Below, one piece after another: positions 1-64,000 of a DNA stretch of 64,000 bases. The translations under genes were made by a program, and so were the position numbers. Positions within the stretch are counted from its first letter, which is position 1, and every line of letters begins with the position of its first letter. The notes below the pieces were generated by a model that worked only from the letters and a program-made list of their open reading frames with translations, searched no databases and was not told where the DNA came from. The stretch is from a virus. The stretch spans positions 172,392 to 236,391 of the IMG/VR virus record IMGVR_UViG_3300043464_001630; one strand, written 5' to 3'.

Positions 1-243
1 TGTAAAATATGTAATAAAAATTTTGACAATCATCATCAGTTGAACGGACATAAACAAACACACAAGAAATCCAAAAAACAGATATTATATGAATTAAGCC
101 CTAAACCATGTAAAGAATGTAATGAATATATTTCGTGGAAATCTTTTAGGACAAAAACATCTATAGAATTTTGTTGTGTTTCGTGTAGAGCAAAGTTTTT
201 TTATAAAAAAGCACAAATTGTTGGAGAAAATTCCACACTCTAG
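1..243 (+). CDS. C-terminal part of a zinc-finger protein (5' end outside window)
   Basis: The frame is open from base 1, so the gene begins upstream of the window; it stops at TAG 241-243. The first 21 visible residues form a C2H2 finger: Cys1, Cys4, His17 and His21, with Phe8 and Leu14 at the usual hydrophobic positions. A second cluster, Cys37-x2-Cys40 and Cys59-x2-Cys62, looks like a zinc ribbon. Such modules occur at the C-terminus of phage endonucleases and small DNA-binding proteins. No catalytic part is visible, so the function is open. A tnpB gene follows after 15 bp. Confidence 0.6.
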   Translation, partial: CKICNKNFDNHHQLNGHKQTHKKSKKQILYELSPKPCKECNEYISWKSFRTKTSIEFCCVSCRAKFFYKKAQIVGENSTL

Positions 244-251
244 ACTAAATA
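244..251 (+). promoter_or_regulatory. Late-promoter motif ACTAAATA before tnpB
   Basis: TAAATA core, 7 nt before the ATG at 259. The surrounding TAGACTAAATA and the following TATAGAT recur in front of the second TnpB relative at 43396. Confidence 0.5.
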
Positions 252-258
252 CTTATAG

Positions 259-1497
259 ATGCCATTAATCTATAAAAGTTATAAAGTAGAATTAGACCCG
301 ACCAATGTTCAAATCACTAACATGAAAAAGAACATTGGTGCGGCTAGGTTTGCTTATAACTGGGGCTTGCGTAAGAAGATAGAGGCATACGAACAAAAAA
401 ACAAAACCCCTTATTATAATGATCTTCATAAAGAATTAAATTCTATGAAGAAAAGTGAAATTACTTGGGCGTATGAATGTTCTAAGTGTTCTTTTCAAGA
501 AGCATTGGTAGATTTAGATAGAGCTTTTGATAATTTTTTTTCTAATTGTAAAAAAGGACTCAAAGGCAAGAAAGGGTTCCCCAAGTTCAAATCTAAAAGA
601 AATGATAAACAAACGTTCAGATTGTTCGGTTCGATTAGCATTAAAGAAAATGCAATCAAATTACCAAGAATCGGAAAAGTTAAATTAAAAGAAACCGATT
701 ATATTCCTAAAGATATTAGAATTAAGCAAGCCACAGTATCTAAAAAGTCTGGTAGATGGTTTGTGTCGGTTCTGACCGAAATGGAATATGACTCATTATT
801 ACAAAACAATAAAATAGTCGGTGTTGATTTAGGTATTAAAACGCTTGCTACTTGTTCAGATGGAACAACGTTTAATAATCCTAAAGCTCTCAAAAACAAT
901 TTAAACAATTTAAAATATCAACAAAGAAAACTTAGTAAAAAAGTTAAAAATAGTAAAAATTATGAAAAACAAAAATTAAAATTACAAAAGATACATTATA
1001 GAATCTCAAATATTAGAAAAGACAGCTTACATAAAGCGACTTCGAAAATTATTAGCGATAACCAAGTAATAGTTTTAGAAGACTTAAAAGTTTCTAATAT
1101 GATGAAGAATCACAAATTAGCACAAGCCACTAGTGATGTTGGATATTATGAATTTCGCAGACAGATTGAATACAAAGCTAAATGGAACAACAGACAAGTT
1201 ATATTCGTTGATCAATTCTTTCCATCTAGTAAATTATGTTCGTCTTGTGGTAATAAGAAAGAAGATTTAAAGTTGACAGATAGAACTTATAAATGCGATT
1301 GTGGTTTAGAAATGGATAGAGATCTTAATGCATCTAAAAACTTAGAACAATTTTATACTGGGAGTTTCTCAGGAATTAACGCTTGTGGAGATGAGAGGTT
1401 CATCAAGGAAACGAAAGTTTCTAAGAGGTGCTCGTCGGTGAAGCAAGAATCTAACAAAAAGACTAGAGAATATACCATTAAAAAGGTTAGACTTTAG
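259..1497 (+). CDS. tnpB: TnpB RNA-guided nuclease (IS200/IS605-type OrfB)
   Basis: This 412-aa protein has the full TnpB layout: an N-terminal helix-turn-helix/WED part and a split RuvC nuclease. RuvC-I is IVGVDLG (Asp190), RuvC-II is VIVLEDL (Glu274) and RuvC-III is DRDLNAS (Asp353-Asp355). A zinc finger lies between II and III (CSSCG at 327-331, KCDCG at 345-349). All catalytic acids are present, so an active nuclease is predicted. Family knowledge: TnpB uses a guide RNA transcribed from its own 3' end and the transposon right end; the tail INACGDE...SSVKQE is typical of that region. No tnpA transposase lies beside it, so this is a solo tnpB that moves only in trans or acts like a homing nuclease. 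It is followed directly by the remnant of a broken gene. Confidence 0.93.
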   Translation: MPLIYKSYKVELDPTNVQITNMKKNIGAARFAYNWGLRKKIEAYEQKNKTPYYNDLHKELNSMKKSEITWAYECSKCSFQEALVDLDRAFDNFFSNCKKGLKGKKGFPKFKSKRNDKQTFRLFGSISIKENAIKLPRIGKVKLKETDYIPKDIRIKQATVSKKSGRWFVSVLTEMEYDSLLQNNKIVGVDLGIKTLATCSDGTTFNNPKALKNNLNNLKYQQRKLSKKVKNSKNYEKQKLKLQKIHYRISNIRKDSLHKATSKIISDNQVIVLEDLKVSNMMKNHKLAQATSDVGYYEFRRQIEYKAKWNNRQVIFVDQFFPSSKLCSSCGNKKEDLKLTDRTYKCDCGLEMDRDLNASKNLEQFYTGSFSGINACGDERFIKETKVSKRCSSVKQESNKKTREYTIKKVRL

Positions 1498-1736
1498 AAT
1501 TTTGTAAGTTTAGAAGAACGGAATGGAACCCCGCGATTCAAGATATCAAATCACATGAAATTGATCCTTCATGGGTGGCGGGTTTGATGTACTTGATTTT
1601 TGATCGATATCTATCTAGTGTTTCTGATTCAAAGCAACTAGAATTCTCTAAAGAAGTTTTTCGTTGGCTTTCAGTCATGAAGAAAGATGGTGGTAATTAC
1701 GTCGAGACGAAACTACCACCATTCGATGATTTCTAA
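1491..1736 (+). pseudogene. 3' remnant of a phage gene interrupted by the tnpB element
   Basis: Directly after tnpB, in another frame, about 80 codons are open up to TAA at 1734-1736 with no convincing start codon. The translated text is protein-like (for example RRTEWNPAIQDIKSHEIDPS, then GLMYLIFDRYL and VFRWLSVMKKDG) and ends in a natural acidic tail, PPFDDF. It reads as the C-terminus of a gene that lost its 5' part. I do not recognise the family. The most economical explanation is insertion of the tnpB element. An alternative is that the upstream half lies before the window and was separated by rearrangement. Confidence 0.5.
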
Positions 1737-4700
1737 GAACTTCTAGTACACTTCAATGATATTGTTAAACTACCAGCATTATCATTTGAAGTAACTACGA
1801 ATTGTAGATAAGAATCAGCAGGAATTGCAGTAACCCAGCCAGTCATGGTAGTTGAAGATGCCTTGGTTGTATTTACCAAAGCTGGTTGGTTTGATAATCC
1901 TGATATTACCGTATAAGTAGGATGGCTTGCAAAATTAGAAGTTAATACTTGAACAATTGAATTTGTTGGTTGGTTTGCTAGTAAAGTCCATGATAATATT
2001 TTAGTATTATATGGTATTTGAATATAACCGAAAGCATTTTCTTGTACTAAACTCGAACCTCCGTCAAATATAAAGTTTATTTGAGCAGGAATAGGAGTAA
2101 TGTTAAAAATATTAGATCCGTCACCATAGAAAGTTCCGCTAATATTTGGTGAACTTACAGAAGTATTGAATGTTGCTGTAGTTCCAGTTAATCCACCCGT
2201 TAATACACCACCAGATAATCCAAGTTTTGTAATATCTATTGATGTTAATCCGGTCACGCGAGTACCGTCACCATAAAAAATTCCACTAATGCTTGGAGCA
2301 CTGAGTGAAGTTGTGAAAATTGCAGTGGTTCCAGTTAACCCACCTGTTAATACTCCTCCAGCTAATGGTAGCTTACTACCGTCTATTCCAGATACACCAG
2401 TCAATCTGCTTCCATTTCCATAAAAAGCACCACTGAGATTAGGAGCACTAAGTGAAGTGGTAAACAATCCGACAGTTCCAGTTAATCCACCCGTTAATAC
2501 ACCACCAGATAAAGCAAGTTTGCTAATATCTATTGATGTTAATCCAGTCACGCGAGTACCGTCACCATAAAAAATTCCACTAATACTAGGAGCACTGAGT
2601 GAAGTTGTGAAAATTGCAGTGGTTCCGGTCAGACCTCCTGTTAATACTCCACCAGCTAATGGTAGTTTGCTACCATCAATTCCAGACACACTAGTCAATC
2701 CACTTCCGTTTCCATAAAAAACACCACTGAGATTAGGAGCACTGAGTGAAGTTGTAAACAATCCGACAGTTCCGGTTAATGTACCAGTTAATGCTCCACC
2801 TGATAATGGAAGTTTTGTTGGGTCTGCTGCTAATGCAATTCCTGATGTTGTTATTGATGATTTTACCCAAGTATTTGGAGCAGTACAAACATAAAAGAAA
2901 GTGGAATCGTACGCTACTTGTCCTGCTAATCCATAAGATGAACTAGTTGCGGGAGCAGATACAAACGCAACGTTCGTAGTTCTGGCACTATTAGCACCAG
3001 AAGTAGTAAGATACATGAAATTACCATCCCATTCTACAGAATTCTGAACTGGTGTGGTTAATAACGTACCTGCTTGGAATCTTAAAGGTGCTGTAGTTGT
3101 GCTTCCAACTGCTAAAGTTTGTGTGCTTGTAAATGTATTTGCGAATAATACTGCGTTTGTATTGCCTCTTGCATAAGCTTGAGTTATTGTCAAAGCCGTA
3201 GTTCCCACTACAATATCAGAAGTTCCTCCACCAGTCGAAGTATTACATGCGTAAATAAATCCATGCGAAGAAGTTCCTTTTGAAACACTGAACATTGTAC
3301 CGTTACGTACAGTTCCTTTATAAAAAGAAGGACGTTCTAATACTGCTTGTATTCCGACTCCTCCGACATTTATTACTTTCCAAGGTCCATTTTGTGCTTG
3401 ATTGGTTTGCGAAACAAATAAAATAATATCTCCTACAGATGGAGTAACACCTTCTACCACAGCTAATGCACCCGGATTGGTATATGTAAATACATCAGAT
3501 ACTACACTTCCTGCTTGATTGGTAGGGTTTCTTAATGTTACGAAATAATGAGGAACATTCGTTCCGTTAGAAACATCTCCATAAAATGTTCCGCTAATAC
3601 TTTGAGCACTAATATTATTAAATAATGCACTAGTACCAGTTACTCCACCAGTTAATGTTCCACCACTTAATGGTAATTTATTAAAATCTGTTGCTAATAT
3701 ATTTGTTAATCCAGTTCCATCACCAAAGAAAGAACCGCTAAGATTTGGTGCGCTTAATGAAGTTGTGAATAATCCTACAGTTCCTGTTAATGATCCTGTT
3801 AAGTTTCCACCTACTAATGGAAGTTTTGAGACGTCTATTCCAGAAACGCCAGTTAGTCCGCTTCCATTACCAAAGAAAGATCCACTAATACTAGCAGAAC
3901 TTAATGAAGTTGTGAATAATCCTACAGTTCCTGTTAAGGAACCAGTTAATATTCCTCCACTTAATGGGAGTTTACTGGAATCCGTTCCTACTATATTCGT
4001 TAAAAGGCTACCGTCTCCACGGAATTTATCTGCCCAAATATCATGCTTTGCACTGATTTCACCGTTAACAGTTAATTCTTTATTTGGTTCGGATTCTCTA
4101 ACACCAACTCTACCATCATTGCCAATGTGGAAAACTTCACCATAATCTTGATCATAAAACGAAGCAATATCATATGCGCCACTTGTTTGGAAAACGTATA
4201 AGGCAGGTCCAGCACCATAATTAATAACACTTAATGCACTTGTAGTGGTGAATACAGTGTTCACAAACGTAGCACTACTTAATGCGGTTAATGCCCCATT
4301 AATAATTAAATTTCCGTCTATTCTACCACCAGTTAATGCAAGTTTTGAACTATCAATTCCAATTAGATTAGTCAAACCACTTCCATCACCATAAAATGTT
4401 CCACTTAAATTTGGAGCACTTAATGATGTAGTAAATAATCCTTCAGTTCCTGTTAATGATCCAGTTAATACACCTCCTGCTAATGAAAGTTTACTTCCGT
4501 CTATTCCAGAAACACCCGTTAACCTGCTACCATCTCCATAAAATGATCCACTTAAACTAGGAGCACTTAGAGATATTGTAAATAACCCACTAGTACCAGT
4601 TAATCCATCTGTTAATGTTCCTCCTGATAAAGGTAATTTTCCATTATCAATTCCAATTAGATTAGTTAAACCACTACCATCTCCGTAAAATGATCCACTT

Positions 4701-5710
4701 AAACTAGGAGCACTTAATGAAATAGTAAACAATCCTTCGGTTCCTGTTAGTGCTCCTGTAAGTTCACCACCAGATAATTGCAATGCATCAGAATTAATAC
4801 CAACAATACCACTCAATCCACTTCCATCTCCATAAAAAGTTCCGCTTATATTAGGAGCACTCAATGAAACTGTAAACAAACCTTCGGTTCCTGTTAATGC
4901 TCCAGTTAATTCTCCACCAGATAATGGCAACTTATCATTACTCGTAATAGCAATACCACTTAAATTACTTCCGTCACCATAAAATGTTCCACTTAAACTA
5001 GGAGCACTTAATGAAATAGTAAATAATCCTTCAGTTCCAGTTAATGCTCCGGTAAGTTCACCACCAGATAATGACAACTTATCATTATCAATACCAAAAA
5101 TACCACTTAGTCCACTTCCATCTCCATAAAAAGTTCCGCTTATATTAGGAGCACTAAGAGATGTAGTGAATAATCCTTCTGTTCCTGTTAATCCTCCTGT
5201 TAGTACACCACCAGCTAGTGGTAACTTATCAATATCGATACCAGAAATTCCAGACAATTTACTTCCGTCTCCGTAAAATGTTCCGCTTAAACTAGGAGCA
5301 CTTAATGAAACTGTAAATAATCCTTCGGTTCCTGTTAATGCTCCAGTTAGTTCACCGCCAGATAATGGCAATTTTGTGGTATCAGTACCGAATACTCCGG
5401 TTAAACCACTGCCATCACCATAAAAAGTTCCACTTAAATTCGGAGCACTTAATGATATGGTAAATAATCCTTCGGTTCCTGTCAATGCTCCAGTTAATTC
5501 TCCACCAGATAATGGTAATTTTGTAATATCCGTTCCAAATACTTGAGTTAATTGGCTACCAATTCCGATAAATTCATAAGCTGTTACATTTTGCGTAAAC
5601 AATCCTTCGGTAGCTGACAAAAGATTATGAGAATAAACATTATCCCAATACGAATCTTTACCAGATGTAGTTCCTGAAATATTTTCGGAAGGTGCTAAAA
5701 AGCGAGACAT
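1733..5710 (-). CDS. Long tail fibre with about 16 copies of a 49-aa repeat
   Basis: This 1325-aa fibre protein is built from about 16 near-regular repeats of 49 residues. Each has a LPLSGGxLTGxLTGTxGLF half and a SLSAPxLSGTFYGDGSGLTG half, typical of trimeric beta-rich fibre shafts. Two inserts break the array. One, at about residues 420-510, resembles a segment of the neighbouring 224-aa fibre (FVNTxFTTxSALSV ... EPNKxLTV). The other is a unique domain at about 600-860. The last 110 residues form a compact cap domain shared with the fibre at 18233-20236. I chose the ATG at 5710. The open frame extends to a TTG at 5725, but those codons are the promoter motif GATAAATA. The gene is convergent with the remnant at 1491-1736 and overlaps its last bases. 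Confidence 0.85.
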   Translation of the reverse strand: MSRFLAPSENISGTTSGKDSYWDNVYSHNLLSATEGLFTQNVTAYEFIGIGSQLTQVFGTDITKLPLSGGELTGALTGTEGLFTISLSAPNLSGTFYGDGSGLTGVFGTDTTKLPLSGGELTGALTGTEGLFTVSLSAPSLSGTFYGDGSKLSGISGIDIDKLPLAGGVLTGGLTGTEGLFTTSLSAPNISGTFYGDGSGLSGIFGIDNDKLSLSGGELTGALTGTEGLFTISLSAPSLSGTFYGDGSNLSGIAITSNDKLPLSGGELTGALTGTEGLFTVSLSAPNISGTFYGDGSGLSGIVGINSDALQLSGGELTGALTGTEGLFTISLSAPSLSGSFYGDGSGLTNLIGIDNGKLPLSGGTLTDGLTGTSGLFTISLSAPSLSGSFYGDGSRLTGVSGIDGSKLSLAGGVLTGSLTGTEGLFTTSLSAPNLSGTFYGDGSGLTNLIGIDSSKLALTGGRIDGNLIINGALTALSSATFVNTVFTTTSALSVINYGAGPALYVFQTSGAYDIASFYDQDYGEVFHIGNDGRVGVRESEPNKELTVNGEISAKHDIWADKFRGDGSLLTNIVGTDSSKLPLSGGILTGSLTGTVGLFTTSLSSASISGSFFGNGSGLTGVSGIDVSKLPLVGGNLTGSLTGTVGLFTTSLSAPNLSGSFFGDGTGLTNILATDFNKLPLSGGTLTGGVTGTSALFNNISAQSISGTFYGDVSNGTNVPHYFVTLRNPTNQAGSVVSDVFTYTNPGALAVVEGVTPSVGDIILFVSQTNQAQNGPWKVINVGGVGIQAVLERPSFYKGTVRNGTMFSVSKGTSSHGFIYACNTSTGGGTSDIVVGTTALTITQAYARGNTNAVLFANTFTSTQTLAVGSTTTAPLRFQAGTLLTTPVQNSVEWDGNFMYLTTSGANSARTTNVAFVSAPATSSSYGLAGQVAYDSTFFYVCTAPNTWVKSSITTSGIALAADPTKLPLSGGALTGTLTGTVGLFTTSLSAPNLSGVFYGNGSGLTSVSGIDGSKLPLAGGVLTGGLTGTTAIFTTSLSAPSISGIFYGDGTRVTGLTSIDISKLALSGGVLTGGLTGTVGLFTTSLSAPNLSGAFYGNGSRLTGVSGIDGSKLPLAGGVLTGGLTGTTAIFTTSLSAPSISGIFYGDGTRVTGLTSIDITKLGLSGGVLTGGLTGTTATFNTSVSSPNISGTFYGDGSNIFNITPIPAQINFIFDGGSSLVQENAFGYIQIPYNTKILSWTLLANQPTNSIVQVLTSNFASHPTYTVISGLSNQPALVNTTKASSTTMTGWVTAIPADSYLQFVVTSNDNAGSLTISLKCTRSS
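2236..2815. repeat. Recent 294-bp tandem duplication inside the fibre gene
   Basis: Bases from 2236 and from 2530 are nearly identical for about 280 bp. The offset equals two 147-bp repeat units. The other units of the same gene have diverged much more, so this copy step looks recent. Confidence 0.75.
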
Positions 5711-5715
5711 AAAAT

Positions 5716-5723
5716 TATTTATC
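5716..5723 (-). promoter_or_regulatory. Late-promoter motif GATAAATA
   Basis: The motif ends exactly 5 nt before the ATG at 5710. The same string, GATAAATA-ATTTT-ATG, precedes the gene at 30930. Confidence 0.7.
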
Positions 5724-5766
5724 AAATCTTAAATGATTAACTCATTTGAATTTGTGATTTTCGGAT

Positions 5767-6441
5767 TTATCCCACAACTATAATTTTATATGCAGTCAGA
5801 CCGGGTACTTCTGAAAATTCTACTGTAATTTCATTAAAATTAGTATATGTAACTAATGGATAAACAACTTCAAAAGTATTTGTATTAATAACAGTACTCA
5901 CTACGTCTTGAACGTCAAGATCATGATTGATGGTATACACAGTGTCGGTATCATTTCCAAATGCAGAAACAAATTTAGTAACATTACGATCTCCGAAAAT
6001 TCTTCCAGTTGCTGAAATATCACCAATAACTGTTAATTTTTTATTTGGTTCTTTGGTTCCAATCCCCACAAATCCGGGTCTGGAAGAATTTCCATCTACC
6101 CAAAGTGCGATATTAGAATCATCATAAAAAGCGGCAATTGCTTCTTCTCCGATCTGTACTCCCACCACTGCGGGACCAGTCCCCATATTGACCACACTCA
6201 ATGCACTTGATGTGGTGAACGTGGTATTAACAAAATTAGAACTCCCCGCAACAGTTAATGTTCCTGTAATATAAGTATCTCCAGAAACATATAGTGTTTT
6301 AGTAGGATCTGGATTCATCGTTGAACTCAAGACACCCAAGGCTAAATTATTAGCCATCAAATTATCAGTTACATATACATCTCCAGAAGCCGTTAGAGAA
6401 TTATAAACTACTACATCTTGAAGAATTCTTAAATTTGACAT
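5767..6441 (-). CDS. Small tail-fibre/virion protein with C-terminal beta domain
   Basis: This 224-aa protein is rich in Ser, Thr and Gly beta-strands. Its middle (residues about 70-150) resembles the insert in the 1325-aa fibre next door: NTTFTTSSALSVVN, then VGIGTKEPNKKLTV, a motif common in phage fibre shafts. The last 60 residues (TVYTINHDLDVQDVV ... YKIIVVG) are homologous to the C-termini of the next two genes, suggesting a shared folding or docking module. It lies in a run of same-strand genes, each with its own TAAATA promoter. Confidence 0.75.
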   Translation of the reverse strand: MSNLRILQDVVVYNSLTASGDVYVTDNLMANNLALGVLSSTMNPDPTKTLYVSGDTYITGTLTVAGSSNFVNTTFTTSSALSVVNMGTGPAVVGVQIGEEAIAAFYDDSNIALWVDGNSSRPGFVGIGTKEPNKKLTVIGDISATGRIFGDRNVTKFVSAFGNDTDTVYTINHDLDVQDVVSTVINTNTFEVVYPLVTYTNFNEITVEFSEVPGLTAYKIIVVG

Positions 6442-6450
6442 ATATCTTAT

Positions 6451-6458
6451 TATTTAAT
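6451..6458 (-). promoter_or_regulatory. Late-promoter motif ATTAAATA
   Basis: Lies 9 nt before the ATG at 6441. Confidence 0.5.
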
Positions 6459-6467
6459 GCTTTTAGC

Positions 6468-7403
6468 TTATGCGAACATAACCACTTTATAATCTTGTCC
6501 AACTGTTAAGTTATTTGGAAATTGTATGGTGGTATTATTCGAATCTACATTCTTAGATGAAACAAACACTAATTCATCAGTTGTTATATCATATACACTA
6601 ATAATAATGTTTTTTGTGTTTAAATTGTGATTGAGATGATAAGTTCTTGTCATATTATCACCTAATATATCAAATGTTAATTTAGAAACTAGTTCTCTTC
6701 CTTGGGTATCTGTGATTTCGTTAGCTACAACAGTTTGTGTTACGGTAAGATTTCCGTCCATTGTACCACCATTGGCATATTGAACGGCATTTGTACCGCC
6801 ACCACTTTCAGCAAAACGTAGACTTTCTCTACGAGCAATTTTTTCTGCTATTTCTATAAAACTTTTTTTGAAATTACTAGTATATGCTTCGAAAAATTTC
6901 TCTATTTTCTTGTCGCTTCTGTCGGTTAATAGTAGTTCGTGAAATAATTCTTCGGTGTTTTCTTTAATTAGTTTTTTAATTAATCCGTTTTTAGATTCTT
7001 TTTGTATTAATTTTTTGAGTTCGGTTTTTGTTGGATTTTCCGCTGGTTTGTTTGTTGATAATTGTTCTTTAACTACTGTTCTTTTGTTAATTACTGGAGT
7101 TTTATTCTCAATGATAGCTGAATTTCTTCGGTTTAAACTATTTTGATTTATTTTAACTACGTTTTCTTTTGTTAATTGAAACTTTACATTTTTAAAAACT
7201 GTATTATTAATTGTTACGTCTAATTCCACAACAGGAAGCCCGTTCTTTTCTTCTTTTTTCTCTTTTATTATTTGATATTGAGGGGTTTTAATTTCAAAAA
7301 CATCAAAATACACTTCATCTATAGAATCAAATCCCAACATATTCACTCCTTCATAAGTGAATTGGCAATTATTAATCTCTTGACCTTCTAAAGATACTTT
7401 CAT
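6468..7403 (-). CDS. Virion structural protein with GGGTNAVQYANGG motif
   Basis: This 311-aa protein has three parts. A beta-rich N-terminus is followed by a lysine-rich linker and a helical segment at about 130-195. Then comes the string SGGGTNAVQYANGGTMDGN and a C-terminal 60-aa domain (YHLNHNLNTKNIIISVYD ... YKVVMFA). The string and the C-terminal domain recur in the next gene, so the two are paralogues with different N-terminal halves. Such proteins are baseplate- or fibre-associated in T4-like marine phages. The exact location in this virion is not shown by the sequence. Confidence 0.7.
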   Translation of the reverse strand: MKVSLEGQEINNCQFTYEGVNMLGFDSIDEVYFDVFEIKTPQYQIIKEKKEEKNGLPVVELDVTINNTVFKNVKFQLTKENVVKINQNSLNRRNSAIIENKTPVINKRTVVKEQLSTNKPAENPTKTELKKLIQKESKNGLIKKLIKENTEELFHELLLTDRSDKKIEKFFEAYTSNFKKSFIEIAEKIARRESLRFAESGGGTNAVQYANGGTMDGNLTVTQTVVANEITDTQGRELVSKLTFDILGDNMTRTYHLNHNLNTKNIIISVYDITTDELVFVSSKNVDSNNTTIQFPNNLTVGQDYKVVMFA

Positions 7404-7410
7404 TTAAAAC

Positions 7411-7418
7411 TATTTAGG
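7411..7418 (-). promoter_or_regulatory. Late-promoter motif CCTAAATA
   Basis: Lies 7 nt before the ATG at 7403. Confidence 0.5.
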
Positions 7419-7439
7419 CAAAATAAGAGAAAAAACCAC

Positions 7440-8450
7440 TTAACAAAATAAAATTACTCTGTAATTCTCTTCTACTCGTAGATCATTTGGAAATGTTATT
7501 CGAGTATTATTAAGATCTATATTAGTACTGGAAACAAACACCAATTGATAATTACTCATATCATAAACATTTATTAAAATGTCTCTTGTGTTGAAATCGT
7601 GAGTAAGTGTGAATGTATTATTAGAACCATTTCCCAATACATCGAAAGTTTTTTTATGAACTAATTGTCTACCTGTGGTATCTATTACAGTTTCGGCAAC
7701 TATTTGATTGGTTACGGTTAAATTTCCGTTCATTGTGCCTCCGTTGGCATATTGCACGGCATTTGTACCGCCTCCACTTTCCATTGCTCTTGCAAATTGA
7801 GTATTTTTTACTTTTTCAATAATTTGATTGAATTCTTTCTTCATTGCATCAGCATGATAGTTAAAGAATTTCTTAACTCTTGGATCGTCTTTTTTCTTTT
7901 CTAATAAATCAAAAAATTTAGTATCTTCTTGTGTTTCTTCTGCATCTTCTTGTATTTTTTCGTTAGTAGAAGATTTAATATTATCTATATATTTTTCAGT
8001 ATTTTCTTTTTCTGGAATTTCTGGTGCTTTTTGAACTTTATCAAAAACTTTAGGTGCTATACTGACTGAAGTTTCTTTGGGTTCTTCGAGATTTGTCTTT
8101 TTAACAGAATTTGGTTTTTTACTGACTGGTAAAGATACTGGTTTTTGATAAGAAATTGATTTTTTTGGTTTATTTTGGGTGCTTGTAAAATTTTCTTCAA
8201 ATTCTTCGGAAGAAATGTGATCAAGTGGAACTAATTTATTTGTGTTTTCTAAAATAATGAACTTTTTGTTATTTACTTTGATAACTTCTTTGTTTTTCCA
8301 ATATCCAATCTTTTCTGATACTAATAAATTAGATCCTTTACTAATATAATATTTTCCATCTAATAGTTTGTAACTATAACTATCATCTTTGTTTTTATTT
8401 TCTTTAAAAAGCAATGTTTTTGCTAAATGCTTTGCAAGAATGTCATCCAT
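7440..8450 (-). CDS. Virion structural protein, paralogue of the 311-aa neighbour
   Basis: This 336-aa protein has an N-terminal globular part (residues 1-85), a charged Lys/Glu/Pro-rich low-complexity linker (about 90-175), and a helical stretch. It ends with the same SGGGTNAVQYANGGTMNGN string and C-terminal 60-aa beta domain (FTLTHDFNTRDILINVYD ... YRVILFC) as the gene at 6468-7403. The different N-termini suggest different partners mounted on a common C-terminal module. Confidence 0.7.
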   Translation of the reverse strand: MDDILAKHLAKTLLFKENKNKDDSYSYKLLDGKYYISKGSNLLVSEKIGYWKNKEVIKVNNKKFIILENTNKLVPLDHISSEEFEENFTSTQNKPKKSISYQKPVSLPVSKKPNSVKKTNLEEPKETSVSIAPKVFDKVQKAPEIPEKENTEKYIDNIKSSTNEKIQEDAEETQEDTKFFDLLEKKKDDPRVKKFFNYHADAMKKEFNQIIEKVKNTQFARAMESGGGTNAVQYANGGTMNGNLTVTNQIVAETVIDTTGRQLVHKKTFDVLGNGSNNTFTLTHDFNTRDILINVYDMSNYQLVFVSSTNIDLNNTRITFPNDLRVEENYRVILFC

Positions 8451-8455
8451 CTTAG

Positions 8456-8463
8456 TATTTAAT
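8456..8463 (-). promoter_or_regulatory. Late-promoter motif ATTAAATA
   Basis: Ends exactly 5 nt before the ATG at 8450. It directly follows the terminator of the upstream gene, so transcription units are insulated here. Confidence 0.65.
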
Positions 8464-8474
8464 AAAAATAAAAA

Positions 8475-8510
8475 AATTATCTCCTACCAGCGAACCAGTA
8501 GGAGATAATT
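8475..8510 (-). terminator. Rho-independent terminator after the 63-aa gene
   Basis: A perfect 13-bp stem (8475-8487 with 8498-8510) with a 10-nt loop is followed on the minus strand by a T-rich run. It ends the transcript carrying the gene at 8537-8728. Confidence 0.85.
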
Positions 8511-8536
8511 AGGTTTAGGTTTTGTTTGTTTGGTTT

Positions 8537-8728
8537 TTAGAAACCAATAAGCACTGCGAAGTTTCTTGCTTTACCTATTATTAATGCATCTAATAAGAAA
8601 CCTTCGGGGCTTCCGTTGTACCAATAATTCAGAGCACCTATAGGAGCTTCGGGAGTACTTTTAATCAAGGTGGTTGATACACCTTCATACCAATAAGTTA
8701 ATTTTCCGTTGGGATTTTGATTAGCCAT
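8537..8728 (-). CDS. Small virion-associated protein with two YWY repeats
   Basis: This 63-aa protein has an internal repeat (KLTYWYEG and ALNYWYNG, each followed by a loop with a Pro) and a C-terminal KARNFAVLIGF strand. It lies 13 bp after the giant adhesin and before a strong terminator, so it is probably co-transcribed with the adhesin and may cap or decorate it. I do not recognise a family. Confidence 0.6.
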   Translation of the reverse strand: MANQNPNGKLTYWYEGVSTTLIKSTPEAPIGALNYWYNGSPEGFLLDALIIGKARNFAVLIGF

Positions 8729-8741
8729 AATTTTTTATTTT

Positions 8742-11700
8742 TTAGGTCGCTGACCAGTTGTCGATGTTTATCCATCCTGTTGTTCCGTCACAATCTACAT
8801 AGAATTCAAGAACACCAGTATCAGTTACTGCTGGAGAAACACCAGAAAGTTTCAAGAAAATTTCCGATGTAGTATCTAATTGATCCACCACAATGTCTGA
8901 TGCTATTCCCATTGTTGCGTTACGTTTCAATATTAAACGAGGAGATGTGCCGTTATAAGCAACACCATTATTAGCTACTGAGGATTTTCTCATATAAACA
9001 CTAATTCTAGTGGATTGTCCTGCACTTAGTGCTACGAATTTACTTCCACTGCGAAGTTTTAATGTAGTACTTTGTGGAGTTAAACGTTCAGAAGGTGCAT
9101 TAGCTGCGCTGATGTTTCCAGTTAAGGTTGAATCAACAGCACGGTTACCAGCAGCAAGATAAGTTACGTTATAACCACTAGCATTATTCATGTTGGTGAA
9201 TGCAAATCCAGTAGTTTTAAATACTTCTGGTTGATAATTAGAATTGGTTATACCAGTCCCAACTGGAAGATTGCTAACGTTTGTATTGCTGATTAGATAA
9301 GAACCTTCTACTACATTTCTAGATGCAGTAACATTGAAGCTAGACCTTCCACTAACAGTAGAGTTGATTACATTAAATTGTGAGAATTTAGTGCTGTCTA
9401 AACTAATTCCAGATCCACTTAGTCCTCCAACAATAGCATCTTTAATTAATATTGGATAATAGTTGGTTCCAGAAAGAATGCCAATACCAGCAGATGTACT
9501 TGCAACATTATTCATTAATGCTGTGATACCATCAATAGTGGTAGGTGCATTTCCTATGGAAGTTCTCATTCCATAGATGCCATTATTATTAAGTTGTAAT
9601 GAAGAGAGATTGCCAGATATGCAATAACCTTCAAATCCACCGCTTAGATTGTTATTAGCAACTAAACGATTGATGTTAAGAGTAACTGGAGTTAAATGGT
9701 TGATAGCATTACCAGATAAACGGAAACCTAAAGTAGCGTTATTAGATGCAGTAATATTACTGAAAGTAGTGTTACTTACTAAACCGGGTACTGAACCATC
9801 AATGTAGATGCCTTCTCCAATATTATGTATAGAGACGATATTAGTTAGATTTCCACATTGGCTAGCAGATAATACCAAACCGCTGTTACCGTTTCTGTAG
9901 TTAACAACGCCGGTGATATCTCCGTTTATATTTGAATTTGCAATAAGAGTTCCATTTGATCTTGCACCTATCACAGTATTGTCTGACATTGTAATTCCAG
10001 AAGAACTTACACTTGCAAAGAATAATCCAGAGCTAGCAGAACTTAGTAAAGTATTACCAGTAACAGTCAATGCAGTCGCAGATACTGAACTTAATGATAC
10101 ACCATTACCACCAGATCTAAAGAATACGTTATCTCTTAATGTTACACTTCCGATAGTAGGCTTACTACTTATGGTTGTAATATGTGTAGTACCACCAAAT
10201 CCATCAGAATTGAATGAATTACCACTTAATGTTACGAACCCATTTTGATTTACACCTACTACTAATCCTGTTTTGTTTACAGATGCAATACCAAAATTAG
10301 TGAATTGAGTATTAGTAATATTAACTTTAGCAGCATCTACAGCACGTACTGTACCGCGACTTGAAGATGAATTTCCACGAATGCTGACATTTCTGCTCAA
10401 GTTAGATACAGTTGGTACATTTCCTAAAGATGTGACTGAAGGATGGTTAAATGCTGCACTTGCTGTGGTTCTGAATGTACTGTCACCATCAAATGATGAT
10501 AGAGTCAATACATCAAAAGAATTAGCTTGGAAGGTGTTTGGCGTGAATACTACAGAATCACCTACTGACCAATTAGTAGAAACGGTATCTACAACGGTAA
10601 ATGTTCTTGCTGAAGATAAAGAATCTGCGGTTAGATATGTATATGGTTTTTTGTATGCACCATATACATTCATATTACCGCCATTATGTGCATCAATTTG
10701 TGAATTTAAGAGTGATATATTATGTTGTACTGAGCTAGGTATTGGATTAGTTGACGTACCAATTTCTAACGTACCATCAGAAGTGATTTGTAATCCTTGA
10801 GATCCAGCTACATTAATTGTTGTATTAGTTTGAGGGAATGTCAATTTTCCGCCATTATGTATGTAAATATTACCTTCTTCGATTGCAGATGCTGTCAATA
10901 TACGTGCTTCGGAAGTTAATCCATTCAATGAACCACCTATATGTAAGTTATGTAGATTTTTAATAGTGTAAGTATTATCATAAGGATGCTTATAAAGAAA
11001 TGGAGTATAACTCAATACATTTAATGGAGATGCAGGAACAGTAAAGTCGGAAGTATATAATGCCGTATTTTTTACGATTCTAAAGTTTGAAATATTACCA
11101 TTTAATCCTTCTAAGAATCCAGTATGTGGAGAAGCTCCGATATATAAATCTCTTAATGTAGAAGTAGTATTTATTGTTGTTGTTAATTTTAGAGATCCGT
11201 TTAGATATAAACGTAGACTTCCAGAAATTCTACATAAAGCTAAATGATGCCATTGATTTAATGGTACAGCTCCCCAGTTACCTACAAATGCACTATTATT
11301 ATACATATCTCCCGAACCTACATTGGTTATACGACACAATAACCCATTATCGTTTCTATAATCACCATAAGAAAAGATAGTATAATAACCACCAGACGCT
11401 GTTAATCTAAACCAACATTCTACAGTAAAATCATTTGAATCTGTATTTAAATTATTTGATGGAACGGTGATATAATTAGAATTAGAGAAATATATACTAC
11501 TATCAGTACCAATACCAAATGGTGATGCTGAAGAAAGAGTTGGTGATCCAGTTTTAGTAAGCGTACCATATTCTATAAATGTGGATGGATTTTTAGTCGT
11601 GGTAGTAATTAATCCTTTATTTACATTGCCATAACTACCCAATAAGAATGGATTACTATAAGTAGTAGTAAATCTAGTATCATATGCATCTTTCATCAAA

Positions 11701-13967
11701 AACACAGTACCTGCTACAGCAGATAATGATGATGTAGATGGAGTAAAGTTTGATGTGTATAATGCGGTTCCGTTTACGATACGAAGATTTGATATATGAC
11801 CATTAAAAAGTTCAGTATTGTCGGATGCACTACCGATTGTCATATTAGCAGTGCTGTCCATTAATAATGCAGTTGGTGTCCATGTTGCATCCAAAACACC
11901 GTTCAAAAACAATCTAAAAGTTCCAGATTGTCTTGTAACTGTAATATGATACCATGTATTAGCATTGATTGTTGTTGCTCCAGTCACGGAATTAGCAGTA
12001 CTATTTGCAAATACTTGCAATTTATTAGAACTTATTCTAATATGATATGCTACAGATCCGGCTGTTGAATTCCATGCTGTAAAACGACTAACTATTGCAC
12101 CTGCTGAAGTGTCATTTCTATAAATCCAAGCTTCTATTGTGAAGTCTCCAGTTCCGAATGAAAATGTTGGATTGTACGGAGCTGTCAAATAAGTCGTACT
12201 ACCATTAAATCTAATACTACTATCAGTACCAACACCGAATGGTGATGCTGAAGAAAGTACTGGTGTATTAGTTGCACCATAAGTAAATGGCGAATACGGA
12301 GCTTTTAATAATAAAGAAGTATTAGCGATATTTAAGAGTGGTGCTGTGGGTACGGCAAAATTAGATGTGTATACCGCAGTACCATTTACGATACGAAGAT
12401 TTGAAATATAACCTTTATGGTAATTTTGTATGATTGTACCTAGAGTTCCAATATTCAATGCTCCACCAGCAAGGGAAAGTGCTCCTGTATACGTTGCTCC
12501 TTCTTGGACACCATTCAAAAACATTTTATAAGAGCCGGGGCTACCTGCAACGGTTATATGATACCAAATGTTGGATTGAATATTAGTAGTACCTATAATA
12601 TGTGGTGGATTTCCAGCACCATAAAATCCAAATTTGGAATCATAATACTGCAATGTCCATCCAGCACCTGTGTTTAAATAGTTAGATGCAATAACATGAT
12701 TGTTTAAATCATCAAATCGTACCCAAGCTTCGATTGTAAATGTACCGGAAGGAAAATCAAAACCATTAGATTTAGGTGTAGTTAGATAATCCGTAGTTCC
12801 ATTAAAATACAAACTACCATCTTCTGCATTAACCCCACTAAATGGAGTCATTTCACTAACATAAGTTGGTGATGTTGGTGATTTATAGTTTGCTGTTGTA
12901 AATCCTGAATCTAAAGCTAATGGTGAAGAGGGAACTGTAAAGTTTTTAGTGTATAAAGCTCTACCTGCAATTACACGCGCATTCGTAACAGAACCGTTTA
13001 GATACCACCATGCACCACCATAAACTGATGCACCGATTTGAATACCATAATTAGTGTTATTGAAATAATTAACGGTATTGGCTTGCGGCGTTAAAGATAC
13101 ACCATTTACATAAGGAGTTAATACTCCATTTTTTCTACATATAGCTATATGAGTCCAAACCCCAACAGTAGGAGTGTAATCAAAACTTGGTCGACTTTCA
13201 ACATCAGTGTATCTTGTGAACCATATTTTACCGTCATTCCAAAAAAGATGCCAATCATGCGGATAATATGGACTGCCATTATATCCAATACCTTTCATTA
13301 ATAAAGGATAGTATGTAGCAGTGCTGTTTATTTTAAACCATGTTTCAATAGTAAAATCTCCTGTACCGAATACCGTATCGTTATAACCTTCAAAATTTAA
13401 TTTATTGCTGCTACTAGAATTGAATACATAGCTAGTTTCTAGTGGTGAACTTAAAAATGGCGAATCAGATTGTGTAAACGTTCCATTAAAAGTGCCTATC
13501 ACGTCTTTACTATCTTCAAAAGCTGTTAATACACCAACTAAAGATAATTGATTAGGATCTGATGTTAAAAAATCCAAACGAATTCTACTACCAGATGTAG
13601 AAGCGAAAGGGGTGGTTAATTTTAAAATTTGCCAATTTTGTGATGCATTAGAAATTAAATTATTTCTTCCATCGTATGATGTAAAAGAGCTAATAGCATA
13701 AGTTTCGGTAACATATGATGCTCCTGAAGATAACATCATCGACAATGTCCCTGTAGGATTAGCTGCACGGAAATTTACGTTTATTGCTACTGCTGATAAA
13801 GTACTACCATCAGAAGTGATAGAATATATACTTATGTTAGGATTACCGTAGGATGTACCTACATTTATGTTTGATGTACCGTTAAAAAGATCCGCAGAGG
13901 ATAATGTTTGACCGAATACATTTGAATCAGTTAAATTACCATCATTTAAAGAGAATAGAGTTGGCAT
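8742..13967 (-). CDS. Giant adhesin: four LamG-type lectin domains plus beta-helix
   Basis: This 1741-aa protein is probably a receptor-binding or glycan-binding fibre. Residues about 1-165 form an N-terminal beta domain shared with the next gene (MPTxFSxNDG start). About 170-995 hold four concanavalin-A/LamG-like modules, each with FTIEAW, WYHITV or WTHIAI and NGxxxGxxL signatures. About 1000-1550 form a right-handed parallel beta-helix rich in NNxGxxGxxxSG turns. The last 110 residues are a carbohydrate-binding-like domain ending DCDGTTGWINIDNWSAT. Repeated junction text SSASPFGxGTDSSIxF marks module borders, a sign of cassette duplication. No TAAATA site lies at this start, so it may be read from upstream. 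Confidence 0.85.
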   Translation of the reverse strand: MPTLFSLNDGNLTDSNVFGQTLSSADLFNGTSNINVGTSYGNPNISIYSITSDGSTLSAVAINVNFRAANPTGTLSMMLSSGASYVTETYAISSFTSYDGRNNLISNASQNWQILKLTTPFASTSGSRIRLDFLTSDPNQLSLVGVLTAFEDSKDVIGTFNGTFTQSDSPFLSSPLETSYVFNSSSSNKLNFEGYNDTVFGTGDFTIETWFKINSTATYYPLLMKGIGYNGSPYYPHDWHLFWNDGKIWFTRYTDVESRPSFDYTPTVGVWTHIAICRKNGVLTPYVNGVSLTPQANTVNYFNNTNYGIQIGASVYGGAWWYLNGSVTNARVIAGRALYTKNFTVPSSPLALDSGFTTANYKSPTSPTYVSEMTPFSGVNAEDGSLYFNGTTDYLTTPKSNGFDFPSGTFTIEAWVRFDDLNNHVIASNYLNTGAGWTLQYYDSKFGFYGAGNPPHIIGTTNIQSNIWYHITVAGSPGSYKMFLNGVQEGATYTGALSLAGGALNIGTLGTIIQNYHKGYISNLRIVNGTAVYTSNFAVPTAPLLNIANTSLLLKAPYSPFTYGATNTPVLSSASPFGVGTDSSIRFNGSTTYLTAPYNPTFSFGTGDFTIEAWIYRNDTSAGAIVSRFTAWNSTAGSVAYHIRISSNKLQVFANSTANSVTGATTINANTWYHITVTRQSGTFRLFLNGVLDATWTPTALLMDSTANMTIGSASDNTELFNGHISNLRIVNGTALYTSNFTPSTSSLSAVAGTVFLMKDAYDTRFTTTYSNPFLLGSYGNVNKGLITTTTKNPSTFIEYGTLTKTGSPTLSSASPFGIGTDSSIYFSNSNYITVPSNNLNTDSNDFTVECWFRLTASGGYYTIFSYGDYRNDNGLLCRITNVGSGDMYNNSAFVGNWGAVPLNQWHHLALCRISGSLRLYLNGSLKLTTTINTTSTLRDLYIGASPHTGFLEGLNGNISNFRIVKNTALYTSDFTVPASPLNVLSYTPFLYKHPYDNTYTIKNLHNLHIGGSLNGLTSEARILTASAIEEGNIYIHNGGKLTFPQTNTTINVAGSQGLQITSDGTLEIGTSTNPIPSSVQHNISLLNSQIDAHNGGNMNVYGAYKKPYTYLTADSLSSARTFTVVDTVSTNWSVGDSVVFTPNTFQANSFDVLTLSSFDGDSTFRTTASAAFNHPSVTSLGNVPTVSNLSRNVSIRGNSSSSRGTVRAVDAAKVNITNTQFTNFGIASVNKTGLVVGVNQNGFVTLSGNSFNSDGFGGTTHITTISSKPTIGSVTLRDNVFFRSGGNGVSLSSVSATALTVTGNTLLSSASSGLFFASVSSSGITMSDNTVIGARSNGTLIANSNINGDITGVVNYRNGNSGLVLSASQCGNLTNIVSIHNIGEGIYIDGSVPGLVSNTTFSNITASNNATLGFRLSGNAINHLTPVTLNINRLVANNNLSGGFEGYCISGNLSSLQLNNNGIYGMRTSIGNAPTTIDGITALMNNVASTSAGIGILSGTNYYPILIKDAIVGGLSGSGISLDSTKFSQFNVINSTVSGRSSFNVTASRNVVEGSYLISNTNVSNLPVGTGITNSNYQPEVFKTTGFAFTNMNNASGYNVTYLAAGNRAVDSTLTGNISAANAPSERLTPQSTTLKLRSGSKFVALSAGQSTRISVYMRKSSVANNGVAYNGTSPRLILKRNATMGIASDIVVDQLDTTSEIFLKLSGVSPAVTDTGVLEFYVDCDGTTGWINIDNWSAT

Positions 13968-13986
13968 AATTTATAAAAAAAAAGTT

Positions 13987-16900
13987 TTAGGTTAAAGACC
14001 AGTTATCGACATTTACAGAACCTGAAGTTCCAGAACAATCTACATATACTTCGAAAATTCCAGCCCTAGCTGCTGCGGGGATTAATCCAGTTAATAGTAC
14101 CCATGAATCGGTAGTTGATGTAGTAGCTAATACTGTATCAGAAGCGTATCCTAACGAAGGATTACGTTTAAGCATCAATCTAGGAGTTGGTGAAGTACTG
14201 TAAACATATACACCTACTGTATAGCTATCACCAGAATTCACAGGAACTAACTTAGAACCACAACGAAGCTTTTTAGTCTCTGAAGTAGGTTCTAGTTTTT
14301 CTGAAATTAAATTACTGCTATAGTAACGAACAGTATCAGAAGAAATTTTACCAGCAGGAGTCCATCGGAAATGATTGTTAGATACGCCTCCAACTTTCAT
14401 TGCAGCAAATCCAGTCTCTAAGAACGTTTCTGACTGGTAATTAGCTAAAGTTGAAGAAAGAATTCCAGTATTGAAAGTGCAGTTATTAAATTGATAAGAA
14501 CCTTCTAAAAGATTACGATTAGCGAGAGTCTTTACATCTACGTATGAACTTAATGTAGAAGATTCTAATGCAAATTGTTCAAATTTTGAACTATCAAGTA
14601 AAAGTGCGGAACCGTTATCAGCAGATAAAGTACTACTAATCAACCTAGCATTTTTAATTACAGTTGGGAAATAATTAGATCCACTAAGAATACCAAATGC
14701 ACAGATTCCTGAGAATACATCTTTATAAATTGTTCCATATGGATCATTATAGAGAAGTACCGTGTTTGGTATTACATTTAATGGTGCTGCAATAGGAGTG
14801 AAATTATTCGTATATAATTCGATATTTTTAACAATTCTAATATTAGAAAGATATCCATTATATTGATGATTTACAGTACCAGTAGCATCTACATAACCAA
14901 TTCTTAAATCGTTATTAGCAGCACCGGGTCTACTGAAGTTTGATATCCTATTTTTTAATACACCGTCTACGAAAATAGAAGCATTACTACCATTTAATGT
15001 AACTGCAACATGATGCCAAGTGTTAATTTGTATTGAATTAGCAGCGGCTCCTATTCCCGTTACCCCACCAGCAGGTATACCTACCCCTATACTACCATCA
15101 GAACCAAATGTAAACCATACTAGAGAAGAAGTGGATGCATTGCCTCCAGTCATGATTAATCGGCAACTATTACCAGCAGAAGGTAGATTTAAGGTATACA
15201 TCCAAAATTCGTATGTAATCACATTATTACTAGCAATGGACAAATCATATACATTTGCTGTATATGGACTGATAGTAAGAGAATCGCTTGGATTGAATCG
15301 GATGCTACTATCAGTACCAACGCCAAATGGAGATGCTGATGATAAAGTTGTACCAGTTTTGGTTAATGTATTTCCTGAAGAGAAAGTACCTTGTGAAGTT
15401 ACTCCATCAAAAGTAGTAGCTCCGTTACCAATGCTGGTTTTAATTCCATAACCAACATTGTTGTTTAATGTCATGGAACTTAAATTACCAGTTATTGCAT
15501 AACCTTCAAATCCAGCATCACCGTTGTTATTTGCTAATACATTGTTGATATTAACAGTAATTGGTAAAAGTAGATTACCGCTACCTCCAGATAGTTCTAA
15601 ACCAACAGTAGTATTATTATTTGCTGTTATATTACTAAAGATTGTAGAAGATAATTGAGGAATAGTTCCAGAAATGTTAACACCTTCTTTAGTGTTATAA
15701 TGACCAGCTAAACCATTGTAATTAGCACGGTTATTTGTACCAGCGACCACAGAACCGCAATTTCCGTTCATACAGCCAATACCACCAATAGTTCCACTCA
15801 CCAAATAGGGATTAACCACACGCAAACCATTTTGTGTATTACCAATTAAGAAGTTGTTCTTAATATCTGCATAAGTAGAACTTAATGCATTAACGAACAT
15901 TCCGTTTTGTGAAGATCCAATAACAATGTTATCAGTAAATGTAAAATTATTAGCAGAAACTGCATTTAATGTTATGATATCTGTAGTAGCACCATAACCA
16001 CGGAAATTACATCCTTTAATAGATACATTCCATGTAGGAGTTTTTGTTGCATCAAAAGAAAATGCTGGCATTGATGCAGCACCACTTCCATTAAAAGCAC
16101 AGTTACTTAAAGAAACAGATCCTGTAGAATTTGTACAGAATTGTAATCCTTTGTAGGTAGTGTTTGATAAATTATTAAATTGAACATTGTTTAGGTTACT
16201 AACTGAACCTTCTAAGAAACGAATATATCCGAAAGTTGTATTCGTTCCTACGAAACGTACATTCCGTGTCATATTAACAATGCTAGGAATATAATCACTT
16301 GCATTATGTGTGAAGGCGGCAACATTCCATGCGCTTAATACTCCAGAATTGATAGTTTTAGCAGTTGTGGTTTCAAATGTAGTATAGGTTGTGGTGTTTG
16401 GCGTGATTACTATAACATCTCCACCACTTACAGTAGTATTATTAGCAATCCAATTTGATACATTCGTGATTAATGGATAACTACCAGACCCAACTACTGT
16501 ATTTGCACTTAATAATGCGAAAGGAGTTTTGTAAGAACCATAAGCGTTTAATGATGCACCATTATGAACATTAATAAAAGAATTGTTTAAATTTATGGTA
16601 TGAACTTTGTCAGCCTCTATGGGATTAGCAGAAGTTCCTATATTAACAGTACCATTAGGAGTAATCTGCATTCCATTTGCACCAGTTAATGTCAATGTAG
16701 TATTAACTATTGTATGGAAATTTAATGTTCCTCCATTATGTACATAGAAATTTCCTAATGAAAGAGCACTTAGGTTATATTCTACTACTCTTGGTAGTAA
16801 TTCGGTATTATTGAGATTTCCTACAATATGTACTACGTCAGCATTAACAGGAACGCCATTAGTAGTAGTTACGTAGTGTCGGTTTAAATTTGTTAAAGCA

Positions 16901-17334
16901 GTACCAATGAGTGATACTTTATTAGCGACCGAAGTTTTTACTCCAATCGTCATAGTTGTCGAATTAGGAAAACTAATAGGAGTAGGTAAAGTAAAGTATT
17001 GCCAGCCTTGTGGATGACCCGGAGTAATGTTACTATGACTGGTGTATAATGTTAATCCACTGACTGGAAATGAAACAGTTCCTGTTGAACTTCCATTAGA
17101 TCCACTTAGAATTAAATCTACAGTACCAGTTGGCGATCCATTCACCGCTGAAAGTTGTAATGCTATACCACAATATGTAGACCCGTTAGAGGTAGCAAGA
17201 GTTGTTGGATAGCTAAATGATGTGGTTAATAAATTTCCAACAGTTCCGCCAGTTACATCTCCCGCAGATAAAGTAGCGGCAAATACACTAGAAGTATTGA
17301 AATATCCGTCGTTAATTGAAAAATACGTTGGCAT
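13987..17334 (-). CDS. Adhesin with beta-helix interrupted by one LamG-type domain
   Basis: This 1115-aa paralogue of the preceding 1741-aa adhesin has the same N-terminal domain, the same beta-helix and the same C-terminal domain (YVDCSGTSGSVNVDNWSLT). Its only LamG-like module (about residues 655-870, with YEFWMYTLN and WHHVAVTLNGSN) is not in front of the helix. It is spliced into the helix between TTFDGVTSQ and GILSGSNYFP, where the paralogue reads straight through (TTIDGITAL ... GILSGTNYYP). Both ends carry the SSASPFGVGTDSSIRF junction type. It is expected on the tail surface as a lectin-like receptor binder. Confidence 0.83.
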   Translation of the reverse strand: MPTYFSINDGYFNTSSVFAATLSAGDVTGGTVGNLLTTSFSYPTTLATSNGSTYCGIALQLSAVNGSPTGTVDLILSGSNGSSTGTVSFPVSGLTLYTSHSNITPGHPQGWQYFTLPTPISFPNSTTMTIGVKTSVANKVSLIGTALTNLNRHYVTTTNGVPVNADVVHIVGNLNNTELLPRVVEYNLSALSLGNFYVHNGGTLNFHTIVNTTLTLTGANGMQITPNGTVNIGTSANPIEADKVHTINLNNSFINVHNGASLNAYGSYKTPFALLSANTVVGSGSYPLITNVSNWIANNTTVSGGDVIVITPNTTTYTTFETTTAKTINSGVLSAWNVAAFTHNASDYIPSIVNMTRNVRFVGTNTTFGYIRFLEGSVSNLNNVQFNNLSNTTYKGLQFCTNSTGSVSLSNCAFNGSGAASMPAFSFDATKTPTWNVSIKGCNFRGYGATTDIITLNAVSANNFTFTDNIVIGSSQNGMFVNALSSTYADIKNNFLIGNTQNGLRVVNPYLVSGTIGGIGCMNGNCGSVVAGTNNRANYNGLAGHYNTKEGVNISGTIPQLSSTIFSNITANNNTTVGLELSGGSGNLLLPITVNINNVLANNNGDAGFEGYAITGNLSSMTLNNNVGYGIKTSIGNGATTFDGVTSQGTFSSGNTLTKTGTTLSSASPFGVGTDSSIRFNPSDSLTISPYTANVYDLSIASNNVITYEFWMYTLNLPSAGNSCRLIMTGGNASTSSLVWFTFGSDGSIGVGIPAGGVTGIGAAANSIQINTWHHVAVTLNGSNASIFVDGVLKNRISNFSRPGAANNDLRIGYVDATGTVNHQYNGYLSNIRIVKNIELYTNNFTPIAAPLNVIPNTVLLYNDPYGTIYKDVFSGICAFGILSGSNYFPTVIKNARLISSTLSADNGSALLLDSSKFEQFALESSTLSSYVDVKTLANRNLLEGSYQFNNCTFNTGILSSTLANYQSETFLETGFAAMKVGGVSNNHFRWTPAGKISSDTVRYYSSNLISEKLEPTSETKKLRCGSKLVPVNSGDSYTVGVYVYSTSPTPRLMLKRNPSLGYASDTVLATTSTTDSWVLLTGLIPAAARAGIFEVYVDCSGTSGSVNVDNWSLT

Positions 17335-17346
17335 TGTTTAAAAAAG

Positions 17347-17793
17347 TTAAATTTGTTCTTCTATTGTTGAAGGAGATTCTTCCGTGGTAGTTTCTGTTGC
17401 GGAAAGATCTTCTACGATAGTTTCTGATGCTGAAAGATTTTCTACGATAGTTTCTGATGCTGAAAGATTTTCTACGATAGTTTCTTGTTCTGCTGCGATT
17501 CTTTCTGCTTCTAATTGCGCCGCTATTAGTCGTTCTGCCTCTAAGAGTCGTTCTGTTTCTAATCTTTCTAATTCTAATTGTGCTGCTATTTTTCGGTCTT
17601 CTTCAAGTTGTACTTGTTCTGCAATAATACGAATAGCTAGTTCTGTCATTGCTTCTTCTGTGTGTTCCTCGTGTTTAAAAATAACGGGAATGTTCAATTC
17701 TGGAAGAATAGAATCAGAGTCGGTTAGATTTAATTTAAAACTACATAACCCAAACTGTTCCAACTCTTTAGTGAACGTATAAGCGTAAGGCAT
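17347..17793 (-). CDS. Coiled-coil virion protein with 10-aa C-terminal repeats
   Basis: This 148-aa protein has an N-terminal beta domain (1-45), then a long Ala/Glu/Arg-rich coiled coil at about 48-105 (LELERLETERLLEAERL) and an acidic tail with three copies of SETIVENLSA. It precedes the two LamG adhesins and has its own late promoter. A trimeric or dimeric linker or chaperone for the adhesins would fit, but this is inference. Confidence 0.6.
   Translation of the reverse strand: MPYAYTFTKELEQFGLCSFKLNLTDSDSILPELNIPVIFKHEEHTEEAMTELAIRIIAEQVQLEEDRKIAAQLELERLETERLLEAERLIAAQLEAERIAAEQETIVENLSASETIVENLSASETIVEDLSATETTTEESPSTIEEQI
17401..17490. repeat. Three tandem 30-bp repeats in the coiled-coil gene
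   Basis: The 30-bp unit starting TGAAAGATTTTCTACGATAG occurs about three times head to tail. It is in frame and encodes the SETIVENLSA repeats, so its length can change by slippage without breaking the frame. Confidence 0.85.
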
Positions 17794-17798
17794 ATTAT

Positions 17799-17806
17799 TA
17801 TTTATC
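17799..17806 (-). promoter_or_regulatory. Late-promoter motif GATAAATA
   Basis: Ends exactly 5 nt before the ATG at 17793. Confidence 0.7.
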
Positions 17807-17828
17807 CAATTTATGCCTATTTTTCCTT

Positions 17829-18122
17829 TTAGAAATCGAATAATCTTAGTGCTCTCTGTTGTCCATTTATATTGACTATTAAATAATCATTCGATGCGCT
17901 GGCGTTTTGTAGAGTGGTTACTGTGCTATTTTCCAGCAATGAAGTAAAATCACCAGCAATTGGAATTATTTCTTCGGCATCTCCATTTCCGTTGTTTCCC
18001 AGACCATAATAAAGTACGCGATTCACCTCATTAAAGGCTAATTCACCATTATGTAACGAATTAGGTGCTCCGCTTTGACCCGAATTTCTTCGTTTTATTA
18101 AAATAGTTCTACTAGGTTCCAT
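17829..18122 (-). CDS. Small fibre-anchor protein (IKRR...LYYG module)
   Basis: This 97-aa protein starts with a module found in five genes of this window: ILIKRR, then SGAPxSLxxGELAFNE, then LYYG. The pattern resembles the N-terminal attachment domain of phage tropism determinants (Mtd_N-like: RGT ... L..GE.G...d...K.GDG). After it comes only a short globular part (EEIIPIAGDF ... NGQQRALRLF), so it is probably an anchor or minor fibre without a receptor-binding head. Confidence 0.65.
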   Translation of the reverse strand: MEPSRTILIKRRNSGQSGAPNSLHNGELAFNEVNRVLYYGLGNNGNGDAEEIIPIAGDFTSLLENSTVTTLQNASASNDYLIVNINGQQRALRLFDF

Positions 18123-18133
18123 CGCTTTCTGAG

Positions 18134-18141
18134 TATTTAGG
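18134..18141 (-). promoter_or_regulatory. Late-promoter motif CCTAAATA
   Basis: Lies 11 nt before the ATG at 18122. Confidence 0.45.
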
Positions 18142-18177
18142 AGAAAAAACGATTATTTCATCATATCAAAACAAAAA

Positions 18178-18207
18178 AAAGAAGGAGCAGTTTCCCGCTC
18201 CTTCTTT
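18178..18207 (-). terminator. Rho-independent terminator after the 667-aa fibre gene
   Basis: The 11-bp stem AAAGAAGGAGC/GCTCCTTCTTT has an 8-nt loop and is followed on the minus strand by eight T. It lies 25 bp after the stop at 18233. Confidence 0.9.
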
Positions 18208-18232
18208 AAAACTAATTTTTATTTAATTTTTG

Positions 18233-20236
18233 TTAACTACGTATGCCTTTTAATGAAATATTGATCATAGAGGCATTAGACGCAGTAGTGACATAGAATT
18301 CTAAGAATTCTCCTGCACTAACATTTGTCCAGCTAGCAGATAAGTTACGATTTTTTTGTTGATTTGATAAAGTTAAGAAATCAGTTCCAAGAATTCCAAC
18401 AGTAGTTGGGAAATCTCCAAATGAAGCTTTACGAACATCAACAATAAATGTAGTTGTTTGTATATCAGCAACAATATGCCATTCTTGTACTGTGAAATTA
18501 GTGGGAATCTGAACGAATCCTTTACTTCCAGTTGTGATAGCAACACCACCACCATCAATTGTGTAATTTATTGATCCAGCAGATCCAGCTATCCAGCTTG
18601 CGGAATTCGCAGCAATTAATGTCTGAGTTGTGGCAGCATTTGATAATCTACTATCTGAAGTTAATACAATAGAAGCAGAATTTGCAGTTACATAGCTATA
18701 AGCAGTACTTGCATTTGATAAACGCGCATCAGAAGTGTTTACAAAACCAGCAGAAGCTCCAGTTAAGTAGCTATATGATGTATTGGCTCTTGCTAAACGT
18801 ACATCGTCGCTATAAACTGCGGCAGCAGAAGTTGTCTTGAAATGGTTATAAACCACAGAAACCCCTTGCCATGTACCGCTATTTTCTCCTACAAAAGTAT
18901 AGAGTTCTTCGAAATCGGTTACATCGGTTTTGCCGCTTAGAATAGTTCCTAATCCAGTAACTTCACTAATTGCATGGGTATGGGCTAGAGGAGTACGAGA
19001 ATTAGTTAGTCTTGAATCGTTAGTGAATACTAAAGAACCTGAATTTGCTTGTACATAGGTATAAGCCGAATATCCTTGTTCTGTTCCACCACCCCATTGT
19101 GCGCTATTAGTAGCTAATACAGTGAAGCGAGGATCGGTTGCTAATGCATAGTTACCGCTGGCTTGTTTACCATCAATATTAGACTGTAGAGTGTTTAATG
19201 AAGATTGTAGACCATTAACAGCAGAAATCTCATGTGTATGAAGATCTACTGGGAATGATACTGGTTTATTAGCAATTGCACTCCATTCTGGGGTAATGTC
19301 AGCTAATAATACGTATGAAGAGTCATAACGTTTATCTCCACTTCCTGTATATACCCAGCGATAACCATCAGTAGTAGTACATACAGTTCCTTGATTAATC
19401 GCAGATAATAAGTAAGTGAAATGATCGATACCGCCATAGAATAAACCAGTAGAAGTATACATCCCACCGGGGATTAATACTTGTTCTTGTGAAGGAACAA
19501 CAGGTAATCTATCTACATGGATTTTACCAGATACAATAGCTGATGCATCGTGGGTATGTGCTAATGGATTACGTGAATCTGATAATCTACCATCTCCTTC
19601 AAGTATAAAATCAGCAGAATTTGCATTTAAAAAAGTATATGCAGCATTACCGTTGGGTGAATCTGCTAAACGTGAATCATTTGTATATACTAGTGATGCA
19701 GAAATAGACTTAACAAAAGCAGATGCAGCATCCCATTCAGGAGCATTAGTAGTATCACTATTCATCCATGCAGCACTGTTTTGGGACATGATGCTGTATA
19801 CAGAATTCCAATTTATATAATATTCTCCGTTTGATGTTAAGAAATCGGTAAAATCTGTTTGTAAAGAACCGGATATGCTTTGAACATAACTAGCCACTGC
19901 ATCCCAGATAGGAGCATTTGTGGCATCACCAGTTCCTCCACCACCACCACCACCACTTTCTCCACTAAGTGCCCAAATAGCACTATTAGAGATTACTGCT
20001 GTATATGCAGCATCCCAGTTAGCAGAATTTTGTTGTACTAGTGAAGCAGTAATGATTGGAATTACATCACCAATTGTTCCTAAGTTTACTGAGGTGTTAC
20101 CGAATGTAGCACTTAATGCAATAGTACCTAAATTCTTTGCAGCATTTAAAAATGCTCCATATTTGATAGTACCAGCATTTTGTGCTAATTGGTTAAAACT
20201 TCCTAAGCCGTCGAGTTGAGAGTTTGTGTTTGACAT
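18233..20236 (-). CDS. Tail fibre with solenoid base, DSRL repeats and shared cap
   Basis: This 667-aa fibre begins with an N-x-G-T-I/V solenoid (residues about 20-65), as in the genes at 20242 and 22443. The shaft has repeats of the type LVxTNDSRLxxSRxPLAHTHxxS and ANSASWxxG, common in phage tail fibres. The last 120 residues (YTIDGGGVAITTGSKGFVQI ... ISLKGIRS) match the cap of the 1325-aa fibre. The common cap on different shafts suggests one receptor-binding or trimerisation head used twice. Start ATG 20236; 5 bp lie between it and the upstream gene's stop. Confidence 0.82.
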   Translation of the reverse strand: MSNTNSQLDGLGSFNQLAQNAGTIKYGAFLNAAKNLGTIALSATFGNTSVNLGTIGDVIPIITASLVQQNSANWDAAYTAVISNSAIWALSGESGGGGGGGTGDATNAPIWDAVASYVQSISGSLQTDFTDFLTSNGEYYINWNSVYSIMSQNSAAWMNSDTTNAPEWDAASAFVKSISASLVYTNDSRLADSPNGNAAYTFLNANSADFILEGDGRLSDSRNPLAHTHDASAIVSGKIHVDRLPVVPSQEQVLIPGGMYTSTGLFYGGIDHFTYLLSAINQGTVCTTTDGYRWVYTGSGDKRYDSSYVLLADITPEWSAIANKPVSFPVDLHTHEISAVNGLQSSLNTLQSNIDGKQASGNYALATDPRFTVLATNSAQWGGGTEQGYSAYTYVQANSGSLVFTNDSRLTNSRTPLAHTHAISEVTGLGTILSGKTDVTDFEELYTFVGENSGTWQGVSVVYNHFKTTSAAAVYSDDVRLARANTSYSYLTGASAGFVNTSDARLSNASTAYSYVTANSASIVLTSDSRLSNAATTQTLIAANSASWIAGSAGSINYTIDGGGVAITTGSKGFVQIPTNFTVQEWHIVADIQTTTFIVDVRKASFGDFPTTVGILGTDFLTLSNQQKNRNLSASWTNVSAGEFLEFYVTTASNASMINISLKGIRS

Positions 20237-20241
20237 AAATA

Positions 20242-20529
20242 TTAGATGAGAGTTATTGTACCAGTAACACTACTTGTAGGTACATTCGCAGTTGAAGCTA
20301 CGTATGCATTTCCATAAACCATTCCTTCATTGATGGAAGAATTATTAAAAATAGCATCACCATAGACTTCGCCTTTGTTTTTAGAGTTTTGTGAGAACAT
20401 AGCATTCAGAACAACAATACCATTGTTTTCTGAGTAATCAGAGAATACCCCATATTGGGTTAAACCAACATTAGAACTGTATTCTATGAAGTATGCTGTT
20501 AATTCTGGATCAAAGTTTAAAGTAGGCAT
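20242..20529 (-). CDS. Short N-x-G beta-solenoid protein
   Basis: This 95-aa protein is made of about five coils with SSNVGLTQYGVF, NSKNKGEVYGDAIF and SSINEGMVYGNAYV, each about 15-17 residues. This is the same solenoid as in 22443-24065 and at the start of the adjacent fibre. It ends in a Thr-rich strand. It is probably one segment of a multi-chain fibre. Confidence 0.65.
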   Translation of the reverse strand: MPTLNFDPELTAYFIEYSSNVGLTQYGVFSDYSENNGIVVLNAMFSQNSKNKGEVYGDAIFNNSSINEGMVYGNAYVASTANVPTSSVTGTITLI

Positions 20530-20553
20530 ATGAATAGACAGATGTCCATATAT

Positions 20554-20561
20554 TATTTATT
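20554..20561 (-). promoter_or_regulatory. Late-promoter motif AATAAATA
   Basis: Lies 24 nt before the ATG at 20529, so this transcript would carry a short leader. Confidence 0.45.
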
Positions 20562-20570
20562 CTAAAAGAG

Positions 20571-21188
20571 TTACAGTTTTTCATTGTAACCAAATTTATC
20601 GAAAATGTATCTTTCAGTTTGATAAATAATATGTTTAGATTCTGCTGATATAGTTCTGTCGTACTCTTGTTTGTTAGACCATTTTGTCAGAGATTCTTTT
20701 TGATTCTCAACATTAGCTAAATGATGAAACTTTTTTTCGTCGAAAACTTCTCCCGCATTCTTTAGTGCTGTGAAAAGATCTTCATATAGATTTTCTGTTT
20801 TTCCTATGAAATCCATTTTCACGTCACATTTATAGAAATCATCATCTCCTATATATCTTGACACTATTTTTGAGTAATGACCCATCCAAAATGCACCGTA
20901 ATCTTTAATCCATGTATCGAAGTTGGGTGATTCTTTTTCAGAATCACTAAAACGGGTAGTTTTGCTCCATTCATAGAACGAAGGCCACCATGTATACGGA
21001 TGACGAACGAAACAAAAATTATAAGTATTTTTGCTTTCTGTCATCTGATGAAGAAACAAATGACCATCTTGAGGTTGAGAGTATCGGTGCGAAGGTAGCT
21101 TTAAATGAAATAAAAATGCTTGTAAAAATGTACCGGCACATTTAGGGATATGTATAAAACTAGATTTAGTAAGTAGTAGATTGCTCAT
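20571..21188 (-). CDS. PAPS-dependent sulfotransferase
   Basis: This 205-aa enzyme should transfer sulfate from PAPS to a carbohydrate or protein hydroxyl. It has the 5'-phosphosulfate loop FIHIPKCAGTF at residues 11-21 and the 3'-phosphate strand FVRHPYTWWPSFYEW at 60-74, both hallmarks of the Sulfotransfer_2 family. His14 and Lys16 are in the right place. The length is slightly short but complete. Its start overlaps the end of the glycosyltransferase gene by 23 bp, so the two are translated together. The substrate is unknown. Sitting amid fibre genes, it may modify virion glycans or host surface polysaccharide. Confidence 0.85.
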   Translation of the reverse strand: MSNLLLTKSSFIHIPKCAGTFLQAFLFHLKLPSHRYSQPQDGHLFLHQMTESKNTYNFCFVRHPYTWWPSFYEWSKTTRFSDSEKESPNFDTWIKDYGAFWMGHYSKIVSRYIGDDDFYKCDVKMDFIGKTENLYEDLFTALKNAGEVFDEKKFHHLANVENQKESLTKWSNKQEYDRTISAESKHIIYQTERYIFDKFGYNEKL

Positions 21189-22440
21189 GTTTTTTGAATA
21201 AATCTTTAAAGAAGGTTTTAATTTTAATTAATATTTTTTCAAAGAAAGATTTGTTATGATCTTTTTCGAAATTTTCGATAAATGCTAATTTGGTTTTTGC
21301 ATCTAAAGGTGGTGCGATAAAATGAACTAAACAAGTATCATTTGTTATTTCATATTTCATTTCGTTTGTAGTAGATATGAGAGACATTCTTTTATTTAAA
21401 ATGGTATCATCCGTCATATACGCTTTACAGAAGTAATAATTCATGAATGCTTGTTCAAAGAAGTATTCTCCAGACCAATTATCCATAAACCAATTAACAT
21501 TTTCGAAATGTTTTTTCATTCTAGCAGAATTTTTAAATAAAAATTGCCCAGCATTGAATGGCATTTGTTTAGCTTGTGACATTTCAAATACATGTTTATC
21601 ATCTAAGTAAACAAATCCATGATGAATTGTTTTATGATGACCATAATTTAAATTTAAATTTCTAGCAGTGTATAAAACATTATCTTCTAGTTTTTTGTTA
21701 AAAATACTATTAACATCTTTTAAACAGATGATATCACAGTCTAAGAATAGAATGTTATTATATTCGTTTATATTCTCACACTGAAACACTCTTGTTTTAT
21801 ATTGAGAAGCTTCTACTCCATCTGATGGTGTTTTTAGTAATAGATATTTTGGTTGTATTTTTTTAACAAAAGGCTGAAGTTCTATTTTTTCTTTAGTAGC
21901 TTCATCTGTGATTAATAATAAATCAAAAGTTACTTTGCTGTGTTTTAAAATAGTAGATACTGATTTGTTTAATAGTTCTACATACCCTTTATCAAAAAAC
22001 ACAGTGTAATATATTAAATTTTTATTTCCTATTTCTGCTGAATCTAAAGATTCTGCTTCTGATATCTTTTTGTCTATTTCATCGAATATTTTTGATCTAC
22101 CTTCTTCGGAATCTTCAAATAAAACAGAAGTTTTATGTCTTAAACATAATTGAGCAGCTATTGTTGTTTTAGATCTGTAAATAGCTTGTTGTTTGCTACT
22201 AAATTTAATAATTTCGGTAACTCCGTTTTTATAAACAACTTTATATTGTATATGAGTAGAGTTTTCAAATACAGAATTAACTAATTCGATATACGGCAAT
22301 GCTCTAATATGTTTATCTGATATTATAGAACTGACAAATGCCGGGGATTGCTCCCCGGCATTTGTTTTTGCAGTTTCTAAGTAAACTGTTTCTATAACAT
22401 CAATTTCTGATTTTATTTTATCAGGAATTGATATTTTCAT
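21166..22440 (-). CDS. GT8-like glycosyltransferase with extra N-terminal domain
   Basis: This 424-aa protein has a GT-A fold in residues about 140-390. It carries a nucleotide-sugar-binding start NLIYYTVFFDKGYVELL, the metal-binding motif FLDCDIICL (Asp234-x-Asp236) and the GT8-like FNAGQFLFK segment. The first 135 residues are a separate domain I do not recognise. The C-terminal 30 residues are very basic and hydrophobic (FFEKILIKIKTFFKDLFKK), suggesting membrane association. It overlaps the sulfotransferase by 23 bp, and the two probably act in sequence on one glycan. A GC-rich perfect hairpin lies inside codons 25-36. Confidence 0.8.
   Translation of the reverse strand: MKISIPDKIKSEIDVIETVYLETAKTNAGEQSPAFVSSIISDKHIRALPYIELVNSVFENSTHIQYKVVYKNGVTEIIKFSSKQQAIYRSKTTIAAQLCLRHKTSVLFEDSEEGRSKIFDEIDKKISEAESLDSAEIGNKNLIYYTVFFDKGYVELLNKSVSTILKHSKVTFDLLLITDEATKEKIELQPFVKKIQPKYLLLKTPSDGVEASQYKTRVFQCENINEYNNILFLDCDIICLKDVNSIFNKKLEDNVLYTARNLNLNYGHHKTIHHGFVYLDDKHVFEMSQAKQMPFNAGQFLFKNSARMKKHFENVNWFMDNWSGEYFFEQAFMNYYFCKAYMTDDTILNKRMSLISTTNEMKYEITNDTCLVHFIAPPLDAKTKLAFIENFEKDHNKSFFEKILIKIKTFFKDLFKKHEQSTTY
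22335..22364. other. Perfect 12-bp GC-rich hairpin inside the glycosyltransferase CDS
   Basis: CAAATGCCGGGG (22335-22346) and CCCCGGCATTTG (22353-22364) pair perfectly around ATTGCT. The + strand continues with TTTTTG, so it has the form of a + strand intrinsic terminator although all nearby genes are on the minus strand. Its GC content stands out against the local AT-rich code. Confidence 0.75.
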
Positions 22441-22442
22441 AA

Positions 22443-24065
22443 TTAATTATATGGGTCCATATCATCTACTAAGCCGCTGAGTGTGTTACTACCATGAAAA
22501 AGACTATATACTAAATCACCTAATTGCATAGTAAGGCTAGTATATGGACTACCATCACTATTATATACAGCCGTTCCTTGTTGTAGAGCGGCGGAATCCA
22601 CATAAAGCGTAGTGTTGTTGATATCAACTACTCCATATACCACAATTCTTCCACCTGCTCCGTCATATTTATAGTAATCTGAGCCATCATTGCTTATGCT
22701 AATTGAAACGTATTCACCGCCTCCATAACCATTGAAGTTATACCATTTACCATCAGCAGCTTGTTGCGTGCCGTAGGGATGAGGAGTACCACCAAAACCA
22801 ACACCTAGACCACCTTGACCATCAAATACGTACCATGCTCCTCCAGATGATTGCGTTATACCACTAGCATAGCTAGCACCACCACTACCATCAAATGTGT
22901 ACCATTTGTTGTTATCGGATGCTAATTGGAATGTTCCAGTAGCATAACTAAGTCCACCATTACCGTCTAATGTGTACCATTTGTTGTTATCGAATGCTAA
23001 TTGTAATGTTCCAGTAGCATAGACACCTCCACCATCACCATCAAATGTGTACCATTTAGTATCGTGTGCTGGATATGTACCAGCAGTAGCATAACTACCA
23101 CCACCAATACCATCAAATGTGTACCATTTGTTGTTATCGGATGCTACTTGTAATGTACCATAAGCATAACTACCACCGCCACCGCCATTAAATGTATACC
23201 ATGAACCATTATTTGCTTGTGCTGTACCAGAAGGATAAAGACCAACACCATTACCATCAAATGAGTACCAGTAACCGTTATTTACTTGGATTATACCAGA
23301 GGCAAAACTACGACCACCATTACCATCAAATGTGTAGTAAACCCCATCAGATGCTTGATATGTACCAGCAGTAGCATATGCTACTCCACCATTACCATCA
23401 AATGTGTACCATTTACTGGTTATTTCGGATGTACCAGCAGATGGATATTGATAGTTTCCATTAGTAGACCCACCATTGCCATCAGCAATTATATCGTAAG
23501 TACCATTTTCTACGCTATCAGACCCAACAGTAGTATAAATAACTAAACCTGCGGATAGTACTGTACCTTGAGCTGGATGTTCACTTGGAGGTACATATTC
23601 ACTAACGCTGCCATCTACTGTACCGCTATTTGTAGCTGTAGACGCAACCTGTGCATCACCTTGCACAGTTCCTAGGTTAGTGGTAGTATCTTTAAAGATA
23701 GCATCACCAGTTACAGTTCCGCCATTATTGACAGCAGTATCTCTGAATTCAGCATCAGCAACAGTTCCGGTGTTCTGTGAACTACCAGCAAATACAGCAG
23801 AAGTACTAACAGTACCTGCATTTGCTGCGTTGTCGCGGAATTCAGCAATTGCTACAGTTCCAGTGTTTACTGCATCGCCAATGAAAACTGCAACTTCAGT
23901 TACAGTACCATGATTCGCAGCACTTAATGAGAATTCCGCAGAAACTGAAACAGTTCCACTGTTAACAGCAGTATCACCGAATGTTGCATAAGATACAACA
24001 CCAGCATTCTCTGTTGAATCGTTAAAACTGCCAGTCCCGTCAATTTGAATATTTTGTACGCTCAT
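22443..24065 (-). CDS. Beta-solenoid fibre with WYTFDGxGG repeats
   Basis: This 540-aa protein has two repeat arrays. Residues about 10-150 hold about eight N-x-G-T-V-x(3)-A-x-F coils. Residues about 190-480 hold about twelve repeats of the type NKWYTFDGxGGxSYATGT, about 23-25 residues each, rich in aromatic and Gly residues. The first array continues the solenoid in which the preceding protein ends, and the stop of that gene overlaps this ATG (TAATG). It is likely an adhesive fibre in which the aromatic repeats could bind sugars. Confidence 0.7.
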   Translation of the reverse strand: MSVQNIQIDGTGSFNDSTENAGVVSYATFGDTAVNSGTVSVSAEFSLSAANHGTVTEVAVFIGDAVNTGTVAIAEFRDNAANAGTVSTSAVFAGSSQNTGTVADAEFRDTAVNNGGTVTGDAIFKDTTTNLGTVQGDAQVASTATNSGTVDGSVSEYVPPSEHPAQGTVLSAGLVIYTTVGSDSVENGTYDIIADGNGGSTNGNYQYPSAGTSEITSKWYTFDGNGGVAYATAGTYQASDGVYYTFDGNGGRSFASGIIQVNNGYWYSFDGNGVGLYPSGTAQANNGSWYTFNGGGGGSYAYGTLQVASDNNKWYTFDGIGGGSYATAGTYPAHDTKWYTFDGDGGGVYATGTLQLAFDNNKWYTLDGNGGLSYATGTFQLASDNNKWYTFDGSGGASYASGITQSSGGAWYVFDGQGGLGVGFGGTPHPYGTQQAADGKWYNFNGYGGGEYVSISISNDGSDYYKYDGAGGRIVVYGVVDINNTTLYVDSAALQQGTAVYNSDGSPYTSLTMQLGDLVYSLFHGSNTLSGLVDDMDPYN

Positions 24066-24727
24066 TAGATGTTATAAGTTGAATTTCCGTTGAATGTTGC
24101 ATTACCAGTGATATCACAACTTACGTTACCGAACATAGCAGAAGTGAATACGATACCAGCGGTTCCACTATTGATGGAATTTGGTTGTACCCAGTAAACT
24201 GCATCTAGATCAACAATAGGTGCTACGTTACCAAGAACAATTACATCAGTAGCTGAAGTTGGTAGTGTTGCGGCTTGATTTGTGTGACTTGAGTTGGTGA
24301 ACCAGTTGTTTAAGCTGCTCCAATCAGTGCTGCTGGTAGAATAGAAATATTTACCAGTTCCTGATGGAGTAGGAGGTGTACCGAAATCATCGAAGTATCC
24401 ACCGTCTAAGACAGCAAATACACCTTGAACGAATTCAGTGTTAGCTACTTCAGCTCCACTTGCTGATACTACAGCAGTTGCTGCAACAGCAGATGAAAGA
24501 ACAACAGAGCCAGTGAATGATTTATCACCAGCAATAGTTTGTTCAGTAGATACAGTAACATAGTTACCAGCACCACCGATATTGACAATTGGCTGAACTG
24601 CGCCATCTGCCATACCGTAGTAGAGGGTATCATTTACTTCGTTGAATGCTAACTCACCGTTTAGGAGTGTAGTAGGCGCACCTGCCTGTCCACTCGTTCT
24701 ACGTTTAATTTGAAAGGTATTAGCCAT
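24065..24727 (-). CDS. Fibre-anchor protein with solenoid tail
   Basis: This 220-aa protein carries the shared anchor (FQIKRRTSGQAGAPTTLLNG, ELAFNEVNDTLYYG) at residues 5-40. A short shaft (TVSTEQTIAGDKSFTGSV ... ANTEFVQGV) follows, with a middle part DWSSLNNWFTN and a C-terminal N-x-T-F-N-G-N solenoid edge. Its stop overlaps the start of the next solenoid protein. The two may assemble end to end as one fibre. Confidence 0.7.
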   Translation of the reverse strand: MANTFQIKRRTSGQAGAPTTLLNGELAFNEVNDTLYYGMADGAVQPIVNIGGAGNYVTVSTEQTIAGDKSFTGSVVLSSAVAATAVVSASGAEVANTEFVQGVFAVLDGGYFDDFGTPPTPSGTGKYFYSTSSTDWSSLNNWFTNSSHTNQAATLPTSATDVIVLGNVAPIVDLDAVYWVQPNSINSGTAGIVFTSAMFGNVSCDITGNATFNGNSTYNI

Positions 24728-24749
24728 AATTTTAGGTTAATCCTCCAAG

Positions 24750-25079
24750 TTAGAAGCTTCCGCCATCGAGTAATGATGCTACGTCTTGTACGAATTGTGT
24801 GTTAGCGACTGCTACACTACTGTCGGTTCTTGTTTGTGTTACGGTTACTGCTGCTGATCCGAGATCAACTGCGCCTGAGAAGACTTTGTCTTCTACAACA
24901 GTTTGAACAGTGTCGAGAGTAACGAATGCACCTTTACCACCAATTGGTACTACGCCAGATGCAGCACCATAATATAGTGTTTCGTCTACTTCGTTGAAGG
25001 CGAGTTCGCCACCGAGTAATGAAGCGGGTGCTCCTGCTGGTCCGGTCGTTCTGCGTTTAATTTGAAATGTATTTGCCAT
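24750..25079 (-). CDS. Short fibre-anchor protein
   Basis: This 109-aa protein has the anchor FQIKRRTTGPAGAPASLLGG with ELAFNEVDETLYYG, then one shaft unit (TLDTVQTVVEDKVFSGAV ... VANTQFVQDV) and the end LLDGGSF. It is almost a truncated copy of the N-terminal half of the gene at 24065-24727. It could be an adaptor, or a remnant whose receptor-binding part was lost. Confidence 0.65.
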   Translation of the reverse strand: MANTFQIKRRTTGPAGAPASLLGGELAFNEVDETLYYGAASGVVPIGGKGAFVTLDTVQTVVEDKVFSGAVDLGSAAVTVTQTRTDSSVAVANTQFVQDVASLLDGGSF

Positions 25080-25116
25080 ATATAGTATATATAAAATTTT
25101 TTGGGTTTTGGAAGAA

Positions 25117-25149
25117 AGGGGGTGGTGTAAAACCCAACCACCACCCCCT
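25117..25149 (-). terminator. Terminator after the 651-aa coiled-coil fibre
   Basis: A perfect 11-bp stem AGGGGGTGGTG/CACCACCCCCT with an 11-nt loop lies just past the stop at 25175. On the minus strand a short T-rich stretch follows. Confidence 0.75.
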
Positions 25150-25174
25150 ATAAACTTTTATTTTCTAAACTAAC

Positions 25175-27130
25175 TTAGAAAGTACCTGCATCCATTGCGC
25201 AATTGACTAGTGTGTAATTAGTCATTGTTCCGCTAACGGTTGCACTGATTGTTACATCAGTCATTGAACCGCCAGTGATACTAACTGCATCGTAGTTTTG
25301 TGATGCAATAGTACCAAGAACAGTTACACCAGAAGCACCAGTGAGACTGTCAACAGCAGATTCAAGAACGTCGAGACGCTCATCGGCAGCAGCTTCGCTA
25401 GCAACTAAAGCAGAGCTTAGAGTTGCATAGTTGTTTGCCATAGTTACGACGAAACTCTCGTCATCGCCAATAGCACTTGCAAGTTCGCGGAGTGTGTCGA
25501 GAAGCTCTGGAGCACCCCCAACAAGATCGCTGATTTTCTGGTCAGCATAAGCTTGTGCATCAGAAAGAACTTGTGAATCACGAGCGATCATGTCTGAGCT
25601 TAGAGAACCGATTGCGGTCTCAAGAGCACCAGAAACACCTACAAGTTCAGTGTGGGCAGTTGAAACTGCATCCGCAATGTCTTGACTAAGATCGGCTGAA
25701 ACAGAAGCTAGCTCAGAATGAGCACCAGCTACTGCGTCAGCAATGTCTTGTGAAAGTTCACCAGAAACAGAAACTAGTGCAGAATTTGCACCAGCTACTG
25801 CATCAGCGATATCTTGAGTTAATTCGCCAGAAACTGAAACGAGTTCAGAATGTGCAGCAGAAGCGGCATCAGCGATGTCTTGTGAAAGATCACCAGAAAC
25901 GCTTACGAGTTCAGAATGAGCAGCAGCGGCTGCATCGAGGATATCTTGTGAAAGATCACCAGAAACAGAAACTAGTTCAGAGTGAGCAGCGGCAGCAGCA
26001 TCAAGAATGTCTTGGCTGAGTTCGCCTGAAACTGAAACGAGTTCAGTGTGAGCGGCAGAAGCAGCGTCAGCAATGTCTTGTGAGAGATCACCAGAAACTG
26101 AAACAAGTTCAGAATGAGCAGCAGCGGCTGCATCGGCAATATCCTGAGTTAAATCACCAGAAACTGAAACGAGTTCGCTATGAGCAGCAGCGGCTGCGTC
26201 ACTGATGTCTTGAGTTAGTTCACCAGAAACGCTTACAAGAGCTGCGTTAAGGTCATCAATTTCGCCCTGAAGGGTGCCGCTAGCAGCGACAGTTTCAGCC
26301 CGAAGATCGTCAATCTCACCTTGTAGAACACCACTAACAGAAGCTAGGTTAGAGGATGCGCTATTAGCGAGATTGGTTATAGTATTGTTAATATCGCCAT
26401 CAGCGGCCTGAAATGCACTAACGATTTCGGTTAATGAATCAAGAGCGGCTGGGTCGATGTTGCTGAGAACATTGTCAATGCGAGTATTAGCTGCATCGAT
26501 TGCACCAGATAGTGCGGTTTCGGCAGTAGTAGCACGAGAAACTTCATCAGCTAAGTCGCTGGCTAAAGTGCCAGAAGCAGCTACAGCTTCAGTGCGAAGT
26601 TGTTCAATTGTCCCTTCAAGAGTTGAAACTTCAGAGTCAATTTTAGAATCGAGAGCAGCAGAAGCTGCAACCATTTCAGCGTGTAAATCAGCTACTTCAG
26701 AATCGATTTTGCTGTCAAGGGCAGCAGAAGCTGCGACCATTTCGGCATGTAGATCAGAAACTTCAGTGTCGATCTTGCTGTCAAGAGCGGCAGAAGCTGC
26801 TACAACTTCAGCGCGGAGATCAGCGATTTCACTGTCGACAGTTGCTGAGAGAGAGTCAATCTTGCTATCAAGAAAAGAAGAAACAGAACCTACTTCAGAG
26901 CGTAAGCCACCGAGTTCACTGGTAAGACCAGCAGCAATTTCCTCAACATACCCATTACCACCAATGGGGATGATTTCGGTTGCTGTACCACTGCCGTCAT
27001 CTCCACGACCGTAGTAAAGGGTGTTATCGACTTCGTTGAAGGCGAGTTCTGCATTAAGTAGTGAGGCTGGTGCTCCTGAAAGGGCTCCAACTTCATCTAA
27101 ACGACGTTTGATACGAATAATATTTGCCAT
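25175..27130 (-). CDS. Anchor plus alanine-rich coiled-coil fibre shaft
   Basis: This 651-aa protein begins with the anchor (IIRIKRR, GAPASLLNAELAFNE, TLYYG). Residues about 70-200 and 250-560 form a long coiled coil from repeats of about 22 residues, SVSGDLSQDIADAAAAAHSE, at least nine in a row. The C-terminus (residues about 600-651) is a beta domain with VTISATVSGTMTNYTLVN. It looks like a long trimeric shaft ending in a small tip. The repeats make this stretch noticeably GC-richer than its neighbours. Confidence 0.78.
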   Translation of the reverse strand: MANIIRIKRRLDEVGALSGAPASLLNAELAFNEVDNTLYYGRGDDGSGTATEIIPIGGNGYVEEIAAGLTSELGGLRSEVGSVSSFLDSKIDSLSATVDSEIADLRAEVVAASAALDSKIDTEVSDLHAEMVAASAALDSKIDSEVADLHAEMVAASAALDSKIDSEVSTLEGTIEQLRTEAVAASGTLASDLADEVSRATTAETALSGAIDAANTRIDNVLSNIDPAALDSLTEIVSAFQAADGDINNTITNLANSASSNLASVSGVLQGEIDDLRAETVAASGTLQGEIDDLNAALVSVSGELTQDISDAAAAAHSELVSVSGDLTQDIADAAAAAHSELVSVSGDLSQDIADAASAAHTELVSVSGELSQDILDAAAAAHSELVSVSGDLSQDILDAAAAAHSELVSVSGDLSQDIADAASAAHSELVSVSGELTQDIADAVAGANSALVSVSGELSQDIADAVAGAHSELASVSADLSQDIADAVSTAHTELVGVSGALETAIGSLSSDMIARDSQVLSDAQAYADQKISDLVGGAPELLDTLRELASAIGDDESFVVTMANNYATLSSALVASEAAADERLDVLESAVDSLTGASGVTVLGTIASQNYDAVSITGGSMTDVTISATVSGTMTNYTLVNCAMDAGTF

Positions 27131-27184
27131 AATTTTTTGGTTTTGTTTGAGTTATGCAGATCAGTAAAAATATTCTGCATATAT

Positions 27185-27192
27185 TATTTATC
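27185..27192 (-). promoter_or_regulatory. Late-promoter motif GATAAATA with 54-nt leader
   Basis: Unlike most others it lies 54 nt before the ATG at 27130. The leader contains the short inverted repeat ATGCAGA/TCTGCAT, so this mRNA may be controlled through its leader. Confidence 0.45.
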
Positions 27193-27229
27193 AAAAAACC
27201 TACTCAATTTTTCAAAAATTATTCAAAAT

Positions 27230-27469
27230 TTAAAATTCGCCCCCGTTTAAGTTGGTCTCTTCCATCAATTTACCGTCTTTGTATGATAACAATATACCGT
27301 CTTCTCTTTCTTCTGCGGTTTGTGCAGATAAAAGAGGAACATCAAAATTCGTGAGTTCTTCCAATGAAACACCATCTAGAATATTTTCATATGCTGATAA
27401 TCTTTCTGTGATTATCTCGTTTATGTAGTCTGCTACATCAGATTTTGTTACAATATTTGTGAAACGCAT
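27230..27469 (-). CDS. Unknown 79-aa protein in the fibre operon
   Basis: I place the start at ATG 27469, directly after the stop of the upstream gene; the longer open frame would begin inside that gene. The protein is acidic (VTKSDVADYINEIITERLSA ... EERE) and ends LNGGEF, like the ends of its fibre neighbours. The function is unknown. Confidence 0.6.
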   Translation of the reverse strand: MRFTNIVTKSDVADYINEIITERLSAYENILDGVSLEELTNFDVPLLSAQTAEEREDGILLSYKDGKLMEETNLNGGEF

Positions 27470-27470
27470 A

Positions 27471-27881
27471 TTAAAATCCTTCCCATAACATATAATTAGG
27501 AGTTGTACTGTAAACAGAAACTTCTCCGTGATATACTTGGTCGTCAAAAAATGCTTCGCCTATTCCATCTGTGTTTCCTTTTAATAAAACATTGAAAGAT
27601 GTGGAACTCGCACTTAAACCAAATTTAATATACAAAGGAACATTACTTAAATTTCTACAATAAAGAGCTTTTCTTATGGAATTTGCAGATAATACTTGAC
27701 CGTTTGTGGTTCTTACTGTATGATTATCTACATTATCATAGTTATTTCCATGATTAACTGTATATACAGCTTGTGCATATAATTCTCTTGGAACATCATT
27801 TTGTATGGTAATCCATGAAAATGCATCCCCTACACTAGGCCACAAAGGAGAAGAAGATAGTATTGGAACTAAATTTGCCAT
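27471..27881 (-). CDS. Unknown beta-rich virion protein
   Basis: This 136-aa protein has a conserved-looking core, KALYCRNLSNVPLYIKFG and SASSTSFNVLLKGN, typical of small phage structural beta-barrels. It heads a two-gene unit with its own late promoter and lies among fibre genes. I do not recognise the family. Confidence 0.6.
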   Translation of the reverse strand: MANLVPILSSSPLWPSVGDAFSWITIQNDVPRELYAQAVYTVNHGNNYDNVDNHTVRTTNGQVLSANSIRKALYCRNLSNVPLYIKFGLSASSTSFNVLLKGNTDGIGEAFFDDQVYHGEVSVYSTTPNYMLWEGF

Positions 27882-27887
27882 TTCTAA

Positions 27888-27895
27888 TATTTAGC
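27888..27895 (-). promoter_or_regulatory. Late-promoter motif GCTAAATA
   Basis: Lies 6 nt before the ATG at 27881, back to back with a sigma70-like promoter for the + strand. Confidence 0.55.
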
Positions 27896-27924
27896 TTTAC
27901 AAAGTATTTTTATTATGCTAATAT
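27896..27924 (+). promoter_or_regulatory. Sigma70-like promoter TTTACA-17-TAATAT
   Basis: -35 is TTTACA at 27896-27901, the spacer is 17 bp, and -10 is TAATAT at 27919-27924. It would start at about 27931, 25 nt before the small gene at 27956. Confidence 0.5.
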
Positions 27925-27955
27925 AAAAAATATACTATCTATTAAATAGAAATTA

Positions 27956-28120
27956 ATGACAAAAAAAGAATGCATTAAGTATTTAAATAAAGTAATAGAA
28001 TTTCTACCAGAACTAGATTGCTTTGAAGAGTTTTGTAAAGAACTAGAAATAGAAGAAGATGAACTAGAATTGATATTATCTTCTAAAATAACTAATATTA
28101 CTAACGACGATTTAGAATAA
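27956..28120 (+). CDS. Unknown 54-aa acidic protein
   Basis: This short + strand gene is wedged between minus-strand fibre genes, starting at ATG 27956 and stopping TAA at 28118-28120. The product is Glu/Asp/Leu-rich and probably all-helical (FCKELEIEEDELELILSSK). A good sigma70-like promoter in front supports it. The function is unknown. Confidence 0.55.
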   Translation: MTKKECIKYLNKVIEFLPELDCFEEFCKELEIEEDELELILSSKITNITNDDLE

Positions 28121-28121
28121 C

Positions 28122-28304
28122 TTAAAAAGTTTCCGAACTCGCACTAGCTACACTAGTAGAAGAAGTATCTTGTGAAATTGGTTGACTTCTTCCGTAATAT
28201 AGAGTATTATCTACTTCATTAAACGCTAATTCTCCTACTTGTAAAGAATCTGGTGGTCCTGCTTCACCTGCTAATCTACGTTTAATTCTAAATACAAAAG
28301 CCAT
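28122..28304 (-). CDS. Minimal fibre-anchor protein
   Basis: This 60-aa protein consists of little more than the shared anchor (FRIKRRLAGEAGPPDSLQVG, ELAFNEVDNTLYYG) plus a Ser/Thr tail. With no receptor-binding part it may occupy or cap an attachment site. It has its own late promoter, which suggests it is expressed rather than a dead remnant. Confidence 0.6.
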   Translation of the reverse strand: MAFVFRIKRRLAGEAGPPDSLQVGELAFNEVDNTLYYGRSQPISQDTSSTSVASASSETF

Positions 28305-28310
28305 ATATAA

Positions 28311-28318
28311 TATTTATC
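28311..28318 (-). promoter_or_regulatory. Late-promoter motif GATAAATA
   Basis: Lies 6 nt before the ATG at 28304. The same bases hold TATAAT on the other strand (28306-28311), 12 nt before the deaminase gene. Confidence 0.6.
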
Positions 28319-28323
28319 ATTTA

Positions 28324-28737
28324 ATGAAACAAAAATTAATAAATGCCTATATGGAGAGTGCGGAAGTTTTCGCTAAACTTTCAACAGCCAAACGCTTAAA
28401 AGTAGGTGCCATAATAGTCAAGGATCAGAGAATTATTTCTATTGGTTATAACGGTACACCCGAAGGATGGTGTAACGTGTGTGAAGACGAAAATAATGTT
28501 ACAAAACCCGAAGTAATTCATTCGGAAATGAATTGTATTAATAAATTAGCAAAAAGTAACGAATCGGGAGAAGGGTCGGTAATGTTCGTTACACATTCTC
28601 CTTGCATGGACTGTGCAAAATCTATTTACGGAGCAGGAATAAAAGAGGTTTTTTATAAAAACTCGTATCGTGATGATTCGGGAATAGAATTTTTAAAAAA
28701 ATGCGGAGTGAACGTGGTTCATCTGAAAAACTCGTGA
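28324..28737 (+). CDS. cd: dCMP deaminase
   Basis: This 137-aa zinc enzyme converts dCMP to dUMP for thymidylate synthesis in phage DNA precursor metabolism. It has the zinc and catalytic motif HSE (His66, Glu68) and the second zinc motif SPCMDC (Cys94, Cys97). The substrate-side loop GYNGTP is at 41-46, and the length matches T4-type deoxycytidylate deaminases. It opens the + strand nucleotide and housekeeping region. Confidence 0.92.
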   Translation: MKQKLINAYMESAEVFAKLSTAKRLKVGAIIVKDQRIISIGYNGTPEGWCNVCEDENNVTKPEVIHSEMNCINKLAKSNESGEGSVMFVTHSPCMDCAKSIYGAGIKEVFYKNSYRDDSGIEFLKKCGVNVVHLKNS

Positions 28738-28756
28738 AAATAAAAATCTCACGAGA

Positions 28757-28785
28757 TTGACAAAACCGCATCTTTGCTATAAATT
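28757..28785 (+). promoter_or_regulatory. Sigma70-like promoter for the ferritin-like gene
   Basis: TTGACA at 28757-28762 with TATAAATT from 28778 (15- or 17-bp spacer). The start point would fall about 4-6 nt before the ATG at 28796, so this transcript also has almost no leader. The 7-bp inverted repeat CTCGTGA/TCACGAG (28731-28755) abuts the -35 and might be an operator or weak terminator. Confidence 0.6.
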
Positions 28786-28795
28786 ATTATAGCCA

Positions 28796-29155
28796 ATGAA
28801 TGTCATCACACCATTAGTTCAGTTTCAGCAGCAAATGAGAATTTTTCATTGGCAAACCGATTCTTTTGCTAAACATAAGGCTTTTGGTAAAATCTACGAA
28901 TCTTTAGATGGATTAGTAGATGAGTTCGTAGAAACCTATATGGGTACTTTTGGAAAAAGTAAACCAGTAGCTCCGTTTAATTTTACACTTCTTCCTTTAC
29001 AAGATGACGGAGTAGTTTCTGAAGTTTTAGAAGATTTCATCGATTATTTAAAAGAAATGTCTTATGAAATAGAAGACAACTCTGATCTTTTAAATATCAG
29101 AGATTCTATCCTCGCAGAGGTAAATAAACTAAAATATCTATTAACCTTATCTTAA
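28796..29155 (+). CDS. Dps/ferritin-like protein (DUF5856 type)
   Basis: This 119-aa helical protein starts QFQQQMRIFHWQTDSFAKHK. The HWQT and later His/Asp/Glu positions (His18, His27, Asp38, Glu43) match the Dps-like ferroxidase pattern seen in a family of short phage proteins. It may bind iron or protect DNA, but the protein is shorter than cellular Dps, so a structural role is possible. Confidence 0.65.
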   Translation: MNVITPLVQFQQQMRIFHWQTDSFAKHKAFGKIYESLDGLVDEFVETYMGTFGKSKPVAPFNFTLLPLQDDGVVSEVLEDFIDYLKEMSYEIEDNSDLLNIRDSILAEVNKLKYLLTLS

Positions 29156-29188
29156 AGATATTTGTGAAATTTTCACGAACTAAAATCT

Positions 29189-29476
29189 ATGGCATCCAAA
29201 AAGCGTAATAACAACAATCAGTCTAATGCGAACCCGCAGAAGGTCGCAGTAGAAGAAGTTTATATTCCATCACAAAATGCTGATAAATATCCAGATATTC
29301 AAACACCTGAATATCAATACAAGATATTAGCATTTCGTAATGATTATGTAAAGCTTCAAGAAGAAGTTACAAAGCACTTAAATGAAGGATGGGAATTAGT
29401 TGGTGGAGTTTCTACTTCGATGAACATGAGTCCATACGAATCTGTTACTATTTTTGCACAAGCACTTAAAAAGTAA
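29189..29476 (+). CDS. DUF1737-like small protein
   Basis: This 95-aa protein has a disordered N-terminus (KKRNNNNQSN) followed by the DUF1737 pattern: YQYKILAF, then VTKHLNEGWELVGGVS, then FAQALKK. This fold is common in bacteria and phages, with no defined biochemical role. Confidence 0.6.
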   Translation: MASKKRNNNNQSNANPQKVAVEEVYIPSQNADKYPDIQTPEYQYKILAFRNDYVKLQEEVTKHLNEGWELVGGVSTSMNMSPYESVTIFAQALKK

Positions 29477-29478
29477 TT

Positions 29479-29619
29479 ATGTCAAAACTAAACACAGTGA
29501 ATAACGGAAAGGGTGATAAACCTCGTCCAATCAAGGACATAGACACATACAACAAGAACTTCGACAGTATCTTTAAGAAAAAAGTTAAAAAAGTTCTTGA
29601 TCCTCAGAAGAAAAACTGA
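29479..29619 (+). CDS. Small conserved GKGDKPRP protein
   Basis: This 46-aa protein has the core NNGKGDKPRPIKDIDTYNKN followed by FDSIF. The GKGDxPRP...Y..NFD.IF pattern is widespread in phages and bacteria, always as a very short gene of unknown role. ATG 29479 follows the previous stop by 2 nt. Confidence 0.7.
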   Translation: MSKLNTVNNGKGDKPRPIKDIDTYNKNFDSIFKKKVKKVLDPQKKN

Positions 29620-29634
29620 GATACTTTGTGAACT

Positions 29635-29943
29635 ATGAAAGAAGTGCCAACAGTATACGAACTGCGTAAACAAGGATGGAAAGTACGGGTGGGGCATCAT
29701 CGGGAATATTTCCGATATGATCCTTTCACTGGAAAACGTCACACAGCTTGGATTCTACAATCTATGGTTGAAGACGAACCAGAAGAGTGGTTTCTATCTC
29801 CACGAGGCGGTAAAACCACAATTATGATTACCACAGATAAAAATGAAGATCTGTATGGCGAATCAATTTGTTCTTCGAAAGAACATTATCGTCGAAGCAC
29901 TGGTTTGAAGAAAGCAGTAGCTCGTGCGCTTTCAGCAGTTTAA
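29635..29943 (+). CDS. Conserved phage hypothetical protein (PRGGKTTI motif)
   Basis: This 102-aa protein has ELRKQGWKVRVGHHREYF and SPRGGKTTIMITT, then SICSSKEHYRRSTGLKKAVA. The combination QGWKVRV / PRGG.T.V / A..RAL recurs in many phage proteins of unknown function; its basic character suggests nucleic-acid contact. It is part of a same-strand run of short genes. Confidence 0.6.
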   Translation: MKEVPTVYELRKQGWKVRVGHHREYFRYDPFTGKRHTAWILQSMVEDEPEEWFLSPRGGKTTIMITTDKNEDLYGESICSSKEHYRRSTGLKKAVARALSAV

Positions 29944-29952
29944 AAACAACTA

Positions 29953-30153
29953 ATGAACGAAACTACTTTTCGCAAGAAGCACAAGTTCGTCTATAACTTT
30001 TTCTTGACTCCAGAAGAAAAAGAACTTATCTTCACCCTAAAGCATCTTCATCGCCTAAACAATAGTCTAGGTAACGATTCTGAAAAATATTCAGATTTCA
30101 TTAATAAAATGTCTTGCTATTATAAACAAATTCTGTCAGAATATAACGACTAA
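29953..30153 (+). CDS. Unknown 66-aa protein
   Basis: Basic, helical protein (NETTFRKKHKFVYNFFLTPE) ending KQILSEYND. It sits in the tight run 29189-30418, 9 bp after the previous gene. Not recognised. Confidence 0.5.
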   Translation: MNETTFRKKHKFVYNFFLTPEEKELIFTLKHLHRLNNSLGNDSEKYSDFINKMSCYYKQILSEYND

Positions 30154-30163
30154 CAACTCTCCT

Positions 30164-30418
30164 ATGAGAAACACAAAAACAACAACAAAGCGGACTCAGC
30201 GGGCATGTCTCGGTGAGTGTTCAACTGAAACTTGGCTATCGTCTACTGCGACACGGCCAAAGACTGTAGTTCTAACTCTAGAACGCACAAAGAACGGATA
30301 CACAGTTCAGAATGCTACTATTCTGAAGCGTGTAAATCAATACAATGCCATTCCTGTTGAAGCGAATGTGCGTGCAATTACCAAGGACATTAACCAGAAA
30401 GGTGTTACACTAATCTAA
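30164..30418 (+). CDS. Unknown 84-aa basic protein
   Basis: Thr/Arg-rich N-terminus with RACLGECSTETWLSS, then KTVVLTLERTKNGYTVQNAT and EANVRAITKDIN. It is the last gene before a strong terminator. Not recognised. Confidence 0.5.
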   Translation: MRNTKTTTKRTQRACLGECSTETWLSSTATRPKTVVLTLERTKNGYTVQNATILKRVNQYNAIPVEANVRAITKDINQKGVTLI

Positions 30419-30450
30419 AAAGTTAGTGTTGTGATGAGGGCTGGCTGCAC

Positions 30451-30490
30451 CACCGCTATCTCAGTAACATGAGATAGCGGTGTTTCTTTT
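30451..30490 (+). terminator. Strong rho-independent terminator
   Basis: A 13-bp perfect stem CACCGCTATCTCA/TGAGATAGCGGTG, loop GTAACA, tail TTTCTTTT. It ends the 28-30 kb + strand unit and faces the convergent gene at 30490. Confidence 0.95.
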
Positions 30491-30930
30491 TATAATTTGC
30501 CTTTTAGTGTTTGATATTCCATTTGTGAAGCAGTACCATCTAGTACTCTTCTAGCCGCTTTCATTTCCCCGAATTTGTATATACCTAAAATTGCAATGAT
30601 GTGTAATAGCCAAACAGATATTCTAAAAAATGTTTGTAGCTTTTCATTTCTCAATGATATGTTATAATCTTTCAAGATTGTTATAACCACATCTTTTACC
30701 AGATCTATACTTTCGTTTTTTAGTCTTTTTAATAAAAGAAAAATTTCATCTTTCAATGAATGAACTTTTTTGGTATTAATTGGCCGACCTTGGTTGTCTT
30801 GTGTGAGAAGAATTTTGATTTCTTCCCATTTTTGTAGAATCTCTTTTTTCTTGTTTTTTACTTCATCGATAAGTCCTTCTTCTAAGTAATAAAATTCTTG
30901 AAAACTCATTACGGCATTTTCTTTTTTCAT
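30490..30930 (-). CDS. Putative head-packaged membrane protein
   Basis: This 146-aa protein starts at ATG 30930 (the frame extends to a TTG inside the promoter motif). Near the N-terminus is SFQEFYYLEEG, which resembles a T4 capsid-targeting peptide. A Lys/Glu-rich helical middle follows, then one hydrophobic segment (VWLLHIIAILGIYKFG, about residues 105-121). Late promoter identical to that of the 1325-aa fibre. A packaged or ejected protein is inferred, not shown. Confidence 0.5.
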   Translation of the reverse strand: MKKENAVMSFQEFYYLEEGLIDEVKNKKKEILQKWEEIKILLTQDNQGRPINTKKVHSLKDEIFLLLKRLKNESIDLVKDVVITILKDYNISLRNEKLQTFFRISVWLLHIIAILGIYKFGEMKAARRVLDGTASQMEYQTLKGKL

Positions 30931-30935
30931 AAAAT

Positions 30936-30943
30936 TATTTATC
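30936..30943 (-). promoter_or_regulatory. Late-promoter motif GATAAATA
   Basis: Exactly 5 nt before ATG 30930. Confidence 0.7.
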
Positions 30944-30959
30944 AAAAATGACCACGAAA

Positions 30960-30967
30960 GATAAATC
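30960..30967 (+). promoter_or_regulatory. Variant late-promoter motif GATAAATC
   Basis: Differs from the consensus in the last base but keeps the 5-nt spacing to ATG 30973. Divergent from the motif at 30936. Confidence 0.45.
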
Positions 30968-30972
30968 TATTT

Positions 30973-31287
30973 ATGATAGTAATTTTCAAAAAAATCATTG
31001 ATATGTTTATGAATTTATTATCAGAAAAACCTAAATCTAAATCATTAGAAAATATCGAATTAGAAATAACATGGAGTGACATAGCATCTGGTACTTCCAA
31101 TTCAAAAAATGGTTCAGTATTGGCATATTCCATGAGAAGAAATGGTATGTTTGGTTATGCCACAGAAAGTAATATAGTTTTAGAAAACGGAGATGTTTAT
31201 TATCCAGTAGACTTATCAAGTCACTGGGAGGCTTATATCAATTCACCAAAAATAAAGCCAAAAACCCTACTATATTTTTTGGAATAA
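30973..31287 (+). CDS. Unknown 104-aa protein
   Basis: Hydrophobic N-terminal helix (MIVIFKKIIDMFMNLL), then a beta-rich domain with EITWSDIASGTSNSKNG and VYYPVDLSSHW. The start may be a membrane anchor or a packaging helix. Not recognised. Confidence 0.5.
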   Translation: MIVIFKKIIDMFMNLLSEKPKSKSLENIELEITWSDIASGTSNSKNGSVLAYSMRRNGMFGYATESNIVLENGDVYYPVDLSSHWEAYINSPKIKPKTLLYFLE

Positions 31288-31296
31288 TGTGCTAAA

Positions 31297-31318
31297 TTCC
31301 ATAAGTTAGTTTATGGAA
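31297..31318 (+). promoter_or_regulatory. Hairpin covering the start codon of the 85-aa gene
   Basis: TTCCATAA (31297-31304) pairs perfectly with TTATGGAA (31311-31318) around a 6-nt loop. The ATG at 31313 lies inside the 3' arm, so folding would hide the start codon. Confidence 0.5.
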
Positions 31319-31570
31319 CAGGAGAAAAAATATATTCATATCTCTATTGAAAAGTACGACGCTTTATTAGACGATTGGATAGAGGCTACCGGAACGTATG
31401 CCGATCAATTTAATCTCCACAAAGTGATGAAAAAGTTTGACGAATCGTGTGGGATAGTACATGCTGAGACCGAATTCGATGATGTGGATTTTGATGATTC
31501 ATACACATTCGAAGTAATAGACGGAAAGAAGTTTTTCGTCTCAGCATTAAAATACGATCTTATTAAGTGA
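31313..31570 (+). CDS. Unknown 85-aa acidic protein
   Basis: ISIEKYDALLDDWIEATG at the N-terminus, then an Asp/Glu-rich part (ETEFDDVDFDDSYTFEVIDG). Ends 1 bp before the deaminase-like gene, so the two are co-expressed. Not recognised. Confidence 0.5.
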   Translation: MEQEKKYIHISIEKYDALLDDWIEATGTYADQFNLHKVMKKFDESCGIVHAETEFDDVDFDDSYTFEVIDGKKFFVSALKYDLIK

Positions 31571-31571
31571 A

Positions 31572-31970
31572 ATGTTTGAAAAATATCTAGAAATTACAAG
31601 GGCACTCATGAGCGAAGGGTTCTCTACACGAACGTTTCATACTACGTTCATTGTTAAAAAGAATAGAATTCAAAAAATTGGTATTAATGCGAACAAAACT
31701 CATCCTGCCAATCTGAAGTATGATTATTATTCCAAAAACGGAATAGATCTCAGAAGCATGGTTGGCGTACACTCTGAACTTTCTGCTATTTTGAAATACG
31801 GTAAAGAAGATTGTTCTGATTGTACTTTTGTAAATGTAAGAATTGATAGAAAAGGAAAGACGACAATTTCCAAGCCTTGTAGAGGATGTCAAGATTTGTT
31901 GATGCAAGTTGGATTTAAAAGATTGTATTTTTCGAATGATATGGGAGAATTTGAACAGTGGAAAATTTAA
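31572..31970 (+). CDS. Cytidine-deaminase-fold zinc protein
   Basis: This 132-aa protein has the deaminase zinc motifs GVHSELSAI (His67, Glu69) and SKPCRGC (Cys103, Cys106), plus a KTHP loop at 42-45. Similar phage proteins with NKTHP ... HAE ... PCxxC form a deaminase group distinct from dCMP deaminase. The substrate (nucleotide, RNA or DNA) is not evident. It is the second deaminase fold in this window. Confidence 0.75.
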   Translation: MFEKYLEITRALMSEGFSTRTFHTTFIVKKNRIQKIGINANKTHPANLKYDYYSKNGIDLRSMVGVHSELSAILKYGKEDCSDCTFVNVRIDRKGKTTISKPCRGCQDLLMQVGFKRLYFSNDMGEFEQWKI

Positions 31971-31972
31971 AT

Positions 31973-32437
31973 ATGAAAACACGAACAACGCTAGCACTAC
32001 TACTATCAATGATGACCTCCACATCTTTCGGAGGAGCAAAACTTGACGAAACACTTAAACCTCCATTTTCTTCGATTAAGATTGATCAAGAAACTTATCT
32101 GACCGATACAAACGGAATTTTAAATCCAAAGATGTTGCTTGGATTGATTCCGTCGAATTTGGTTAAAATCTATCTGACTGATGGAACTGTACTGAATGGA
32201 ATCGTAAAAGAAACTGATATTTTCAATAACGAAACGTATAAAGTGTTCGGAGAAATCACAAACAAGAATAATGTTGGTTTTGGTTTTGTGATGACAAAAG
32301 AAGGAATCTTTGCCGGAGCCGTAGTGTTTCGGGATACGGATGAAGTATTTGCGGTGAAGTACAGCGAAGAAGCTAAAGCATTCACGCTGGTGAAATCTCT
32401 TGGAAAGAAATTCACGCCATCAGTTTTTCAAAAATAA
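31973..32437 (+). CDS. Secreted protein of unknown function
   Basis: From ATG 31973, 2 nt after the previous stop, the protein begins MKTRTTLALLLSMMTSTSFG, a clear signal peptide with cleavage near residue 20. The mature part (about 134 aa) is beta-rich (LVKIYLTDGTVLNGIVKETD). A longer version from 31958 would bury the signal. A periplasmic or envelope role is likely. Confidence 0.6.
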   Translation: MKTRTTLALLLSMMTSTSFGGAKLDETLKPPFSSIKIDQETYLTDTNGILNPKMLLGLIPSNLVKIYLTDGTVLNGIVKETDIFNNETYKVFGEITNKNNVGFGFVMTKEGIFAGAVVFRDTDEVFAVKYSEEAKAFTLVKSLGKKFTPSVFQK

Positions 32438-32440
32438 TTC

Positions 32441-32468
32441 TTGCAAGTGTCCTACAATCTGCTATCTT
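32441..32468 (+). promoter_or_regulatory. Sigma70-like promoter of the MoxR gene
   Basis: TTGCAA at 32441-32446, 16-bp spacer, TATCTT at 32463-32468. The leader would be about 44 nt. Confidence 0.5.
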
Positions 32469-32518
32469 CCTCACATCAGCAAGAGCTGAAACCTTAAAAA
32501 CCAAAAACCAAAACTACC

Positions 32519-33589
32519 ATGAGTGAATCGACAAGAACTGTAACACCAAATGCCTTGATCAAGGCAGTAAAGCAAGCCATCAAGGTAAAGCGTCCTGTGA
32601 TGATCTATTCAGCACCGGGCTGTGGAAAGTCTGACATCGTACATCAAATCGGAAAAGAACTGGGTCGTCCAGTGATTGATATTCGTTTGGCTCTTTATGA
32701 TCCTTCGGACATCAAGGGATTTCCTTACTTCGATCCAAAGTCAGAGTCTATGAAGTGGGCTCCTTCTTCGGAATTTCCAAAGGATGAATTCTCGAATGCT
32801 ATCATCTTTTTGGACGAGCTAGTATCGGCGGCTCCTTCAACACAAGCAGCAGCATATCAGCTCGTGCTTAACTATCGTGTTGGTGAATATGTTCTTCCAA
32901 AGAACTGTGCTATTGTTGCAGCAGGTAATCGCGCATCAGATCGTGGAGTCGTATACAAGATGCCAATGCCACTTGCAAATCGTTTCATTCATCTGGATCT
33001 AAAGGTTGATGTAGACGAATGGATTGACTGGGCACTGAATAACAGCATTCACAAAGATGTCGTGGGTTATGTTTCTCACATGAAGCAAGATTTGTTCTCG
33101 TTCGATCCAAAGACATCTGGTCATGCATTTGCAACTCCACGCACTTGGCAGTTCGTATCACAATTTCTACAAGACGAAGACGAAATGGGCGAAGACACTG
33201 CACTAGACCTTATTTCAGGAACAATTGGTGACGGATTGGCATTGAAGTTTAATGCGTATCGTAAAACTTCAGCAAAGCTTCCGAAAGCAATTGATATTCT
33301 CGAAGGAAAGGTTTCGTCACTAAAGACGAAAGAAATCGGAGCCCTTTATTCTCTTGTTATTTCTCTTTCTTATGAACTGAAAGAATTTCACGAAAAGAAA
33401 GTCAAAAACTTCTGGGGTTATATGGACACTGCTTTTGATTTCTGCATGAAGAATCTTCCTGCTGAATTGAATGTCATGTTCTCCAAGACTCTCATGAAGA
33501 ATTGCGGAGTTCCCATCGAACCAGACAAGATGAACAAGTTTGATGATTACTACAAGGAATACGGTAAGTATATCTTTGCGAATGTTTAA
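32519..33589 (+). CDS. MoxR-type AAA+ ATPase
   Basis: This 356-aa protein is a MoxR/AAA_5-like chaperone ATPase. Walker A is APGCGKS (32-38), Walker B IIFLDE (95-100), sensor 1 is AAGNR (Asn137), and the arginine finger is near ANR (Arg155). MoxR ATPases work with von Willebrand A proteins to remodel complexes. The vWA/zincin partner is encoded four genes downstream (35195-36454). It has its own promoter and a terminator directly behind it, so its dosage can be set apart from the partner. Confidence 0.88.
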   Translation: MSESTRTVTPNALIKAVKQAIKVKRPVMIYSAPGCGKSDIVHQIGKELGRPVIDIRLALYDPSDIKGFPYFDPKSESMKWAPSSEFPKDEFSNAIIFLDELVSAAPSTQAAAYQLVLNYRVGEYVLPKNCAIVAAGNRASDRGVVYKMPMPLANRFIHLDLKVDVDEWIDWALNNSIHKDVVGYVSHMKQDLFSFDPKTSGHAFATPRTWQFVSQFLQDEDEMGEDTALDLISGTIGDGLALKFNAYRKTSAKLPKAIDILEGKVSSLKTKEIGALYSLVISLSYELKEFHEKKVKNFWGYMDTAFDFCMKNLPAELNVMFSKTLMKNCGVPIEPDKMNKFDDYYKEYGKYIFANV

Positions 33590-33608
33590 AATTTGGTAGT
33601 GGTTATGG

Positions 33609-33637
33609 TTGACGCGGTCACATTTTAGTGATAGAAT
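33609..33637 (+). promoter_or_regulatory. Sigma70-like promoter overlapping a terminator
   Basis: TTGACG (33609-33614), 17-bp spacer, TAGAAT (33632-33637). The spacer and -10 lie inside the terminator hairpin of the preceding gene, and the predicted start (about 33644) falls in its 3' arm. Confidence 0.65.
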
Positions 33638-33652
33638 GTGACCGCGTTTTTT
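33613..33652 (+). terminator. Terminator after the MoxR gene
   Basis: 12-bp perfect stem CGCGGTCACATT/AATGTGACCGCG, 10-nt loop, then TTTTTT. It coincides with the promoter for the next gene. Confidence 0.92.
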
Positions 33653-33658
33653 AAACAT

Positions 33659-33982
33659 ATGATTACACGATCCGAACTAGACGACTTTGTAGACGAGAAT
33701 TATCCTGATGAGGATATTCTAATTCCTGATGGCTTTGAAGAAGCATTCGTCGGAATTGCAATGCAATTTAATAAAGCCATTGCTATTTTTGATAAGCAGA
33801 AGTGTATAGAAATTCTTTGTAGAGATATGTCTCGCGAAGATGCGTTAGAGTATTTCTACTATAACGTAGAAGGAGCATACGTAGGTGAAAGGACTCCAGC
33901 TTTTTTAGATTTTTTTAAATTCGAAACAAATGATGTTTCCGAAAAACACATAGCAGAACAGTTTGAACTTCCCTTAAATTAA
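33659..33982 (+). CDS. Conserved phage hypothetical protein
   Basis: This 107-aa protein starts at ATG 33659 (the GTG upstream lies in the terminator). Core text: FEEAFVGIAMQFNKAIAIFD, CIEILCRDMSREDALEYF and EGAYVGERTPAF. The FxxAFxGxxxxFN / MSxEEAxEYF / AYVGExTP pattern is found in many large phages with no known function. Confidence 0.65.
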   Translation: MITRSELDDFVDENYPDEDILIPDGFEEAFVGIAMQFNKAIAIFDKQKCIEILCRDMSREDALEYFYYNVEGAYVGERTPAFLDFFKFETNDVSEKHIAEQFELPLN

Positions 33983-33990
33983 ACAATTAA

Positions 33991-35004
33991 ATGAAACTAG
34001 CAACAGTTGAAATCATTAAAGAACTACTTCCTATTGATGGCGCAGATCGAATCGAACTTTGTAAAGTTAACGGATGGCATAGTGTCGTCCTTAAAGATAC
34101 TTTTAGAGTTGGTGATCGTGTCGTTTTTATCCCTATTGATACTATCATTGATCCTGCGCCTTGGAACTCTGCTTTCCATGATAAAGATAATCCATCTGCT
34201 GCTATCCGTGTAAAAACTAAAAAGCTACGTGGAGTAATTTCTAGTGGTTTGATATTTCATACAAACATTATTCCTGATCCATTTTATCAGCCAGAAATTG
34301 GAGAAGACGTTTCTGGCCTTATTGGTGGAATTTCCAAATATATTAAATCCATACCGATTCAGCTACAAGGAATTGCCAAGGGTGATTTTCCAACACACAT
34401 TGTTTCTAAAACAGACGAAGATAATCTTTTATCTAATCCACAAGTTTTAGAAGAATTAAAAGAATGTGATACGATCACGGTAACATTGAAGGCAGATGGA
34501 ACTTCTGGAACTTTTATTAAAGAACTAGACGGAACATTTCGTGTATGTTCACGTAATCTAGAATTAGAAGATGGAGACAATATTTATCGGCAAATGGCTA
34601 AGAAATACGATCTACAGAATCTGATGGGAGACGGAATGGTTTTTGGAGGAGAAATTATTGGACAAGGGGTACAGAGCAATCCTCTAAAAATCGAAGGTAA
34701 TGAATTTCATATTTTTAATATTAAAGATTTAAATGACAATTCTTATCTATCATATGACGACATGGTTCTTACTCTAGAAGGTTCTGGATTGAATGTAGTT
34801 AAAGAAGTGAAGAGACTCGAAGGAGAAGATGTGAAGAATATTTCGCTCAATTACTTCCAAAATCTAGCAAACGAACAGAAGTATGGAACTGATCCCGCAG
34901 AAGGTATTGTGATCAGAGGCTATAAGAATAATCAAACAGTTTATAGTCCTACACTACAAAAGATGCTGAGTGTAAAGGTTATTAATCAAAATTACGTGGA
35001 TTAA
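33991..35004 (+). CDS. RNA ligase, Rnl5 (DRB0094) type
   Basis: This 337-aa ATP-dependent RNA ligase has an N-terminal OB-like domain (1-110) and a nucleotidyltransferase domain. Motif I is KADG (Lys167, the AMP acceptor), motif III FGGEIIG (Glu221), motif IV AEGIVIRG (Glu304) and motif V SVKV (Lys329). The N-terminal OB domain plus this motif spacing fits the Deinococcus DRB0094 family rather than T4 Rnl1 or Rnl2. It probably seals nicks in RNA, for example tRNAs cut by host defences. It lies between the MoxR and vWA genes. Confidence 0.88.
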   Translation: MKLATVEIIKELLPIDGADRIELCKVNGWHSVVLKDTFRVGDRVVFIPIDTIIDPAPWNSAFHDKDNPSAAIRVKTKKLRGVISSGLIFHTNIIPDPFYQPEIGEDVSGLIGGISKYIKSIPIQLQGIAKGDFPTHIVSKTDEDNLLSNPQVLEELKECDTITVTLKADGTSGTFIKELDGTFRVCSRNLELEDGDNIYRQMAKKYDLQNLMGDGMVFGGEIIGQGVQSNPLKIEGNEFHIFNIKDLNDNSYLSYDDMVLTLEGSGLNVVKEVKRLEGEDVKNISLNYFQNLANEQKYGTDPAEGIVIRGYKNNQTVYSPTLQKMLSVKVINQNYVD

Positions 35005-35007
35005 GTT

Positions 35008-35235
35008 ATGAGCTTGGATAAACGAATCGCCAAAGGAGAGGAAAAGCGTAAACCTTATTTCGATTCGCGGCGATTCGATTATTCCTGTAGAAACCACGGC
35101 ACTTGTCCTTGGTGCTACGGAAATAGAATGCATAAAAACAAAAAACAAGAAATTTCTTGCGAACAACAAGAAAAAGAAGTAACATCAGAAGATCATGACG
35201 AATCGAATTCAAATGGCACGCAAGAAGAAAACTAA
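35008..35235 (+). CDS. Small zinc-binding protein
   Basis: This 75-aa protein has RRFDYSCRNHGTCPWCYGNR: Cys/His ligands C-x2-H-x2-C-x2-C, as in a short conserved phage/bacterial family. The C-terminal half is charged and disordered. Its 3' end overlaps the start of the vWA gene by 41 bp. Confidence 0.6.
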   Translation: MSLDKRIAKGEEKRKPYFDSRRFDYSCRNHGTCPWCYGNRMHKNKKQEISCEQQEKEVTSEDHDESNSNGTQEEN

Positions 35236-36454
35236 TTCTTCAGAAGAACCTAAAGTTCTTCCATCACAAGCAGTGATTGAAGATAAACTAAGAGCAGCAA
35301 GAATCGGTCTTCTCTTGCGTCAGCCTTTCTTTGGTAGCATGGCTACGCATCTTAATATTGTCAGAGATGATAATATGAACACTGCTGCTACTGATGGTAG
35401 GAATTTCTTTTATAACCTAGAATTCATTTCTAGTCTGAGCGTTAAAGAAACTGAATTTCTTTTTGGTCATGAAGTTCTGCATAATGTATTTGAGCATCAT
35501 ATTAGAAAAGATTTTCCTGATAGTGTTACTGAAATTAACGAAGACGGAACTTTCACTAAAAAGTGTCGTCATCACACACTCTGGAACATTGCATGTGATT
35601 ATGCAGTAAATGCGATTCTTATTGAATCTGGTATTGGTAGTAGGATTGAAAACACTCTTTTCGATGAAAAGTATAAAGGTAAGTGTTCTGAAGAAATCTA
35701 TGATGATCTCTTAAAGAATGCAGATAAGATTGATATCGATGATCTATCAGACATGTTGTTGGATGAACATCTTTCTGATCTAGAAAAGAAAGGCAAGAAG
35801 CTCACAGAAGCAGAAAAGCAACAGATCCGAAACGAAATCAAAGAGAATCTCTTATCATCTGCCAAGAGTGCAGGAAACGTACCATCTGGTGTAGATCGCT
35901 TAATTAAGAATCTAACAGCTCCTACTCTTTCTTGGAAAGAACTGTTAAAGATGGATATTCAATCACAAATCAAATACGATTATACTTTCTATACACCAAA
36001 TAAGAAAGGAATGCAAAACGGTGTTGTATTGCCCGGTATGCGTAGAGATGAAGCATTGGATATTTGTGTAGCTATTGATACATCTGGTAGTATTGATGAA
36101 AATACACTGAATGTTTTTCTTAGTGAAATTAATGGCATCATGGAACAATACGATGATTATACTATTCGTGTTTGGTCATTTGATGCCGAAGTTCATAACG
36201 AACAAGTATACAGAAGTGATGAAGGAGCAGATATCACAGATTATGTACCGGCAGGTGGAGGTGGTACTTTATTCGAAGCAAATTGGGATTACATGAAGAA
36301 GAACAACATCAGCCCGAAAGTATTCATCATGTTTACCGATATGTATCCATGCGGAGGATGGGGTGATCCAGACTATTGCGATCATGTGATATTTGTCGGA
36401 TACAAATCAAACGGTAAAGTTGCACCATTTGGAACAACAATTACGATTGATTAA
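35195..36454 (+). CDS. vWA protein with N-terminal zincin-like domain (DUF2201 type)
   Basis: This 419-aa protein has an N-terminal metallopeptidase-like domain with HEVLH at residues 92-96 and His101-His102 nearby. A charged linker (about 160-230) follows, then a C-terminal von Willebrand A domain with the MIDAS motif DTSGS (295-299) and a second acidic loop FTDMYP. This architecture is the usual partner of MoxR ATPases, here encoded at 32519. Together they could act as a metal-dependent chaperone. The substrate is unknown. ATG 35195 is used; ATG 35213 is an alternative. Confidence 0.82.
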   Translation: MTNRIQMARKKKTNSSEEPKVLPSQAVIEDKLRAARIGLLLRQPFFGSMATHLNIVRDDNMNTAATDGRNFFYNLEFISSLSVKETEFLFGHEVLHNVFEHHIRKDFPDSVTEINEDGTFTKKCRHHTLWNIACDYAVNAILIESGIGSRIENTLFDEKYKGKCSEEIYDDLLKNADKIDIDDLSDMLLDEHLSDLEKKGKKLTEAEKQQIRNEIKENLLSSAKSAGNVPSGVDRLIKNLTAPTLSWKELLKMDIQSQIKYDYTFYTPNKKGMQNGVVLPGMRRDEALDICVAIDTSGSIDENTLNVFLSEINGIMEQYDDYTIRVWSFDAEVHNEQVYRSDEGADITDYVPAGGGGTLFEANWDYMKKNNISPKVFIMFTDMYPCGGWGDPDYCDHVIFVGYKSNGKVAPFGTTITID

Positions 36455-36829
36455 ATGAATTGGCACGATATAGACTTGCTTGATCGAGTTGTAACTACAT
36501 TAAATCAACTTGGCTATAAAATAGCTCCAGCTAAATATGGAAGATCCGAAATTGGAGTATATCCTTTAGAAGATAAAAATCCACTATATTCTAGAGATGC
36601 CGAAATCTATGCAGGTACATTAGAACAAATTGCTTGCTGGATGCGAGGCGTACAACATCAGGACGGTTATCTAAAAATGCTAAAAGCCACATCAGATAAA
36701 CGTATTAAAGAGTTAGAAGAAAAGTACGTTAAATCTAAGATCCAAAAAGGAATGTTAGAAAAAATTAAGAATCCAGATAAAAAATTAGATAAAAATACAG
36801 AAGATTTAATTAAGTTGCGTGCTAAATAA
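36455..36829 (+). CDS. Unknown 124-aa protein
   Basis: ATG directly follows the vWA stop. N-terminal part LDRVVTTLNQLGYKIAPAKY, middle with CWMRGVQHQDGYLKML, and a very basic helical C-terminus. The tight coupling to the vWA gene suggests a linked role. Not recognised. Confidence 0.55.
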   Translation: MNWHDIDLLDRVVTTLNQLGYKIAPAKYGRSEIGVYPLEDKNPLYSRDAEIYAGTLEQIACWMRGVQHQDGYLKMLKATSDKRIKELEEKYVKSKIQKGMLEKIKNPDKKLDKNTEDLIKLRAK

Positions 36830-36835
36830 TTTTCC

Positions 36836-37060
36836 ATGCAAAACATACAACCAGTGAAACAAACCGCCGACTACCTCCAATTAACACCTATTTTGGAGGC
36901 TATTCGAACTAACAATGATAAGCGTCCGTCTAATTCACTTCCAGTGAATACTAACGGAACTGTGCAGCAAAACAACAGCAAGTCCATTCCTGTGACGTTG
37001 TACAATGCTCACGGTATCGTTAGGAAGGAAAATCCAAACAGTTTGATTGGAATTGCCTAA
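36836..37060 (+). CDS. Unknown 74-aa protein
   Basis: Gln/Asn-rich, probably disordered (PVNTNGTVQQNNSKSIPV). Last gene of the MoxR-vWA run, followed by a terminator. Confidence 0.5.
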   Translation: MQNIQPVKQTADYLQLTPILEAIRTNNDKRPSNSLPVNTNGTVQQNNSKSIPVTLYNAHGIVRKENPNSLIGIA

Positions 37061-37722
37061 GACGGTATTTTTACACCGTTAGCAACAAAAGGCGATTGGC
37101 TTAAACTCCAGTCGCCTTTTTTGATTCTGTCTAACATAAAATCTACTCTATAAACAGTTTTGTTTAAAATCTTTCTAGAATGGTTCGCTAACCAATTTCT
37201 TCTTGCTTTGCAATAAGATTCGATCCATACCTTTTCATCTCCTCCGTTAATAGGAGGACGTTCAGAAAACATATTGCGAAGTAAAGACAAAACAGAACCA
37301 GATTGTAGATAAGAATCACAAATAACTAGTTTAGAAAGTTCTTCTTTGAAGTTGTTTTTATCACAGAATCCATAGGCTGGATTTATGTACATTTCCTCGT
37401 ATGCTTCTTCTTGAACTTCTTGCATTATTGGATCTTTGGCTGATTCTTTGAGTAGAGATATGAATTTAGAATCTTCTACTAATGCCTTTACTCCTATGGA
37501 TGGAATATAAGGAGTGAATTTATCTGTATACGCTCCGTTCTTGAAACAATAAGATTTGATTAATTTTTTGAGATTACCGTATTCAGTAACACCGAAAGAT
37601 AATGTGATTTGTTTTTTATTGTTTGGACCGTCTTCCCATAGATATATCTTATCATATTTTATAGACGTTGATGATTGCTCAAATGCCAACAGTATCTTCT
37701 TGATTAAAGATTTTTTATCCAC
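37057..37722 (-). CDS. GH46 chitosanase-like cell-wall hydrolase (candidate endolysin)
   Basis: This 221-aa protein has the hallmarks of the chitosanase (GH46) family as found in phages: LSFGVTEYGNLKKLI (Glu47 as catalytic acid), LVICDSYLQSGSVLSLLR, ERPPINGGDEKVWIESY, and YCKARRNWLANHS followed by KTVYRVDF and WSLS. It probably cleaves peptidoglycan or a related beta-1,4 glycan at lysis. There is no signal peptide, so export would need a holin. GTG start, 5 nt after GCTAAATA. It stands opposite a lipoprotein gene with which it may form a lysis pair. Confidence 0.75.
   Translation of the reverse strand: MDKKSLIKKILLAFEQSSTSIKYDKIYLWEDGPNNKKQITLSFGVTEYGNLKKLIKSYCFKNGAYTDKFTPYIPSIGVKALVEDSKFISLLKESAKDPIMQEVQEEAYEEMYINPAYGFCDKNNFKEELSKLVICDSYLQSGSVLSLLRNMFSERPPINGGDEKVWIESYCKARRNWLANHSRKILNKTVYRVDFMLDRIKKGDWSLSQSPFVANGVKIPS
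37087..37122 (+). terminator. Terminator after the vWA unit
   Basis: AAAAGGCGATTGG pairs with CCAGTCGCCTTTT (one T-G wobble), 8-nt loop, T-run. It lies within the 3' end of the convergent lysin gene. Confidence 0.88.
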
Positions 37723-37727
37723 CTAAT

Positions 37728-37735
37728 TATTTAGC
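37728..37735 (-). promoter_or_regulatory. Late-promoter motif GCTAAATA
   Basis: Exactly 5 nt before the GTG start at 37722. The spacing rule holds for a non-ATG start. Confidence 0.68.
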
Positions 37736-37755
37736 CAAAATCTTTACAAAAGCCG

Positions 37756-37784
37756 TTGACAGCTTACAAAAAACCTAGTAGTCT
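37756..37784 (+). promoter_or_regulatory. Sigma70-like promoter of the lipoprotein gene
   Basis: TTGACA (37756-37761), 17-bp spacer, TAGTCT (37779-37784). The start would fall at about 37791, one base before ATG 37792. Confidence 0.6.
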
Positions 37785-37791
37785 CACACCC

Positions 37792-38145
37792 ATGAAGAAA
37801 CTGATAATCCTAACACTACTAGCCCTCACCAGTTGCACCACGGTGCGGCGTGACGATCATTCGTACACGTACATCCACAACTTCAATTCTTCTTCTGAAG
37901 AAAAGCCAGCAACACAACTCAAACGTCTTCGTGATGACGAACCTAATGGTGATTATCCATTTTATGACAAAGGTTTGCAAAGTTCTGCGGTAATTGATAA
38001 TAACGAACAGAAATCGAATAATTCTAATATTACTCACAATCATTATTATCCACAACGGGCAGCGGCAACTTATAATCCACCTCCTGCTTATTCTGGATTC
38101 GCTCCTTCTGCTAGGCGTTATCTACTTCATGGAGAAGTGCGTTAA
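37792..38145 (+). CDS. Small lipoprotein (possible outer-membrane spanin-like)
   Basis: From ATG 37792 the 117-aa protein begins MKKLIILTLLALTSC, a type II signal peptide with lipobox ALTSC. The mature part is Pro/Asn-rich and disordered (NHYYPQRAAATYNPPPAYSG). Lipid-anchored proteins next to lysins are often spanins, but no partner i-spanin is seen here. The call is therefore lipoprotein, with the lysis role only a suggestion. The longer frame from TTG 37756 begins in the -35 box. Confidence 0.65.
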   Translation: MKKLIILTLLALTSCTTVRRDDHSYTYIHNFNSSSEEKPATQLKRLRDDEPNGDYPFYDKGLQSSAVIDNNEQKSNNSNITHNHYYPQRAAATYNPPPAYSGFAPSARRYLLHGEVR

Positions 38146-38147
38146 CC

Positions 38148-39398
38148 ATGATTAAACATAATATAAACAAATTGAAGAAATTCTCATCGGTCGGTGAATT
38201 ATTGCATGGATTTGGAACTGAAAGTTCTTCGGATTCGAACAAGAAAACAGACAATAAAATGAAAAAAACCAATTATAAAAAATTTCTAAAAATCATAGAA
38301 TCTGATAAAGATATTATTGTTAATGATGGCTTGATTAAAGAAATTGATTTTCCAGACCAGTTGGAATCTTCTTCTCAAGTGGCATGGCTATTTTGTAATA
38401 AGTTTCATAAGAAAATTCCAAATTCTTATTATATAGATTCTGGAAAATATAACACTGGATTGTTGGATTTCTTCAGGACCAATGGAAAGTTAGAATATAA
38501 GAAGATCTATAGCATGGATGATTATCCAGAAATTAATTATATTTTCTCTTATCAAGAATGTTTTTATACGATTAGTGTAAATTTCATTACACAAGACGGA
38601 GAAGCTTCGTTGTATAATTTTTCTTGTTATCATCCAATTCATATTGATCCTAATATAGAACAGTTTTCTAAATTTCTAGTAGTTAAGAAAGAAAATCCTA
38701 AAATTGGGATTATCAAAACGACTAGAATGGGGCCTATGGTGAGTTGGATTGAACACAAGAACGAACAGAAATTCGAAGAAGATAATTACAACGACGATTT
38801 TCCCGTATTCTTCAAAGATCTGACTGATAAGCTCTCAAGTAAAGAAAAGACTGGATTGTACTTATTTTACGGAGAAGCAGGTACTGGTAAATCTTCTGCT
38901 ATTCGTCATTTGATTAATTCGGTGGATCGTCCTGTGGTTTTCATTCCACCACAGATGATTAACTGTTTATCTAATCCAGAATTTACGGATCTTGTGACAA
39001 ACAGTCTGAAGGGATCTATTCTGGTTATTGAAGATGCAGAAAAGGCTCTTATGAAGCGAGAATCACAAGACGGATTCTTTAACTCTGAGTTGGTATCTTC
39101 TATACTGAATCTGACCGATGGCTTGTATGCGGATCTATCGCAAACTGCAATTATTGCGACATACAATTGTGATCGTAATTTAATTGATCCCGCACTACTA
39201 AGAAAAGGAAGACTTCGTTCTGAGTATCATTTCCAAAAGTTGTCTGAGGAAAGAAGCCAAAAATTGATGGACAAACAAGGTCATGATGTTAGTGTAGAAG
39301 AACCCATGACATTGGCTGATATTTTCAATTACGAAAAACAATATTCAAATGATGACAAATCTAAAAAGCCGAAAAGAGTAGTAGGCTTCGGAAAATAA
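38148..39398 (+). CDS. AAA+ ATPase
   Basis: This 416-aa protein has an N-terminal region (1-230) I do not recognise, then an AAA domain: Walker A YGEAGTGKSS (241-250), Walker B ILVIEDAEKA (291-300), sensor 1 ATYNCD, arginine fingers in LLRKGRLR (351-357). The domain resembles Bcs1/proteasome-type AAA proteins. It precedes the Rnl1-like ligase by 4 bp, so the two are probably translated together. Confidence 0.82.
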   Translation: MIKHNINKLKKFSSVGELLHGFGTESSSDSNKKTDNKMKKTNYKKFLKIIESDKDIIVNDGLIKEIDFPDQLESSSQVAWLFCNKFHKKIPNSYYIDSGKYNTGLLDFFRTNGKLEYKKIYSMDDYPEINYIFSYQECFYTISVNFITQDGEASLYNFSCYHPIHIDPNIEQFSKFLVVKKENPKIGIIKTTRMGPMVSWIEHKNEQKFEEDNYNDDFPVFFKDLTDKLSSKEKTGLYLFYGEAGTGKSSAIRHLINSVDRPVVFIPPQMINCLSNPEFTDLVTNSLKGSILVIEDAEKALMKRESQDGFFNSELVSSILNLTDGLYADLSQTAIIATYNCDRNLIDPALLRKGRLRSEYHFQKLSEERSQKLMDKQGHDVSVEEPMTLADIFNYEKQYSNDDKSKKPKRVVGFGK

Positions 39399-39402
39399 TC
39401 TT

Positions 39403-40506
39403 ATGACACTTCACGAAATCGGTTTACCAGATCCTGAACAATTTCATATCAAAGAAATCGGAGATAAGATATTGATTCATAGAAAAGAAGCAGGAGTTAA
39501 ATGGAATGATAAAAACAAATATTTCAGAAGCTCTGTATGGGAAAAAGAGTCTGGTAAATTAATTTCGGCAGGATTTCGAGCATTTGTTAATTATGGGGAG
39601 CAGCCAGACTTCGAGCCATTAGAAGCGAACAATAGGATAACAGCGGTCACTAAAACGGACGGAAGTTTGTTATGCGTTTCGAGCTACAAAGGTGAATTGA
39701 TTGTTCGAACTAGAGGAACTGTAGATGCTACTAAATTATCTAATGGACACGAGATAGAGTTCTTAAAAAACAAGTATCCACGGGTTTTTAATAATCACTA
39801 TATAAACAACGGACGATATACTCTATTGTTTGAGTGGACAACTCCTACTAATAGAATTGTTTTAGCTGAAACAACAGAACCTTGTTTATGGTTAATTGGA
39901 ATGGTCCTACATGATTCAAAAGATGAATTTTATAAATACGTACAGCAAGAACATCTAAATACGGTCGCATGGTTTTTAGAAGTTGAACGACCGAAAACAT
40001 ATAGTATCACTGTTTCGGATAATATCGAAAAACTAAAAAAAGATATCGAACCTTTGGTTGATATCGAAGGAGTTGTTGTGTATGATGAGTCTGGTCAGAT
40101 TTTAAAGAAGATCAAGACCTTACGCTATTTAGAGTTGCATAAAGTATTCACTGGTGTAAAAACTGTGGATCACTTGTTTGATATTTTTGTTGAGTATGGT
40201 TGTACTTATAGAGAAAACTTCGAAGCATTACTAGCTACTAATTTTGATTGGGAATTAGTGACTACATTGAAACCTTTGATTGACGAATTGTATCAGAAGT
40301 GGCAAGTCATAACAGATAAACAATTTTCTATTGGAATGTTTATTGGTAATGTCGATATCTCAGGATTGAGCAGAAAAGAAAAAGCACAACAAATTCTGAA
40401 TCATTTCCCAGATTGTTCCGGTATTGCATTTGCGATGATGGATGGAAAAAAATTAACTCCGCATAAACTTTGGAAAACATTTCATGAAAAATCCGCCACC
40501 AGTTAA
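39403..40506 (+). CDS. rnlA: T4 RNA ligase 1-like enzyme
   Basis: This 367-aa ATP-dependent RNA ligase is of the Rnl1 family. Motif I is KTDGS (Lys84, AMP acceptor), motif III is TLLFEW (Glu144), motif IV is IEGVVVY (Glu222), and motif V is in KKIKTLRY (Lys236/238). The C-terminal helical domain is present, so the length matches T4 RnlA. In T4 this enzyme reseals tRNAs cut by the anticodon nuclease PrrC. A kinase-phosphatase (Pnkp) is not in this window, but a calcineurin-like phosphoesterase follows two genes later. Confidence 0.85.
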   Translation: MTLHEIGLPDPEQFHIKEIGDKILIHRKEAGVKWNDKNKYFRSSVWEKESGKLISAGFRAFVNYGEQPDFEPLEANNRITAVTKTDGSLLCVSSYKGELIVRTRGTVDATKLSNGHEIEFLKNKYPRVFNNHYINNGRYTLLFEWTTPTNRIVLAETTEPCLWLIGMVLHDSKDEFYKYVQQEHLNTVAWFLEVERPKTYSITVSDNIEKLKKDIEPLVDIEGVVVYDESGQILKKIKTLRYLELHKVFTGVKTVDHLFDIFVEYGCTYRENFEALLATNFDWELVTTLKPLIDELYQKWQVITDKQFSIGMFIGNVDISGLSRKEKAQQILNHFPDCSGIAFAMMDGKKLTPHKLWKTFHEKSATS

Positions 40507-40849
40507 ATCACTCATTCCATATGATATGGATAGAGGTGGTCAAGTTATCGAAAAACTTGATTTATCGTTTGTAAATCAAAACAGAAAGAATAAACTTAAT
40601 AATTATGCCACAGCAAAGATGGAAGATATCAAAAGGCAGTACGATGAAACTATTGCATTATGGCAATGGAATAATTACGTCGATTCCTTCAATATTGGAT
40701 TTGATCCCGTAGTAGGAAAAGTGTATTTTCTTTACGAAGGCGCTACGAAATTTGTTTCTATTCTAAGTCCTGAAGAATTTAAACGAGAATGTGTAGGTGC
40801 TACAAAATTAACAAGTGACGGTTACTGGGAGGAAGTTAAATGGAAGTAA
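40484..40849 (+). CDS. Unknown 121-aa protein between RNA ligase and phosphoesterase
   Basis: Overlaps the ligase end by 23 bp and the phosphoesterase start by 10 bp, so it is translationally coupled to both. Text such as YVDSFNIGFDPVVGKVYFLY and KFVSILSPEEF is conserved-looking in phages. The function is unknown; a cofactor of the RNA enzymes is possible. Confidence 0.55.
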   Translation: MKNPPPVKSLIPYDMDRGGQVIEKLDLSFVNQNRKNKLNNYATAKMEDIKRQYDETIALWQWNNYVDSFNIGFDPVVGKVYFLYEGATKFVSILSPEEFKRECVGATKLTSDGYWEEVKWK

Positions 40850-41460
40850 TGCAAAAATTAACGGACGAAGTTTACAATAAACTATTTGTAACGTCCGACA
40901 CCCACTTTAACCACAATAAAGAGTTTGTCTATAAAACTCGTGGTTATGAAGATCCCACACAAATGACAGAGGATATGATAAACACTATCAATTCCACTGT
41001 TGGAGAAGATGGCATTCTTTTACATTTAGGTGATTTTTGTCTAAACACTACTAGAGAACAGTATCACGATATTCTTAGTAAACTAAAAGTTAAAGAAATC
41101 TGGATGCTCTGGGGTAATCATAATAATCCAATTCAAAGATCATACGGAGGAATTAGAGAACAAGTGTGTTCTTATACCAAAAACGTCTTTATTCGTTATT
41201 TGGGTCATTACTTTACTTTCAGGAACAAGAAAAACATGTTTGTGTGTTTTCATTTCCCGATCCATAGTTTTGATGGGGTAAATCACGGTTCGATGCACCT
41301 TTGTGGTCATTCGCATGGAAACTACGAAATCTCCCGTCCAGAAAATCATGAACAAAAAATCCTAGATTGCGGCTGGGACATCCACAAAAAGCCGTTGACA
41401 ATGAAGGAAATCGAAACTATCATGAGCCACAAAAATTTAAAGAAACTGCATCATGATTGA
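40840..41460 (+). CDS. Calcineurin-like metallophosphoesterase
   Basis: This 206-aa dimetal phosphoesterase has the five signature blocks: SDTHFNH (Asp20, His22), HLGDF (Asp65), WGNHN (Asn93, His94), FHFPIHSF and GHSHGN. Length and spacing fit the small YfcE/MJ0936-like group, which includes nucleotide and cyclic-phosphate esterases. Next to an RNA ligase it could heal RNA ends (2',3'-cyclic phosphate), but the substrate is not proven. It is the last large gene of the + strand run. Confidence 0.85.
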   Translation: MEVMQKLTDEVYNKLFVTSDTHFNHNKEFVYKTRGYEDPTQMTEDMINTINSTVGEDGILLHLGDFCLNTTREQYHDILSKLKVKEIWMLWGNHNNPIQRSYGGIREQVCSYTKNVFIRYLGHYFTFRNKKNMFVCFHFPIHSFDGVNHGSMHLCGHSHGNYEISRPENHEQKILDCGWDIHKKPLTMKEIETIMSHKNLKKLHHD

Positions 41461-41650
41461 AAACAAAGAAGAACAGAAGATTCAGATGACGGAGGATATT
41501 GAATATTGGCTACTTAAAGCAAAAGGCTCAATCGAGCAAGCCATAGAAGAAAAAGATCCTATGATTTGTTTGTCGCACATTCGTCAAGCTGAAATTGCCA
41601 TTCGTTCACATGTAAATTATATTCAAGTTAAAGAAACCAACCAACAATAA
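41453..41650 (+). CDS. Unknown 65-aa helical protein
   Basis: Overlaps the phosphoesterase by 8 bp. Acidic, helical (YWLLKAKGSIEQAIEEKDP). Not recognised. Confidence 0.5.
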   Translation: MIENKEEQKIQMTEDIEYWLLKAKGSIEQAIEEKDPMICLSHIRQAEIAIRSHVNYIQVKETNQQ

Positions 41651-41653
41651 ATT

Positions 41654-41875
41654 ATGCAAAACCTATTTACTACCTATGATCTCGAAGTGATGGAAAAATT
41701 CGAAATCATTTTCGATAGAGCACCAAACGAAAAAACTGCAAAACAAAACGCAGTTACTTATTATAAGTCACTGATGGATGAAAACGAAGAAGCCGACATT
41801 GACGAAATCATTGATTTGGCCGAATCTTACGGATATGATTTTGATGATTTCGAATCACTCATAGACGCTGAGTAA
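41654..41875 (+). CDS. Unknown 73-aa acidic protein
   Basis: Very acidic C-terminus (MDENEEADIDEIIDLAESYG). Spaced 3 bp from the previous gene. DNA mimicry is conceivable for so acidic a protein, but nothing shows it. Confidence 0.5.
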   Translation: MQNLFTTYDLEVMEKFEIIFDRAPNEKTAKQNAVTYYKSLMDENEEADIDEIIDLAESYGYDFDDFESLIDAE

Positions 41876-41877
41876 TT

Positions 41878-42153
41878 ATGATTGAACATAAGCCATTGAA
41901 AGAATCTTTTTCTAAATACGGATTTGATTACAAGATGATCAAACGTACAAAGAAAAAAGCCATTTTTGAACAATCAAAAAGAAACAGAGTATTCAGTTAT
42001 GAAGTGATTACTGTTTCTAAGCATAACGGATTCACTTTGGGAGATGTATATATTGAGCCATCTGAAACATATCCATCTACATCTGAATGGGGCGCGAAAG
42101 GGTTTACTTATAAAACACTAGAAGAAGCAGAACGGAAATATAAGGAACTCTAA
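41878..42153 (+). CDS. Conserved phage hypothetical protein
   Basis: This 91-aa protein has FSYEVITV, YIEPSETYPSTSEWGAKGFT and LEEAERKY. The pattern of a short beta domain with YPS..WG..G.T is seen in many phage hypotheticals. No function known. Confidence 0.55.
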   Translation: MIEHKPLKESFSKYGFDYKMIKRTKKKAIFEQSKRNRVFSYEVITVSKHNGFTLGDVYIEPSETYPSTSEWGAKGFTYKTLEEAERKYKEL

Positions 42154-42156
42154 ATA
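42149..42156 (+). promoter_or_regulatory. Late-promoter motif TCTAAATA
   Basis: Overlaps the stop of the upstream gene and ends 5 nt before ATG 42162. Confidence 0.65.
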
Positions 42157-42161
42157 TTTAG

Positions 42162-42362
42162 ATGTTCCGAATTGACCCTATCGATAAACATGGAAATGTA
42201 GATGTAGAATTCTTTGCTTGTGATGAGTATGTTTCTGAGAGCGATGTCTTGAGAAGATATCTGAAATTAGAAGGATTTGATGAAACTGACAAAGTTTTCT
42301 TTATTGATTTTAGAAACAGAAAATGGCAGGTTACTCCATGTAAAAAACAAAAGAAAAAATGA
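42162..42362 (+). CDS. Unknown 66-aa protein
   Basis: MFRIDPIDKHGNVDVEFFAC start, basic C-terminus CKKQKKK. First gene of a small late unit. Not recognised. Confidence 0.5.
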   Translation: MFRIDPIDKHGNVDVEFFACDEYVSESDVLRRYLKLEGFDETDKVFFIDFRNRKWQVTPCKKQKKK

Positions 42363-42529
42363 AAAATTTAGAACTAAACATTGGAAAATTAACAATAGTG
42401 ATTGGAGTGATTTTGGATTTGTTGGTTTATGGAATTGTGTACTATTTTGGATACAAGCACGGCAAACACGATTTCGAAACGATTCAAACAAATATGAAAA
42501 TAGAAATTGAAAAAATAGCACAGAATTGA
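42359..42529 (+). CDS. Small membrane protein, 56 aa
   Basis: ATG 42359 overlaps the previous stop (ATGA). One transmembrane helix, LTIVIGVILDLLVYGIVYYF, then a charged tail (KHGKHDFETIQTN). The coupled start supports it over the overlapping frame on the same strand. A holin-like or inner-membrane role is possible. Confidence 0.55.
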   Translation: MKNLELNIGKLTIVIGVILDLLVYGIVYYFGYKHGKHDFETIQTNMKIEIEKIAQN

Positions 42530-42535
42530 TAAATA
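42528..42535 (+). promoter_or_regulatory. Late-promoter motif GATAAATA of a non-coding transcript
   Basis: Five nt downstream stands ATG-CAC-TAA, so no protein is made. The RNA would run into the terminator at 42589-42631. Confidence 0.6.
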
Positions 42536-42540
42536 CTTAT

Positions 42541-42631
42541 ATGCACTAATGGTTCTTCGCTACCATAAACGACGATTGGTCACGTGCTAACCCGCTTTCT
42601 GTCACTACTGAGGAGAGCGGGTTTCTTTTTT
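42541..42631 (+). ncRNA. Candidate late small RNA, about 90 nt
   Basis: Bounded by a late promoter and an intrinsic terminator, with no reading frame beyond ATG-CAC-TAA. It contains a 5-bp hairpin ATGGT/ACCAT (42549-42566 region) enclosed by GCAC/GTGC, then the terminator stem. Its size and layout are those of a phage sRNA. Target and function unknown. Confidence 0.5.
42589..42631 (+). terminator. Terminator of the small-RNA unit
   Basis: AACCCGCT (42589-42596) pairs with AGCGGGTT (42616-42623), followed by TCTTTTTT. Confidence 0.8.
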
Positions 42632-42639
42632 CCTAAAAA

Positions 42640-42647
42640 GATAAATA
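42640..42647 (+). promoter_or_regulatory. Late-promoter motif GATAAATA
   Basis: Exactly 5 nt before ATG 42653 and just behind a terminator, so it begins a fresh unit. Confidence 0.7.
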
Positions 42648-42652
42648 AACAC

Positions 42653-42790
42653 ATGGTATTACTATGTTCTTTTTTCGCTTTACGTTATTTTGGTGTTGTC
42701 ACTAGTACTGTTTCGTGGTATGAAATACTCATCTGTGTAGCGATTATTAAAATACTAGAAAAGATACTAGGCGATGAGAAAACTGACTAA
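42653..42790 (+). CDS. Small membrane protein, 45 aa
   Basis: Start at ATG 42653, set by the promoter; the longer frame would start inside the terminator. Hydrophobic throughout (VLLCSFFALRYFGVV and YEILICVAIIKIL), probably two short membrane segments, with an acidic end GDEKTD. Confidence 0.55.
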   Translation: MVLLCSFFALRYFGVVTSTVSWYEILICVAIIKILEKILGDEKTD

Positions 42791-42929
42791 AAACTTCAAC
42801 AACGATTGGCTAAACTATAGATTCAGCACAAACATAAGAAAATCCGAAGATTCTCAGTTTTCTAAAATTATTTGGGTTTTCGTCGGCATAGCCCATTTGA
42901 TGGGAGTTGTAGCTCTTTTGAAAACTTAA
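42774..42929 (+). CDS. Small membrane protein, 51 aa
   Basis: Overlaps the previous gene by 17 bp. Polar N-terminus (RKLTKNFNNDWLNYRF) and one C-terminal membrane helix (IIWVFVGIAHLMGVVALL). Two adjacent tiny membrane genes with a late promoter fit holin/antiholin-type roles; this is inference. Confidence 0.5.
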   Translation: MRKLTKNFNNDWLNYRFSTNIRKSEDSQFSKIIWVFVGIAHLMGVVALLKT

Positions 42930-42944
42930 ATTATCAACAGACAT

Positions 42945-42952
42945 GCTAAATA
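42945..42952 (+). promoter_or_regulatory. Late-promoter motif GCTAAATA
   Basis: 6 nt before the GTG start at 42959. Confidence 0.55.
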
Positions 42953-42958
42953 ATTAGC

Positions 42959-43276
42959 GTGTCCAGTATTAAGAAATTAACTAAAAAAGAAAGTCTCGAA
43001 TTGTTTGAGCGTGTGATAAACATGATCAAAAAACAAAAACGAGGCTTTTTTTATTTTAAAAAGTTAAAAGGAGTACATGGATATTGCGAATGGGAAGAAG
43101 GAATTATATTAGATTACAGAAAAGATCTAATACCCACAATAATACACGAATGTATACATTACCTAGAACCAGAATGGTCTGAAGCACAAGTAATGTATTC
43201 AGAGAGTAGAGTAGTCAATTCCATAACAGAAGATGATGTAATAAAATTGTTATTATATTTCGTCAAGAAAATCTAA
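42959..43276 (+). CDS. Zincin-like metallopeptidase, small
   Basis: This 105-aa protein starts with GTG and carries TIIHECIHYLEPEWSEAQVM: a HExxH zinc motif at residues 63-67 followed by Glu ligand candidates. The short SprT/WLM-like layout suggests a compact protease, perhaps for phage maturation. The substrate is unknown. Confidence 0.65.
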   Translation: MSSIKKLTKKESLELFERVINMIKKQKRGFFYFKKLKGVHGYCEWEEGIILDYRKDLIPTIIHECIHYLEPEWSEAQVMYSESRVVNSITEDDVIKLLLYFVKKI

Positions 43277-43375
43277 CGAAATTTCACACATAATATAGAA
43301 ATATACACTATTTTATAGAAAAATAAAGAAAATAAAAATATTTTTCAAAAACATCAAGAAAATCACATCATGTAG

Positions 43376-43383
43376 ACTAAATA
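43376..43383 (+). promoter_or_regulatory. Late-promoter-like motif ACTAAATA before the TnpB relative
   Basis: 12 nt before ATG 43396, within TAGACTAAATAATCTATAG, which mirrors the tnpB upstream sequence at 241-258. The 119 bp from 43277 to 43395 hold no gene and are extremely AT-rich. Confidence 0.45.
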
Positions 43384-43395
43384 ATCTATAGATAC

Positions 43396-44703
43396 ATGAT
43401 TAGTATTAAATGCAAAATTAAAAACCAAATTGATGTTGCTGATTATATCCGTCAGTTTAACAACGTCAAGCGTTTTGCATATAATCGTTTCTTAGAAAAG
43501 AAAAGCTTATCAGAAGTTTATCATTTATCTTGCAAAACTTTAAATAATTGCGAGTTGCTAGATGCTTCCTTTAGAGAAGCTGCTGTTCTGAAAGCTAAAG
43601 AGATTTACGATACAAGTGGGGATAATAAAGTAATCTTCGGTGGTAGATCAAATTTCAATAAACTCAAATATAAAAAAGAATCAGCCAAACCTTTACGAAG
43701 AAATGTTTCTTTTTATTCACAAGGTAGAGCAAATTTCAAAGGTAATCGTAAATTTAATTTTGACTTAGAAAACAACAAAGTAGTTTTTAAACCAGAAAGA
43801 AAAGTTAAGATAGAAATAAAATTCGAAGAAGTTTCTAAAAATCAAAAGAAACTTTTAAAGAAAGCACAATATCTGTCACAAAGAAAAGAACTTTCAATTT
43901 CTGTTCAAGTTTCGGAAACTCATATAATATTTGCTATAGATGAATCTATTTTACAGAATCAAAATTACAAACCAATCAAAAATAGAATTTTAGCTTTAGA
44001 TTCTAATCCAGAAAATATTGGTTTGAGTATTATAGATTGGATTGACCCAGATACTAAAACTATTATTCATAAAGAAGTTATTGATCTGAAAGGACTTAGA
44101 GATCTTAGTACGAACAAAAAACATCATGAAATCCTTAGCGTTTCTCAAAGAATAGCCAAGTTAGCTAAACATTACCAATGCGAAATCGTATGTTTCGAAA
44201 AGCTCAATATTAAGCCTAAGGATAATGGAAAAGGAAAACTTTATAATCGTTTAGTAAACAATAATTGGAATCGTATCAAGTTCTTCCAGAACCTTACTAA
44301 ATGGTGTAATATCTTTGGAATAGCAACCCAAGAAGTTGCTTCCGAATTTTCAAGTTTTATTGGTCAATTAACAAATGAACATGATGTGGACATGATAGCT
44401 GCTTCGATAGAAATCTCACGAAGAGGTTTCCTATTCTACAATCATTATGTTGCTAAAAGAATTTCGTCAGTAAATAACGAAAAGGTGAACATAGTTTACC
44501 CTGAGTTTAATGTTAGTTCTCTACCTACTCGTTGGAAGAAAATGGTACAGGATGATGATGCATTAGGTTCATGGAAGAAACTATACTATCATCTAAAAAA
44601 ATCAGAAACGAGTTATAGGTTTTCTCTGAAGGATTGGAAACAGTCCAAAGAGTTTTTAAGGCACAAGTCTAGGAAAAGTAATGTTTTTCTATATTTCGGC
44701 TAA
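43396..44703 (+). CDS. TnpB-related RuvC nuclease lacking the zinc finger
   Basis: This 435-aa protein belongs to the group annotated as IS200/IS605 accessory TnpB-related proteins. RuvC-I is RILALDSNPENIGLSI (Asp202), RuvC-II is EIVCFEKLNI (Glu268) and RuvC-III is HDVDMIAASIEISRRG (Asp330/Asp332). Between II and III, where TnpB has CxxC...CxxC, there is only VASEFSSFIGQL, so the zinc finger is missing. The catalytic acids remain, so it may still cut nucleic acid. There is no tnpA. It could be an RNA-guided nuclease of a divergent branch or a homing-type element. Confidence 0.8.
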   Translation: MISIKCKIKNQIDVADYIRQFNNVKRFAYNRFLEKKSLSEVYHLSCKTLNNCELLDASFREAAVLKAKEIYDTSGDNKVIFGGRSNFNKLKYKKESAKPLRRNVSFYSQGRANFKGNRKFNFDLENNKVVFKPERKVKIEIKFEEVSKNQKKLLKKAQYLSQRKELSISVQVSETHIIFAIDESILQNQNYKPIKNRILALDSNPENIGLSIIDWIDPDTKTIIHKEVIDLKGLRDLSTNKKHHEILSVSQRIAKLAKHYQCEIVCFEKLNIKPKDNGKGKLYNRLVNNNWNRIKFFQNLTKWCNIFGIATQEVASEFSSFIGQLTNEHDVDMIAASIEISRRGFLFYNHYVAKRISSVNNEKVNIVYPEFNVSSLPTRWKKMVQDDDALGSWKKLYYHLKKSETSYRFSLKDWKQSKEFLRHKSRKSNVFLYFG

Positions 44704-44704
44704 C

Positions 44705-44712
44705 TCTAAATA
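44705..44712 (+). promoter_or_regulatory. Late-promoter motif TCTAAATA
   Basis: Exactly 5 nt before ATG 44718, directly after the TnpB-relative stop. Confidence 0.65.
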
Positions 44713-44717
44713 ATGTT

Positions 44718-44966
44718 ATGGAATTCAGTAAAGTTACAAAAGAAGTTAATGAAAAGTTAAAGTCTATGTCTCTTGATGAGAAAGTAATACTTTTTAAAAC
44801 TTTATTCAAATATCCAATAGACTACAAAGACGGTGTGTATACATACGGTGCTCATGAATGGGACGAAACCAGAATGTCTGATTTTCTAGAAGTAAACATG
44901 CACTGGATGAGTGTTAAGGAATTCGATTATTTGCATTACTATTTTACTAAAAATAACTTATTTTAG
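44718..44966 (+). CDS. Unknown 82-aa protein
   Basis: Helical N-terminus (FSKVTKEVNEKLKSMSLDEK), then aromatic-rich YKDGVYTYGAHEWDETRM. Own late promoter. Not recognised. Confidence 0.5.
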   Translation: MEFSKVTKEVNEKLKSMSLDEKVILFKTLFKYPIDYKDGVYTYGAHEWDETRMSDFLEVNMHWMSVKEFDYLHYYFTKNNLF

Positions 44967-44967
44967 C

Positions 44968-44975
44968 ACTAAATA
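44968..44975 (+). promoter_or_regulatory. Late-promoter motif ACTAAATA
   Basis: 6 nt before ATG 44982. Confidence 0.58.
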
Positions 44976-44981
44976 GTATCT

Positions 44982-46616
44982 ATGAAGTATAGTACTGATC
45001 CTATTTTCGAAGCCTATTCCAACCACAGAAAACAATTTATTTTAGAACAAAGTGTAGCTAGTTTTTACGCTTCTGATCCTCTTCAAGAGCTTCGTGATTT
45101 ATATCAGTACGATTTAGATTGTATCGAAGAATTAATGACCGAAGGAATGCTAGGAGATGCATTCGGTAAAGTTAAAGGTGGTATACAAAAAGCCACTTCT
45201 TATGTTGCTAATAAAGGATTACAGTTATTATTCAGTTTAATTAAAAAGACAGCAACTCCAGAAGAATTAAAAGAAATTCAGGGACTAAAAGATGCAGATC
45301 TTGAAGAGTTAGCAAAGAAAGGAAAAGAAGCATTAAAATCTTCTAGTTCTTCTGAAGATTCAGCTACTAAGAATGAATCTGTTTATTTAAATAAGAGTTT
45401 CTTTGCTTCTATATTAACAGAATCTAATATCGAAGTGATGCTAGAAAAGTATGGTTTCATTACTGAACAGATCTTATCAGAAGCACGAGCGGGATATAGT
45501 CCAAAATTTGCCGCAAATTATCCCGAAAAGATGGAAAAGCGAAGCTTACCATATAAACAAGGAATCAAAAGACAACGTGCGGAAACAGCTAAAAAAAACT
45601 TAGAACTTGCTAAATTAGCAAAAGTAGTAGCAGATGGTTTAAAGAAGAAATACAATACACGAGAAGTTAATAGATTTTTATTAGCACTTGATAACGAAGT
45701 TAGCCAACGTGCTCCTGTTACTGGTTTGCGTAGGAGACCAACTGATATTGCCGGTGGTGATGAATCTTCATTAACAACTTCAGGAAGCCGATTCAGATCA
45801 CCAGCACCTAAACGATTGGCTGGTTCTGAAGAACCTACAACAATTGATGTACAAGCAGAAACACTTCCTATTGAACCAGAAGCATTACCATATAGCGGCG
45901 AAACTGCTCCGAAGGAAAAGAAAAAAGAAGGACTTATTCGTAAAGCAATTAATTGGGTAAAAGCTAATCCAAAGAGAACTGCTGGTACATTGGTTGGCAT
46001 TATTGCGGCGATTGGGGTCGCAGTGGGTGGTCCTGCCGTGTTACTTCCTATGTTAGCCAAAGCTGGACTAGGTTCTACTGCATTAGGCGCAGCAGGAGGA
46101 GCAATTAGCGGAGCTGGACTTGGTGCCGCTAAGAACATCGCATCACAAGGATTTAGTAATAAGAAATTTTCAGGAAAAGAACTAGGCAAAGCCGCACTAA
46201 AAGGTGGAGCATTCGGTGCAGTTACAGGAGCAATCGGAGGAGCAACTAAACTTGCCGATCAAGATGTCGCTACAGGAGCAGGAGATTCTGGAGCAGGAGA
46301 AGTAGACACAGCCGATGTAGGAGACGCAAAAGAAGGTGGTAGTGATTACACTGGTGGAGCAGAAGACGTTTCTGCTACTTCGGAAGATTTCCAAAAATAC
46401 AACGGAGAAGAATTAGATCCTAAATCATGGAGAGATAAGATTAAAATGGCAGCTCTTGATAAACTAAAGAAAGATGGTGATGGACAAATTGATGGTAGTA
46501 AGTATAATAGCTTCGTGAAGAAATTAGTAGCTATGGGCAAAGATGCCAAAGGAAAATCAATTGAATCTATAATGGGAGAATCTTATACCGTACAATATTT
46601 GAGTCTACTAAGGTAA
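44982..46616 (+). CDS. Large virion protein with glycine-rich membrane-active domain
   Basis: This 544-aa protein starts with a helix ending FILEQS (Glu near residue 23) and has a second helix-Glu-Gly block LMTEGMLGDAF, similar to capsid-targeting or cleavage sites in T4-like heads. Residues about 315-425 form a long Gly/Ala hydrophobic stretch (GIIAAIGVAVGGPAVLLPML and AGGAISGAGLGAA), as in ejected pore-forming virion proteins. The C-terminus has a possible EF-hand-like loop (DKLKKDGDGQIDGSKYNSF). An internal or injected protein is the best guess. Terminator follows. Confidence 0.6.
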   Translation: MKYSTDPIFEAYSNHRKQFILEQSVASFYASDPLQELRDLYQYDLDCIEELMTEGMLGDAFGKVKGGIQKATSYVANKGLQLLFSLIKKTATPEELKEIQGLKDADLEELAKKGKEALKSSSSSEDSATKNESVYLNKSFFASILTESNIEVMLEKYGFITEQILSEARAGYSPKFAANYPEKMEKRSLPYKQGIKRQRAETAKKNLELAKLAKVVADGLKKKYNTREVNRFLLALDNEVSQRAPVTGLRRRPTDIAGGDESSLTTSGSRFRSPAPKRLAGSEEPTTIDVQAETLPIEPEALPYSGETAPKEKKKEGLIRKAINWVKANPKRTAGTLVGIIAAIGVAVGGPAVLLPMLAKAGLGSTALGAAGGAISGAGLGAAKNIASQGFSNKKFSGKELGKAALKGGAFGAVTGAIGGATKLADQDVATGAGDSGAGEVDTADVGDAKEGGSDYTGGAEDVSATSEDFQKYNGEELDPKSWRDKIKMAALDKLKKDGDGQIDGSKYNSFVKKLVAMGKDAKGKSIESIMGESYTVQYLSLLR

Positions 46617-46628
46617 ACAAAATTACTT

Positions 46629-46661
46629 AAAAGCTCGCACTTAAATGTGCGAGCTTTTTTT
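46629..46661. terminator. Bidirectional terminator
   Basis: AAAAGCTCGCAC (46629-46640) pairs with GTGCGAGCTTTT (46647-46658) around TTAAAT, with T-runs on both strands. It serves the genes converging at 46616 and 46641. Confidence 0.93.
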
Positions 46662-47009
46662 GTGCTCAAGATAGACTTCGCCATATGCTTCAAACTGACC
46701 AACAAGATCCTGAAACTCCCTTTGAGTCATTTTATGCCATTTTTGTATTCTTGCTGCTAGAGCGTCTGCTTTGGCTTTTATGTCTTTTTCGAAACTTTCT
46801 TTTTTTAATGTACGTAGAGCTTGAGAATATGGTTTTTCTTTGGCGGCGAAATGAATCTCCGTTAATTTTGCAGGCCCGCCCTTTGCTTTTGCTGTTTTTC
46901 TAATTTTATCGGCACCACTTTTTCGAGCTTCTACGAATTTTTCAAAATCGTTGACACTCTTCTTCGATTCAGTTAGTATCTCTTCCATCAGTTGGTTGAA
47001 CTTTTGCAT
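46641..47009 (-). CDS. Putative head-packaged basic protein
   Basis: This 122-aa protein starts MQKFNQLMEEILTESKKS, fitting a T4-like capsid-targeting peptide with cleavage after LTE. The rest is Lys/Ala-rich and helical (KSGADKIRKTAKAKGG). Basic internal head proteins of T4-like phages look like this. Its last codons lie in the terminator stem. Confidence 0.55.
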   Translation of the reverse strand: MQKFNQLMEEILTESKKSVNDFEKFVEARKSGADKIRKTAKAKGGPAKLTEIHFAAKEKPYSQALRTLKKESFEKDIKAKADALAARIQKWHKMTQREFQDLVGQFEAYGEVYLEHKKSSHI

Positions 47010-47014
47010 GTAAC

Positions 47015-47022
47015 TATTTATG
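47015..47022 (-). promoter_or_regulatory. Late-promoter motif CATAAATA
   Basis: Exactly 5 nt before ATG 47009 on the minus strand. The motif overlaps the start codon of the divergent gene at 47020. Confidence 0.65.
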
Positions 47023-47190
47023 AAAAAACTTTGTAGATTTTATTGCGTAGATTGCGATAACGCTTTCATGGATGTTTTGAACATTACAGAAGAAAAGGTT
47101 GATTTTACTAGGCAATGTGAGTACTGCGGCAAAACTTTCGAAGCAGAACATATTTCTGATGAAAAAGATAACCAACAAAACCAGAATTAA
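47020..47190 (+). CDS. Small zinc-ribbon protein
   Basis: This 56-aa protein has FYCVDCDNAF and QCEYCGKTF: two Cys pairs spaced as in a zinc ribbon, which fits nucleic-acid or protein binding. ATG 47020. Its 3' end overlaps the next gene by 32 bp. Confidence 0.6.
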   Translation: MKKLCRFYCVDCDNAFMDVLNITEEKVDFTRQCEYCGKTFEAEHISDEKDNQQNQN

Positions 47191-47383
47191 AGTTCACCGA
47201 TCCATCGGAAAAGAATTTGGTATAAGTTTTTGGAATGGATTTGAATTAAGAAATCACTTAAATGTAAATTTCGGTTTAGTTTTTACTTCTAAACGGTTTG
47301 TGTACGATTATTATAAACCTACTTGTGAACATAAATTAATGATTTTTGCGATTCAACACAACAACTACATAAGAAAAAAATGA
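47159..47383 (+). CDS. Unknown 74-aa basic protein
   Basis: ATG 47159; the frame extends to a TTG at 47099. Basic, with KVHRSIGKEFGISFWNGFEL and YKPTCEHKLMIF. Overlaps the sigma factor start by 4 bp. Not recognised. Confidence 0.5.
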   Translation: MKKITNKTRIKVHRSIGKEFGISFWNGFELRNHLNVNFGLVFTSKRFVYDYYKPTCEHKLMIFAIQHNNYIRKK

Positions 47384-47889
47384 ATACAATCCCAACAGAA
47401 CTACTAACTCAGCTATATGCGGAAAAGCATCGTGAATTGTATTTGACATCAAATCGTATTGTAAAAGATGACGAACTTGCACATGATGTAGTACAAGAAT
47501 GTTTCGCTCGTTTGCATAAACAAGATTTTGACAAAGTGGGTGATCATTTGATTCCTTGGTTGTTCACGGTTTGTAGAAATCTATCCATTAGATTTTTAAA
47601 CAAAAAGAATCGTTTCGTGGAAATTTTTGAAACTGATTACGACAAAATTGATGAATCACGAACTCCAAGCGAACAAATGGATCTAGAGATTCATAAGAAA
47701 CTCTTAAAAAAGTGCATGAGGAAGCTCACTAAGCGGCAACGTGATGTACTTAAACTTAGGTTCTTTAAAGATCTGGATTATAATACTTGTGCTAAAAAGC
47801 TAAAAACTTCCAGCGGAAATATAGGCTTTCAGCAAAGTACGGCAATTCAAAAACTTAGAAAAATGATGATGGATCAAATTCATGAATGA
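47380..47889 (+). CDS. ECF-type sigma factor (candidate late sigma)
   Basis: This 169-aa protein has sigma region 2 (residues about 10-80: DDELAHDVVQECFARLHKQ, PWLFTVCRNLSIRFLNKK) and region 4 (about 110-165: LTKRQRDVLKLRFFKDLDYN, then SSGNIGFQQSTAIQKLRKM). It would redirect host RNA polymerase. It is the only sigma factor in the window and the natural candidate to read the TAAATA promoters, as gp55 does in T4, though it keeps a region 4 that gp55 lacks. It is coupled to the preceding small basic gene and overlaps the next by 8 bp. Confidence 0.85.
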   Translation: MNTIPTELLTQLYAEKHRELYLTSNRIVKDDELAHDVVQECFARLHKQDFDKVGDHLIPWLFTVCRNLSIRFLNKKNRFVEIFETDYDKIDESRTPSEQMDLEIHKKLLKKCMRKLTKRQRDVLKLRFFKDLDYNTCAKKLKTSSGNIGFQQSTAIQKLRKMMMDQIHE

Positions 47890-48115
47890 TTGGATTTTTG
47901 TGAAAAATTCACACAGAGTTTCTGATCCAAAATCAAAAGATTACCTTTCTTATTCTGAATATATAGAAAGAATGAAAAACGATCACGGATTGATTTTAGA
48001 TCCACTTTGTCCTTTTAATAAAAAAGATAAGGTACGAAGTTTTAGAGTAGAAAATAAAGGAAAAGCGATGATGTTTGCTCTGAATAATTCTGAATTTGTA
48101 GTGAAACCAGAATGA
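47882..48115 (+). CDS. Unknown 77-aa protein coupled to the sigma factor
   Basis: Start overlaps the sigma gene by 8 bp. Text: KDYLSYSEYIERMKNDHGLI, LDPLCPFNKKDKVRSF, KAMMFALNNSEFVV. An antisigma or co-activator role is possible from position only. Confidence 0.5.
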   Translation: MNDWIFVKNSHRVSDPKSKDYLSYSEYIERMKNDHGLILDPLCPFNKKDKVRSFRVENKGKAMMFALNNSEFVVKPE

Positions 48116-48120
48116 TTCGT

Positions 48121-48128
48121 AGTAAATA
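48121..48128 (+). promoter_or_regulatory. Late-promoter motif AGTAAATA
   Basis: Exactly 5 nt before ATG 48134. Confidence 0.65.
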
Positions 48129-48133
48129 GTTAC

Positions 48134-48544
48134 ATGAGTATTACCAAAACGCCAACTTCCATGATTGATCCCACAGGGGCTACCGCTGGAGATGTATTGA
48201 CTTACAATAATTCTACAAATACATGGGTAGCTAGTAGCTTATCGGCACAAGGATTCTCTGCTTCATTATCGTCAAATGGGTATCAAAAACTTCCAAGCGG
48301 TTTAATTATACAATGGGGGATTTCTAATATAGGGTATGACGAAGATCCATATCTAATAACTTTTCCTATATCATATCCTAACGCTGCTTTTAATGTGACA
48401 GCAGTAGGTGGTTATGGTGCCGCAGTAGATGGGTCTATAGGATTAAGTGTGAAATCTCTGTCTAGTAATGGTTTTCATATATTTGGTGATCCTAATAATG
48501 AACATGCGACAGGCCCACTATACTGGCAAGCAATAGGATACTAG
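48134..48544 (+). CDS. Stray tail-fibre tip protein
   Basis: This 136-aa protein starts with a short shaft (GATAGDVLTYNNSTNTWVAS) and ends in a globular domain with NGYQKLPSGLIIQWG, FPISYPNAAF and YWQAIGY. That pattern is the common C-terminal knob of phage tail fibres (gp53-like). It lies 20 kb from the main fibre cluster and on the other strand, so it may have been acquired separately. Confidence 0.75.
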   Translation: MSITKTPTSMIDPTGATAGDVLTYNNSTNTWVASSLSAQGFSASLSSNGYQKLPSGLIIQWGISNIGYDEDPYLITFPISYPNAAFNVTAVGGYGAAVDGSIGLSVKSLSSNGFHIFGDPNNEHATGPLYWQAIGY

Positions 48545-48552
48545 TTTTTTTC

Positions 48553-48580
48553 TTGATAACTTACATTTCTTCTGTATAAT
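48553..48580 (+). promoter_or_regulatory. Sigma70-like promoter of the methyltransferase
   Basis: TTGATA (48553-48558), 16-bp spacer, TATAAT (48575-48580). Predicted start about 48587, three bases before ATG 48590. Confidence 0.65.
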
Positions 48581-48589
48581 CCTTGCGTG

Positions 48590-49384
48590 ATGCATAAAGA
48601 AGAAATTATAGATCTCTGGAAAAGTGTAGGTTGGAATAATCTTACTGATTACCACAATTATCTAAAATCTACTGATGATCCTCTAATTCTAGATGGATTA
48701 GATCCAGTTAAAATTAATCCTAAAACATTCTGGCAGGCAGCAGACGAGCATTTTGGTACAGATCCAGTATGTAATCATAATAACAATCCTTCTAAGGTCT
48801 TGCCTATTCACGAAGCTAATAGTCAAAACTATCGATTGGCAGTCTATACTGGAATGTCTGGTCAGACATTAGGTTTAGCAGCAATGCTGTATGATACATT
48901 CGGTGAGGTCAATATAGCAGAAATTGGATGCGGATATGCTTGTATTAATTGTCTGTATCAAGAGATTGAAAATAAATACTGGACCAAGACAAGTTATACA
49001 GGATTCGATATCATCAAACGAACAGAACGAGAAGAAGACGTTGTAGAAATCGAAGGAGAAGACGGTACATTCTCTCCAAGCCAAGTCTTGAAGTATAACG
49101 AACAGTTTAATCTGTTTTACTCTTCGAATACATTCCAACATCTTTCGAAGAATCAGATTAGAAAATACTTGACTCAGGTGTACCATATGCTACCATATGA
49201 AGGTTACTTCAACGTAATGTATGCATCTTGCGATAAGACATATCATTATGGACAAATGATAGAAATGTATAGCATTGATGACTTTGAGAGTATTGCAAAA
49301 TATATTGGATTCTCCATTGTCGGATCATCGACAATGCAGTTGAAGAATTCAATAACTCCTTATACTTTAGTTTTAAAAAAATAA
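48590..49384 (+). CDS. SAM-dependent methyltransferase
   Basis: This 264-aa protein has Rossmann methyltransferase motifs: motif I VNIAEIGCGYACI, motif II around YTGFDI, and motif IV/V LFYSSNTFQHLSKNQIRKYL with GYFNVMYA. The pattern resembles sugar or small-molecule O-methyltransferases rather than DNA methylases (no DPPY). GTG 48587 is an alternative start. It opens the 48.5-58.4 kb run of small genes. Confidence 0.75.
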   Translation: MHKEEIIDLWKSVGWNNLTDYHNYLKSTDDPLILDGLDPVKINPKTFWQAADEHFGTDPVCNHNNNPSKVLPIHEANSQNYRLAVYTGMSGQTLGLAAMLYDTFGEVNIAEIGCGYACINCLYQEIENKYWTKTSYTGFDIIKRTEREEDVVEIEGEDGTFSPSQVLKYNEQFNLFYSSNTFQHLSKNQIRKYLTQVYHMLPYEGYFNVMYASCDKTYHYGQMIEMYSIDDFESIAKYIGFSIVGSSTMQLKNSITPYTLVLKK

Positions 49385-49386
49385 TT

Positions 49387-49575
49387 ATGAAGGAACTAAC
49401 TGATGAACAATTCGAGGAATTAAAATCACACTCGATTATGCTTGGACAGATTGCTACTTATGTGGAGGATTTTTGTGATGAAGAATCTACCACGCTAGAA
49501 GGAGTATTGAGATTGCTGGCACAATATCATATGCTTAAAGCAGAATCACTTTATCAAAAACTAGAAAATATTTAA
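49387..49575 (+). CDS. Unknown 62-aa protein
   Basis: Helical, acidic (LTDEQFEELKSHSIMLGQIA). 2 bp after the methyltransferase. Not recognised. Confidence 0.5.
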   Translation: MKELTDEQFEELKSHSIMLGQIATYVEDFCDEESTTLEGVLRLLAQYHMLKAESLYQKLENI

Positions 49576-49576
49576 A

Positions 49577-49756
49577 ATGGAAAACCGCGAAAAACAAATT
49601 GCTGAAGTTTTGTTTGGATTGATCCGTAATTCACTACAAAAACTTGATGATGAGAATAATGGATCTACATTTGAAGAAGATATATCTAAAGTTTTAGAAA
49701 ATTCTTTTAATTATATGGAATCAGAAGGATGGATCGGTGATTGGAACAAACTTTAA
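49577..49756 (+). CDS. Unknown 59-aa protein
   Basis: ATG 49577, helical, ending GWIGDWNKL. Resembles the previous protein in size and acidity and may be a paralogue. Not recognised. Confidence 0.5.
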   Translation: MENREKQIAEVLFGLIRNSLQKLDDENNGSTFEEDISKVLENSFNYMESEGWIGDWNKL

Positions 49757-50892
49757 TTGTTGAAATTAAAAAAAAACTGTTAAGCTATACAGAACATATG
49801 AAACACAAAAAAGCAAATATCTTAGTTAATAATAAAGCAGAGTTTAAACATGCTCTTGCTGATTATTTTAGATTCGAAAAAGAACCCAAAAACGAAACTC
49901 ATATAGGGTTAAAAATTCTATTTACAATCGAGCCTTCAGAATATGATGCAAATAGTAATTTTGATAAAATTTGCAAAACAAAATTTGTAGCTAAAGTTGT
50001 AAATGATCAGCTTTTTGAGAAATACTGTAAAGACGCACCTCGTTGGAGAGAAACATTCACTTTCAAGTACATCGATTGCGAAACTCTGGAACAATTTAAT
50101 GAGCATTTAAGGATTGAGGCAAAGCTTAATGATGTTTTGGATAAAGCATATAAGATTGAAAAGTCAATCCAAGAGCTAATTCGTTCTATGGATGACGAGG
50201 TACTCAAGTTTGCTGTAAGCGATCCTAATTATTGGATGGGTGCTATAGGTCATATCAAGCGCAAGATCTCTTTGTACTCTAGTACGATTCCGACATTCCA
50301 AGTTCTAGAACCACAAAAAATTGATGGTAGGACTGATGAAGAAATTGTTGCTCAGTTCCAAGAAATGCTTAAAAAGGCTTTAGAAGATAATCTCCATCCG
50401 GAATATGAAAAGATCTTAAAGATGAATAAGGATGGAACAATCACCACAACATTTGAGAAGATAGTAGATAGGTATACACCATTAACTGATCCCGAATTTG
50501 AGATTCCCTCTGAAACGTATTCTAGAGAAGAATGGCAAGAGCGTATGACTGATATTTTTTCTCAAGAGTTTCAAGCAAAATTTGGTAGCAGCGAAATAAT
50601 CTTTGATGATGAAATTATTGCCCTTGCAAAAGGATTCATGCACGGCCCATTGGGAGCACAACGGGGCAAAGCCATCATGGCTGAGACTAAGACTTTTTCT
50701 TCTTTTGAAGAACTGAAAGAAACGATCATAAAGTTAGCACAAGAGAAAGACATGATTCTGTATATGACATTTAAACAAGAAACTGTTAATGTGACTGGTT
50801 TGGCTGCGTTTGCACCTTCTGACGAAGAGAGAGAAAAGCTACCTAAAAAGATTAGTTATATCTGGAGAGGTTATTTCTTTGACAAGGAATAG
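49741..50892 (+). CDS. Unknown 383-aa protein
   Basis: The largest unknown in the small-gene block. The frame starts at TTG 49741; the first ATG is 49798 (364 aa). N-terminal ILVNNKAEFKHALADYFRFE, then a helical middle. A C-terminal part has FMHGPLGAQRGKAIMAETKT and a final ISYIWRGYFFDKE. No catalytic motif is evident. Confidence 0.55.
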   Translation: MEQTLIVEIKKKLLSYTEHMKHKKANILVNNKAEFKHALADYFRFEKEPKNETHIGLKILFTIEPSEYDANSNFDKICKTKFVAKVVNDQLFEKYCKDAPRWRETFTFKYIDCETLEQFNEHLRIEAKLNDVLDKAYKIEKSIQELIRSMDDEVLKFAVSDPNYWMGAIGHIKRKISLYSSTIPTFQVLEPQKIDGRTDEEIVAQFQEMLKKALEDNLHPEYEKILKMNKDGTITTTFEKIVDRYTPLTDPEFEIPSETYSREEWQERMTDIFSQEFQAKFGSSEIIFDDEIIALAKGFMHGPLGAQRGKAIMAETKTFSSFEELKETIIKLAQEKDMILYMTFKQETVNVTGLAAFAPSDEEREKLPKKISYIWRGYFFDKE

Positions 50893-50911
50893 ATTTAAAA
50901 TAGAAAATATT

Positions 50912-51124
50912 ATGAAAGTACACTTAATTTATAAACACGGTATTGGTCAAAATTTTCCTGCTGTTATGGCATGTGCTACAAAGGAAGCGGCAGACAGAGA
51001 ATTAGCCCGACTAGAAGAACAAGAAAAGAATAATTTTCTTTCATCTGCTCTGCTGTCCACTTTTCTAAAAAGTGAAAAGAAAGATAAATGGTATTACTCT
51101 GTAGAAATGGATGTGGTGGAATAA
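50912..51124 (+). CDS. Unknown 70-aa protein
   Basis: ATG 50912 lies after the previous stop. Short beta strand then helix (CATKEAADRELARLEEQEKN). Not recognised. Confidence 0.5.
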   Translation: MKVHLIYKHGIGQNFPAVMACATKEAADRELARLEEQEKNNFLSSALLSTFLKSEKKDKWYYSVEMDVVE

Positions 51125-51125
51125 T

Positions 51126-51608
51126 ATGAAAGATTGGCCCAAGGCAGGCAGTAAAGCCACATTCAGAGGAACTACAGAATGGTTTTTCTTTCAAAATATA
51201 TTAAAAGATGCCAATGATCTTTTAGAGATTGGCAAAGAGTACACTATCACGAAGATTGAGCTTGCATCTTCTTGGTGTGGTGTTATTCTAGATGAATTCC
51301 CAGATAAGAAATTTTCTTTGGCTTGGTTCACTTATAATAAAGAACTAACAACCGAAGAAGTAATCAAGCTTGAAAAGGATGAATGGGAAACCGTGAAGTA
51401 TGAATTTACTTCTTTAGAAGATCTTATAGATAGAGCATGTAAACACGCAGATGAAGTAATGGATGTTTGTACGAAACATTCAGAAGTATTAAAAAATTGT
51501 AAATCACCAAAAGAAATGATTGAACATTCTGATAATTTTCAGAATTTGATGAAAGAGTATGAAGCAGATTCTGAAAAAATTATACAAAACTTAAAAAATC
51601 TAAAGTAA
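51126..51608 (+). CDS. Unknown 160-aa protein
   Basis: ATG 51126 follows the previous stop by 1 nt. N-terminal half is a compact beta domain (AGSKATFRGTTEWFFFQNIL, YTITKIELASSWCGVIL), C-terminal half an acidic helix. Not recognised. Confidence 0.5.
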   Translation: MKDWPKAGSKATFRGTTEWFFFQNILKDANDLLEIGKEYTITKIELASSWCGVILDEFPDKKFSLAWFTYNKELTTEEVIKLEKDEWETVKYEFTSLEDLIDRACKHADEVMDVCTKHSEVLKNCKSPKEMIEHSDNFQNLMKEYEADSEKIIQNLKNLK

Positions 51609-51636
51609 CTTAGCGATAGAACAAAAAAATAAACAT

Positions 51637-51864
51637 ATGAAACCAACAGCAGGAAAATATTACACAATTAATTATTCAAATCCAGAAGAACCTATGCAAT
51701 CTTATATTGGCGCTGGAGAATGTCTTCAGGATATGGGTGATGGGCGATATAAGTTTATTCTCCCTCATACTAATTTACTAGGATTCTTCTCAGAAGAAGA
51801 TGTGGTAGCAGAAAGCGAACCACATAAGCGAATTCTAGGAGATCGAGCAATAGGAAGAGATTAA
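51637..51864 (+). CDS. Unknown 75-aa protein
   Basis: Beta-rich (GKYYTINYSNPEEPMQSYIG), ending in a charged tail. Not recognised. Confidence 0.48.
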   Translation: MKPTAGKYYTINYSNPEEPMQSYIGAGECLQDMGDGRYKFILPHTNLLGFFSEEDVVAESEPHKRILGDRAIGRD

Positions 51865-51874
51865 AAAGTAAAAA

Positions 51875-52333
51875 ATGAATCAAAACGAAGAAATTGAATT
51901 TTTGAAGGAATGTCTTGATCATTTGCATCATCGAGTTGTTGCTTTTGAGCAAAAAGAAAGGGGTAATAGCTATTTCGATGTAGAATATAATAACACTACC
52001 GATCCTGACCACTGGACATTGTGGGGTATTTCATCTATTTATTTAGAAGATCTAAAAAGAATCTTAGATTCTAAAAATAAGAGAATTAAAAATAACGACA
52101 ATATGTTTTTTAAAACAATTCGTACGTTTAGAATTGTTAAAAAACATAGAGGTGTTCACAAAGTAATCCAAACATTCGAGAACGATGCTTATGCGATTCA
52201 TTTCGAAGAATATCTTAAAACTACTCAACTGAATAAAACAGATGAGAACAGCCCGAGAAATGAACACGAACGAATCAATCCAAAACATGATCGACGACAT
52301 CAACAAGATTCTGCTATCTCGTATAGAAGATAA
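51875..52333 (+). CDS. Unknown 152-aa protein
   Basis: Coiled N-terminal helix (EEIEFLKECLDHLHHRVVAF), then a basic part (KNNDNMFFKTIRTFRIVKKH). Its last 74-92 bp overlap the next gene. Not recognised. Confidence 0.48.
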   Translation: MNQNEEIEFLKECLDHLHHRVVAFEQKERGNSYFDVEYNNTTDPDHWTLWGISSIYLEDLKRILDSKNKRIKNNDNMFFKTIRTFRIVKKHRGVHKVIQTFENDAYAIHFEEYLKTTQLNKTDENSPRNEHERINPKHDRRHQQDSAISYRR

Positions 52334-52742
52334 GTCTATTTTTTATGATTGTTTTAAGGATCATGTTTTTAACATCGAAGAAGAGAATTGCGAGCCTCCC
52401 TCGTATAGCTACTCCAAATTTGTTTTAACCGAAAAACTTTCTGATAAAAATTTTAACTATTTGAAAGAAGAAGTTAATCGTTTACTATTTATGGATGTTT
52501 TGTATTATACCACGAGATTATTGGATTCGTCTATGTTATTTAATGATTACAATGACCCTAATAATCTCTATAATAGATTATTTAATCATTATAAAAATAA
52601 AAATCCAGAAGAGTTTATGAAAGATGTAAATGAATGTAATATTGGAATTAAATTGTTCATTACTGATTTGGTGATTCGAAGCTCGAATAATAATGTTGGT
52701 GTAAATTTTATGATTAAATCAGGATGCGAAGTTGAATTATGA
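52260..52742 (+). CDS. Unknown 160-aa protein
   Basis: ATG 52260 chosen; ATG 52242 is possible. Helical, aromatic-rich (LLFMDVLYYTTRLLDSSMLF). The overlap with the previous gene is unusually long for this block. Not recognised. Confidence 0.48.
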   Translation: MNTNESIQNMIDDINKILLSRIEDKSIFYDCFKDHVFNIEEENCEPPSYSYSKFVLTEKLSDKNFNYLKEEVNRLLFMDVLYYTTRLLDSSMLFNDYNDPNNLYNRLFNHYKNKNPEEFMKDVNECNIGIKLFITDLVIRSSNNNVGVNFMIKSGCEVEL

Positions 52743-52978
52743 CAACTGAAGAAATTATTAAAGCCAATGCAATCTTAATTCTTGAACAGAAAAAAGAGAT
52801 TGACGAACTGAAAGCATTATTAGACAATATCGAAAGTGAGCTTCCAGAAGATTATACAGAAATTGAGCATCTACCAGACTTAGCAAGATATTGGGTTGAT
52901 AGAGCTAAAAAATTAGAAGAGAATTGGGAAAGATTTACTAGTGAGTTGAGAGAACTAACTTACAAATACAAAGTATAG
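52739..52978 (+). CDS. Unknown 79-aa coiled-coil protein
   Basis: Overlaps the previous stop (ATGA type). Long helix AILILEQKKEIDELKALLDN and second helix ARYWVDRAKKLEENWERF. Not recognised. Confidence 0.5.
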   Translation: MTTEEIIKANAILILEQKKEIDELKALLDNIESELPEDYTEIEHLPDLARYWVDRAKKLEENWERFTSELRELTYKYKV

Positions 52979-53002
52979 TTATTAAATTTTGTTAGTATAC
53001 AA

Positions 53003-53111
53003 CCAGAGAGAGTGGGCTAAAATACCCTAAAAATAATAGGAAAAGCAAGCGAGTCCTGCTTGGGGTACTGCTGTTGGGGCTCCTCACTACAGAGTGAACC
53101 ACTCTCTCTGG
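53003..53111. ncRNA. Structured RNA with 13-bp closing stem
   Basis: CCAGAGAGAGTGG (53003-53015) pairs perfectly with CCACTCTCTCTGG (53099-53111), enclosing further stems: TACCC (53023-53027) with GGGTA (53063-53067), CAAGC (53046-53050) with GCTTG (53058-53062), and TCACT (53084-53088) with AGTGA (53093-53097). This gives a branched fold of about 110 nt with no coding potential, between genes ending at 52978 and starting at 53138. The element is more GC-rich than its surroundings. I cannot assign it to a known RNA class, and the strand is inferred only from neighbours. Confidence 0.6.
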
Positions 53112-53137
53112 GAAGGTTTTAATTACGAAACACAAAA

Positions 53138-53350
53138 ATGAATAAAGAAGATGATCTACAGAATAGATTCAATATGCATTTGCGTAGAAATGTAATCTTT
53201 ACTTATCTAGGTGTTCGATATAATGCTGCTTTGAATTTAACTCTGCAACACCTTTCCTCACTAAAAGGAAATATAGATACCATTGATGACTCTAAATTTT
53301 TTGCAATTGAGAATTACTTAAAAAGCGAAGGATACTTTGATCATGAGTGA
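53138..53350 (+). CDS. Unknown 70-aa protein
   Basis: First gene after the structured RNA. Contains RNVIFTYLGVRYNAALNLTL and ends YFDHE. Not recognised. Confidence 0.5.
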   Translation: MNKEDDLQNRFNMHLRRNVIFTYLGVRYNAALNLTLQHLSSLKGNIDTIDDSKFFAIENYLKSEGYFDHE

Positions 53351-53492
53351 CAGGAAAAAGAGAATAAAGAAAAACAACAGAAATCTCTTGAAAGAAATGT
53401 CCGAAGCGGTTGTGAAGGTTGTTGCGGAAGTGGATGCTTTAGAACGCAAAGAACGAGCGGAAAAGATTTTAAAATTATATGAGACTAATTGA
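53343..53492 (+). CDS. Unknown 49-aa basic protein
   Basis: Overlaps the previous gene by 8 bp and the next by 14 bp. Lys/Arg-rich N-terminus (SDRKKRIKKNNRNLLKEM), then a helix. Nucleic-acid binding is plausible. Not recognised. Confidence 0.5.
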   Translation: MSDRKKRIKKNNRNLLKEMSEAVVKVVAEVDALERKERAEKILKLYETN

Positions 53493-53685
53493 AAAGATTG
53501 TTGATAAGTTCTTGAATGATGATGACTATGCAATAACATTTGCATTTGTATCTATCCCAGTATTTTGTATATGTGTTGTGTTTGGTATGACTATATACAA
53601 AAATAAACTTGATCATGAATTAAAACTAGCTATGATTGCTGCTGGGCAAGTTGTTGATTGTGGATCTAACTGTAAGTGTAAATGA
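53479..53685 (+). CDS. Small membrane protein with Cys-rich tail
   Basis: 68 aa. One membrane helix (ITFAFVSIPVFCICVVFGMT) and a C-terminal cluster CGSNCKCK. Not recognised. Confidence 0.52.
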   Translation: MRLIEKIVDKFLNDDDYAITFAFVSIPVFCICVVFGMTIYKNKLDHELKLAMIAAGQVVDCGSNCKCK

Positions 53686-53699
53686 ATTAGATATAAAAT

Positions 53700-53912
53700 A
53701 TGAAAGTACAATACACACTAAAATCAAAAACAAACAATATTAACTATATTGCTGATCTAGCTCTAATAAATTTGACTTCTGAACAATTAGAATTTATTAG
53801 AGTTCTTTTGCATGATGCTACAAAACATAATGCATTGTTTGATAAGGATGATCGAGATGAACTTTCTGGTCAAAAAGTGATTGATCAAATTGCAGTACAC
53901 TTAAAAAATTAA
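53700..53912 (+). CDS. Unknown 70-aa protein
   Basis: ADLALINLTSEQLEFIRVLL, then acidic. 1 bp before the next gene. Not recognised. Confidence 0.48.
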   Translation: MKVQYTLKSKTNNINYIADLALINLTSEQLEFIRVLLHDATKHNALFDKDDRDELSGQKVIDQIAVHLKN

Positions 53913-53913
53913 T

Positions 53914-54264
53914 ATGATCAACAATAACGATATACATAAGGAAAAGCGATATTACTCTATTCAGTTCTATGCTGGGTATGTAGATGAAAAGATGCATGAA
54001 CCAATTTATAAATATGAGGATTTGCATGATCCTTTTAATAAGCCATATTACTTCAAAGATGAACAAACAGCTATTCATAAAGCAATCGATATTTCCAAGG
54101 AAGGAAGATGGGGGTCTCCTATTAAACTGAGGGTAATTAAAAATATCATCAAACACGAAAAATGGCATATTAAGGATTTAGATCCAAAAGATTATTATCA
54201 AGATTATGAAGCGTTTGTTTCAGAACGCGAACAGCGCAAGAAAAATGAAACACAAAATCACTAA
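53914..54264 (+). CDS. Unknown 116-aa protein
   Basis: Start in the frequent TAATATG context. Aromatic beta start (KRYYSIQFYAGYVDEKMHEP), basic C-terminus. Not recognised. Confidence 0.5.
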   Translation: MINNNDIHKEKRYYSIQFYAGYVDEKMHEPIYKYEDLHDPFNKPYYFKDEQTAIHKAIDISKEGRWGSPIKLRVIKNIIKHEKWHIKDLDPKDYYQDYEAFVSEREQRKKNETQNH

Positions 54265-54490
54265 ACGAGAATATCATCATGAATGTGGTGATGGTTGTTG
54301 TGATGAGTGGGGAGCAACTTGGACTCTAGACGGAGAAGAAATCTACAATGGCCCTCAAGATGAAGAGGCATGGCTCGTTATCTTATCAAAGCTAGGAATC
54401 CAAGCAGAGGTTGTCGATCTAGCTCATGACACTGGAGAAGAGCTTTGTTCGCTGGATAATTTCCTTGACAGTCCAAAGGAAACAGAATAA
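54245..54490 (+). CDS. Unknown 81-aa Cys-rich protein
   Basis: ATG 54245, overlapping the previous gene by 20 bp. HHECGDGCCDEWGATW suggests a small metal site. Strongly acidic C-terminus. Not recognised. Confidence 0.5.
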   Translation: MKHKITKREYHHECGDGCCDEWGATWTLDGEEIYNGPQDEEAWLVILSKLGIQAEVVDLAHDTGEELCSLDNFLDSPKETE

Positions 54491-54499
54491 TATCATATT

Positions 54500-54727
54500 A
54501 TGAATACCAAGTATTACACAATCGAATTTAAAGGAAATTGGGATATCAATACTGATTGGCAAGGAAGTATTGATGTGCCTGAAAACAGATACCAATCATA
54601 CGTTGAAGCTTTGCATCGTGTCTATGTATTACAATCTCAATTCGGTCTAGAATATCGAATAATTGAAAATGTTATGATTTCAACAGAAGTAAAACATTTT
54701 CCTAAAATTCTTCAAAAAACAGACTAA
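54500..54727 (+). CDS. Unknown 75-aa protein
   Basis: KYYTIEFKGNWDINTDWQGS start, beta-rich. Resembles the neighbours at 53914 and 54737 in opening with a YxIxF-type strand, so these may be related small domains. Not recognised. Confidence 0.48.
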   Translation: MNTKYYTIEFKGNWDINTDWQGSIDVPENRYQSYVEALHRVYVLQSQFGLEYRIIENVMISTEVKHFPKILQKTD

Positions 54728-54736
54728 TATCATTAT

Positions 54737-54943
54737 ATGCAAAAAGAATACATCATTCGCCGTCTGACAGAAAAAGGAAAGCTAAAAACTCCTTCATACC
54801 AAAATGGAGAACCAATAGCCAGTTGGAGATCATTTACATCAGAGTCGGAAGCTATAGACTTTATAAAAGAATATGAATTAGATAATGTAATCATCTTAAC
54901 AAAGATCAGACAAATTAAAGAAATAATGAATAGGATTGATTAA
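54737..54943 (+). CDS. Unknown 68-aa protein
   Basis: QKEYIIRRLTEKGKLKTPSY start, then helical. Same upstream string ATATCATTATATG as the previous gene. Not recognised. Confidence 0.48.
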   Translation: MQKEYIIRRLTEKGKLKTPSYQNGEPIASWRSFTSESEAIDFIKEYELDNVIILTKIRQIKEIMNRID

Positions 54944-54944
54944 T

Positions 54945-55145
54945 ATGGGACATTCAAATTATCAGTTATCCGAAGAACAGAAAAAACAACTGAATATGAT
55001 TGCTGAAGAAATGATTCATGTAATTGAATCTAAACTGAGTGATGATATCGGTGGTGTTCTAGATCCATACGATGGACGTAAAATGGATAATAATAAACTC
55101 ACTGCCATGATATGGTACATTGGTGATCATATAGCAACTTATTGA
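54945..55145 (+). CDS. Unknown 66-aa protein
   Basis: ATG 54945, 1 nt after the previous stop. Helix YQLSEEQKKQLNMIAEEMIH, end IWYIGDHIATY. Not recognised. Confidence 0.48.
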   Translation: MGHSNYQLSEEQKKQLNMIAEEMIHVIESKLSDDIGGVLDPYDGRKMDNNKLTAMIWYIGDHIATY

Positions 55146-55148
55146 TAT

Positions 55149-55156
55149 AATAAATA
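55149..55156 (+). promoter_or_regulatory. Late-promoter motif AATAAATA
   Basis: Exactly 5 nt before ATG 55162. It singles this gene out from the surrounding block, whose genes lack the motif. Confidence 0.65.
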
Positions 55157-55161
55157 GATAT

Positions 55162-55563
55162 ATGAAATTTAAAGATTTGGTAAATCACATCTTGAAAGAA
55201 AATATACACGGTGACAACTGGGCATCTACTAGTTGGACACATGTTGTTGACGGGAGAGAAGTTACAGTCAGTATCAATGACATGTTAAATCTCATAAAAG
55301 ATAAACCTGTGCAAGAAATCAAAACAAAGATTTTAGAACCTTACGCTCTACATAAAACAAAAACAGACGAGCAAACATTAGCAAATATTCAAAAATCTAA
55401 TTTAGATTATCCAATTATTGTTTTACACCATCCAAATAAATATCAAATTTTAGATGGTCATCATAGATTACAAAAAGCAATTAATAATAAATTACCTACT
55501 ATTAAAGCAAGAGTAATTGAATTGTCCGATATGCCCGAAGAATGGCAAAGGGTTTTCGCTTAA
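55162..55563 (+). CDS. ParB-like domain protein with capsid-targeting-like N-terminus
   Basis: This 133-aa protein starts MKFKDLVNHILKENIHGDNW, fitting a T4-like packaging peptide ending LKE. Residues about 80-125 form a ParB N-terminal-like core: YPIIVLHHPNKYQILDGHHR (DGHHR at 98-102). ParB-like folds bind or cut nucleotides or DNA. With a late promoter and this N-terminus it may be packaged and delivered to the cell. No HTH is present, so partitioning is unlikely. Confidence 0.65.
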   Translation: MKFKDLVNHILKENIHGDNWASTSWTHVVDGREVTVSINDMLNLIKDKPVQEIKTKILEPYALHKTKTDEQTLANIQKSNLDYPIIVLHHPNKYQILDGHHRLQKAINNKLPTIKARVIELSDMPEEWQRVFA

Positions 55564-55565
55564 TT

Positions 55566-55835
55566 ATGGAAATTGAAATCGTTAAACCAACACCAGAAGC
55601 AGCAGAGCTTCAAGCTTTGTTCGATCAAACAGATAAAGAAACTATTAGCTTACTTATGGAAGAAGTAGAAGAACTTTATTCTAAACTAGAAGCATGGGAA
55701 AAGTGTGCTGATCGTTTGTTTGTATATGCGATGGAGACACTATCTACTGCAACTAATATGGCTTTGTACGAAGCAGCTAAAGAAGATATTTTAGTTTATA
55801 ATATATTAAAAAATGAAGCAAAATCTAATGAATAA
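55566..55835 (+). CDS. Unknown 89-aa helical protein
   Basis: ATG 55566, 2 nt after the previous stop. Acidic helices (EEVEELYSKLEAWEKCADRL). Not recognised. Confidence 0.5.
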   Translation: MEIEIVKPTPEAAELQALFDQTDKETISLLMEEVEELYSKLEAWEKCADRLFVYAMETLSTATNMALYEAAKEDILVYNILKNEAKSNE

Positions 55836-56016
55836 TATTCCACAAGGAGCATACGTTCTGCCAGATGAAAAGACCGCATACATTGCAGTATGGCAGGATG
55901 ATACAAGTTTGTATATTAAGCTTTTGAAAGCTGGTGTAGAGGGAGTTTGGCTAAAATTAGATAAACAGATTCTGCCACATCTAGTAGATGCTCTAATTGA
56001 TTTACAGAATTCTTGA
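55828..56016 (+). CDS. Unknown 62-aa protein
   Basis: ATG 55828 overlaps the previous end by 8 bp; ATG 55813 is possible. Beta-rich (GAYVLPDEKTAYIAVWQDDT). Not recognised. Confidence 0.48.
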   Translation: MNNIPQGAYVLPDEKTAYIAVWQDDTSLYIKLLKAGVEGVWLKLDKQILPHLVDALIDLQNS

Positions 56017-56017
56017 T

Positions 56018-56254
56018 ATGTACGTCTATGCAATTCATAGTGAAGAAGTTTGGACAACAAACTATAATGTAGCAATCTGCTCATCAAAGAAATTAGCAGA
56101 AAATTGCATTAAAGAGATGAATGCAGAATATAGTAAATGGTGTGAGGAGAGAAACAAAACTCCACACAATAGTACAGAATATCTCGACTTCTCATATCAT
56201 AACCCACAACCACGCAAATACAGAATCGAGAAAATAAAAGTTTTCAAAAAATGA
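56018..56254 (+). CDS. Unknown 78-aa protein
   Basis: ATG 56018, 1 nt after the previous stop. YVYAIHSEEVWTTNYNVAIC, then helix and basic tail. Not recognised. Confidence 0.48.
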   Translation: MYVYAIHSEEVWTTNYNVAICSSKKLAENCIKEMNAEYSKWCEERNKTPHNSTEYLDFSYHNPQPRKYRIEKIKVFKK

Positions 56255-56526
56255 AAGAAGAATATCCAAAAGACTACAAAGGACCAAAATCTGGCGAATC
56301 TACCCACGAGGAGTATCTACAAGTCAGAGATTATGATGCTTACAAATACGTAAGAGATGGCATTTGGAGTTATGCAGATTTCGACAATTATCTCTACTCT
56401 ATGTGCGAAGAGCACTACAAAAAAGGTGAAAAACGAGCACTCGAAGCTTTAAAAGAATTTCAAAAAAGGTATAATATTAAAGCTGAAGTTAAGTCTTGGT
56501 TTGATAAAAATCAAATAGATGGATAA
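56251..56526 (+). CDS. Unknown 91-aa protein
   Basis: Overlaps the previous stop (ATGA). Tyr-rich (HEEYLQVRDYDAYKYVRDGI). Overlaps the TOPRIM gene by 8 bp. Not recognised. Confidence 0.48.
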   Translation: MKEEYPKDYKGPKSGESTHEEYLQVRDYDAYKYVRDGIWSYADFDNYLYSMCEEHYKKGEKRALEALKEFQKRYNIKAEVKSWFDKNQIDG

Positions 56527-57082
56527 TGTTGTTAATGTAAATAACAAATACGAATTAAAGCAACATCTTAAAGATAGGCATATGGACATTGATCTTCATA
56601 AGCCTATTATTTCTGATCATATTGCAACCTTTTTATTGTATAATCTATCAGGCCAAATAGTAGGATATCAGAGATACAATCCTGCTTTTCCTTCTGCATA
56701 TCCGGGTGATGGAAAACAATCTAATTTAAGAGACAGAAGATACTATAATTATGTAAGTTCTGATAAAATTGGATTATTTGGATTAGAATCATTCCATCAA
56801 AATGTACCTTGTGTTTTTGTTGTTGAAGGAGTATTTGATGCTTGTAGGTTGACAAGCCGTGGTGTATGTGCTATTGCTATGCTTACAAACACGCCATCTT
56901 CTTCTATGAAGAATTTTTTGATTTGTTTGAGTAAGCCGTTAATTACTATCTGTGACAATGATCCTTCAGGAAAGAAGTTAAAATCAGTAGGACATTATCA
57001 CGAAATAGTTAGATACGGAAAAGATCTGGGAGATTGTTCAGAGGAATTTGTTGATTACATTTTAAAGAAATATGGAAGCTAA
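56519..57082 (+). CDS. TOPRIM-domain protein (primase-like fragment)
   Basis: This 187-aa protein has a TOPRIM fold: PCVFVVEGVFDACRL (Glu103 and Asp107) and LITICDNDPSGKKL (Asp146-x-Asp148). The first 85 residues resemble the pre-TOPRIM part of small DnaG-like phage proteins (GQIVGYQRYNPAFP, then IGLFGLES). No zinc finger or helicase domain, so it is a stand-alone TOPRIM protein, perhaps a nuclease or primase accessory. Confidence 0.75.
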   Translation: MDNVVNVNNKYELKQHLKDRHMDIDLHKPIISDHIATFLLYNLSGQIVGYQRYNPAFPSAYPGDGKQSNLRDRRYYNYVSSDKIGLFGLESFHQNVPCVFVVEGVFDACRLTSRGVCAIAMLTNTPSSSMKNFLICLSKPLITICDNDPSGKKLKSVGHYHEIVRYGKDLGDCSEEFVDYILKKYGS

Positions 57083-57485
57083 ATTAACAGCTATTATCAC
57101 ATTCCCAACAGACGTTGATACAGATCCAGAGTATATTAAGCTTTGGAAATATTTCGGTAGCGTAGAGCATATTGAGCAAGCATTCCAAATCGAATTTTCT
57201 TGCGGTGACGGAAAGTTCATGAGCAATATGTACAAATGGACAGAAAACGAAGAAGCATTGATCTGTCAAGTAACCGACGAAGAATTGGAGAAATATGATG
57301 GAAATGTTTGTTTAAAAACGCCTCCAAAAATTCGAGCAACAAACAAACTTTTTAGGGTTGACAAGTCCTACAAATTTGTGGTAAAGTGCTCTGATAAAAA
57401 TGAGGAAGAGACGTTCTACTTGAACAGTAAAATGATATCGAAAAGGCATTATAGCAATCCTTGGAGTTTTTATAAAAACACTTAA
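57072..57485 (+). CDS. Unknown 137-aa protein
   Basis: Overlaps the TOPRIM gene by 11 bp. N-terminal beta strand EAKLTAIITFPTDVDTDPEY, then mixed. Not recognised. Confidence 0.48.
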   Translation: MEAKLTAIITFPTDVDTDPEYIKLWKYFGSVEHIEQAFQIEFSCGDGKFMSNMYKWTENEEALICQVTDEELEKYDGNVCLKTPPKIRATNKLFRVDKSYKFVVKCSDKNEEETFYLNSKMISKRHYSNPWSFYKNT

Positions 57486-57486
57486 T

Positions 57487-57585
57487 ATGAGCATTAAAGA
57501 TTGGATCGCTTTCTTTTTTGTTATTGCTTTATCTCCTCCAGTAGGAATACTTCTTTCGATAATAATTGCTAAACTACTTAGATAA
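57487..57585 (+). CDS. Tiny membrane protein, 32 aa
   Basis: ATG 57487, 1 nt after the previous stop. Almost entirely hydrophobic (WIAFFFVIALSPPVGILLSI). The tight spacing on both sides supports translation. Confidence 0.5.
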   Translation: MSIKDWIAFFFVIALSPPVGILLSIIIAKLLR

Positions 57586-57586
57586 T

Positions 57587-58123
57587 ATGAAAGATTTCTT
57601 TAGTCATCTTCAACATAATCATAAAAATGCCATAAAATCCATCAAAGACATGATTGATGTCGATGGCGAAGATAAGCAAAAGTATCCAGAGTATAAAGAG
57701 GCTGCGACTCTTTGTAATTTTATTTTTACTTATCCTCATAGATATTCATTAATTCATTTTGCTGAAAAATATGGAGCATTTTATGATTGTGCTCAGGATT
57801 TAGAGAAACTTTTTAATCTAATTTATCACGCGATTGTGGATGACGGCGACATTTCATTTGTTCAAGTTAATCGTCATTGTCCCGCGATTGTATTCGAGCA
57901 CAGGAGTGAACTCTCATTAGATAATCTTTTAAAAGACAGTGAAAAAGATACAATTAAAATATTGAACGAATTCAAGGCTATCAAAAATTTACCACCGACT
58001 GAACATAAACTTGATTTTTTCAAAAATGTGAGGGAATATATTGATGCCGTGAAGGCATATGACATTGAAGTTGAAGAAAATCACAAAAAGTGGCTGGAAA
58101 TTAAAAATAGAATTGTAAAATAA
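57587..58123 (+). CDS. Unknown 178-aa protein
   Basis: ATG 57587, in TAATATG context. Helical with His/Asp-rich start (FFSHLQHNHKNAIKSIKDMI). Not recognised. Confidence 0.5.
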   Translation: MKDFFSHLQHNHKNAIKSIKDMIDVDGEDKQKYPEYKEAATLCNFIFTYPHRYSLIHFAEKYGAFYDCAQDLEKLFNLIYHAIVDDGDISFVQVNRHCPAIVFEHRSELSLDNLLKDSEKDTIKILNEFKAIKNLPPTEHKLDFFKNVREYIDAVKAYDIEVEENHKKWLEIKNRIVK

Positions 58124-58124
58124 T

Positions 58125-58409
58125 ATGGAAGAAGAATACGAAGCAATCGACAAGATCATCAATAGAGTAATGGCTAGATACGGTAATATTGGTCACGTAA
58201 ATATGCTAGAACTTCTTCGGGAGGTCACCATAGCAGCTCTAGAAGAGGGACATAAAGCTGGGTGCGACAACGGTTATGAAGAAGGCTTACAAAATATTTC
58301 TCCGGAACAATACGAACTTATCATGGAAAAGGTTCAGGTAAAGATTGACGAAGCCTTTTTAGCAGGCTACGAAGCAGGTCTTGATGCTGCTTATATTACC
58401 AATCAATAA
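58125..58409 (+). CDS. Unknown 94-aa helical protein
   Basis: Two similar halves with GHKAGCDNGYEEGL and AGYEAGLDAAY, i.e. a degenerate G-x2-A-G-x3-G-x2-x-G-L repeat. Last gene of the small-gene block. Not recognised. Confidence 0.5.
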   Translation: MEEEYEAIDKIINRVMARYGNIGHVNMLELLREVTIAALEEGHKAGCDNGYEEGLQNISPEQYELIMEKVQVKIDEAFLAGYEAGLDAAYITNQ

Positions 58410-58463
58410 TTATTTCACTTTATCAGAAATAAAAGCAAAAGAAAAGAATCAAATTAAACTAGA

Positions 58464-59069
58464 ATGCTTTTTGATAAAATTGTGAATAACTTTCTACAAA
58501 CATCTTATTTTGTGGAAAGTCCTATGTATTATGATGGCGTTTTTAATGATCAATTACAAAAACTCGATCATAACAAAAACATAGCCGATGGCGTCATCAA
58601 AAAATACGAAAAGTTCGATAATTTTAAATCTTGGAATGTATATAAAATTCCTGATGGTTTTGACGAGAATAAATTCACTTACTGTTTAATTAAACAAAAT
58701 AACGTTGATTGTTTTATAGAAATATCCAAAAAATCTTCCTATAATTTTTCTACTGGAGTCTGGCAAAGAAAAGACACAACCAAAGGACTAGCAAGAGATT
58801 TCTTTTTGAATTTTTTACCTAAGTATTACGATTCTATAATTTCTGATAAAACAGCTAACAAACTAGGAATAAGCTTTTACAAAAAACTACTAGACGATGC
58901 ACTATCTTTGGGATACACTGTTACAGTCCTCAACGGATCTCATAAAAACGAAGAACCTTACGATCCTAATAAATTCGATAGTTATTGGATCACTGTAGAT
59001 AGAGATGTACCGACACATCCAACATTTATAACTTCTAAAGATATTCTTTTTAAAATTTATTTCAAATGA
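58464..59069 (+). CDS. Unknown 201-aa protein, acetyltransferase-like outline
   Basis: Starts MLFDKIVNNFLQTSYFVESP. Middle strand CLIKQNNVDCFIEISKKSSY, then GVWQRKDTTKGLARDFFLNF and a final SYWITVDRD. The order strand, basic loop, helix is reminiscent of GNAT enzymes and is seen in other T4-like virion-associated proteins. This is weak, and I would not assign an activity. Confidence 0.5.
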   Translation: MLFDKIVNNFLQTSYFVESPMYYDGVFNDQLQKLDHNKNIADGVIKKYEKFDNFKSWNVYKIPDGFDENKFTYCLIKQNNVDCFIEISKKSSYNFSTGVWQRKDTTKGLARDFFLNFLPKYYDSIISDKTANKLGISFYKKLLDDALSLGYTVTVLNGSHKNEEPYDPNKFDSYWITVDRDVPTHPTFITSKDILFKIYFK

Positions 59070-59106
59070 AAAAATATTTAGACTTTGAGGAGAAACCGGA
59101 AAAGGG

Positions 59107-59664
59107 TTATTTGCCCCTCGTTTTGAGATAAAGTATCCCAAAAAATATTCCAACAGGATTAGCAATGAGGGGAATAACTGCAATAGTTGCAATTACAATT
59201 CCAATGGCTTTGAGAATATTTCCAGCAGTTGCTGCGGGTTTTTTAACAATGTCCATGAATTTTTGTACGGCGCTTTTAACTTGTTCTGTAGATTCGGAGT
59301 TTTTTTCAGGCATTGCTACTTTAGATCTTCGTTTACTTAAAATTTCCATCTCTTCTGGGGAAAATCCTTCTGATCCTCCTCGCATTAAGTCTTTCGCGTC
59401 CCATCGTTGTGGTTCGTAATAATTACCAGAAGACTCAGATACTTGCTCGTTCGTAATCATATCCTGTAACTCTTTTGCTGAACGAGCTTGCCTCAATTGA
59501 TCGTATACTTCTGGAGCAAATCGTTTAATGGTTTGAGCAACAGTACTCATTGCCCAATCAACGAGTTTATTCTTTAATGCATTAGCAATACCTTCATTTA
59601 ATAATTCATCATGACGGACTTGGGTATATAGTTCAGCTAGTAATTCGGAATCATTTTTACGCAT
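59107..59664 (-). CDS. Putative head-packaged protein with C-terminal membrane helices
   Basis: This 185-aa protein starts with helix DSELLAELYTQVRHDELLNE followed by GIANAL, like a targeting peptide plus cleavage site. A helical middle contains KRFAPEVYDQLRQARSAKEL. The last 50 residues are hydrophobic (NILKAIGIVIATIAVIPLIA, VGIFFGILYL). Such layout suits a virion protein that enters the host membrane at infection. Confidence 0.55.
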   Translation of the reverse strand: MRKNDSELLAELYTQVRHDELLNEGIANALKNKLVDWAMSTVAQTIKRFAPEVYDQLRQARSAKELQDMITNEQVSESSGNYYEPQRWDAKDLMRGGSEGFSPEEMEILSKRRSKVAMPEKNSESTEQVKSAVQKFMDIVKKPAATAGNILKAIGIVIATIAVIPLIANPVGIFFGILYLKTRGK

Positions 59665-59669
59665 AATTT

Positions 59670-59677
59670 TATTTATC
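59670..59677 (-). promoter_or_regulatory. Late-promoter motif GATAAATA
   Basis: Exactly 5 nt before ATG 59664. Confidence 0.7.
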
Positions 59678-59695
59678 TTTTACTAAAAGATTTTC

Positions 59696-59703
59696 TATTT
59701 ATC
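59696..59703 (-). promoter_or_regulatory. Second GATAAATA upstream of the same gene
   Basis: A copy 26 bp further upstream. Transcripts from it would have a short leader, so the gene may have tandem late starts, or this copy is chance. Confidence 0.35.
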
Positions 59704-59739
59704 TTTTCAAATAAAAGTTACGAAAGATCTAAAGAAGAG

Positions 59740-59768
59740 TTGACTTGTCTTCATCGTATCTGTAATAT
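59740..59768 (+). promoter_or_regulatory. Sigma70-like promoter TTGACT-17-TAATAT
   Basis: -35 TTGACT 59740-59745, 17-bp spacer, -10 TAATAT 59763-59768. The predicted start is the A of ATG 59775. Confidence 0.55.
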
Positions 59769-59774
59769 GTACAC

Positions 59775-59825
59775 ATGGAAGAGAACGGAGATAGAATTCC
59801 TATTAAAGAGCAGAATCTTTCCTGA
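59775..59825 (+). CDS. Possible leaderless 16-aa ORF
   Basis: ATG 59775 to TGA 59825, encoding MEENGDRIPIKEQNLS, placed exactly at the predicted start point of the promoter before it. Very short, so it may only be a translated leader of the downstream gene. Confidence 0.3.
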   Translation: MEENGDRIPIKEQNLS

Positions 59826-59855
59826 AAGTAAAAGAAAAAAAAAGATTAAAATTAA

Positions 59856-59863
59856 AATAAATA
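59856..59863 (+). promoter_or_regulatory. Late-promoter motif AATAAATA
   Basis: 9 nt before ATG 59873. Confidence 0.5.
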
Positions 59864-59872
59864 ATCACCAAT

Positions 59873-60316
59873 ATGAGTAATGATATTAAAATAATAAGTG
59901 AGATATATTCTCGCATATACTTAGAGAATAATTCATCCGAAGCACTTGAAAAGTTTGCCTCTGATCTCCATGAAGTATGGCGTAATGGATGGATTAAACA
60001 AAACGGTGGCAAAAGTCTACCGAGAATGAAGAAAGGTTCTAAAGGACAAGAAGTAGATATAAATGTACCATTTTCTAAATTAGATGCAGCATGGCGAAAA
60101 GAAAATGAAGAAGCAGCTAAAGCTGCTTTACAAGCTGTTAATCAATTTCCAAATGACGAAGAAGCAGCAGCAGATTTCATCCATAGAGAATGGATGAAAC
60201 GTAATCCGAAGGGAGATTGGAATGCAGCACAACACGTACCATACAAATCTCTTCCAGAAGAAGAAAAAGAAAAGGACAGAGTTCATGTCCGATCTATGAA
60301 ATCTTTATTAAGTTAA
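59873..60316 (+). CDS. RyR-domain-like protein, possibly head-packaged
   Basis: This 147-aa protein begins with a helix ending IYSRIYLENN. Then come two helical repeats typical of bacterial/phage RyR domains: EKFASDLHEVWRNGW with VPFSKLDAAWRKEN, and DFIHREWMKRN with VPYKSLPEEEKEKDR. RyR domains are linked to nucleotide-derived ligand recognition. With a late promoter and a targeting-like start, packaging is possible. Confidence 0.6.
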   Translation: MSNDIKIISEIYSRIYLENNSSEALEKFASDLHEVWRNGWIKQNGGKSLPRMKKGSKGQEVDINVPFSKLDAAWRKENEEAAKAALQAVNQFPNDEEAAADFIHREWMKRNPKGDWNAAQHVPYKSLPEEEKEKDRVHVRSMKSLLS

Positions 60317-60342
60317 AATTTGATTTTTTTTATTCACTTTAA

Positions 60343-60639
60343 ATGAAAAAAGTTAAAATCACAAAACTAAGTGCAGCAGAAAATCCCAAGTATCCTACAC
60401 CTGATTTCGATGGTTATGAACTAGGAAAAGAAAACGGTAATGTTTCGCTTCCTGCTGAATATATTGTAGAAGGAAACATGGAAAAAGATCCCGTAGTAGG
60501 ATCTAGTGTTTTTGTGGAAAGAACTTCTAGAAATGGTGTAAAATCCTATGGATGTTTTTATACATCTCCTGTGACTGAAATTACTGAAAATGGATTTAAA
60601 ACACAAAATTCAATATATAAGCTAGAAGTTCTTGATTAA
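60343..60639 (+). CDS. Conserved phage hypothetical, beta-barrel-like
   Basis: 98 aa. VSLPAEYIVEGNMEKDPVVG, SSVFVERTSRNGVKSYGCFY and TSPVTEI are a recurrent pattern in T4-like phage proteins and suggest an SH3/OB-like barrel. Function unknown. Confidence 0.6.
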   Translation: MKKVKITKLSAAENPKYPTPDFDGYELGKENGNVSLPAEYIVEGNMEKDPVVGSSVFVERTSRNGVKSYGCFYTSPVTEITENGFKTQNSIYKLEVLD

Positions 60640-60666
60640 ACAAAAAATTTAAATTATACTAAAAAT

Positions 60667-60894
60667 ATGGAAACAATTCTAGTAATCAGCAATCAAGTAG
60701 TACGGGATAATGCAAAAGTTAATTTTCCTGATTTGAATTATCCAAATTCAGGAGACACTGTACTCAGGTATCTACACAAGATCGACTACGAAAATCTACG
60801 CCTTCAGCTAGATGGAGAAGATGGAATCTGGTTTGAACATCCTAATCTTCCAAAAGGTGTAGGATTCTTTACAACAATTAAGAAAAAGAAATGA
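60667..60894 (+). CDS. Unknown 75-aa protein
   Basis: LVISNQVVRDNAKVNFPDLN start, Lys-rich end. Overlaps the next gene by 4 bp. Not recognised. Confidence 0.5.
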   Translation: METILVISNQVVRDNAKVNFPDLNYPNSGDTVLRYLHKIDYENLRLQLDGEDGIWFEHPNLPKGVGFFTTIKKKK

Positions 60895-61100
60895 ATGAAT
60901 CTAAATTAGATCAGTTATTATTAGATATTTTATCCGATATAGATTTAGATATTTCTTGTTTGGAACTAGAAAGAATTGAACTTAAACTGAACTCTTTTAA
61001 AAATCTTATCCAAAAAGCATATATGACGGGACAGTGTCATGCTTTTGACGAAGTTTATGCTCTAATAGAGAAAGCTATAGAAAATAAAAAAGATAACTAA
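60891..61100 (+). CDS. Unknown 69-aa helical protein
   Basis: SKLDQLLLDILSDIDLDISC, leucine-rich helices, charged end. Not recognised. Confidence 0.48.
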   Translation: MNESKLDQLLLDILSDIDLDISCLELERIELKLNSFKNLIQKAYMTGQCHAFDEVYALIEKAIENKKDN

Positions 61101-61109
61101 TCTCCATAC

Positions 61110-61757
61110 ATGGAAACTTTATATTATCAATCATTATTAAAAGAATGTTCTTTAGTAGAACCGAAGAACACTAATAATGATTGGAAATATATCTTTTCTG
61201 TATATGAAAAATGCTATCAACTACAAATCTTAGAAAAGTTCGAATTCTCTTCGGAAACTAAAAAAGATAAAGTTACTGAACATAATTACAAGATAGAAAC
61301 AAAATCTGGAAAAGTCTTCAGTGTTTTGATATCTTATTATAATTCAGATAATAGCTACGAAATAGCTAACTCAAGCGAAACACTAGCTAAACAAAAGAGA
61401 AATAATACATTAGCAAACGAATTTGAAATTCTTAAAAACAAATTAAAGAAAGACGATTCTAAAATTTGTATAATTAATTTCATTGACTCAGATGCTAGAA
61501 ACACTTTAACAAATGAAGTTAATTACGAATCATTTGAAGTATTCTCTTCTTTAAAAGATTCGTTAATGGATAGCTTACTGAACAAAAACATGATAGAAGA
61601 TCTATCAGCCATTTCATTCAGAATATCTAAAAATGAAGGAAAAAGAAGAGAATTGTATATTAAAATGTTTAATAGATATCTAGGAAAACTATTTCCAGTT
61701 TTCTTCGAGGATAATTTAACAAACGAAGATTACGAAATTCTTTATTTCTGTAAGTAA
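61110..61757 (+). CDS. Unknown 215-aa protein
   Basis: Starts METLYYQSLLKECSLVEPKN. The middle has a restriction-fold-like alternation (NYKIETKSGKVFSVLISYYN) without a clear catalytic set. Overlaps the next gene by 1 bp. Not recognised. Confidence 0.5.
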   Translation: METLYYQSLLKECSLVEPKNTNNDWKYIFSVYEKCYQLQILEKFEFSSETKKDKVTEHNYKIETKSGKVFSVLISYYNSDNSYEIANSSETLAKQKRNNTLANEFEILKNKLKKDDSKICIINFIDSDARNTLTNEVNYESFEVFSSLKDSLMDSLLNKNMIEDLSAISFRISKNEGKRRELYIKMFNRYLGKLFPVFFEDNLTNEDYEILYFCK

Positions 61758-61996
61758 TGAGTAACTACGACGTAAAATTCGTACATGACAAAGATCCAAT
61801 ATTCAATATGTGGCTGGTATCTGATGATCCCGATCCACATGATGATGAAGTCGATATGAATTACGATAATTATCTAATTTACAAGAATTTCGGAGTGAAG
61901 AGAATAATTACTCCTTTAGGCACGCAAAATTTTCGCTACTACGAAATAGTAGACGAAAAGCAGTACTTTCTAAGTAAAATAAAATACGGCTTTTAA
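61757..61996 (+). CDS. Unknown 79-aa protein
   Basis: Asp-rich (WLVSDDPDPHDDEVDMNYDN), then basic. Not recognised. Confidence 0.48.
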   Translation: MSNYDVKFVHDKDPIFNMWLVSDDPDPHDDEVDMNYDNYLIYKNFGVKRIITPLGTQNFRYYEIVDEKQYFLSKIKYGF

Positions 61997-62004
61997 ACAA
62001 ACCT

Positions 62005-62082
62005 TTACTTCTTCGGAGGTACGGGTTTTTCTTTTTTTGGTTTCTTCTTTTCTTTGCGATGAGAATTGTTACCTTTTGCCAT
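62005..62082 (-). CDS. 25-aa lysine/proline-rich protein with its own late promoter
   Basis: ATG 62080-62082 on the minus strand, TAA at 62005-62007. The product is MAKGNNSHRKEKKKPKKEKP plus VPPKK: 25 residues, about half Lys. It has a perfect GATAAATA at the standard 5-nt spacing, which argues that this tiny ORF is real. A DNA- or RNA-condensing or packaged peptide is conceivable. Function unknown. Confidence 0.6.
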   Translation of the reverse strand: MAKGNNSHRKEKKKPKKEKPVPPKK

Positions 62083-62087
62083 ACTAT

Positions 62088-62095
62088 TATTTATC
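62088..62095 (-). promoter_or_regulatory. Late-promoter motif GATAAATA
   Basis: Exactly 5 nt before ATG 62082; divergent from the + strand motif at 62102. Confidence 0.7.
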
Positions 62096-62101
62096 TTTTT
62101 C

Positions 62102-62109
62102 GTTAAATA
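62102..62109 (+). promoter_or_regulatory. Late-promoter motif GTTAAATA
   Basis: Exactly 5 nt before ATG 62115, which fixes the start of the gene (the frame extends further upstream). Confidence 0.68.
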
Positions 62110-62114
62110 ATTTC

Positions 62115-62888
62115 ATGAATTTTGATAAGCTAGTTAAGCGTTTAACCGAAGCACCAGTAGGTGATATTGGTTTACACGGTGATTGGGAAAATGAAAAACT
62201 ACACCGTTATGATCGTCCTTCTATGCGAGCATTGAAAAAAGAAGGATATCTAGAAAAAGTAAAATCAAAGTTCGCAAAAGATATCGCAGTAAATTTTAAC
62301 TTATTTTTCGTTAAATCTGCACAAGCTGGCAAACATAGAGAAGTAGGAATTGTTTCTCCTGATAGATTACGTTCTATGATTTCAGATGTAAATTTAGATC
62401 CTATATTAAATTCTTCTAATGAGAATAATATTACGATTGTGTTCACAAATAACGTAGGCGATCAGAAAGTTCCGTTAACTCCTTGGATTATTGCACACAG
62501 AACTAGTCATGCTCTTTATCGTGGATCAATGAACGATAAAGAAATAAAAAGAGAATATACTTTTTTTATGCAAGAATACAAAAATACGTTAAAACATTGT
62601 TACGGTATTTTAATAAATGACTACGGAAGTGGTGTGGATAAAGATAATAGTCAGAAATTAAAGAGATTCTTTAGTACTGTAGGTACATTCAAATCGGCTA
62701 GAGATAAAAAAGTTATACGTCCATTTGAGTTTATCCATGAATGTTTCGCGCAATATCTAATGGAAGGTGGAATTACGTTTAACGAAGGAGAAGAAAGAAG
62801 AATGTGTTCATACGAATTACAAACTAACTTCGAAGCTTTATTCAGTCATGTGTTGTATAAATCTGAGGGCAAAATTTTTGTGATGTAG
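62115..62888 (+). CDS. Virion-associated protein with targeting-like N-terminus
   Basis: This 257-aa protein starts MNFDKLVKRLTEAPVGDIGL, the clearest T4-like capsid-targeting peptide here (cleavage expected after LTE). The core has VPLTPWIIAHRTSHALYRGS, a block I associate with large-phage proteins of unknown role, and later FEFIHECFAQYLMEGGI. His and Glu residues (HRTSH, HE) could bind metal but no standard HExxH is present. It is probably a packaged protein. Confidence 0.6.
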   Translation: MNFDKLVKRLTEAPVGDIGLHGDWENEKLHRYDRPSMRALKKEGYLEKVKSKFAKDIAVNFNLFFVKSAQAGKHREVGIVSPDRLRSMISDVNLDPILNSSNENNITIVFTNNVGDQKVPLTPWIIAHRTSHALYRGSMNDKEIKREYTFFMQEYKNTLKHCYGILINDYGSGVDKDNSQKLKRFFSTVGTFKSARDKKVIRPFEFIHECFAQYLMEGGITFNEGEERRMCSYELQTNFEALFSHVLYKSEGKIFVM

Positions 62889-62891
62889 GCA

Positions 62892-62919
62892 TTGACACTC
62901 ATCATTTTTCTGTTAATAT
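62892..62919 (+). promoter_or_regulatory. Sigma70-like promoter of the structured RNA
   Basis: TTGACA (62892-62897), 16-bp spacer, TAATAT (62914-62919). The start at about 62926 coincides with the first helix of the predicted RNA. Confidence 0.6.
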
Positions 62920-62925
62920 AGGCCA

Positions 62926-63063
62926 CATCAGAGAGATTTAGGTTAGTTTAAAGTTTTATCTCTGATATTGCATGGCGTAAACACTAACCTTAGACGTTAA
63001 TGGATCGGACTACTTCCGGTCGTATCGTTGAACGAAGTGACAATATCCGGAATAAAACACTTC
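62926..63063 (+). ncRNA. Candidate non-coding RNA with a pseudoknot
   Basis: Part of the 362-bp gene-free stretch 62889-63250. Helix A: ATCAGAGA (62927-62934) with TCTCTGAT (62959-62966). Helix B: AGGTTAGT (62940-62947) with ACTAACCT (62983-62990). B starts in the loop of A and closes beyond it, which is an H-type pseudoknot of two perfect 8-bp helices. Further stems: GATCGGA/TCCGGTC (63003-63021, one G-U) and GAAGTG/CACTTC (63034-63063). There is no reading frame. It sits upstream of a TROVE-like gene. I cannot match it to a known riboswitch or ribozyme. Confidence 0.55.
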
Positions 63064-63071
63064 AAAAGTAA

Positions 63072-63099
63072 TTGACTACAAAAAACTTTCTGCTACTAT
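63072..63099 (+). promoter_or_regulatory. Extended -10 promoter of the DUF2828 gene
   Basis: TTGACT (63072-63077), 16-bp spacer, TGC-TACTAT (-10 at 63094-63099 with an upstream TG). Leader about 145 nt. Confidence 0.65.
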
Positions 63100-63113
63100 A
63101 GCACCATCAATTT

Positions 63114-63172
63114 TAGATGCGGAACTGCAAATCCACCTATGACTATGTTCTCCCCCAGAACAACCGCATCTA
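63114..63172 (+). promoter_or_regulatory. Structured 5' leader of the DUF2828 gene
   Basis: TAGATGCGG (63114-63122) pairs perfectly with CCGCATCTA (63164-63172). Inside, TGTTCT (63146-63151) pairs with AGAACA (63157-63162) around CCCCC. The leader is otherwise open and could bind a protein or small molecule. Confidence 0.55.
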
Positions 63173-63250
63173 GCTCTCAGATAGAAACAGCAAACCTAAA
63201 ATACACCGCACGGCTTTCATGCCGCTTATAAAAAACCTATCTAGTAAATT

Positions 63251-63982
63251 ATGAACTCACTAATCAACGCAATCCAAAACAAACAGAACGTAACGACCAC
63301 TGAAAATGGTGCAGCTACACTAATTTCTTCTTTAAAATGTACTGTGGATTTCTTTGGCTTGGGAGGAGCACTACGTACTCGTACTGATGCTGATGTTATT
63401 TCTTTGTTCAGTAAAGCTTTTGCAGAAGATCCCTTGATTGCTGTTAAAACTCTGTTTTTTATCAGAGATTGCCGCTCTGGAAGTGGTGAACGTAAAACTT
63501 TTCGTACTATCTTTAACTGGCTATCTAAAGAGTATCCAGAAGTGGCAATTAAGAATCTACAAAATGTAGTAGAGTTTGGACGTTGGGATGATCTATACTC
63601 TACACGGGGAACCGACATTTGGAAGAGTCATGTTCTTCCGATGATCCAAAACGAATGGTTCAAGGGTGGAACTCCTTCACTGGCTTGGAAATGGTTTCCA
63701 TCGAATAACACATCCAGTAAAGAAACTCGTACTATTGCTGAAGAGATTCGTTCATTCTTGGGAATTTCTCCCCGTACTTACCGCAAGACTCTTTCAGAGA
63801 AGCGTGCTATTCTAGACATTGTAGAACGCAAAATGTGTTCTAATAACTGGTCTGATATCAATTACAAAGGAGTACCATCGAAAGCTGCTCTAAATTACAA
63901 GGATGCTTTCGATAAACACGATCATGATCGTTATCAACAATATATTTCAGATGTAAAAGCAGGAAAAACTACTATTAATTAA
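63251..63982 (+). CDS. DUF2828/TROVE-like N-terminal domain, frame cut by TAA
   Basis: This 243-aa product matches the HEAT-like N-terminal domain of phage DUF2828 (TROVE-vWA-like) proteins: FFGLGGALRTRTDADVISLF, KTLFFIRDCRSGSGERKTFR, VVEFGRWDDLY and SDINYKGVPSKAALNYKDAF. Family members are usually far longer and end in a von Willebrand A-like domain. Here the frame stops at TAA 63980-63982, yet the same frame continues directly with GTLYPY, which is the expected next segment of the family. So the stop replaces a single residue. Either the gene is nonsense-mutated or split, the stop is read through, or there is a base error. The window ends 18 bp later. Confidence 0.75.
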   Translation: MNSLINAIQNKQNVTTTENGAATLISSLKCTVDFFGLGGALRTRTDADVISLFSKAFAEDPLIAVKTLFFIRDCRSGSGERKTFRTIFNWLSKEYPEVAIKNLQNVVEFGRWDDLYSTRGTDIWKSHVLPMIQNEWFKGGTPSLAWKWFPSNNTSSKETRTIAEEIRSFLGISPRTYRKTLSEKRAILDIVERKMCSNNWSDINYKGVPSKAALNYKDAFDKHDHDRYQQYISDVKAGKTTIN

Positions 63983-64000
63983 GGAACACTATACCCTTAT

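Follow-up and report, generated by a model that had tools for sequence, protein, structure and literature searches.

Short, probably removable N-terminal tags resembling T4 capsid-targeting peptides on many late proteins of a phage

In a large, uncultured T4-like phage, a short and probably removable address tag stands on at least 20 late proteins that have nothing else in common, DNA-binding, ADP-ribosylation-fold and acetylation-type proteins among them. We propose, with a probability of roughly 0.84, that these tags are capsid-targeting peptides in the T4 sense, and from the genes we infer docking, cleavage, packaging and injection as follows. An N-terminal helix of 9-24 residues would be added to many late proteins and, as the head is assembled, would dock them to the scaffold core of the prohead. 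A gp21-type protease would then cut after [LI]-x-Glu, freeing the mature proteins inside the head. These would be packed with the DNA, and at infection many would be injected and would target host defence or machinery. The principle is already known from T4; the novelty lies in the class of peptide, in how many proteins carry it and in a cargo that is mostly enzymatic.

Tagged genes in the window

The window is the whole stretch of 64,000 nucleotides that was analysed. Seven tagged genes and one regulatory gene are considered here (a slash marks a predicted cut; the late box is TAAATA).

30490..30930, minus strand: 146-aa protein, N-terminus MKKENAVMSFQEFYYLE/EG, late box 30936-30941
44982..46616, plus strand: 544-aa protein, class-1 N-terminus MKYSTDPIFEAYSNHRKQFILE/QS, late box 44970-44975
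46641..47009, minus strand: 122-aa basic protein, class-2 N-terminus MQKFNQLMEEILTE/SKK, late box 47015-47020
47380..47889, plus strand: phage sigma factor, Sigma70_r2/r4, PHROG 1740 (E=2e-15)
55162..55563, plus strand: 133-aa ParB/sulfiredoxin-like protein, class-2 N-terminus MKFKDLVNHILKE/NI, late box 55151-55156
59107..59664, minus strand: 185-aa protein, class-1-type N-terminus MRKNDSELLAELYTQVRHDELLNE/GI, late box 59670-59675
59873..60316, plus strand: 147-aa RyR-domain protein, class-1-type N-terminus MSNDIKIISE/IYSRIYLE/NN, late box 59858-59863
62115..62888, plus strand: 257-aa HxxxH...E protein, class-2 N-terminus MNFDKLVKRLTE/AP, late box 62104-62109

All seven N-termini read from the expected start codons as the preliminary description had them, and a late-promoter box was found just upstream of 7/7 genes. 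Its diverse cargo was recovered for the ParB-like protein at 55162, which matches PHROG 17560 (E=6e-14) and several ParB families, and for the RyR protein at 59873 (Pfam RyR, E=1.2e-7). The basic character holds for only some of the proteins, with net charges of +8 for 46641, +6 for 62115 and 30490, and 0 to +5 for the others. Two of the proteins have hydrophobic segments: a Gly/Ala-rich one near residue 337 in the 44982 protein, and a C-terminal one near residue 150 in the 59107 protein. A family search gave no match for either the 30490 or the 44982 protein.

The zincin-like motif of the 62115 protein reads HRTSH, with a further Glu far off in the chain; this HxxxH lacks the catalytic Glu, and the HExxH zinc site of zincin metallopeptidases is absent. 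Residues 1-33 of its structure model are of low confidence. A fold search with this family found no match in the PDB and, in BFVD, two phage proteins that are themselves uncharacterised.

Peptide classes across the genome

Class 1 comprises MND..LIWE.Y or related N-terminal peptides (for instance MNDEQLIWEAYENNN, with a possible cut IWE/A), and class 2 follows M.F..L...IL.E. The scattered set of six or seven genes described earlier is too small: we found that class-1 peptides open 16 late genes in the whole genome, and class 2 adds 5-16 genes, membership past the 5-7 regex matches being partly by eye. The class-1 core motif occurred 12 times at N-termini versus once in 62,492 internal positions. 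The class-2 pattern occurred five times at N-termini, with the window proteins 55162 and 62115 both matching, and 0 times internally.

The likeness between N-termini, also claimed earlier, goes beyond chance. We compared residues 2-20 of non-homologous proteins blindly, with residues 31-49 as the control segment. A score of 32 was reached by 71 pairs versus 7 in the control, and a score of 40 by 39 pairs versus 0. One resulting cluster of 14 takes in the window proteins 44982, 59107 and 59873. Applied to T4 as a positive control, the same method returned MKTYQEFIAEA twice, MKTFKEFIKED and MKTFKEFTSTT. The N-terminal signal is thus genome-wide, and the window peptides form its degenerate margin. 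As a DNA pattern, MND..[LM]IWE.Y was found in one relative only among viral contigs, and the literature searched gave no description of an MND..LIWE.Y targeting peptide.

Prohead protease and cut sites

A gp21-like prohead protease was sought in the genome and found:

G000:72809-73267 (whole-genome coordinates): gp21-type (S77) prohead protease, PF03420 (E=3.2e-29)

The predicted cut motif, [LIF]-x-E/[ASG], is also present where the major capsid protein of this phage, and of most relatives, is expected to be matured. The tagged peptides end in [LI]-x-Glu, and in six class-1 proteins the sole [LI]-x-E before residue 30 lies inside the motif (IWE/A or IWE/S). The exception is window protein 59873, with Tyr-Leu-Glu or Ile-Ser-Glu; its peptide is real, but the Tyr-Leu-Glu cut first suggested fits [LI]-x-E less well than Ile-Ser-Glu-10. 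MNDEQMIWERYKLISEVPA and MNFDKLVKRLTEAPVGD are candidate substrates of the S77 protease, with a predicted cut after Glu.

Targeting in T4 depends on peptide residues 4 and 7 (PMC9026906). Aromatics at 4 and 7 are present in orthologues from relatives (MQSFKQFFTE) and nearly so in the 30490 protein, whose peptide is the nearest in the window to T4 MKTYQEFIAE. Class 1 has its aromatics at positions 8 and 11, and thus class-1 recognition must differ from that of T4.

Peptide exchange among relatives

The same cargo can carry different peptides in different phages. The 62115 family has a class-2, class-1 or T4-like N-terminus depending on the phage, and in the alignment of 6 members with these three kinds, E12 (the cut-site Glu) and P14 are invariant. 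Orthologues of 46641..47009 keep the body while their peptides differ (METFNNLVQTILE/, MQHDSEKIFLLYE/ and MRLLELLRE/), so that this cargo carries a class-2, a class-1-like or a short LRE peptide across phages. The last belongs to gp082 of the cultured relative Flavobacterium phage vB_FspM_immuto, which also has repeated MENFDLKKFLVENKLT and MKKSxLxxIIKEEL N-termini. Furthermore, orthologues of window proteins in related phages start with the T4-like MQSFKQFFTE/AP and MKTLKDFISE; the latter opens the L165 homologue of 59873, and in most 59873 homologues similarity begins at residue 21-23. At one end of G002, an independent relative, there is a row of genes with N-termini of this kind and with RelA/SpoT, ParB and GP88 cargo.

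In ten tagged proteins, the peptide was no more divergent between orthologues than in untagged genes, so generally faster-evolving N-termini are unsupported. Therefore, peptide exchange is demonstrated for particular families and not as a general rule. No close relatives of 46641-47009, 55162-55563 or G000:34448-34819 were confirmed by peptide pattern in viral contigs, and no protein relatives of 62115 and 59873 were found among cultured phages. A paper on Baltic Flavobacterium phages, checked for virion proteomics, makes no mention of immuto.

Cargo and location of the tagged proteins

The cargo across the genome is enzyme- and effector-like, its types including a Tpt1/DarT-fold ADP-ribosyltransferase (ART), GNAT, ParB, RyR, zinc peptidase and PcfJ. 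The predicted ART fold of G000:13344-14033 was found with Foldseek (KptA/Tpt1, E=3.5e-5; DarT1, E=9e-3) from a modest model (pLDDT 64), and an HxT motif is common to this protein and its relatives 34448-34819 and 105030-105764. A sequence search of solved structures with the ART-like and ASCH-like proteins gave nothing useful, and PADLOC gave no matches. Nearly all tagged proteins are single short domains, not several domains per polypeptide.

Part of the set, mainly class 2 near the head genes, could instead be prohead core or scaffold proteins like gp67/gp68, tagged for assembly and degradation. We regard this as a possible but less probable account. In T4 the protease cleaves core proteins as well (PMC9026906), and two late proteins, G000:130167-130784 (acidic, low-complexity) and 121525-122034, have orthologues in several relatives. 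However, most class-1 cargos have no orthologue in the relatives compared, and several are enzyme- or effector-like, as accessory effectors would be. Among the class-2 proteins encoded close to head genes, some may be core or scaffold parts rather than injected effectors.

It is improbable that the peptide docks elsewhere, for example at the tail, on the outside of the capsid or in the host cell, with the Glu conserved incidentally. The class-1 register, unlike that of T4, would agree with this, but the same cargo has a T4-like peptide in relatives, Glu-x-Pro is kept through the exchange, and the sheath, tube, baseplate and fibre genes have no targeting peptide.

Late promoters and selection on the peptide

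A late-type TAAATA box stands before 16/16 class-1 genes (hypergeometric p 5e-10). Its distance to the ATG is 5 nt for 30490, 46641, 55162, 59107 and 62115, 6 nt for 44982 and 9 nt for 59873; 5 nt is also the commonest spacing across the genome (51/320 genes). The late mRNAs are probably leaderless, because the promoters stand 5 nt from the ATG. It is plausible that the boxes are read by the sigma factor at 47380..47889. The exact T4 late box TATAAATA was rejected as a promoter here, since it is not enriched (4 found versus 10 expected).

On its unrelated cargos, the class-1 peptide evolves under purifying selection: over codons 2-11, pS is 0.90 and pN 0.185 (pN/pS 0.21). Short stretches from promoter to codon 11 are alike across genes, as would be expected if the tags were functionless remnants of recent copying of a promoter-plus-start cassette; the saturated synonymous sites, the kept amino acids and the unrelated upstream DNA (27% identity) contradict this very improbable reading. 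Equally improbable is a motif needed for leaderless initiation at these close promoters rather than for protein sorting, as it is missing from most other genes whose promoter stands at this distance (sheath, protease, baseplate, fibres) and selection acts on the peptide's amino acids.

Comparison with known systems

The likeness to T4 capsid-targeting peptides put forward in the preliminary description is supported by the S77 protease, the same motif at the capsid maturation site, the T4-like peptides of orthologues and the grouping by the blind method. As in T4 IPI-IPIII (MKTYQEFIAE/A, gp21-cleaved), a short N-terminal peptide with a hydrophobic-x-Glu end stands on unrelated late proteins. 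However, the main peptide here is MND..LIWE.Y with another aromatic register, there are at least 20 tagged proteins versus three IPs plus Alt, and the cargo is largely enzyme-like versus small basic inhibitors.

Like Alt, the packaged ADP-ribosyltransferase of T4, G000:13344-14033 is late and has its predicted ART fold behind a putatively removable N-terminus, but it is nearest to the Tpt1/KptA and DarT folds and has no sequence match to Alt. The polyvalent proteins of phages and plasmids (PMC5512222) share ART, metallopeptidase-like, ParB and GNAT domains with this set, and RelA/SpoT with that of a relative; they are multidomain polypeptides, whereas here each domain is one small protein with its own tag. 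This giant phage also resembles phiKZ and SPN3US in having many inner-head proteins with protease processing, here predicted from the genes. In those phages the propeptides often exceed 100 residues, and an S80 protease cleaves them at A/S-x-E (PMC5694885), whereas here they are short, with L/I-x-E and an S77 protease.

Implications

Bacterial defences first encounter the proteins that a phage injects with its DNA, but except in T4 and a few giant phages such proteins are difficult to identify. In this one genome, the repetition of late N-termini across unrelated proteins picked out 20-30 candidates for injection, with predicted enzymatic activities, and the signal recurs in relatives with other peptides. 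We give even odds to a wider proposal, in which up to about a tenth of the genes would encode effectors that the capsid delivers as a modular arsenal, MND..LIWE.Y would sort them as a targeting peptide distinct from that of T4, and each lineage of the T4 superfamily would have evolved its own repeated tag. The injected set of almost any such phage would therefore be readable from its genome through the repeated N-termini. If confirmed, this would allow injected effectors to be listed from the genome only and would provide new peptides for loading phage heads.

Tagged N-termini and the late promoter

The window covers bases 172,392-236,391 of a 236,391-base virus record, a single uncultured one, and 320 genes were picked on the whole record by our own gene calls. 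The preliminary description had named seven similar N-termini (genes at window positions 30490, 44982, 46641, 55162, 59107, 59873 and 62115), six of them with a late promoter. All seven peptides were confirmed, and TAAATA lies 5, 6 or 9 nt ahead of the ATG of each gene. Furthermore, motif counts and a blind N-terminal comparison indicated that these peptides are more than chance and belong to a genome-wide pattern. Twelve proteins had the motif I[WFY]E.Y somewhere in their first 16 residues, vs a single occurrence among 62,492 internal positions (expected, 0.08; shuffles, mean 0.13 and maximum 2). When residues 2-20 of all pairs of non-homologous proteins were compared, 39 pairs reached a score of at least 40 at the N-termini, whereas a control segment gave no such pair. 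Fourteen proteins formed one cluster, those at 44982, 59107 and 59873 among them. Applied to phage T4 as a positive control, the method returned one cluster (MKTYQEFIAEA twice, MKTFKEFIKED and MKTFKEFTSTT), namely its capsid-targeting sequences (CTSs).

Class 1 peptides (like MND..LIWE.Y) had 16 members once starts were refined by promoter position, and all 16 genes carried the late promoter (p = 5e-10). Class 2 (M.F..L...[IL]L.E), whose boundaries are partly subjective, numbered 5 members by the strict pattern and as many as roughly 16 when judged by eye; 46641, 55162 and 62115 belong to it. In codons 2-11 of 11 class 1 genes, synonymous sites were 90% different and non-synonymous sites 18.5%, and the DNA farther upstream was unrelated (27% identity). 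Thus, the class 1 peptide is old and maintained by selection rather than freshly copied.

TAAATA is the late-type promoter box of the phage: for 51 of the 320 genes, among them protease, sheath and baseplate genes, its distance to the start is exactly 5 nt. The plain T4 late box (TATAAATA) was not enriched in the searched sequence. TAAATA at 5 nt from the ATG was also seen in 23-29 genes of three relatives (G002, G003 and G005). Whereas the T4 late box lies mostly 12-29 nt upstream of the start, the spacing in this phage and the three relatives is 5 nt. If the promoter geometry is that of T4, transcription would begin right at the ATG, and so late mRNAs across this clade of T4-like phages are predicted to be leaderless, in agreement with the scarcity of Shine-Dalgarno sequences.

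Among other window genes, two were read from sequence as TnpB/OrfB-like (259-1497, with a late-type box 7 nt ahead of its start, and 43396-44703). A very long tail-fibre-like protein (1733-5710) contains a ~45-aa unit repeated many times (LPLSGGELTGALTGTEGLFT...), and its gene has a late box.

Prohead protease and predicted cleavage sites

The gp21-like prohead protease sought by the preliminary description is present (S77 gp21 family, PF03420, E=3e-29). Of 10 related records tested, 8 also encode one and the remaining two are fragments. T4 gp21 cleaves after [LI]-x-Glu. In this phage, CLRE/ANVAGG (slash, predicted cleavage site) stands at the expected maturation position of the major capsid protein; in relatives, the P1 Glu is retained in 61/81 and P1' is mostly A, S or G. 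Some relatives (L041-L054, L063-L066) have CFEA there, and since the Glu is lost, the cut may have moved upstream to LLE/N. The same [LI]-x-Glu motif occurs at residues 9-24 of the tagged proteins. In addition, six class 1 proteins have no such site other than IWE, and the next residue is Ala or Ser in 6/6, which would suit cleavage there.

Cargo proteins

The cargo is diverse, as had been proposed; Pfam and PHROG searches matched RyR (1.2e-7, Pfam) and ParB-like (6e-14, PHROG) domains in the window.

Cargo outside the window in the same genome
GNAT acetyltransferase (1.7e-8)
PcfJ (4e-7)
DUF5700-like zinc peptidase, AHEMGHH (1.7e-4, below the curated cut-off)
Second ParB-like protein (weak match)

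The predicted structure of the protein at 13344-14033 of the whole record, a model of modest confidence, matched Tpt1/KptA (E=3.5e-5) as well as DarT1 (9e-3), an ADP-ribosylating toxin. The HxT...GL motif of this protein is common to two more tagged or tag-like proteins. The 62115 protein has an HxxxH...E motif, and its predicted structure matched no known fold. Meanwhile, one record end of the relative G002 (L121:421-5182) holds a gene run with CTS-like N-termini, several with the late box, encoding RelA/SpoT-like, ParB and GP88 domains and a weak phosphodiesterase-like match.

Exchange of the peptide on conserved cargo

The 62115 protein has one homolog in the same genome (50584-51561 of the record) and others in other phages. 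Their N-termini (MNFDKLVKRLTE/AP, MNDEQMIWERYKLISE/VP, MQSFKQFFTE/AP, MKIYELLSE/AP and MRAYEILTE/AP) comprise class 2, class 1 and T4-like peptides. All six aligned members nevertheless share the Glu that precedes the cut as well as the Pro at the second position beyond it. The 46641 cargo carries a class 2 peptide in this genome and in the related locus L012; its G003 counterpart has a class 1-like peptide, and that of a cultured Flavobacterium phage begins with MRLLELLRE/. Alignments with relatives of the RyR protein mostly begin only at residue 21-23, and one relative has MKTLKDFISE. This exchange is the strongest evidence that class 1, class 2 and the T4 CTS are functionally interchangeable. 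In a control of ten tagged genes, at low homolog depth, the N-terminus was not more divergent than that of untagged genes; thus, exchange is shown for these families and not as a rule. Conserved homologous proteins in three relatives (G005, G006 and G008) begin with T4-like MKTFKQYIQE, MDNFKEYYNK and MITFKQFLLE/GG; core-genome proteins, too, may thus bear tags.

Proposed route and relation to known systems

During late expression, the peptide would bind the scaffold core and carry its protein into the prohead, the protease would strip the peptide, and the freed protein would remain with the packaged DNA and enter the host upon infection. T4 internal proteins and Alt have been demonstrated to take this route (PMC9026906, PMC12373910); for the present phage, docking, cleavage, packaging and injection are inferred as the most likely course.

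CTS-bearing internal proteins are established in T4, and at least 10 were reported in T4 relatives (PMC12373910). What is new here is a different main peptide, with aromatics at 8 and 11 rather than at 4 and 7, a larger tagged set (16 class 1 and at least 5 class 2 genes, at most roughly a tenth of all genes in the genome) and a largely enzyme-like cargo. The cargo domains resemble those of polyvalent proteins (PMC5512222), but here they lie on separate proteins. Furthermore, a cultured relative, Flavobacterium phage immuto (NC_055915; L141-L144), has repeated N-termini on unrelated proteins (MENFDLKKFLVENKLT in 4 and MKKSxLxxIIKEEL in 3), which are probably the capsid-targeting peptides of that lineage. 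Thus, lineage-specific address tags may be general.

What the first reader, a model, noticed from the sequence alone, without database searches (positions are those of the whole stretch)
62926..63172. Pseudoknotted RNA and structured leader next to a TROVE-like gene: Y-RNA analogue?
Two perfect 8-bp helices are interleaved as a pseudoknot, beginning right at a predicted start point, and more stems follow. A second promoter then starts a leader closed by a 9-bp stem. Known: bacterial Ro (TROVE) proteins are often encoded beside their Y RNAs, sometimes with RNA-repair genes, and some mycobacteriophages carry Ro. Inference: this may be the RNA partner or a cis-regulator of the DUF2828 protein.
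Basis: partly seen in the sequence, partly recalled or inferred. Interest (0 to 1): 0.75.

Follow-up and report, generated by a model that had tools for sequence, protein, structure and literature searches.

The report
Phage Y-RNA family beside Ro-like gene
Beside a Ro-like (DUF2828) gene this phage carries several copies of a small folded RNA, and many other phages carry relatives of it beside the same gene, often with pieces that imitate tRNA, so it looks like a large uncatalogued family of viral Y RNAs.

Summary
Three more copies lie just downstream of the DUF2828 gene, across the contig junction. In 85 viral DUF2828 loci the strict motif occurs 71 times on the gene's strand, 0 times on the other, and 1.1 times in shuffles. 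The stem covaries strongly. A search by 5' arm and core alone recovered the matching 3' arm in 58 of 84 cases (control 0), and recovered DUF2828 in 42 of 53 contigs with the arm versus 4 of 26 without. Many relatives carry tRNA-like middles: T loops (53 of 245), 22 in the permuted T arm-acceptor-D arm order of bacterial Y RNA (YrlA), and anticodon-like loops. Rfam's YrlA model hits several below its threshold. DUF2828 is a remote relative of TROVE/Ro60 (hhalign E 8e-6). The pseudoknot helices are real, but no relative was found. Best reading: phage Y RNAs bound by a DUF2828 Ro-like protein. Binding and expression are untested.

The parts
62892..62919 (+). sigma70-like promoter 1 (TTGACA-N16-TAATAT)
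   Evidence: sequence; 10 of 12 consensus matches
62927..62990 (+). H-type pseudoknot (two 8-bp helices) at the start of a putative separate transcript; not part of the RNA family
   Evidence: exact helices; 3/2000 shuffles; no relative found
63072..63099 (+). sigma70-like promoter 2 (TTGACT-N16-TACTAT), 13 nt before copy 1
   Evidence: 9 of 12 consensus matches; strong promoters precede 41/146 first elements in relatives against 4/146 control positions
63113..63173 (+). Y-RNA-like element copy 1: 10-bp closing stem UUAGAUGCGG/CCGCAUCUAG, variant core AACUGCAAAU, inner 6-bp hairpin 63146-63162
   Evidence: z -3.98; same stem arms as sibling copies; missed by covariance model R1, probably because of the A-to-U change in the core
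63178..63243 (+). Y-RNA-like element copy 2: 6-bp stem AGAUAG/CUAUCU, core AAACAGCAAACC, inner hairpin CGGC-UUUCAU-GCCG (63211-63224)
   Evidence: held-out covariance model hit, 22.7 bits, E 0.028-0.066; fold z -2.69
63251..63982 (+). N-terminal part of the DUF2828/DUF7788 (Ro-like, phrog_850 RNA-binding protein) gene; it continues past the contig junction at G000:C1:3-830
   Evidence: Pfam PF11443 4e-36, PF25043 5e-50; relatives are full-length proteins of about 460-520 aa. The TAA at 63980-63982 lies in the ~147-base overlap of the contig ends, where the other end reads through

Best explanation
Window 63113-63173 and 63178-63243, with three copies downstream of the gene (G000:C1:1353-1404, 1411-1464, 1610-1657), are genes for small noncoding RNAs of a phage Y-RNA family. 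Shown by comparative sequence: a terminal closing stem with a conserved ACAGCAA element in the adjoining internal loop, linkage to a DUF2828 gene on the same strand, and in many relatives an outer module that copies tRNA parts (T arm, anticodon arm, or a whole circularly permuted T arm-acceptor-D arm unit as in YrlA). Inferred: strong promoters make them as small RNAs; the ring-type DUF2828 protein (C-terminal vWA domain, remote kin of Ro60) binds the basal stem plus ACAGCAA; and the outer module recruits or deceives tRNA-handling enzymes, either as a tether or gate in the manner of Rsr-Y RNA-PNPase or as a decoy for tRNA-cutting nucleases. The two short copies in this window carry only simple hairpins as outer modules.
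For: Strand and position: strict motif 71 + hits in 50 of 85 loci, 0 on -, 1.1 in shuffles, 69 of 71 upstream of the gene; relaxed motif 212 + against 5 - in 97 loci, present in 86. Covariation: 8 of 9 pairs changed on both sides, 100 double-change cells against 30 shuffled, score 0.587 against 0.212 shuffled and at most 0.143 slid. Unbiased scan by 5' arm and core: 3' arm in 58/84 against 0/84 control, DUF2828 on the same strand in all 26 matches whose locus holds it, DUF2828 in 42/53 contigs with the arm against 4/26 without, p 7e-8. Held-out covariance search of the whole 236-kb genome gives 4 hits, all flanking DUF2828. Elements upstream of DUF2828 in bacterial-bin contigs found by protein alone and near DUF2828 in cultured phages of Listeria, Felixounavirus, Staphylococcus, Enterococcus, Campylobacter, Aeromonas, Bacillus and Mycobacterium. 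tRNA-like modules: T loops in 35/194 elements against 0.15 expected; 22 in YrlA order; RF02553 hits up to 47.8 bits. Protein: hhalign to TROVE prob 84, E 8e-6. Negative controls: T4 tRNA region and TROVE-phage loci have no element.
Against: No direct evidence of transcription or protein binding. In Listeria phage CKA15 the most abundant RNA (26,236-26,727; PMC12282133) maps to a different stretch, about 1 kb upstream of its elements. Copy 1 in the window has a core substitution and is not found by the covariance model; copy 2 is weak (E 0.03-0.07). No YrlA hit reaches Rfam's gathering score of 69. No element was detected in phage nt-1 or the Erwinia jumbo phage, and only weak ones in cyanophage B23. 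The own genome has no RtcB and no TROVE-family gene.
Confidence: 0.8

Rival explanations
1. The elements are cis-acting: a structured 5' leader by which DUF2828 binds its own mRNA and regulates itself.
For: Most elements (191 of 208) lie upstream of the gene, often ending less than 100 nt from its start codon.
Against: Arrays of 2-8 copies, many 1-3 kb upstream among other genes and tRNAs, some downstream of the gene in this phage, Snenia and REP11; separate promoters; tRNA-like outer modules have no place in a simple leader.
Confidence: 0.12
2. They are relics or processing signals of tRNA genes, or selfish repeats that spread in phage tRNA clusters.
For: In Felixounavirus, Bacillus phage 136 and Listeria phages they sit within or next to tRNA clusters; some contain near-complete tRNA bodies.
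Against: The core and stem are kept while the tRNA body is optional; ARAGORN finds no ordinary tRNA gene in the window or the flanking 40 kb of this phage; T4's tRNA region has no element; linkage is to DUF2828 on the same strand.
Confidence: 0.06
3. The pseudoknotted stretch 62926-63070 is itself the Ro partner or a further functional RNA of the same unit.
For: Good promoter, two exact 8-bp helices (3/2000 shuffles), noncoding, immediately upstream of the elements.
Against: No relative by blastn in phages or DUF2828 loci, no exact match of its 23-base centre in viral contigs, no Rfam match, no ACAGCAA element; relatives lack it.
Confidence: 0.1
4. The stems are transcription terminators or attenuators between genes.
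For: Stable stems in intergenic gaps on the coding strand.
Against: No U-run as a rule after the 3' arm (usually G then UU or UA), and a conserved single-stranded core and tRNA modules that terminators do not need.
Confidence: 0.03

Closest known systems
Bacterial Y RNA YrlA (Rfam RF02553; PDB 6CU1)
   Same: Basal stem from the RNA's two ends, internal loop, then a circularly permuted tRNA-like module (T arm, loop-capped acceptor, D arm); gene next to a Ro-type gene. RF02553 aligns over a whole element (L164 2635-2749, basal stem included).
   Different: All hits are below the gathering score; the conserved element here is ACAGCAA in the basal internal loop; multi-copy arrays; interchangeable modules, many with only an anticodon-like arm or a plain hairpin; partner is DUF2828, not TROVE.
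Rsr/Ro60 (TROVE, PF05731)
   Same: N-terminal part plus C-terminal vWA with the D-x-S-x-S, T and D positions invariant; hhalign E 8e-6 over 250 columns; neighbour RNAs resemble Y RNAs.
   Different: DUF2828/DUF7788 is a separate Pfam family; no PF05731 match in the genome; TROVE loci tested lack the ACAGCAA elements.
Suspected Y RNAs of Listeria phage CKA15 (PMC12282133)
   Same: Same DUF2828 protein family (CKA15_055, found in virions) with noncoding transcripts within 2 kb upstream; its close relative List-36 has three elements directly before the gene.
   Different: The most abundant RNA reported there is another stretch of about 490 nt; the passages read give no motif, structure or family.

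Membership tests
Bacterial Y RNA (YrlA type) | 5' and 3' ends pair in a basal stem | tested here: met
   Covarying 8-9 bp stem in 52 elements; both window copies have it
Bacterial Y RNA (YrlA type) | tRNA-like module in permuted order (T arm, acceptor, D arm) | tested here: inconclusive
   Met in 22 of 245 family elements and seen by RF02553; absent from the short copies in the window
Bacterial Y RNA (YrlA type) | Reaches Rfam RF02553 gathering score | tested here: not met
   Best 47.8 bits against 69; no hit in the window
Bacterial Y RNA (YrlA type) | Encoded beside a Ro/Rsr gene | tested here: inconclusive
   Beside DUF2828 almost throughout; DUF2828 is only a remote relative of Ro
Bacterial Y RNA (YrlA type) | Bound by the Ro-type protein | not testable with these tools
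   Needs binding assay
Ro60/TROVE protein family | Pfam TROVE (PF05731) match | tested here: not met
   No match in own genome or in DUF2828 proteins
Ro60/TROVE protein family | vWA domain with MIDAS residues at the C-terminal side | tested here: met
   D290, S292, S294, T355 and D387 invariant in 34 proteins; VWA_2 weak match; hhalign to TROVE
Ro60/TROVE protein family | Ring of HEAT repeats in three dimensions | not testable with these tools

The most novel reading that the evidence does not exclude
A phage Ro-type particle carries exchangeable RNA arms that copy single parts of tRNA (anticodon arms such as the Lys UUU and Asn GUU loops, T arms, permuted whole tRNAs) and serves as a decoy or repair hub against host defences that cut tRNA during infection.
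Probability: 0.3. Interest if true: 0.9.

Novelty: new variant of a known kind. Interest (0 to 1): 0.75.

Why it matters
Y RNAs were known mainly from animals, some bacteria and a few phages, with TROVE-type Ro. This extends a Y-RNA-like system to the DUF2828 phages (661 records in the phage collection, including easily grown Felix O1-like and Listeria phages), gives a likely partner for a widespread protein of unknown function, supplies a covariance model, and makes the role of phage Ro particles and their tRNA mimicry testable in laboratory phages.

Tried and rejected
Rfam on the window at gathering threshold and on 62880-63260 at E 10: nothing useful. blastn of the region against phages: nothing. 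Exact search for the pseudoknot's centre in viral contigs: nothing. HMM search of PDB with DUF2828: only E 0.23 to a TROVE protein. Laying CKA15 RNA-seq on the elements: rejected as proof, since the most abundant RNA maps elsewhere. RtcB or T4 RNA ligase 1 in the own genome: not found, the latter without a working control. T4 rnaC/rnaD as members: not supported. Main bacterial Y RNA papers (PMC4201824, PMC6047535, PMC10870794) are not held, so the known bacterial Ro-binding consensus could not be read; the comparison uses the Rfam model instead.

Full report
What was checked. The two interleaved 8-bp helices (62927-62934/62959-62966 and 62940-62947/62983-62990), the two promoter-like sites and the long leader stem are in the sequence. 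The leader stem is well beyond chance (z -3.98). The pseudoknot is uncommon locally (3/2000 shuffles), but about four other sites in the window do as well.

Where the evidence led. The window is the end of a 236,391-bp viral contig whose ends overlap, so the DUF2828 gene continues at the contig's start. Reading on past the gene showed three stem-loops with the same design as the leader: UUUAGRUGC, then NNCAGCAAAU, then GCAUCUAG. The same design turned up beside distant DUF2828 genes in other viral contigs, and a second copy was recognised in the window itself at 63178-63243.

Is it real. In 85 loci fetched by protein similarity alone, exact ACAGCAAA with a closing stem of 7 bp or more occurs 71 times on the gene's strand, never on the other, and 1.1 times per shuffle; 69 of 71 lie upstream of the gene. 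A relaxed core gives 212 hits against 5 on the other strand, in 86 of 97 loci. On 52 aligned elements the stem shows two-sided changes in 8 of 9 pairs, with a covariation score of 0.587 against 0.212 in shuffles and at most 0.143 for slid partners. Stem pairing was used to pick these elements, so an independent test was run: viral contigs were scanned for the 5' arm and core only (AAGRCACAYACAGCAAA). The matching 3' arm followed in 58 of 84 cases and never in the equal upstream control. DUF2828 was on the same strand in all 26 matches whose fetched locus held it, and in whole contigs it was found in 42 of 53 with the arm against 4 of 26 without. For scale, 661 of 50,697 phage records hold DUF2828. 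A covariance model built without this genome found four sites in the whole 236 kb, all flanking DUF2828. DUF2828 genes found by protein in bacterial genome bins also carry elements directly upstream. Controls (the T4 tRNA region, TROVE genes in bacteria, TROVE phages) have none.

What the RNA looks like. A closing stem of about 8 bp, usually beginning UAG or AAG; one to three bases; ACAGCAA; a variable middle of 15-110 nt; then the 3' arm. T loops occur in 35 of 194 middles (0.15 expected). Anticodon-like 7-nt loops on stems of 5 bp or more, with T loops also counted, occur in 43 against 4.25 expected; about 30 of them are not T loops, CUUUUAA and CUGUUAA being the commonest. Of 245 unique elements 53 have a T loop and 22 run T arm, loop-capped acceptor, D arm. 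That is the circular permutation known for bacterial Y RNA 6CU1 (PMC11472068) and the domain set described for YrlA (PMC8394870). Rfam's YrlA model hits several of these below its threshold: Enterococcus phage 47.8 and 34.3 bits; L164 37.2 bits over the whole element, basal stem included. The window's two copies are of the short kind with plain hairpins.

Promoters. Among 146 first elements, 41 have a sigma70 site with 10 or more of 12 consensus matches in the 60 bases before the stem, against 4 at random positions; 34 of the 41 have a 17-base spacer. In the related L084 the first stem closely follows a TTGACA...TAATAT promoter.

The protein. DUF2828 plus DUF7788, phrog_850 'RNA-binding protein'. 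MIDAS residues are invariant in 34 proteins. Profile comparison with four TROVE proteins gives probability 84, E 8e-6 over 250 columns. It is therefore a remote relative, not a TROVE member.

How it most likely works. Shown: conserved RNA family, linkage, covariation, tRNA-like modules. Inferred: small RNAs made from strong promoters, held by the DUF2828 ring through the basal stem and ACAGCAA, presenting tRNA-like modules that tether or mislead tRNA enzymes. For bacterial YrlA, a tether to PNPase is reported (PMC8394870), and inhibition of an anticodon nuclease by its tRNA-like domain has been suggested (PMC7790460). The anticodon-like arms here fit the latter, but this is inference.

Expression. 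Phage CKA15 makes very abundant noncoding RNA within 2 kb upstream of its DUF2828 gene, and its authors suggested Y RNAs (PMC12282133). Mapping its coordinates onto the List-36 locus shows that the most abundant stretch is about 1 kb from the three elements, so those data do not settle whether the elements are expressed.

The pseudoknot. No relative, no Rfam match, absent before the elements of the relatives read. It may be a separate short RNA or chance; it is not the family member.

Novelty. No paper on this RNA family or on a phage role of DUF2828 was found in the held library. Phage Y RNAs as such have been suggested before, hence a new variant of a known kind.

Noticed in passing
window 63854-64000 and G000:C1:1-147: The contig ends overlap by about 147 bases with one mismatch, which puts a stop (TAA, 63980-63982) in the window's DUF2828 frame; the other end reads through. 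Probably an assembly-end error.
   Followed up: partly
L021 5315-5578: tRNA-Asn(GTT) interrupted by a 190-nt intron in the anticodon loop (ARAGORN); another tRNA-like gene at about L021 1755-2055 also looks interrupted. Rfam's group I intron model did not ring.
   Followed up: partly
L021 1521-1607: Between the downstream elements a further stretch is closed by AUCUUAUCAAG.../...CUUGGUAAGAU with inner GACG/CGUC pairing, with no ACAGCAA; possibly another small RNA.
   Followed up: no
L097 about 2987-3478 (Listeria phage List-36; cka15 26,236-26,727): The most abundant transcript of Listeria phage CKA15 is an unexplained noncoding stretch of about 490 nt upstream of DUF2828, behind a good sigma70 promoter.
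   Followed up: partly
L103 940-1290; L162 4240-4692 (-); L131 around 5264: tmRNA genes (149.7, 90.7 and 69.5 bits) lie in phage loci that carry the Y-like elements.
   Followed up: no
L004 2919-5962: Bacillus phage vB_BcoS-136 carries about eight elements in the unannotated gaps of its tRNA cluster, some enclosing nearly whole tRNA bodies.
   Followed up: partly
L021 7100-8395: A 431-aa reading frame that looks like a DUF1501-type cellular protein (from memory, untested), which could hint at a planctomycete or verrucomicrobial host.
   Followed up: no

Follow-up and report, generated by a model that had tools for sequence, protein, structure and literature searches.

Ro/TROVE proteins are reported from a subset of jumbo phages, where they have been linked to RNA repair (PMC7824862). 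Phage proteins of this kind are represented by Ro60 from the Thermus phage phiLo, by PHROG 850 ('RNA-binding protein') and by the Pfam families DUF2828 and DUF7788; a literature search on DUF2828 returned nothing directly useful. The gene described here encodes a phage Ro60-like protein of this known kind and runs to the very end of the window (the whole 64,000-nt stretch analysed, G000:C1:172392-236391), whose base 64000 is also the end of the 236,391-nt source contig.

In the ORF listing of the window, this gene closes after 243 codons (...KAGKTTIN) at a TAA (Table 1), and its product matches DUF2828 (4.2e-36) and family positions 1-243 of the 476 in PHROG 850 (1.7e-56). Past the TAA, the same frame continues GGA ACA CTA TAC CCT TAT (GTLYPY) up to base 64000. 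An earlier note on this DNA had described an in-frame TAA inside a DUF2828/TROVE-like gene with family sequence following it, which is indeed what the printed sequence holds, and had proposed that the stop replaces a single sense codon with nothing else lost, by a fresh nonsense mutation, programmed readthrough or a base error. Comparison of the two ends of the contig bears on these options.

Table 1 Features at the right-hand end of the window
Feature	Position	Strand	Basis
5' part of the phage DUF2828/Ro60-like gene, 243 codons as printed	63251..63982	+	ORF listing, Pfam, PHROG 850
Apparent in-frame TAA; middle base 63981 is the sole overlap mismatch; other copy TCA (Ser)	63980..63982	+	Copy comparison, 37/37 relatives
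Right-hand copy of the 146-base contig-end overlap; left-hand copy G000:C1:1-146, outside the window	63855..64000	+	Genome search, base comparison
Exactly identical 126-base stretch within the overlap, the length that a k-mer of 127 would give	63855..63980	+	Base comparison; 54-base parallel in G009
20-base tail of the contig past the identical part; putative error or minor-variant branch	63981..64000	+	Inferred from mismatch position and G009 tail

Duplicated contig ends and the gene across the join

When the last 750 bases of the window were searched against their own record, a second match appeared at the very start of the contig (C1:1-146). Base-by-base comparison of this segment with the contig's final 146 bases (C1:236246-236391) gave 145 identical positions: 126 bases agree, the 127th differs (C at the contig start, A in the window), and 19 further bases agree. 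The stop is therefore present in just one of the assembly's two copies, while the contig-start copy reads TCA, a serine codon. A second DUF2828 gene was considered as a source of the mismatch and ruled out, as the phage's own genome holds none apart from the two contig ends.

Beyond the overlap, the frame from the contig start is open from base 3 to base 830 (L002:3-830; 275 codons) and carries the end of DUF2828 followed by DUF7788 (5.4e-50), which is the family-like continuation past base 64000 that the earlier note had looked for. Because this frame is open, the gene that is broken at the contig ends encodes, once these are joined at the overlap, a continuous protein of 477 aa, the usual length for the family (PHROG 850), with full-length homologues. 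At least 80% of the joined protein is covered by a single place in 679 phage records, at identities below 60%, and it aligns to all 37 IMG/VR relatives.

Taken alone, the printed window would be compatible with a recent nonsense mutation, fixed in the phage and splitting the gene, yet the TCA in the contig's second copy renders this highly improbable. Since the stop lies only within the last 20 bases and its twin copy carries a serine codon, the TAA is almost certainly a contig-end assembly artefact (at most a rare variant) and the gene is intact. Of the three options raised earlier, the base error is thus the one best supported, with the mismatch against the contig-start copy as its evidence, and neither the fixed mutation nor readthrough finds support, given the TCA in that copy; the suggestion that a single sense codon had been exchanged was sound, and TCA had been one of the guesses for it. 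This sense codon is read from the second copy in the assembly rather than from raw reads, and it supplies in essence the observation that the earlier note had named as refuting a genuine stop. A search of the viral collection for the exact 35-base stretch around the site, with either base allowed, matched no further contig and so gave no independent assembly of this phage to confirm the TCA; serine is the probable reading of the gene in the majority genome.

A probable assembly origin for the differing ends

The anatomy of the two ends would be explained if the phage genome had been assembled as a circle (from circular, or from terminally redundant and permuted, DNA) and the assembler had opened this circle at a k-mer branch point within the DUF2828/Ro60-like gene. 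The contig would then set out from the branch k-mer along the main path (TCA), travel once round, meet the same 126 bases again and end 20 bases into a side branch with one base changed (TAA). The majority genome would carry serine at the site and encode one unbroken 477-aa protein with N-terminal TROVE-like RNA-binding and C-terminal vWA parts. The 126 identical bases equal 127-1 and fit a presumed assembly k of 127, a correspondence that depends on the overlap convention (k or k-1), which differs among assemblers. We infer that a de Bruijn tip caused the ends to differ, and the A at its divergent base probably arose from a sequencing error rather than from a true but rare variant; artefacts caused by oxidative damage to libraries likewise run from C to A.

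The contig ends of ten further IMG/VR records with the gene were also compared. In G009 (L060 1-73 and L061 328-400), 54 identical bases, which fit a k of 55, are followed by a divergent 19-base tail, the difference being the length of a T run. This same end anatomy supports the de Bruijn side-branch account of the present contig, and G009 is probably a second circular contig that its inexact end conceals. In G011 the ends overlap exactly over 117 bases, and no clean end overlap was found in the remaining records of the ten. A literature search on contig-end overlaps yielded nothing directly useful.

The 146 bases could alternatively be a direct terminal repeat physically present in a linear genome, with two truly different copies, and some phages do have direct terminal repeats of such size. 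We consider this very unlikely, however: the repeat would fall within a gene made complete only by joining the ends, true repeats are copied from each other in replication and packaging such that a lasting difference is not expected, and the 126-base match fits a k of 127, with a like pattern in G009 at 54 bases. Under the preferred assembly-artefact reading, the source record probably represents a complete genome of about 236.2 kb that was assembled as a circle.

The stop site among relatives

As the earlier note had suggested, the site was examined in related phages. A sense codon stands at this position in each of the 37 IMG/VR relatives (Ala in 30, Thr in 3, Ser in 2 and Val in 2) and none has a stop. 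The sole stop anywhere in these alignments, counted in relative L034, was set aside, being upstream of that gene's own ATG and outside it.

This conservation bears on whether the side branch might be real. A true low-frequency nonsense variant would have population members with TAA as the origin of the assembler's branch; in a metagenome, a C-to-A branch may have a biological origin, and one surviving tip clipping may have been backed by more than one read. On the other hand, sequencing error would produce such a one-base change just as readily, this account shares its contig-end origin with the artefact account, and a small residue is conserved at the site in 37/37 relatives, so that a stop here would remove the whole vWA half; we therefore judge such a variant unlikely. 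That part of the phage population truly carries the TAA, as a natural truncation polymorphism whose product lacks the vWA half, is quite improbable.

Programmed readthrough of the TAA (or recoding), giving a short RNA-binding form and a long RNA-binding-plus-vWA form, would be in keeping with the family sequence that continues in frame after the stop, but is practically untenable. The other copy reads TCA and leaves no stop to be read through, and the relatives all lack a stop at the site. Furthermore, most shuffled versions of the 84 bases that begin at the site and extend downstream fold better than the real sequence (z = +1.53), and a search for a suppressor tRNA found no tRNA gene in the window. 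TAA is also the commonest stop in the window, terminating 28 of its 37 ORFs of at least 150 aa, in agreement with the earlier view that genome-wide recoding is unlikely.

The Ro60-like protein and its comparison with known systems

An AlphaFold2 model was built of L003, the closest relative found (59% identical), in place of the protein itself (pLDDT 86.5, pTM 0.83). The ten best Foldseek matches of this model are all Ro60/TROVE structures, and the label 'TROVE-like', which the gene had been given from its sequence, is borne out by the predicted fold of the relative. In a second alignment, the model matched Ro60 1yvp_A with a Z of 20.3 (419 residues, rmsd 4.2, 12% identity) and the phiLo Ro60 dimer (PDB 9l5y) with a Z of 15.2 (395 residues, rmsd 5.4). 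Residues 9-460 of the modelled relative align along Ro60, which suggests a TROVE HEAT-like ring followed by a vWA domain. The DxSxS motif of the vWA metal site is present as VDSSGS in the contig-start frame, and its D290, S292 and S294 are invariant in an alignment of 29 relatives. Fold comparison succeeded where searches for solved relatives by protein sequence or by profile gave nothing convincing; the Pfam TROVE model gave no match at E up to 1. No Rfam family passed the gathering threshold in a scan of the window plus the first 20 kb, where Y RNA had been sought.

Elsewhere in the window, positions 39403-40506 match PHROG 562 ('RNA ligase and tail fiber protein attachment catalyst'; 1.6e-35). 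The co-occurrence of this gene and the Ro60-like protein in one phage could fit a role in RNA repair. Window positions 55000-63000 hold many small + strand ORFs (60-280 aa); three larger ones searched against Pfam had no match.

The artefact finding takes away a false stop-codon readthrough candidate in a phage RNA-binding protein. It also suggests a practical rule, namely that an unusual base lying within roughly one k-mer of either end of a contig should be checked against the opposite end before biology is invoked.

Compared with known phage Ro60/TROVE proteins (phiLo Ro60; PHROG 850; DUF2828 plus DUF7788), the joined 477-aa protein is a full-length family match, while identity to solved Ro60 is just 11-14%. 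Compared with the de Bruijn end overlaps of circular contigs, the present ends are alike in having identical bases at both ends and a gene open across the join, but differ in that the last 20 bases contain one mismatch. Because of this inexact repeat, an exact end-repeat test would miss the overlap and call the record a linear fragment, and circular records such as this one can thereby go unrecognised.
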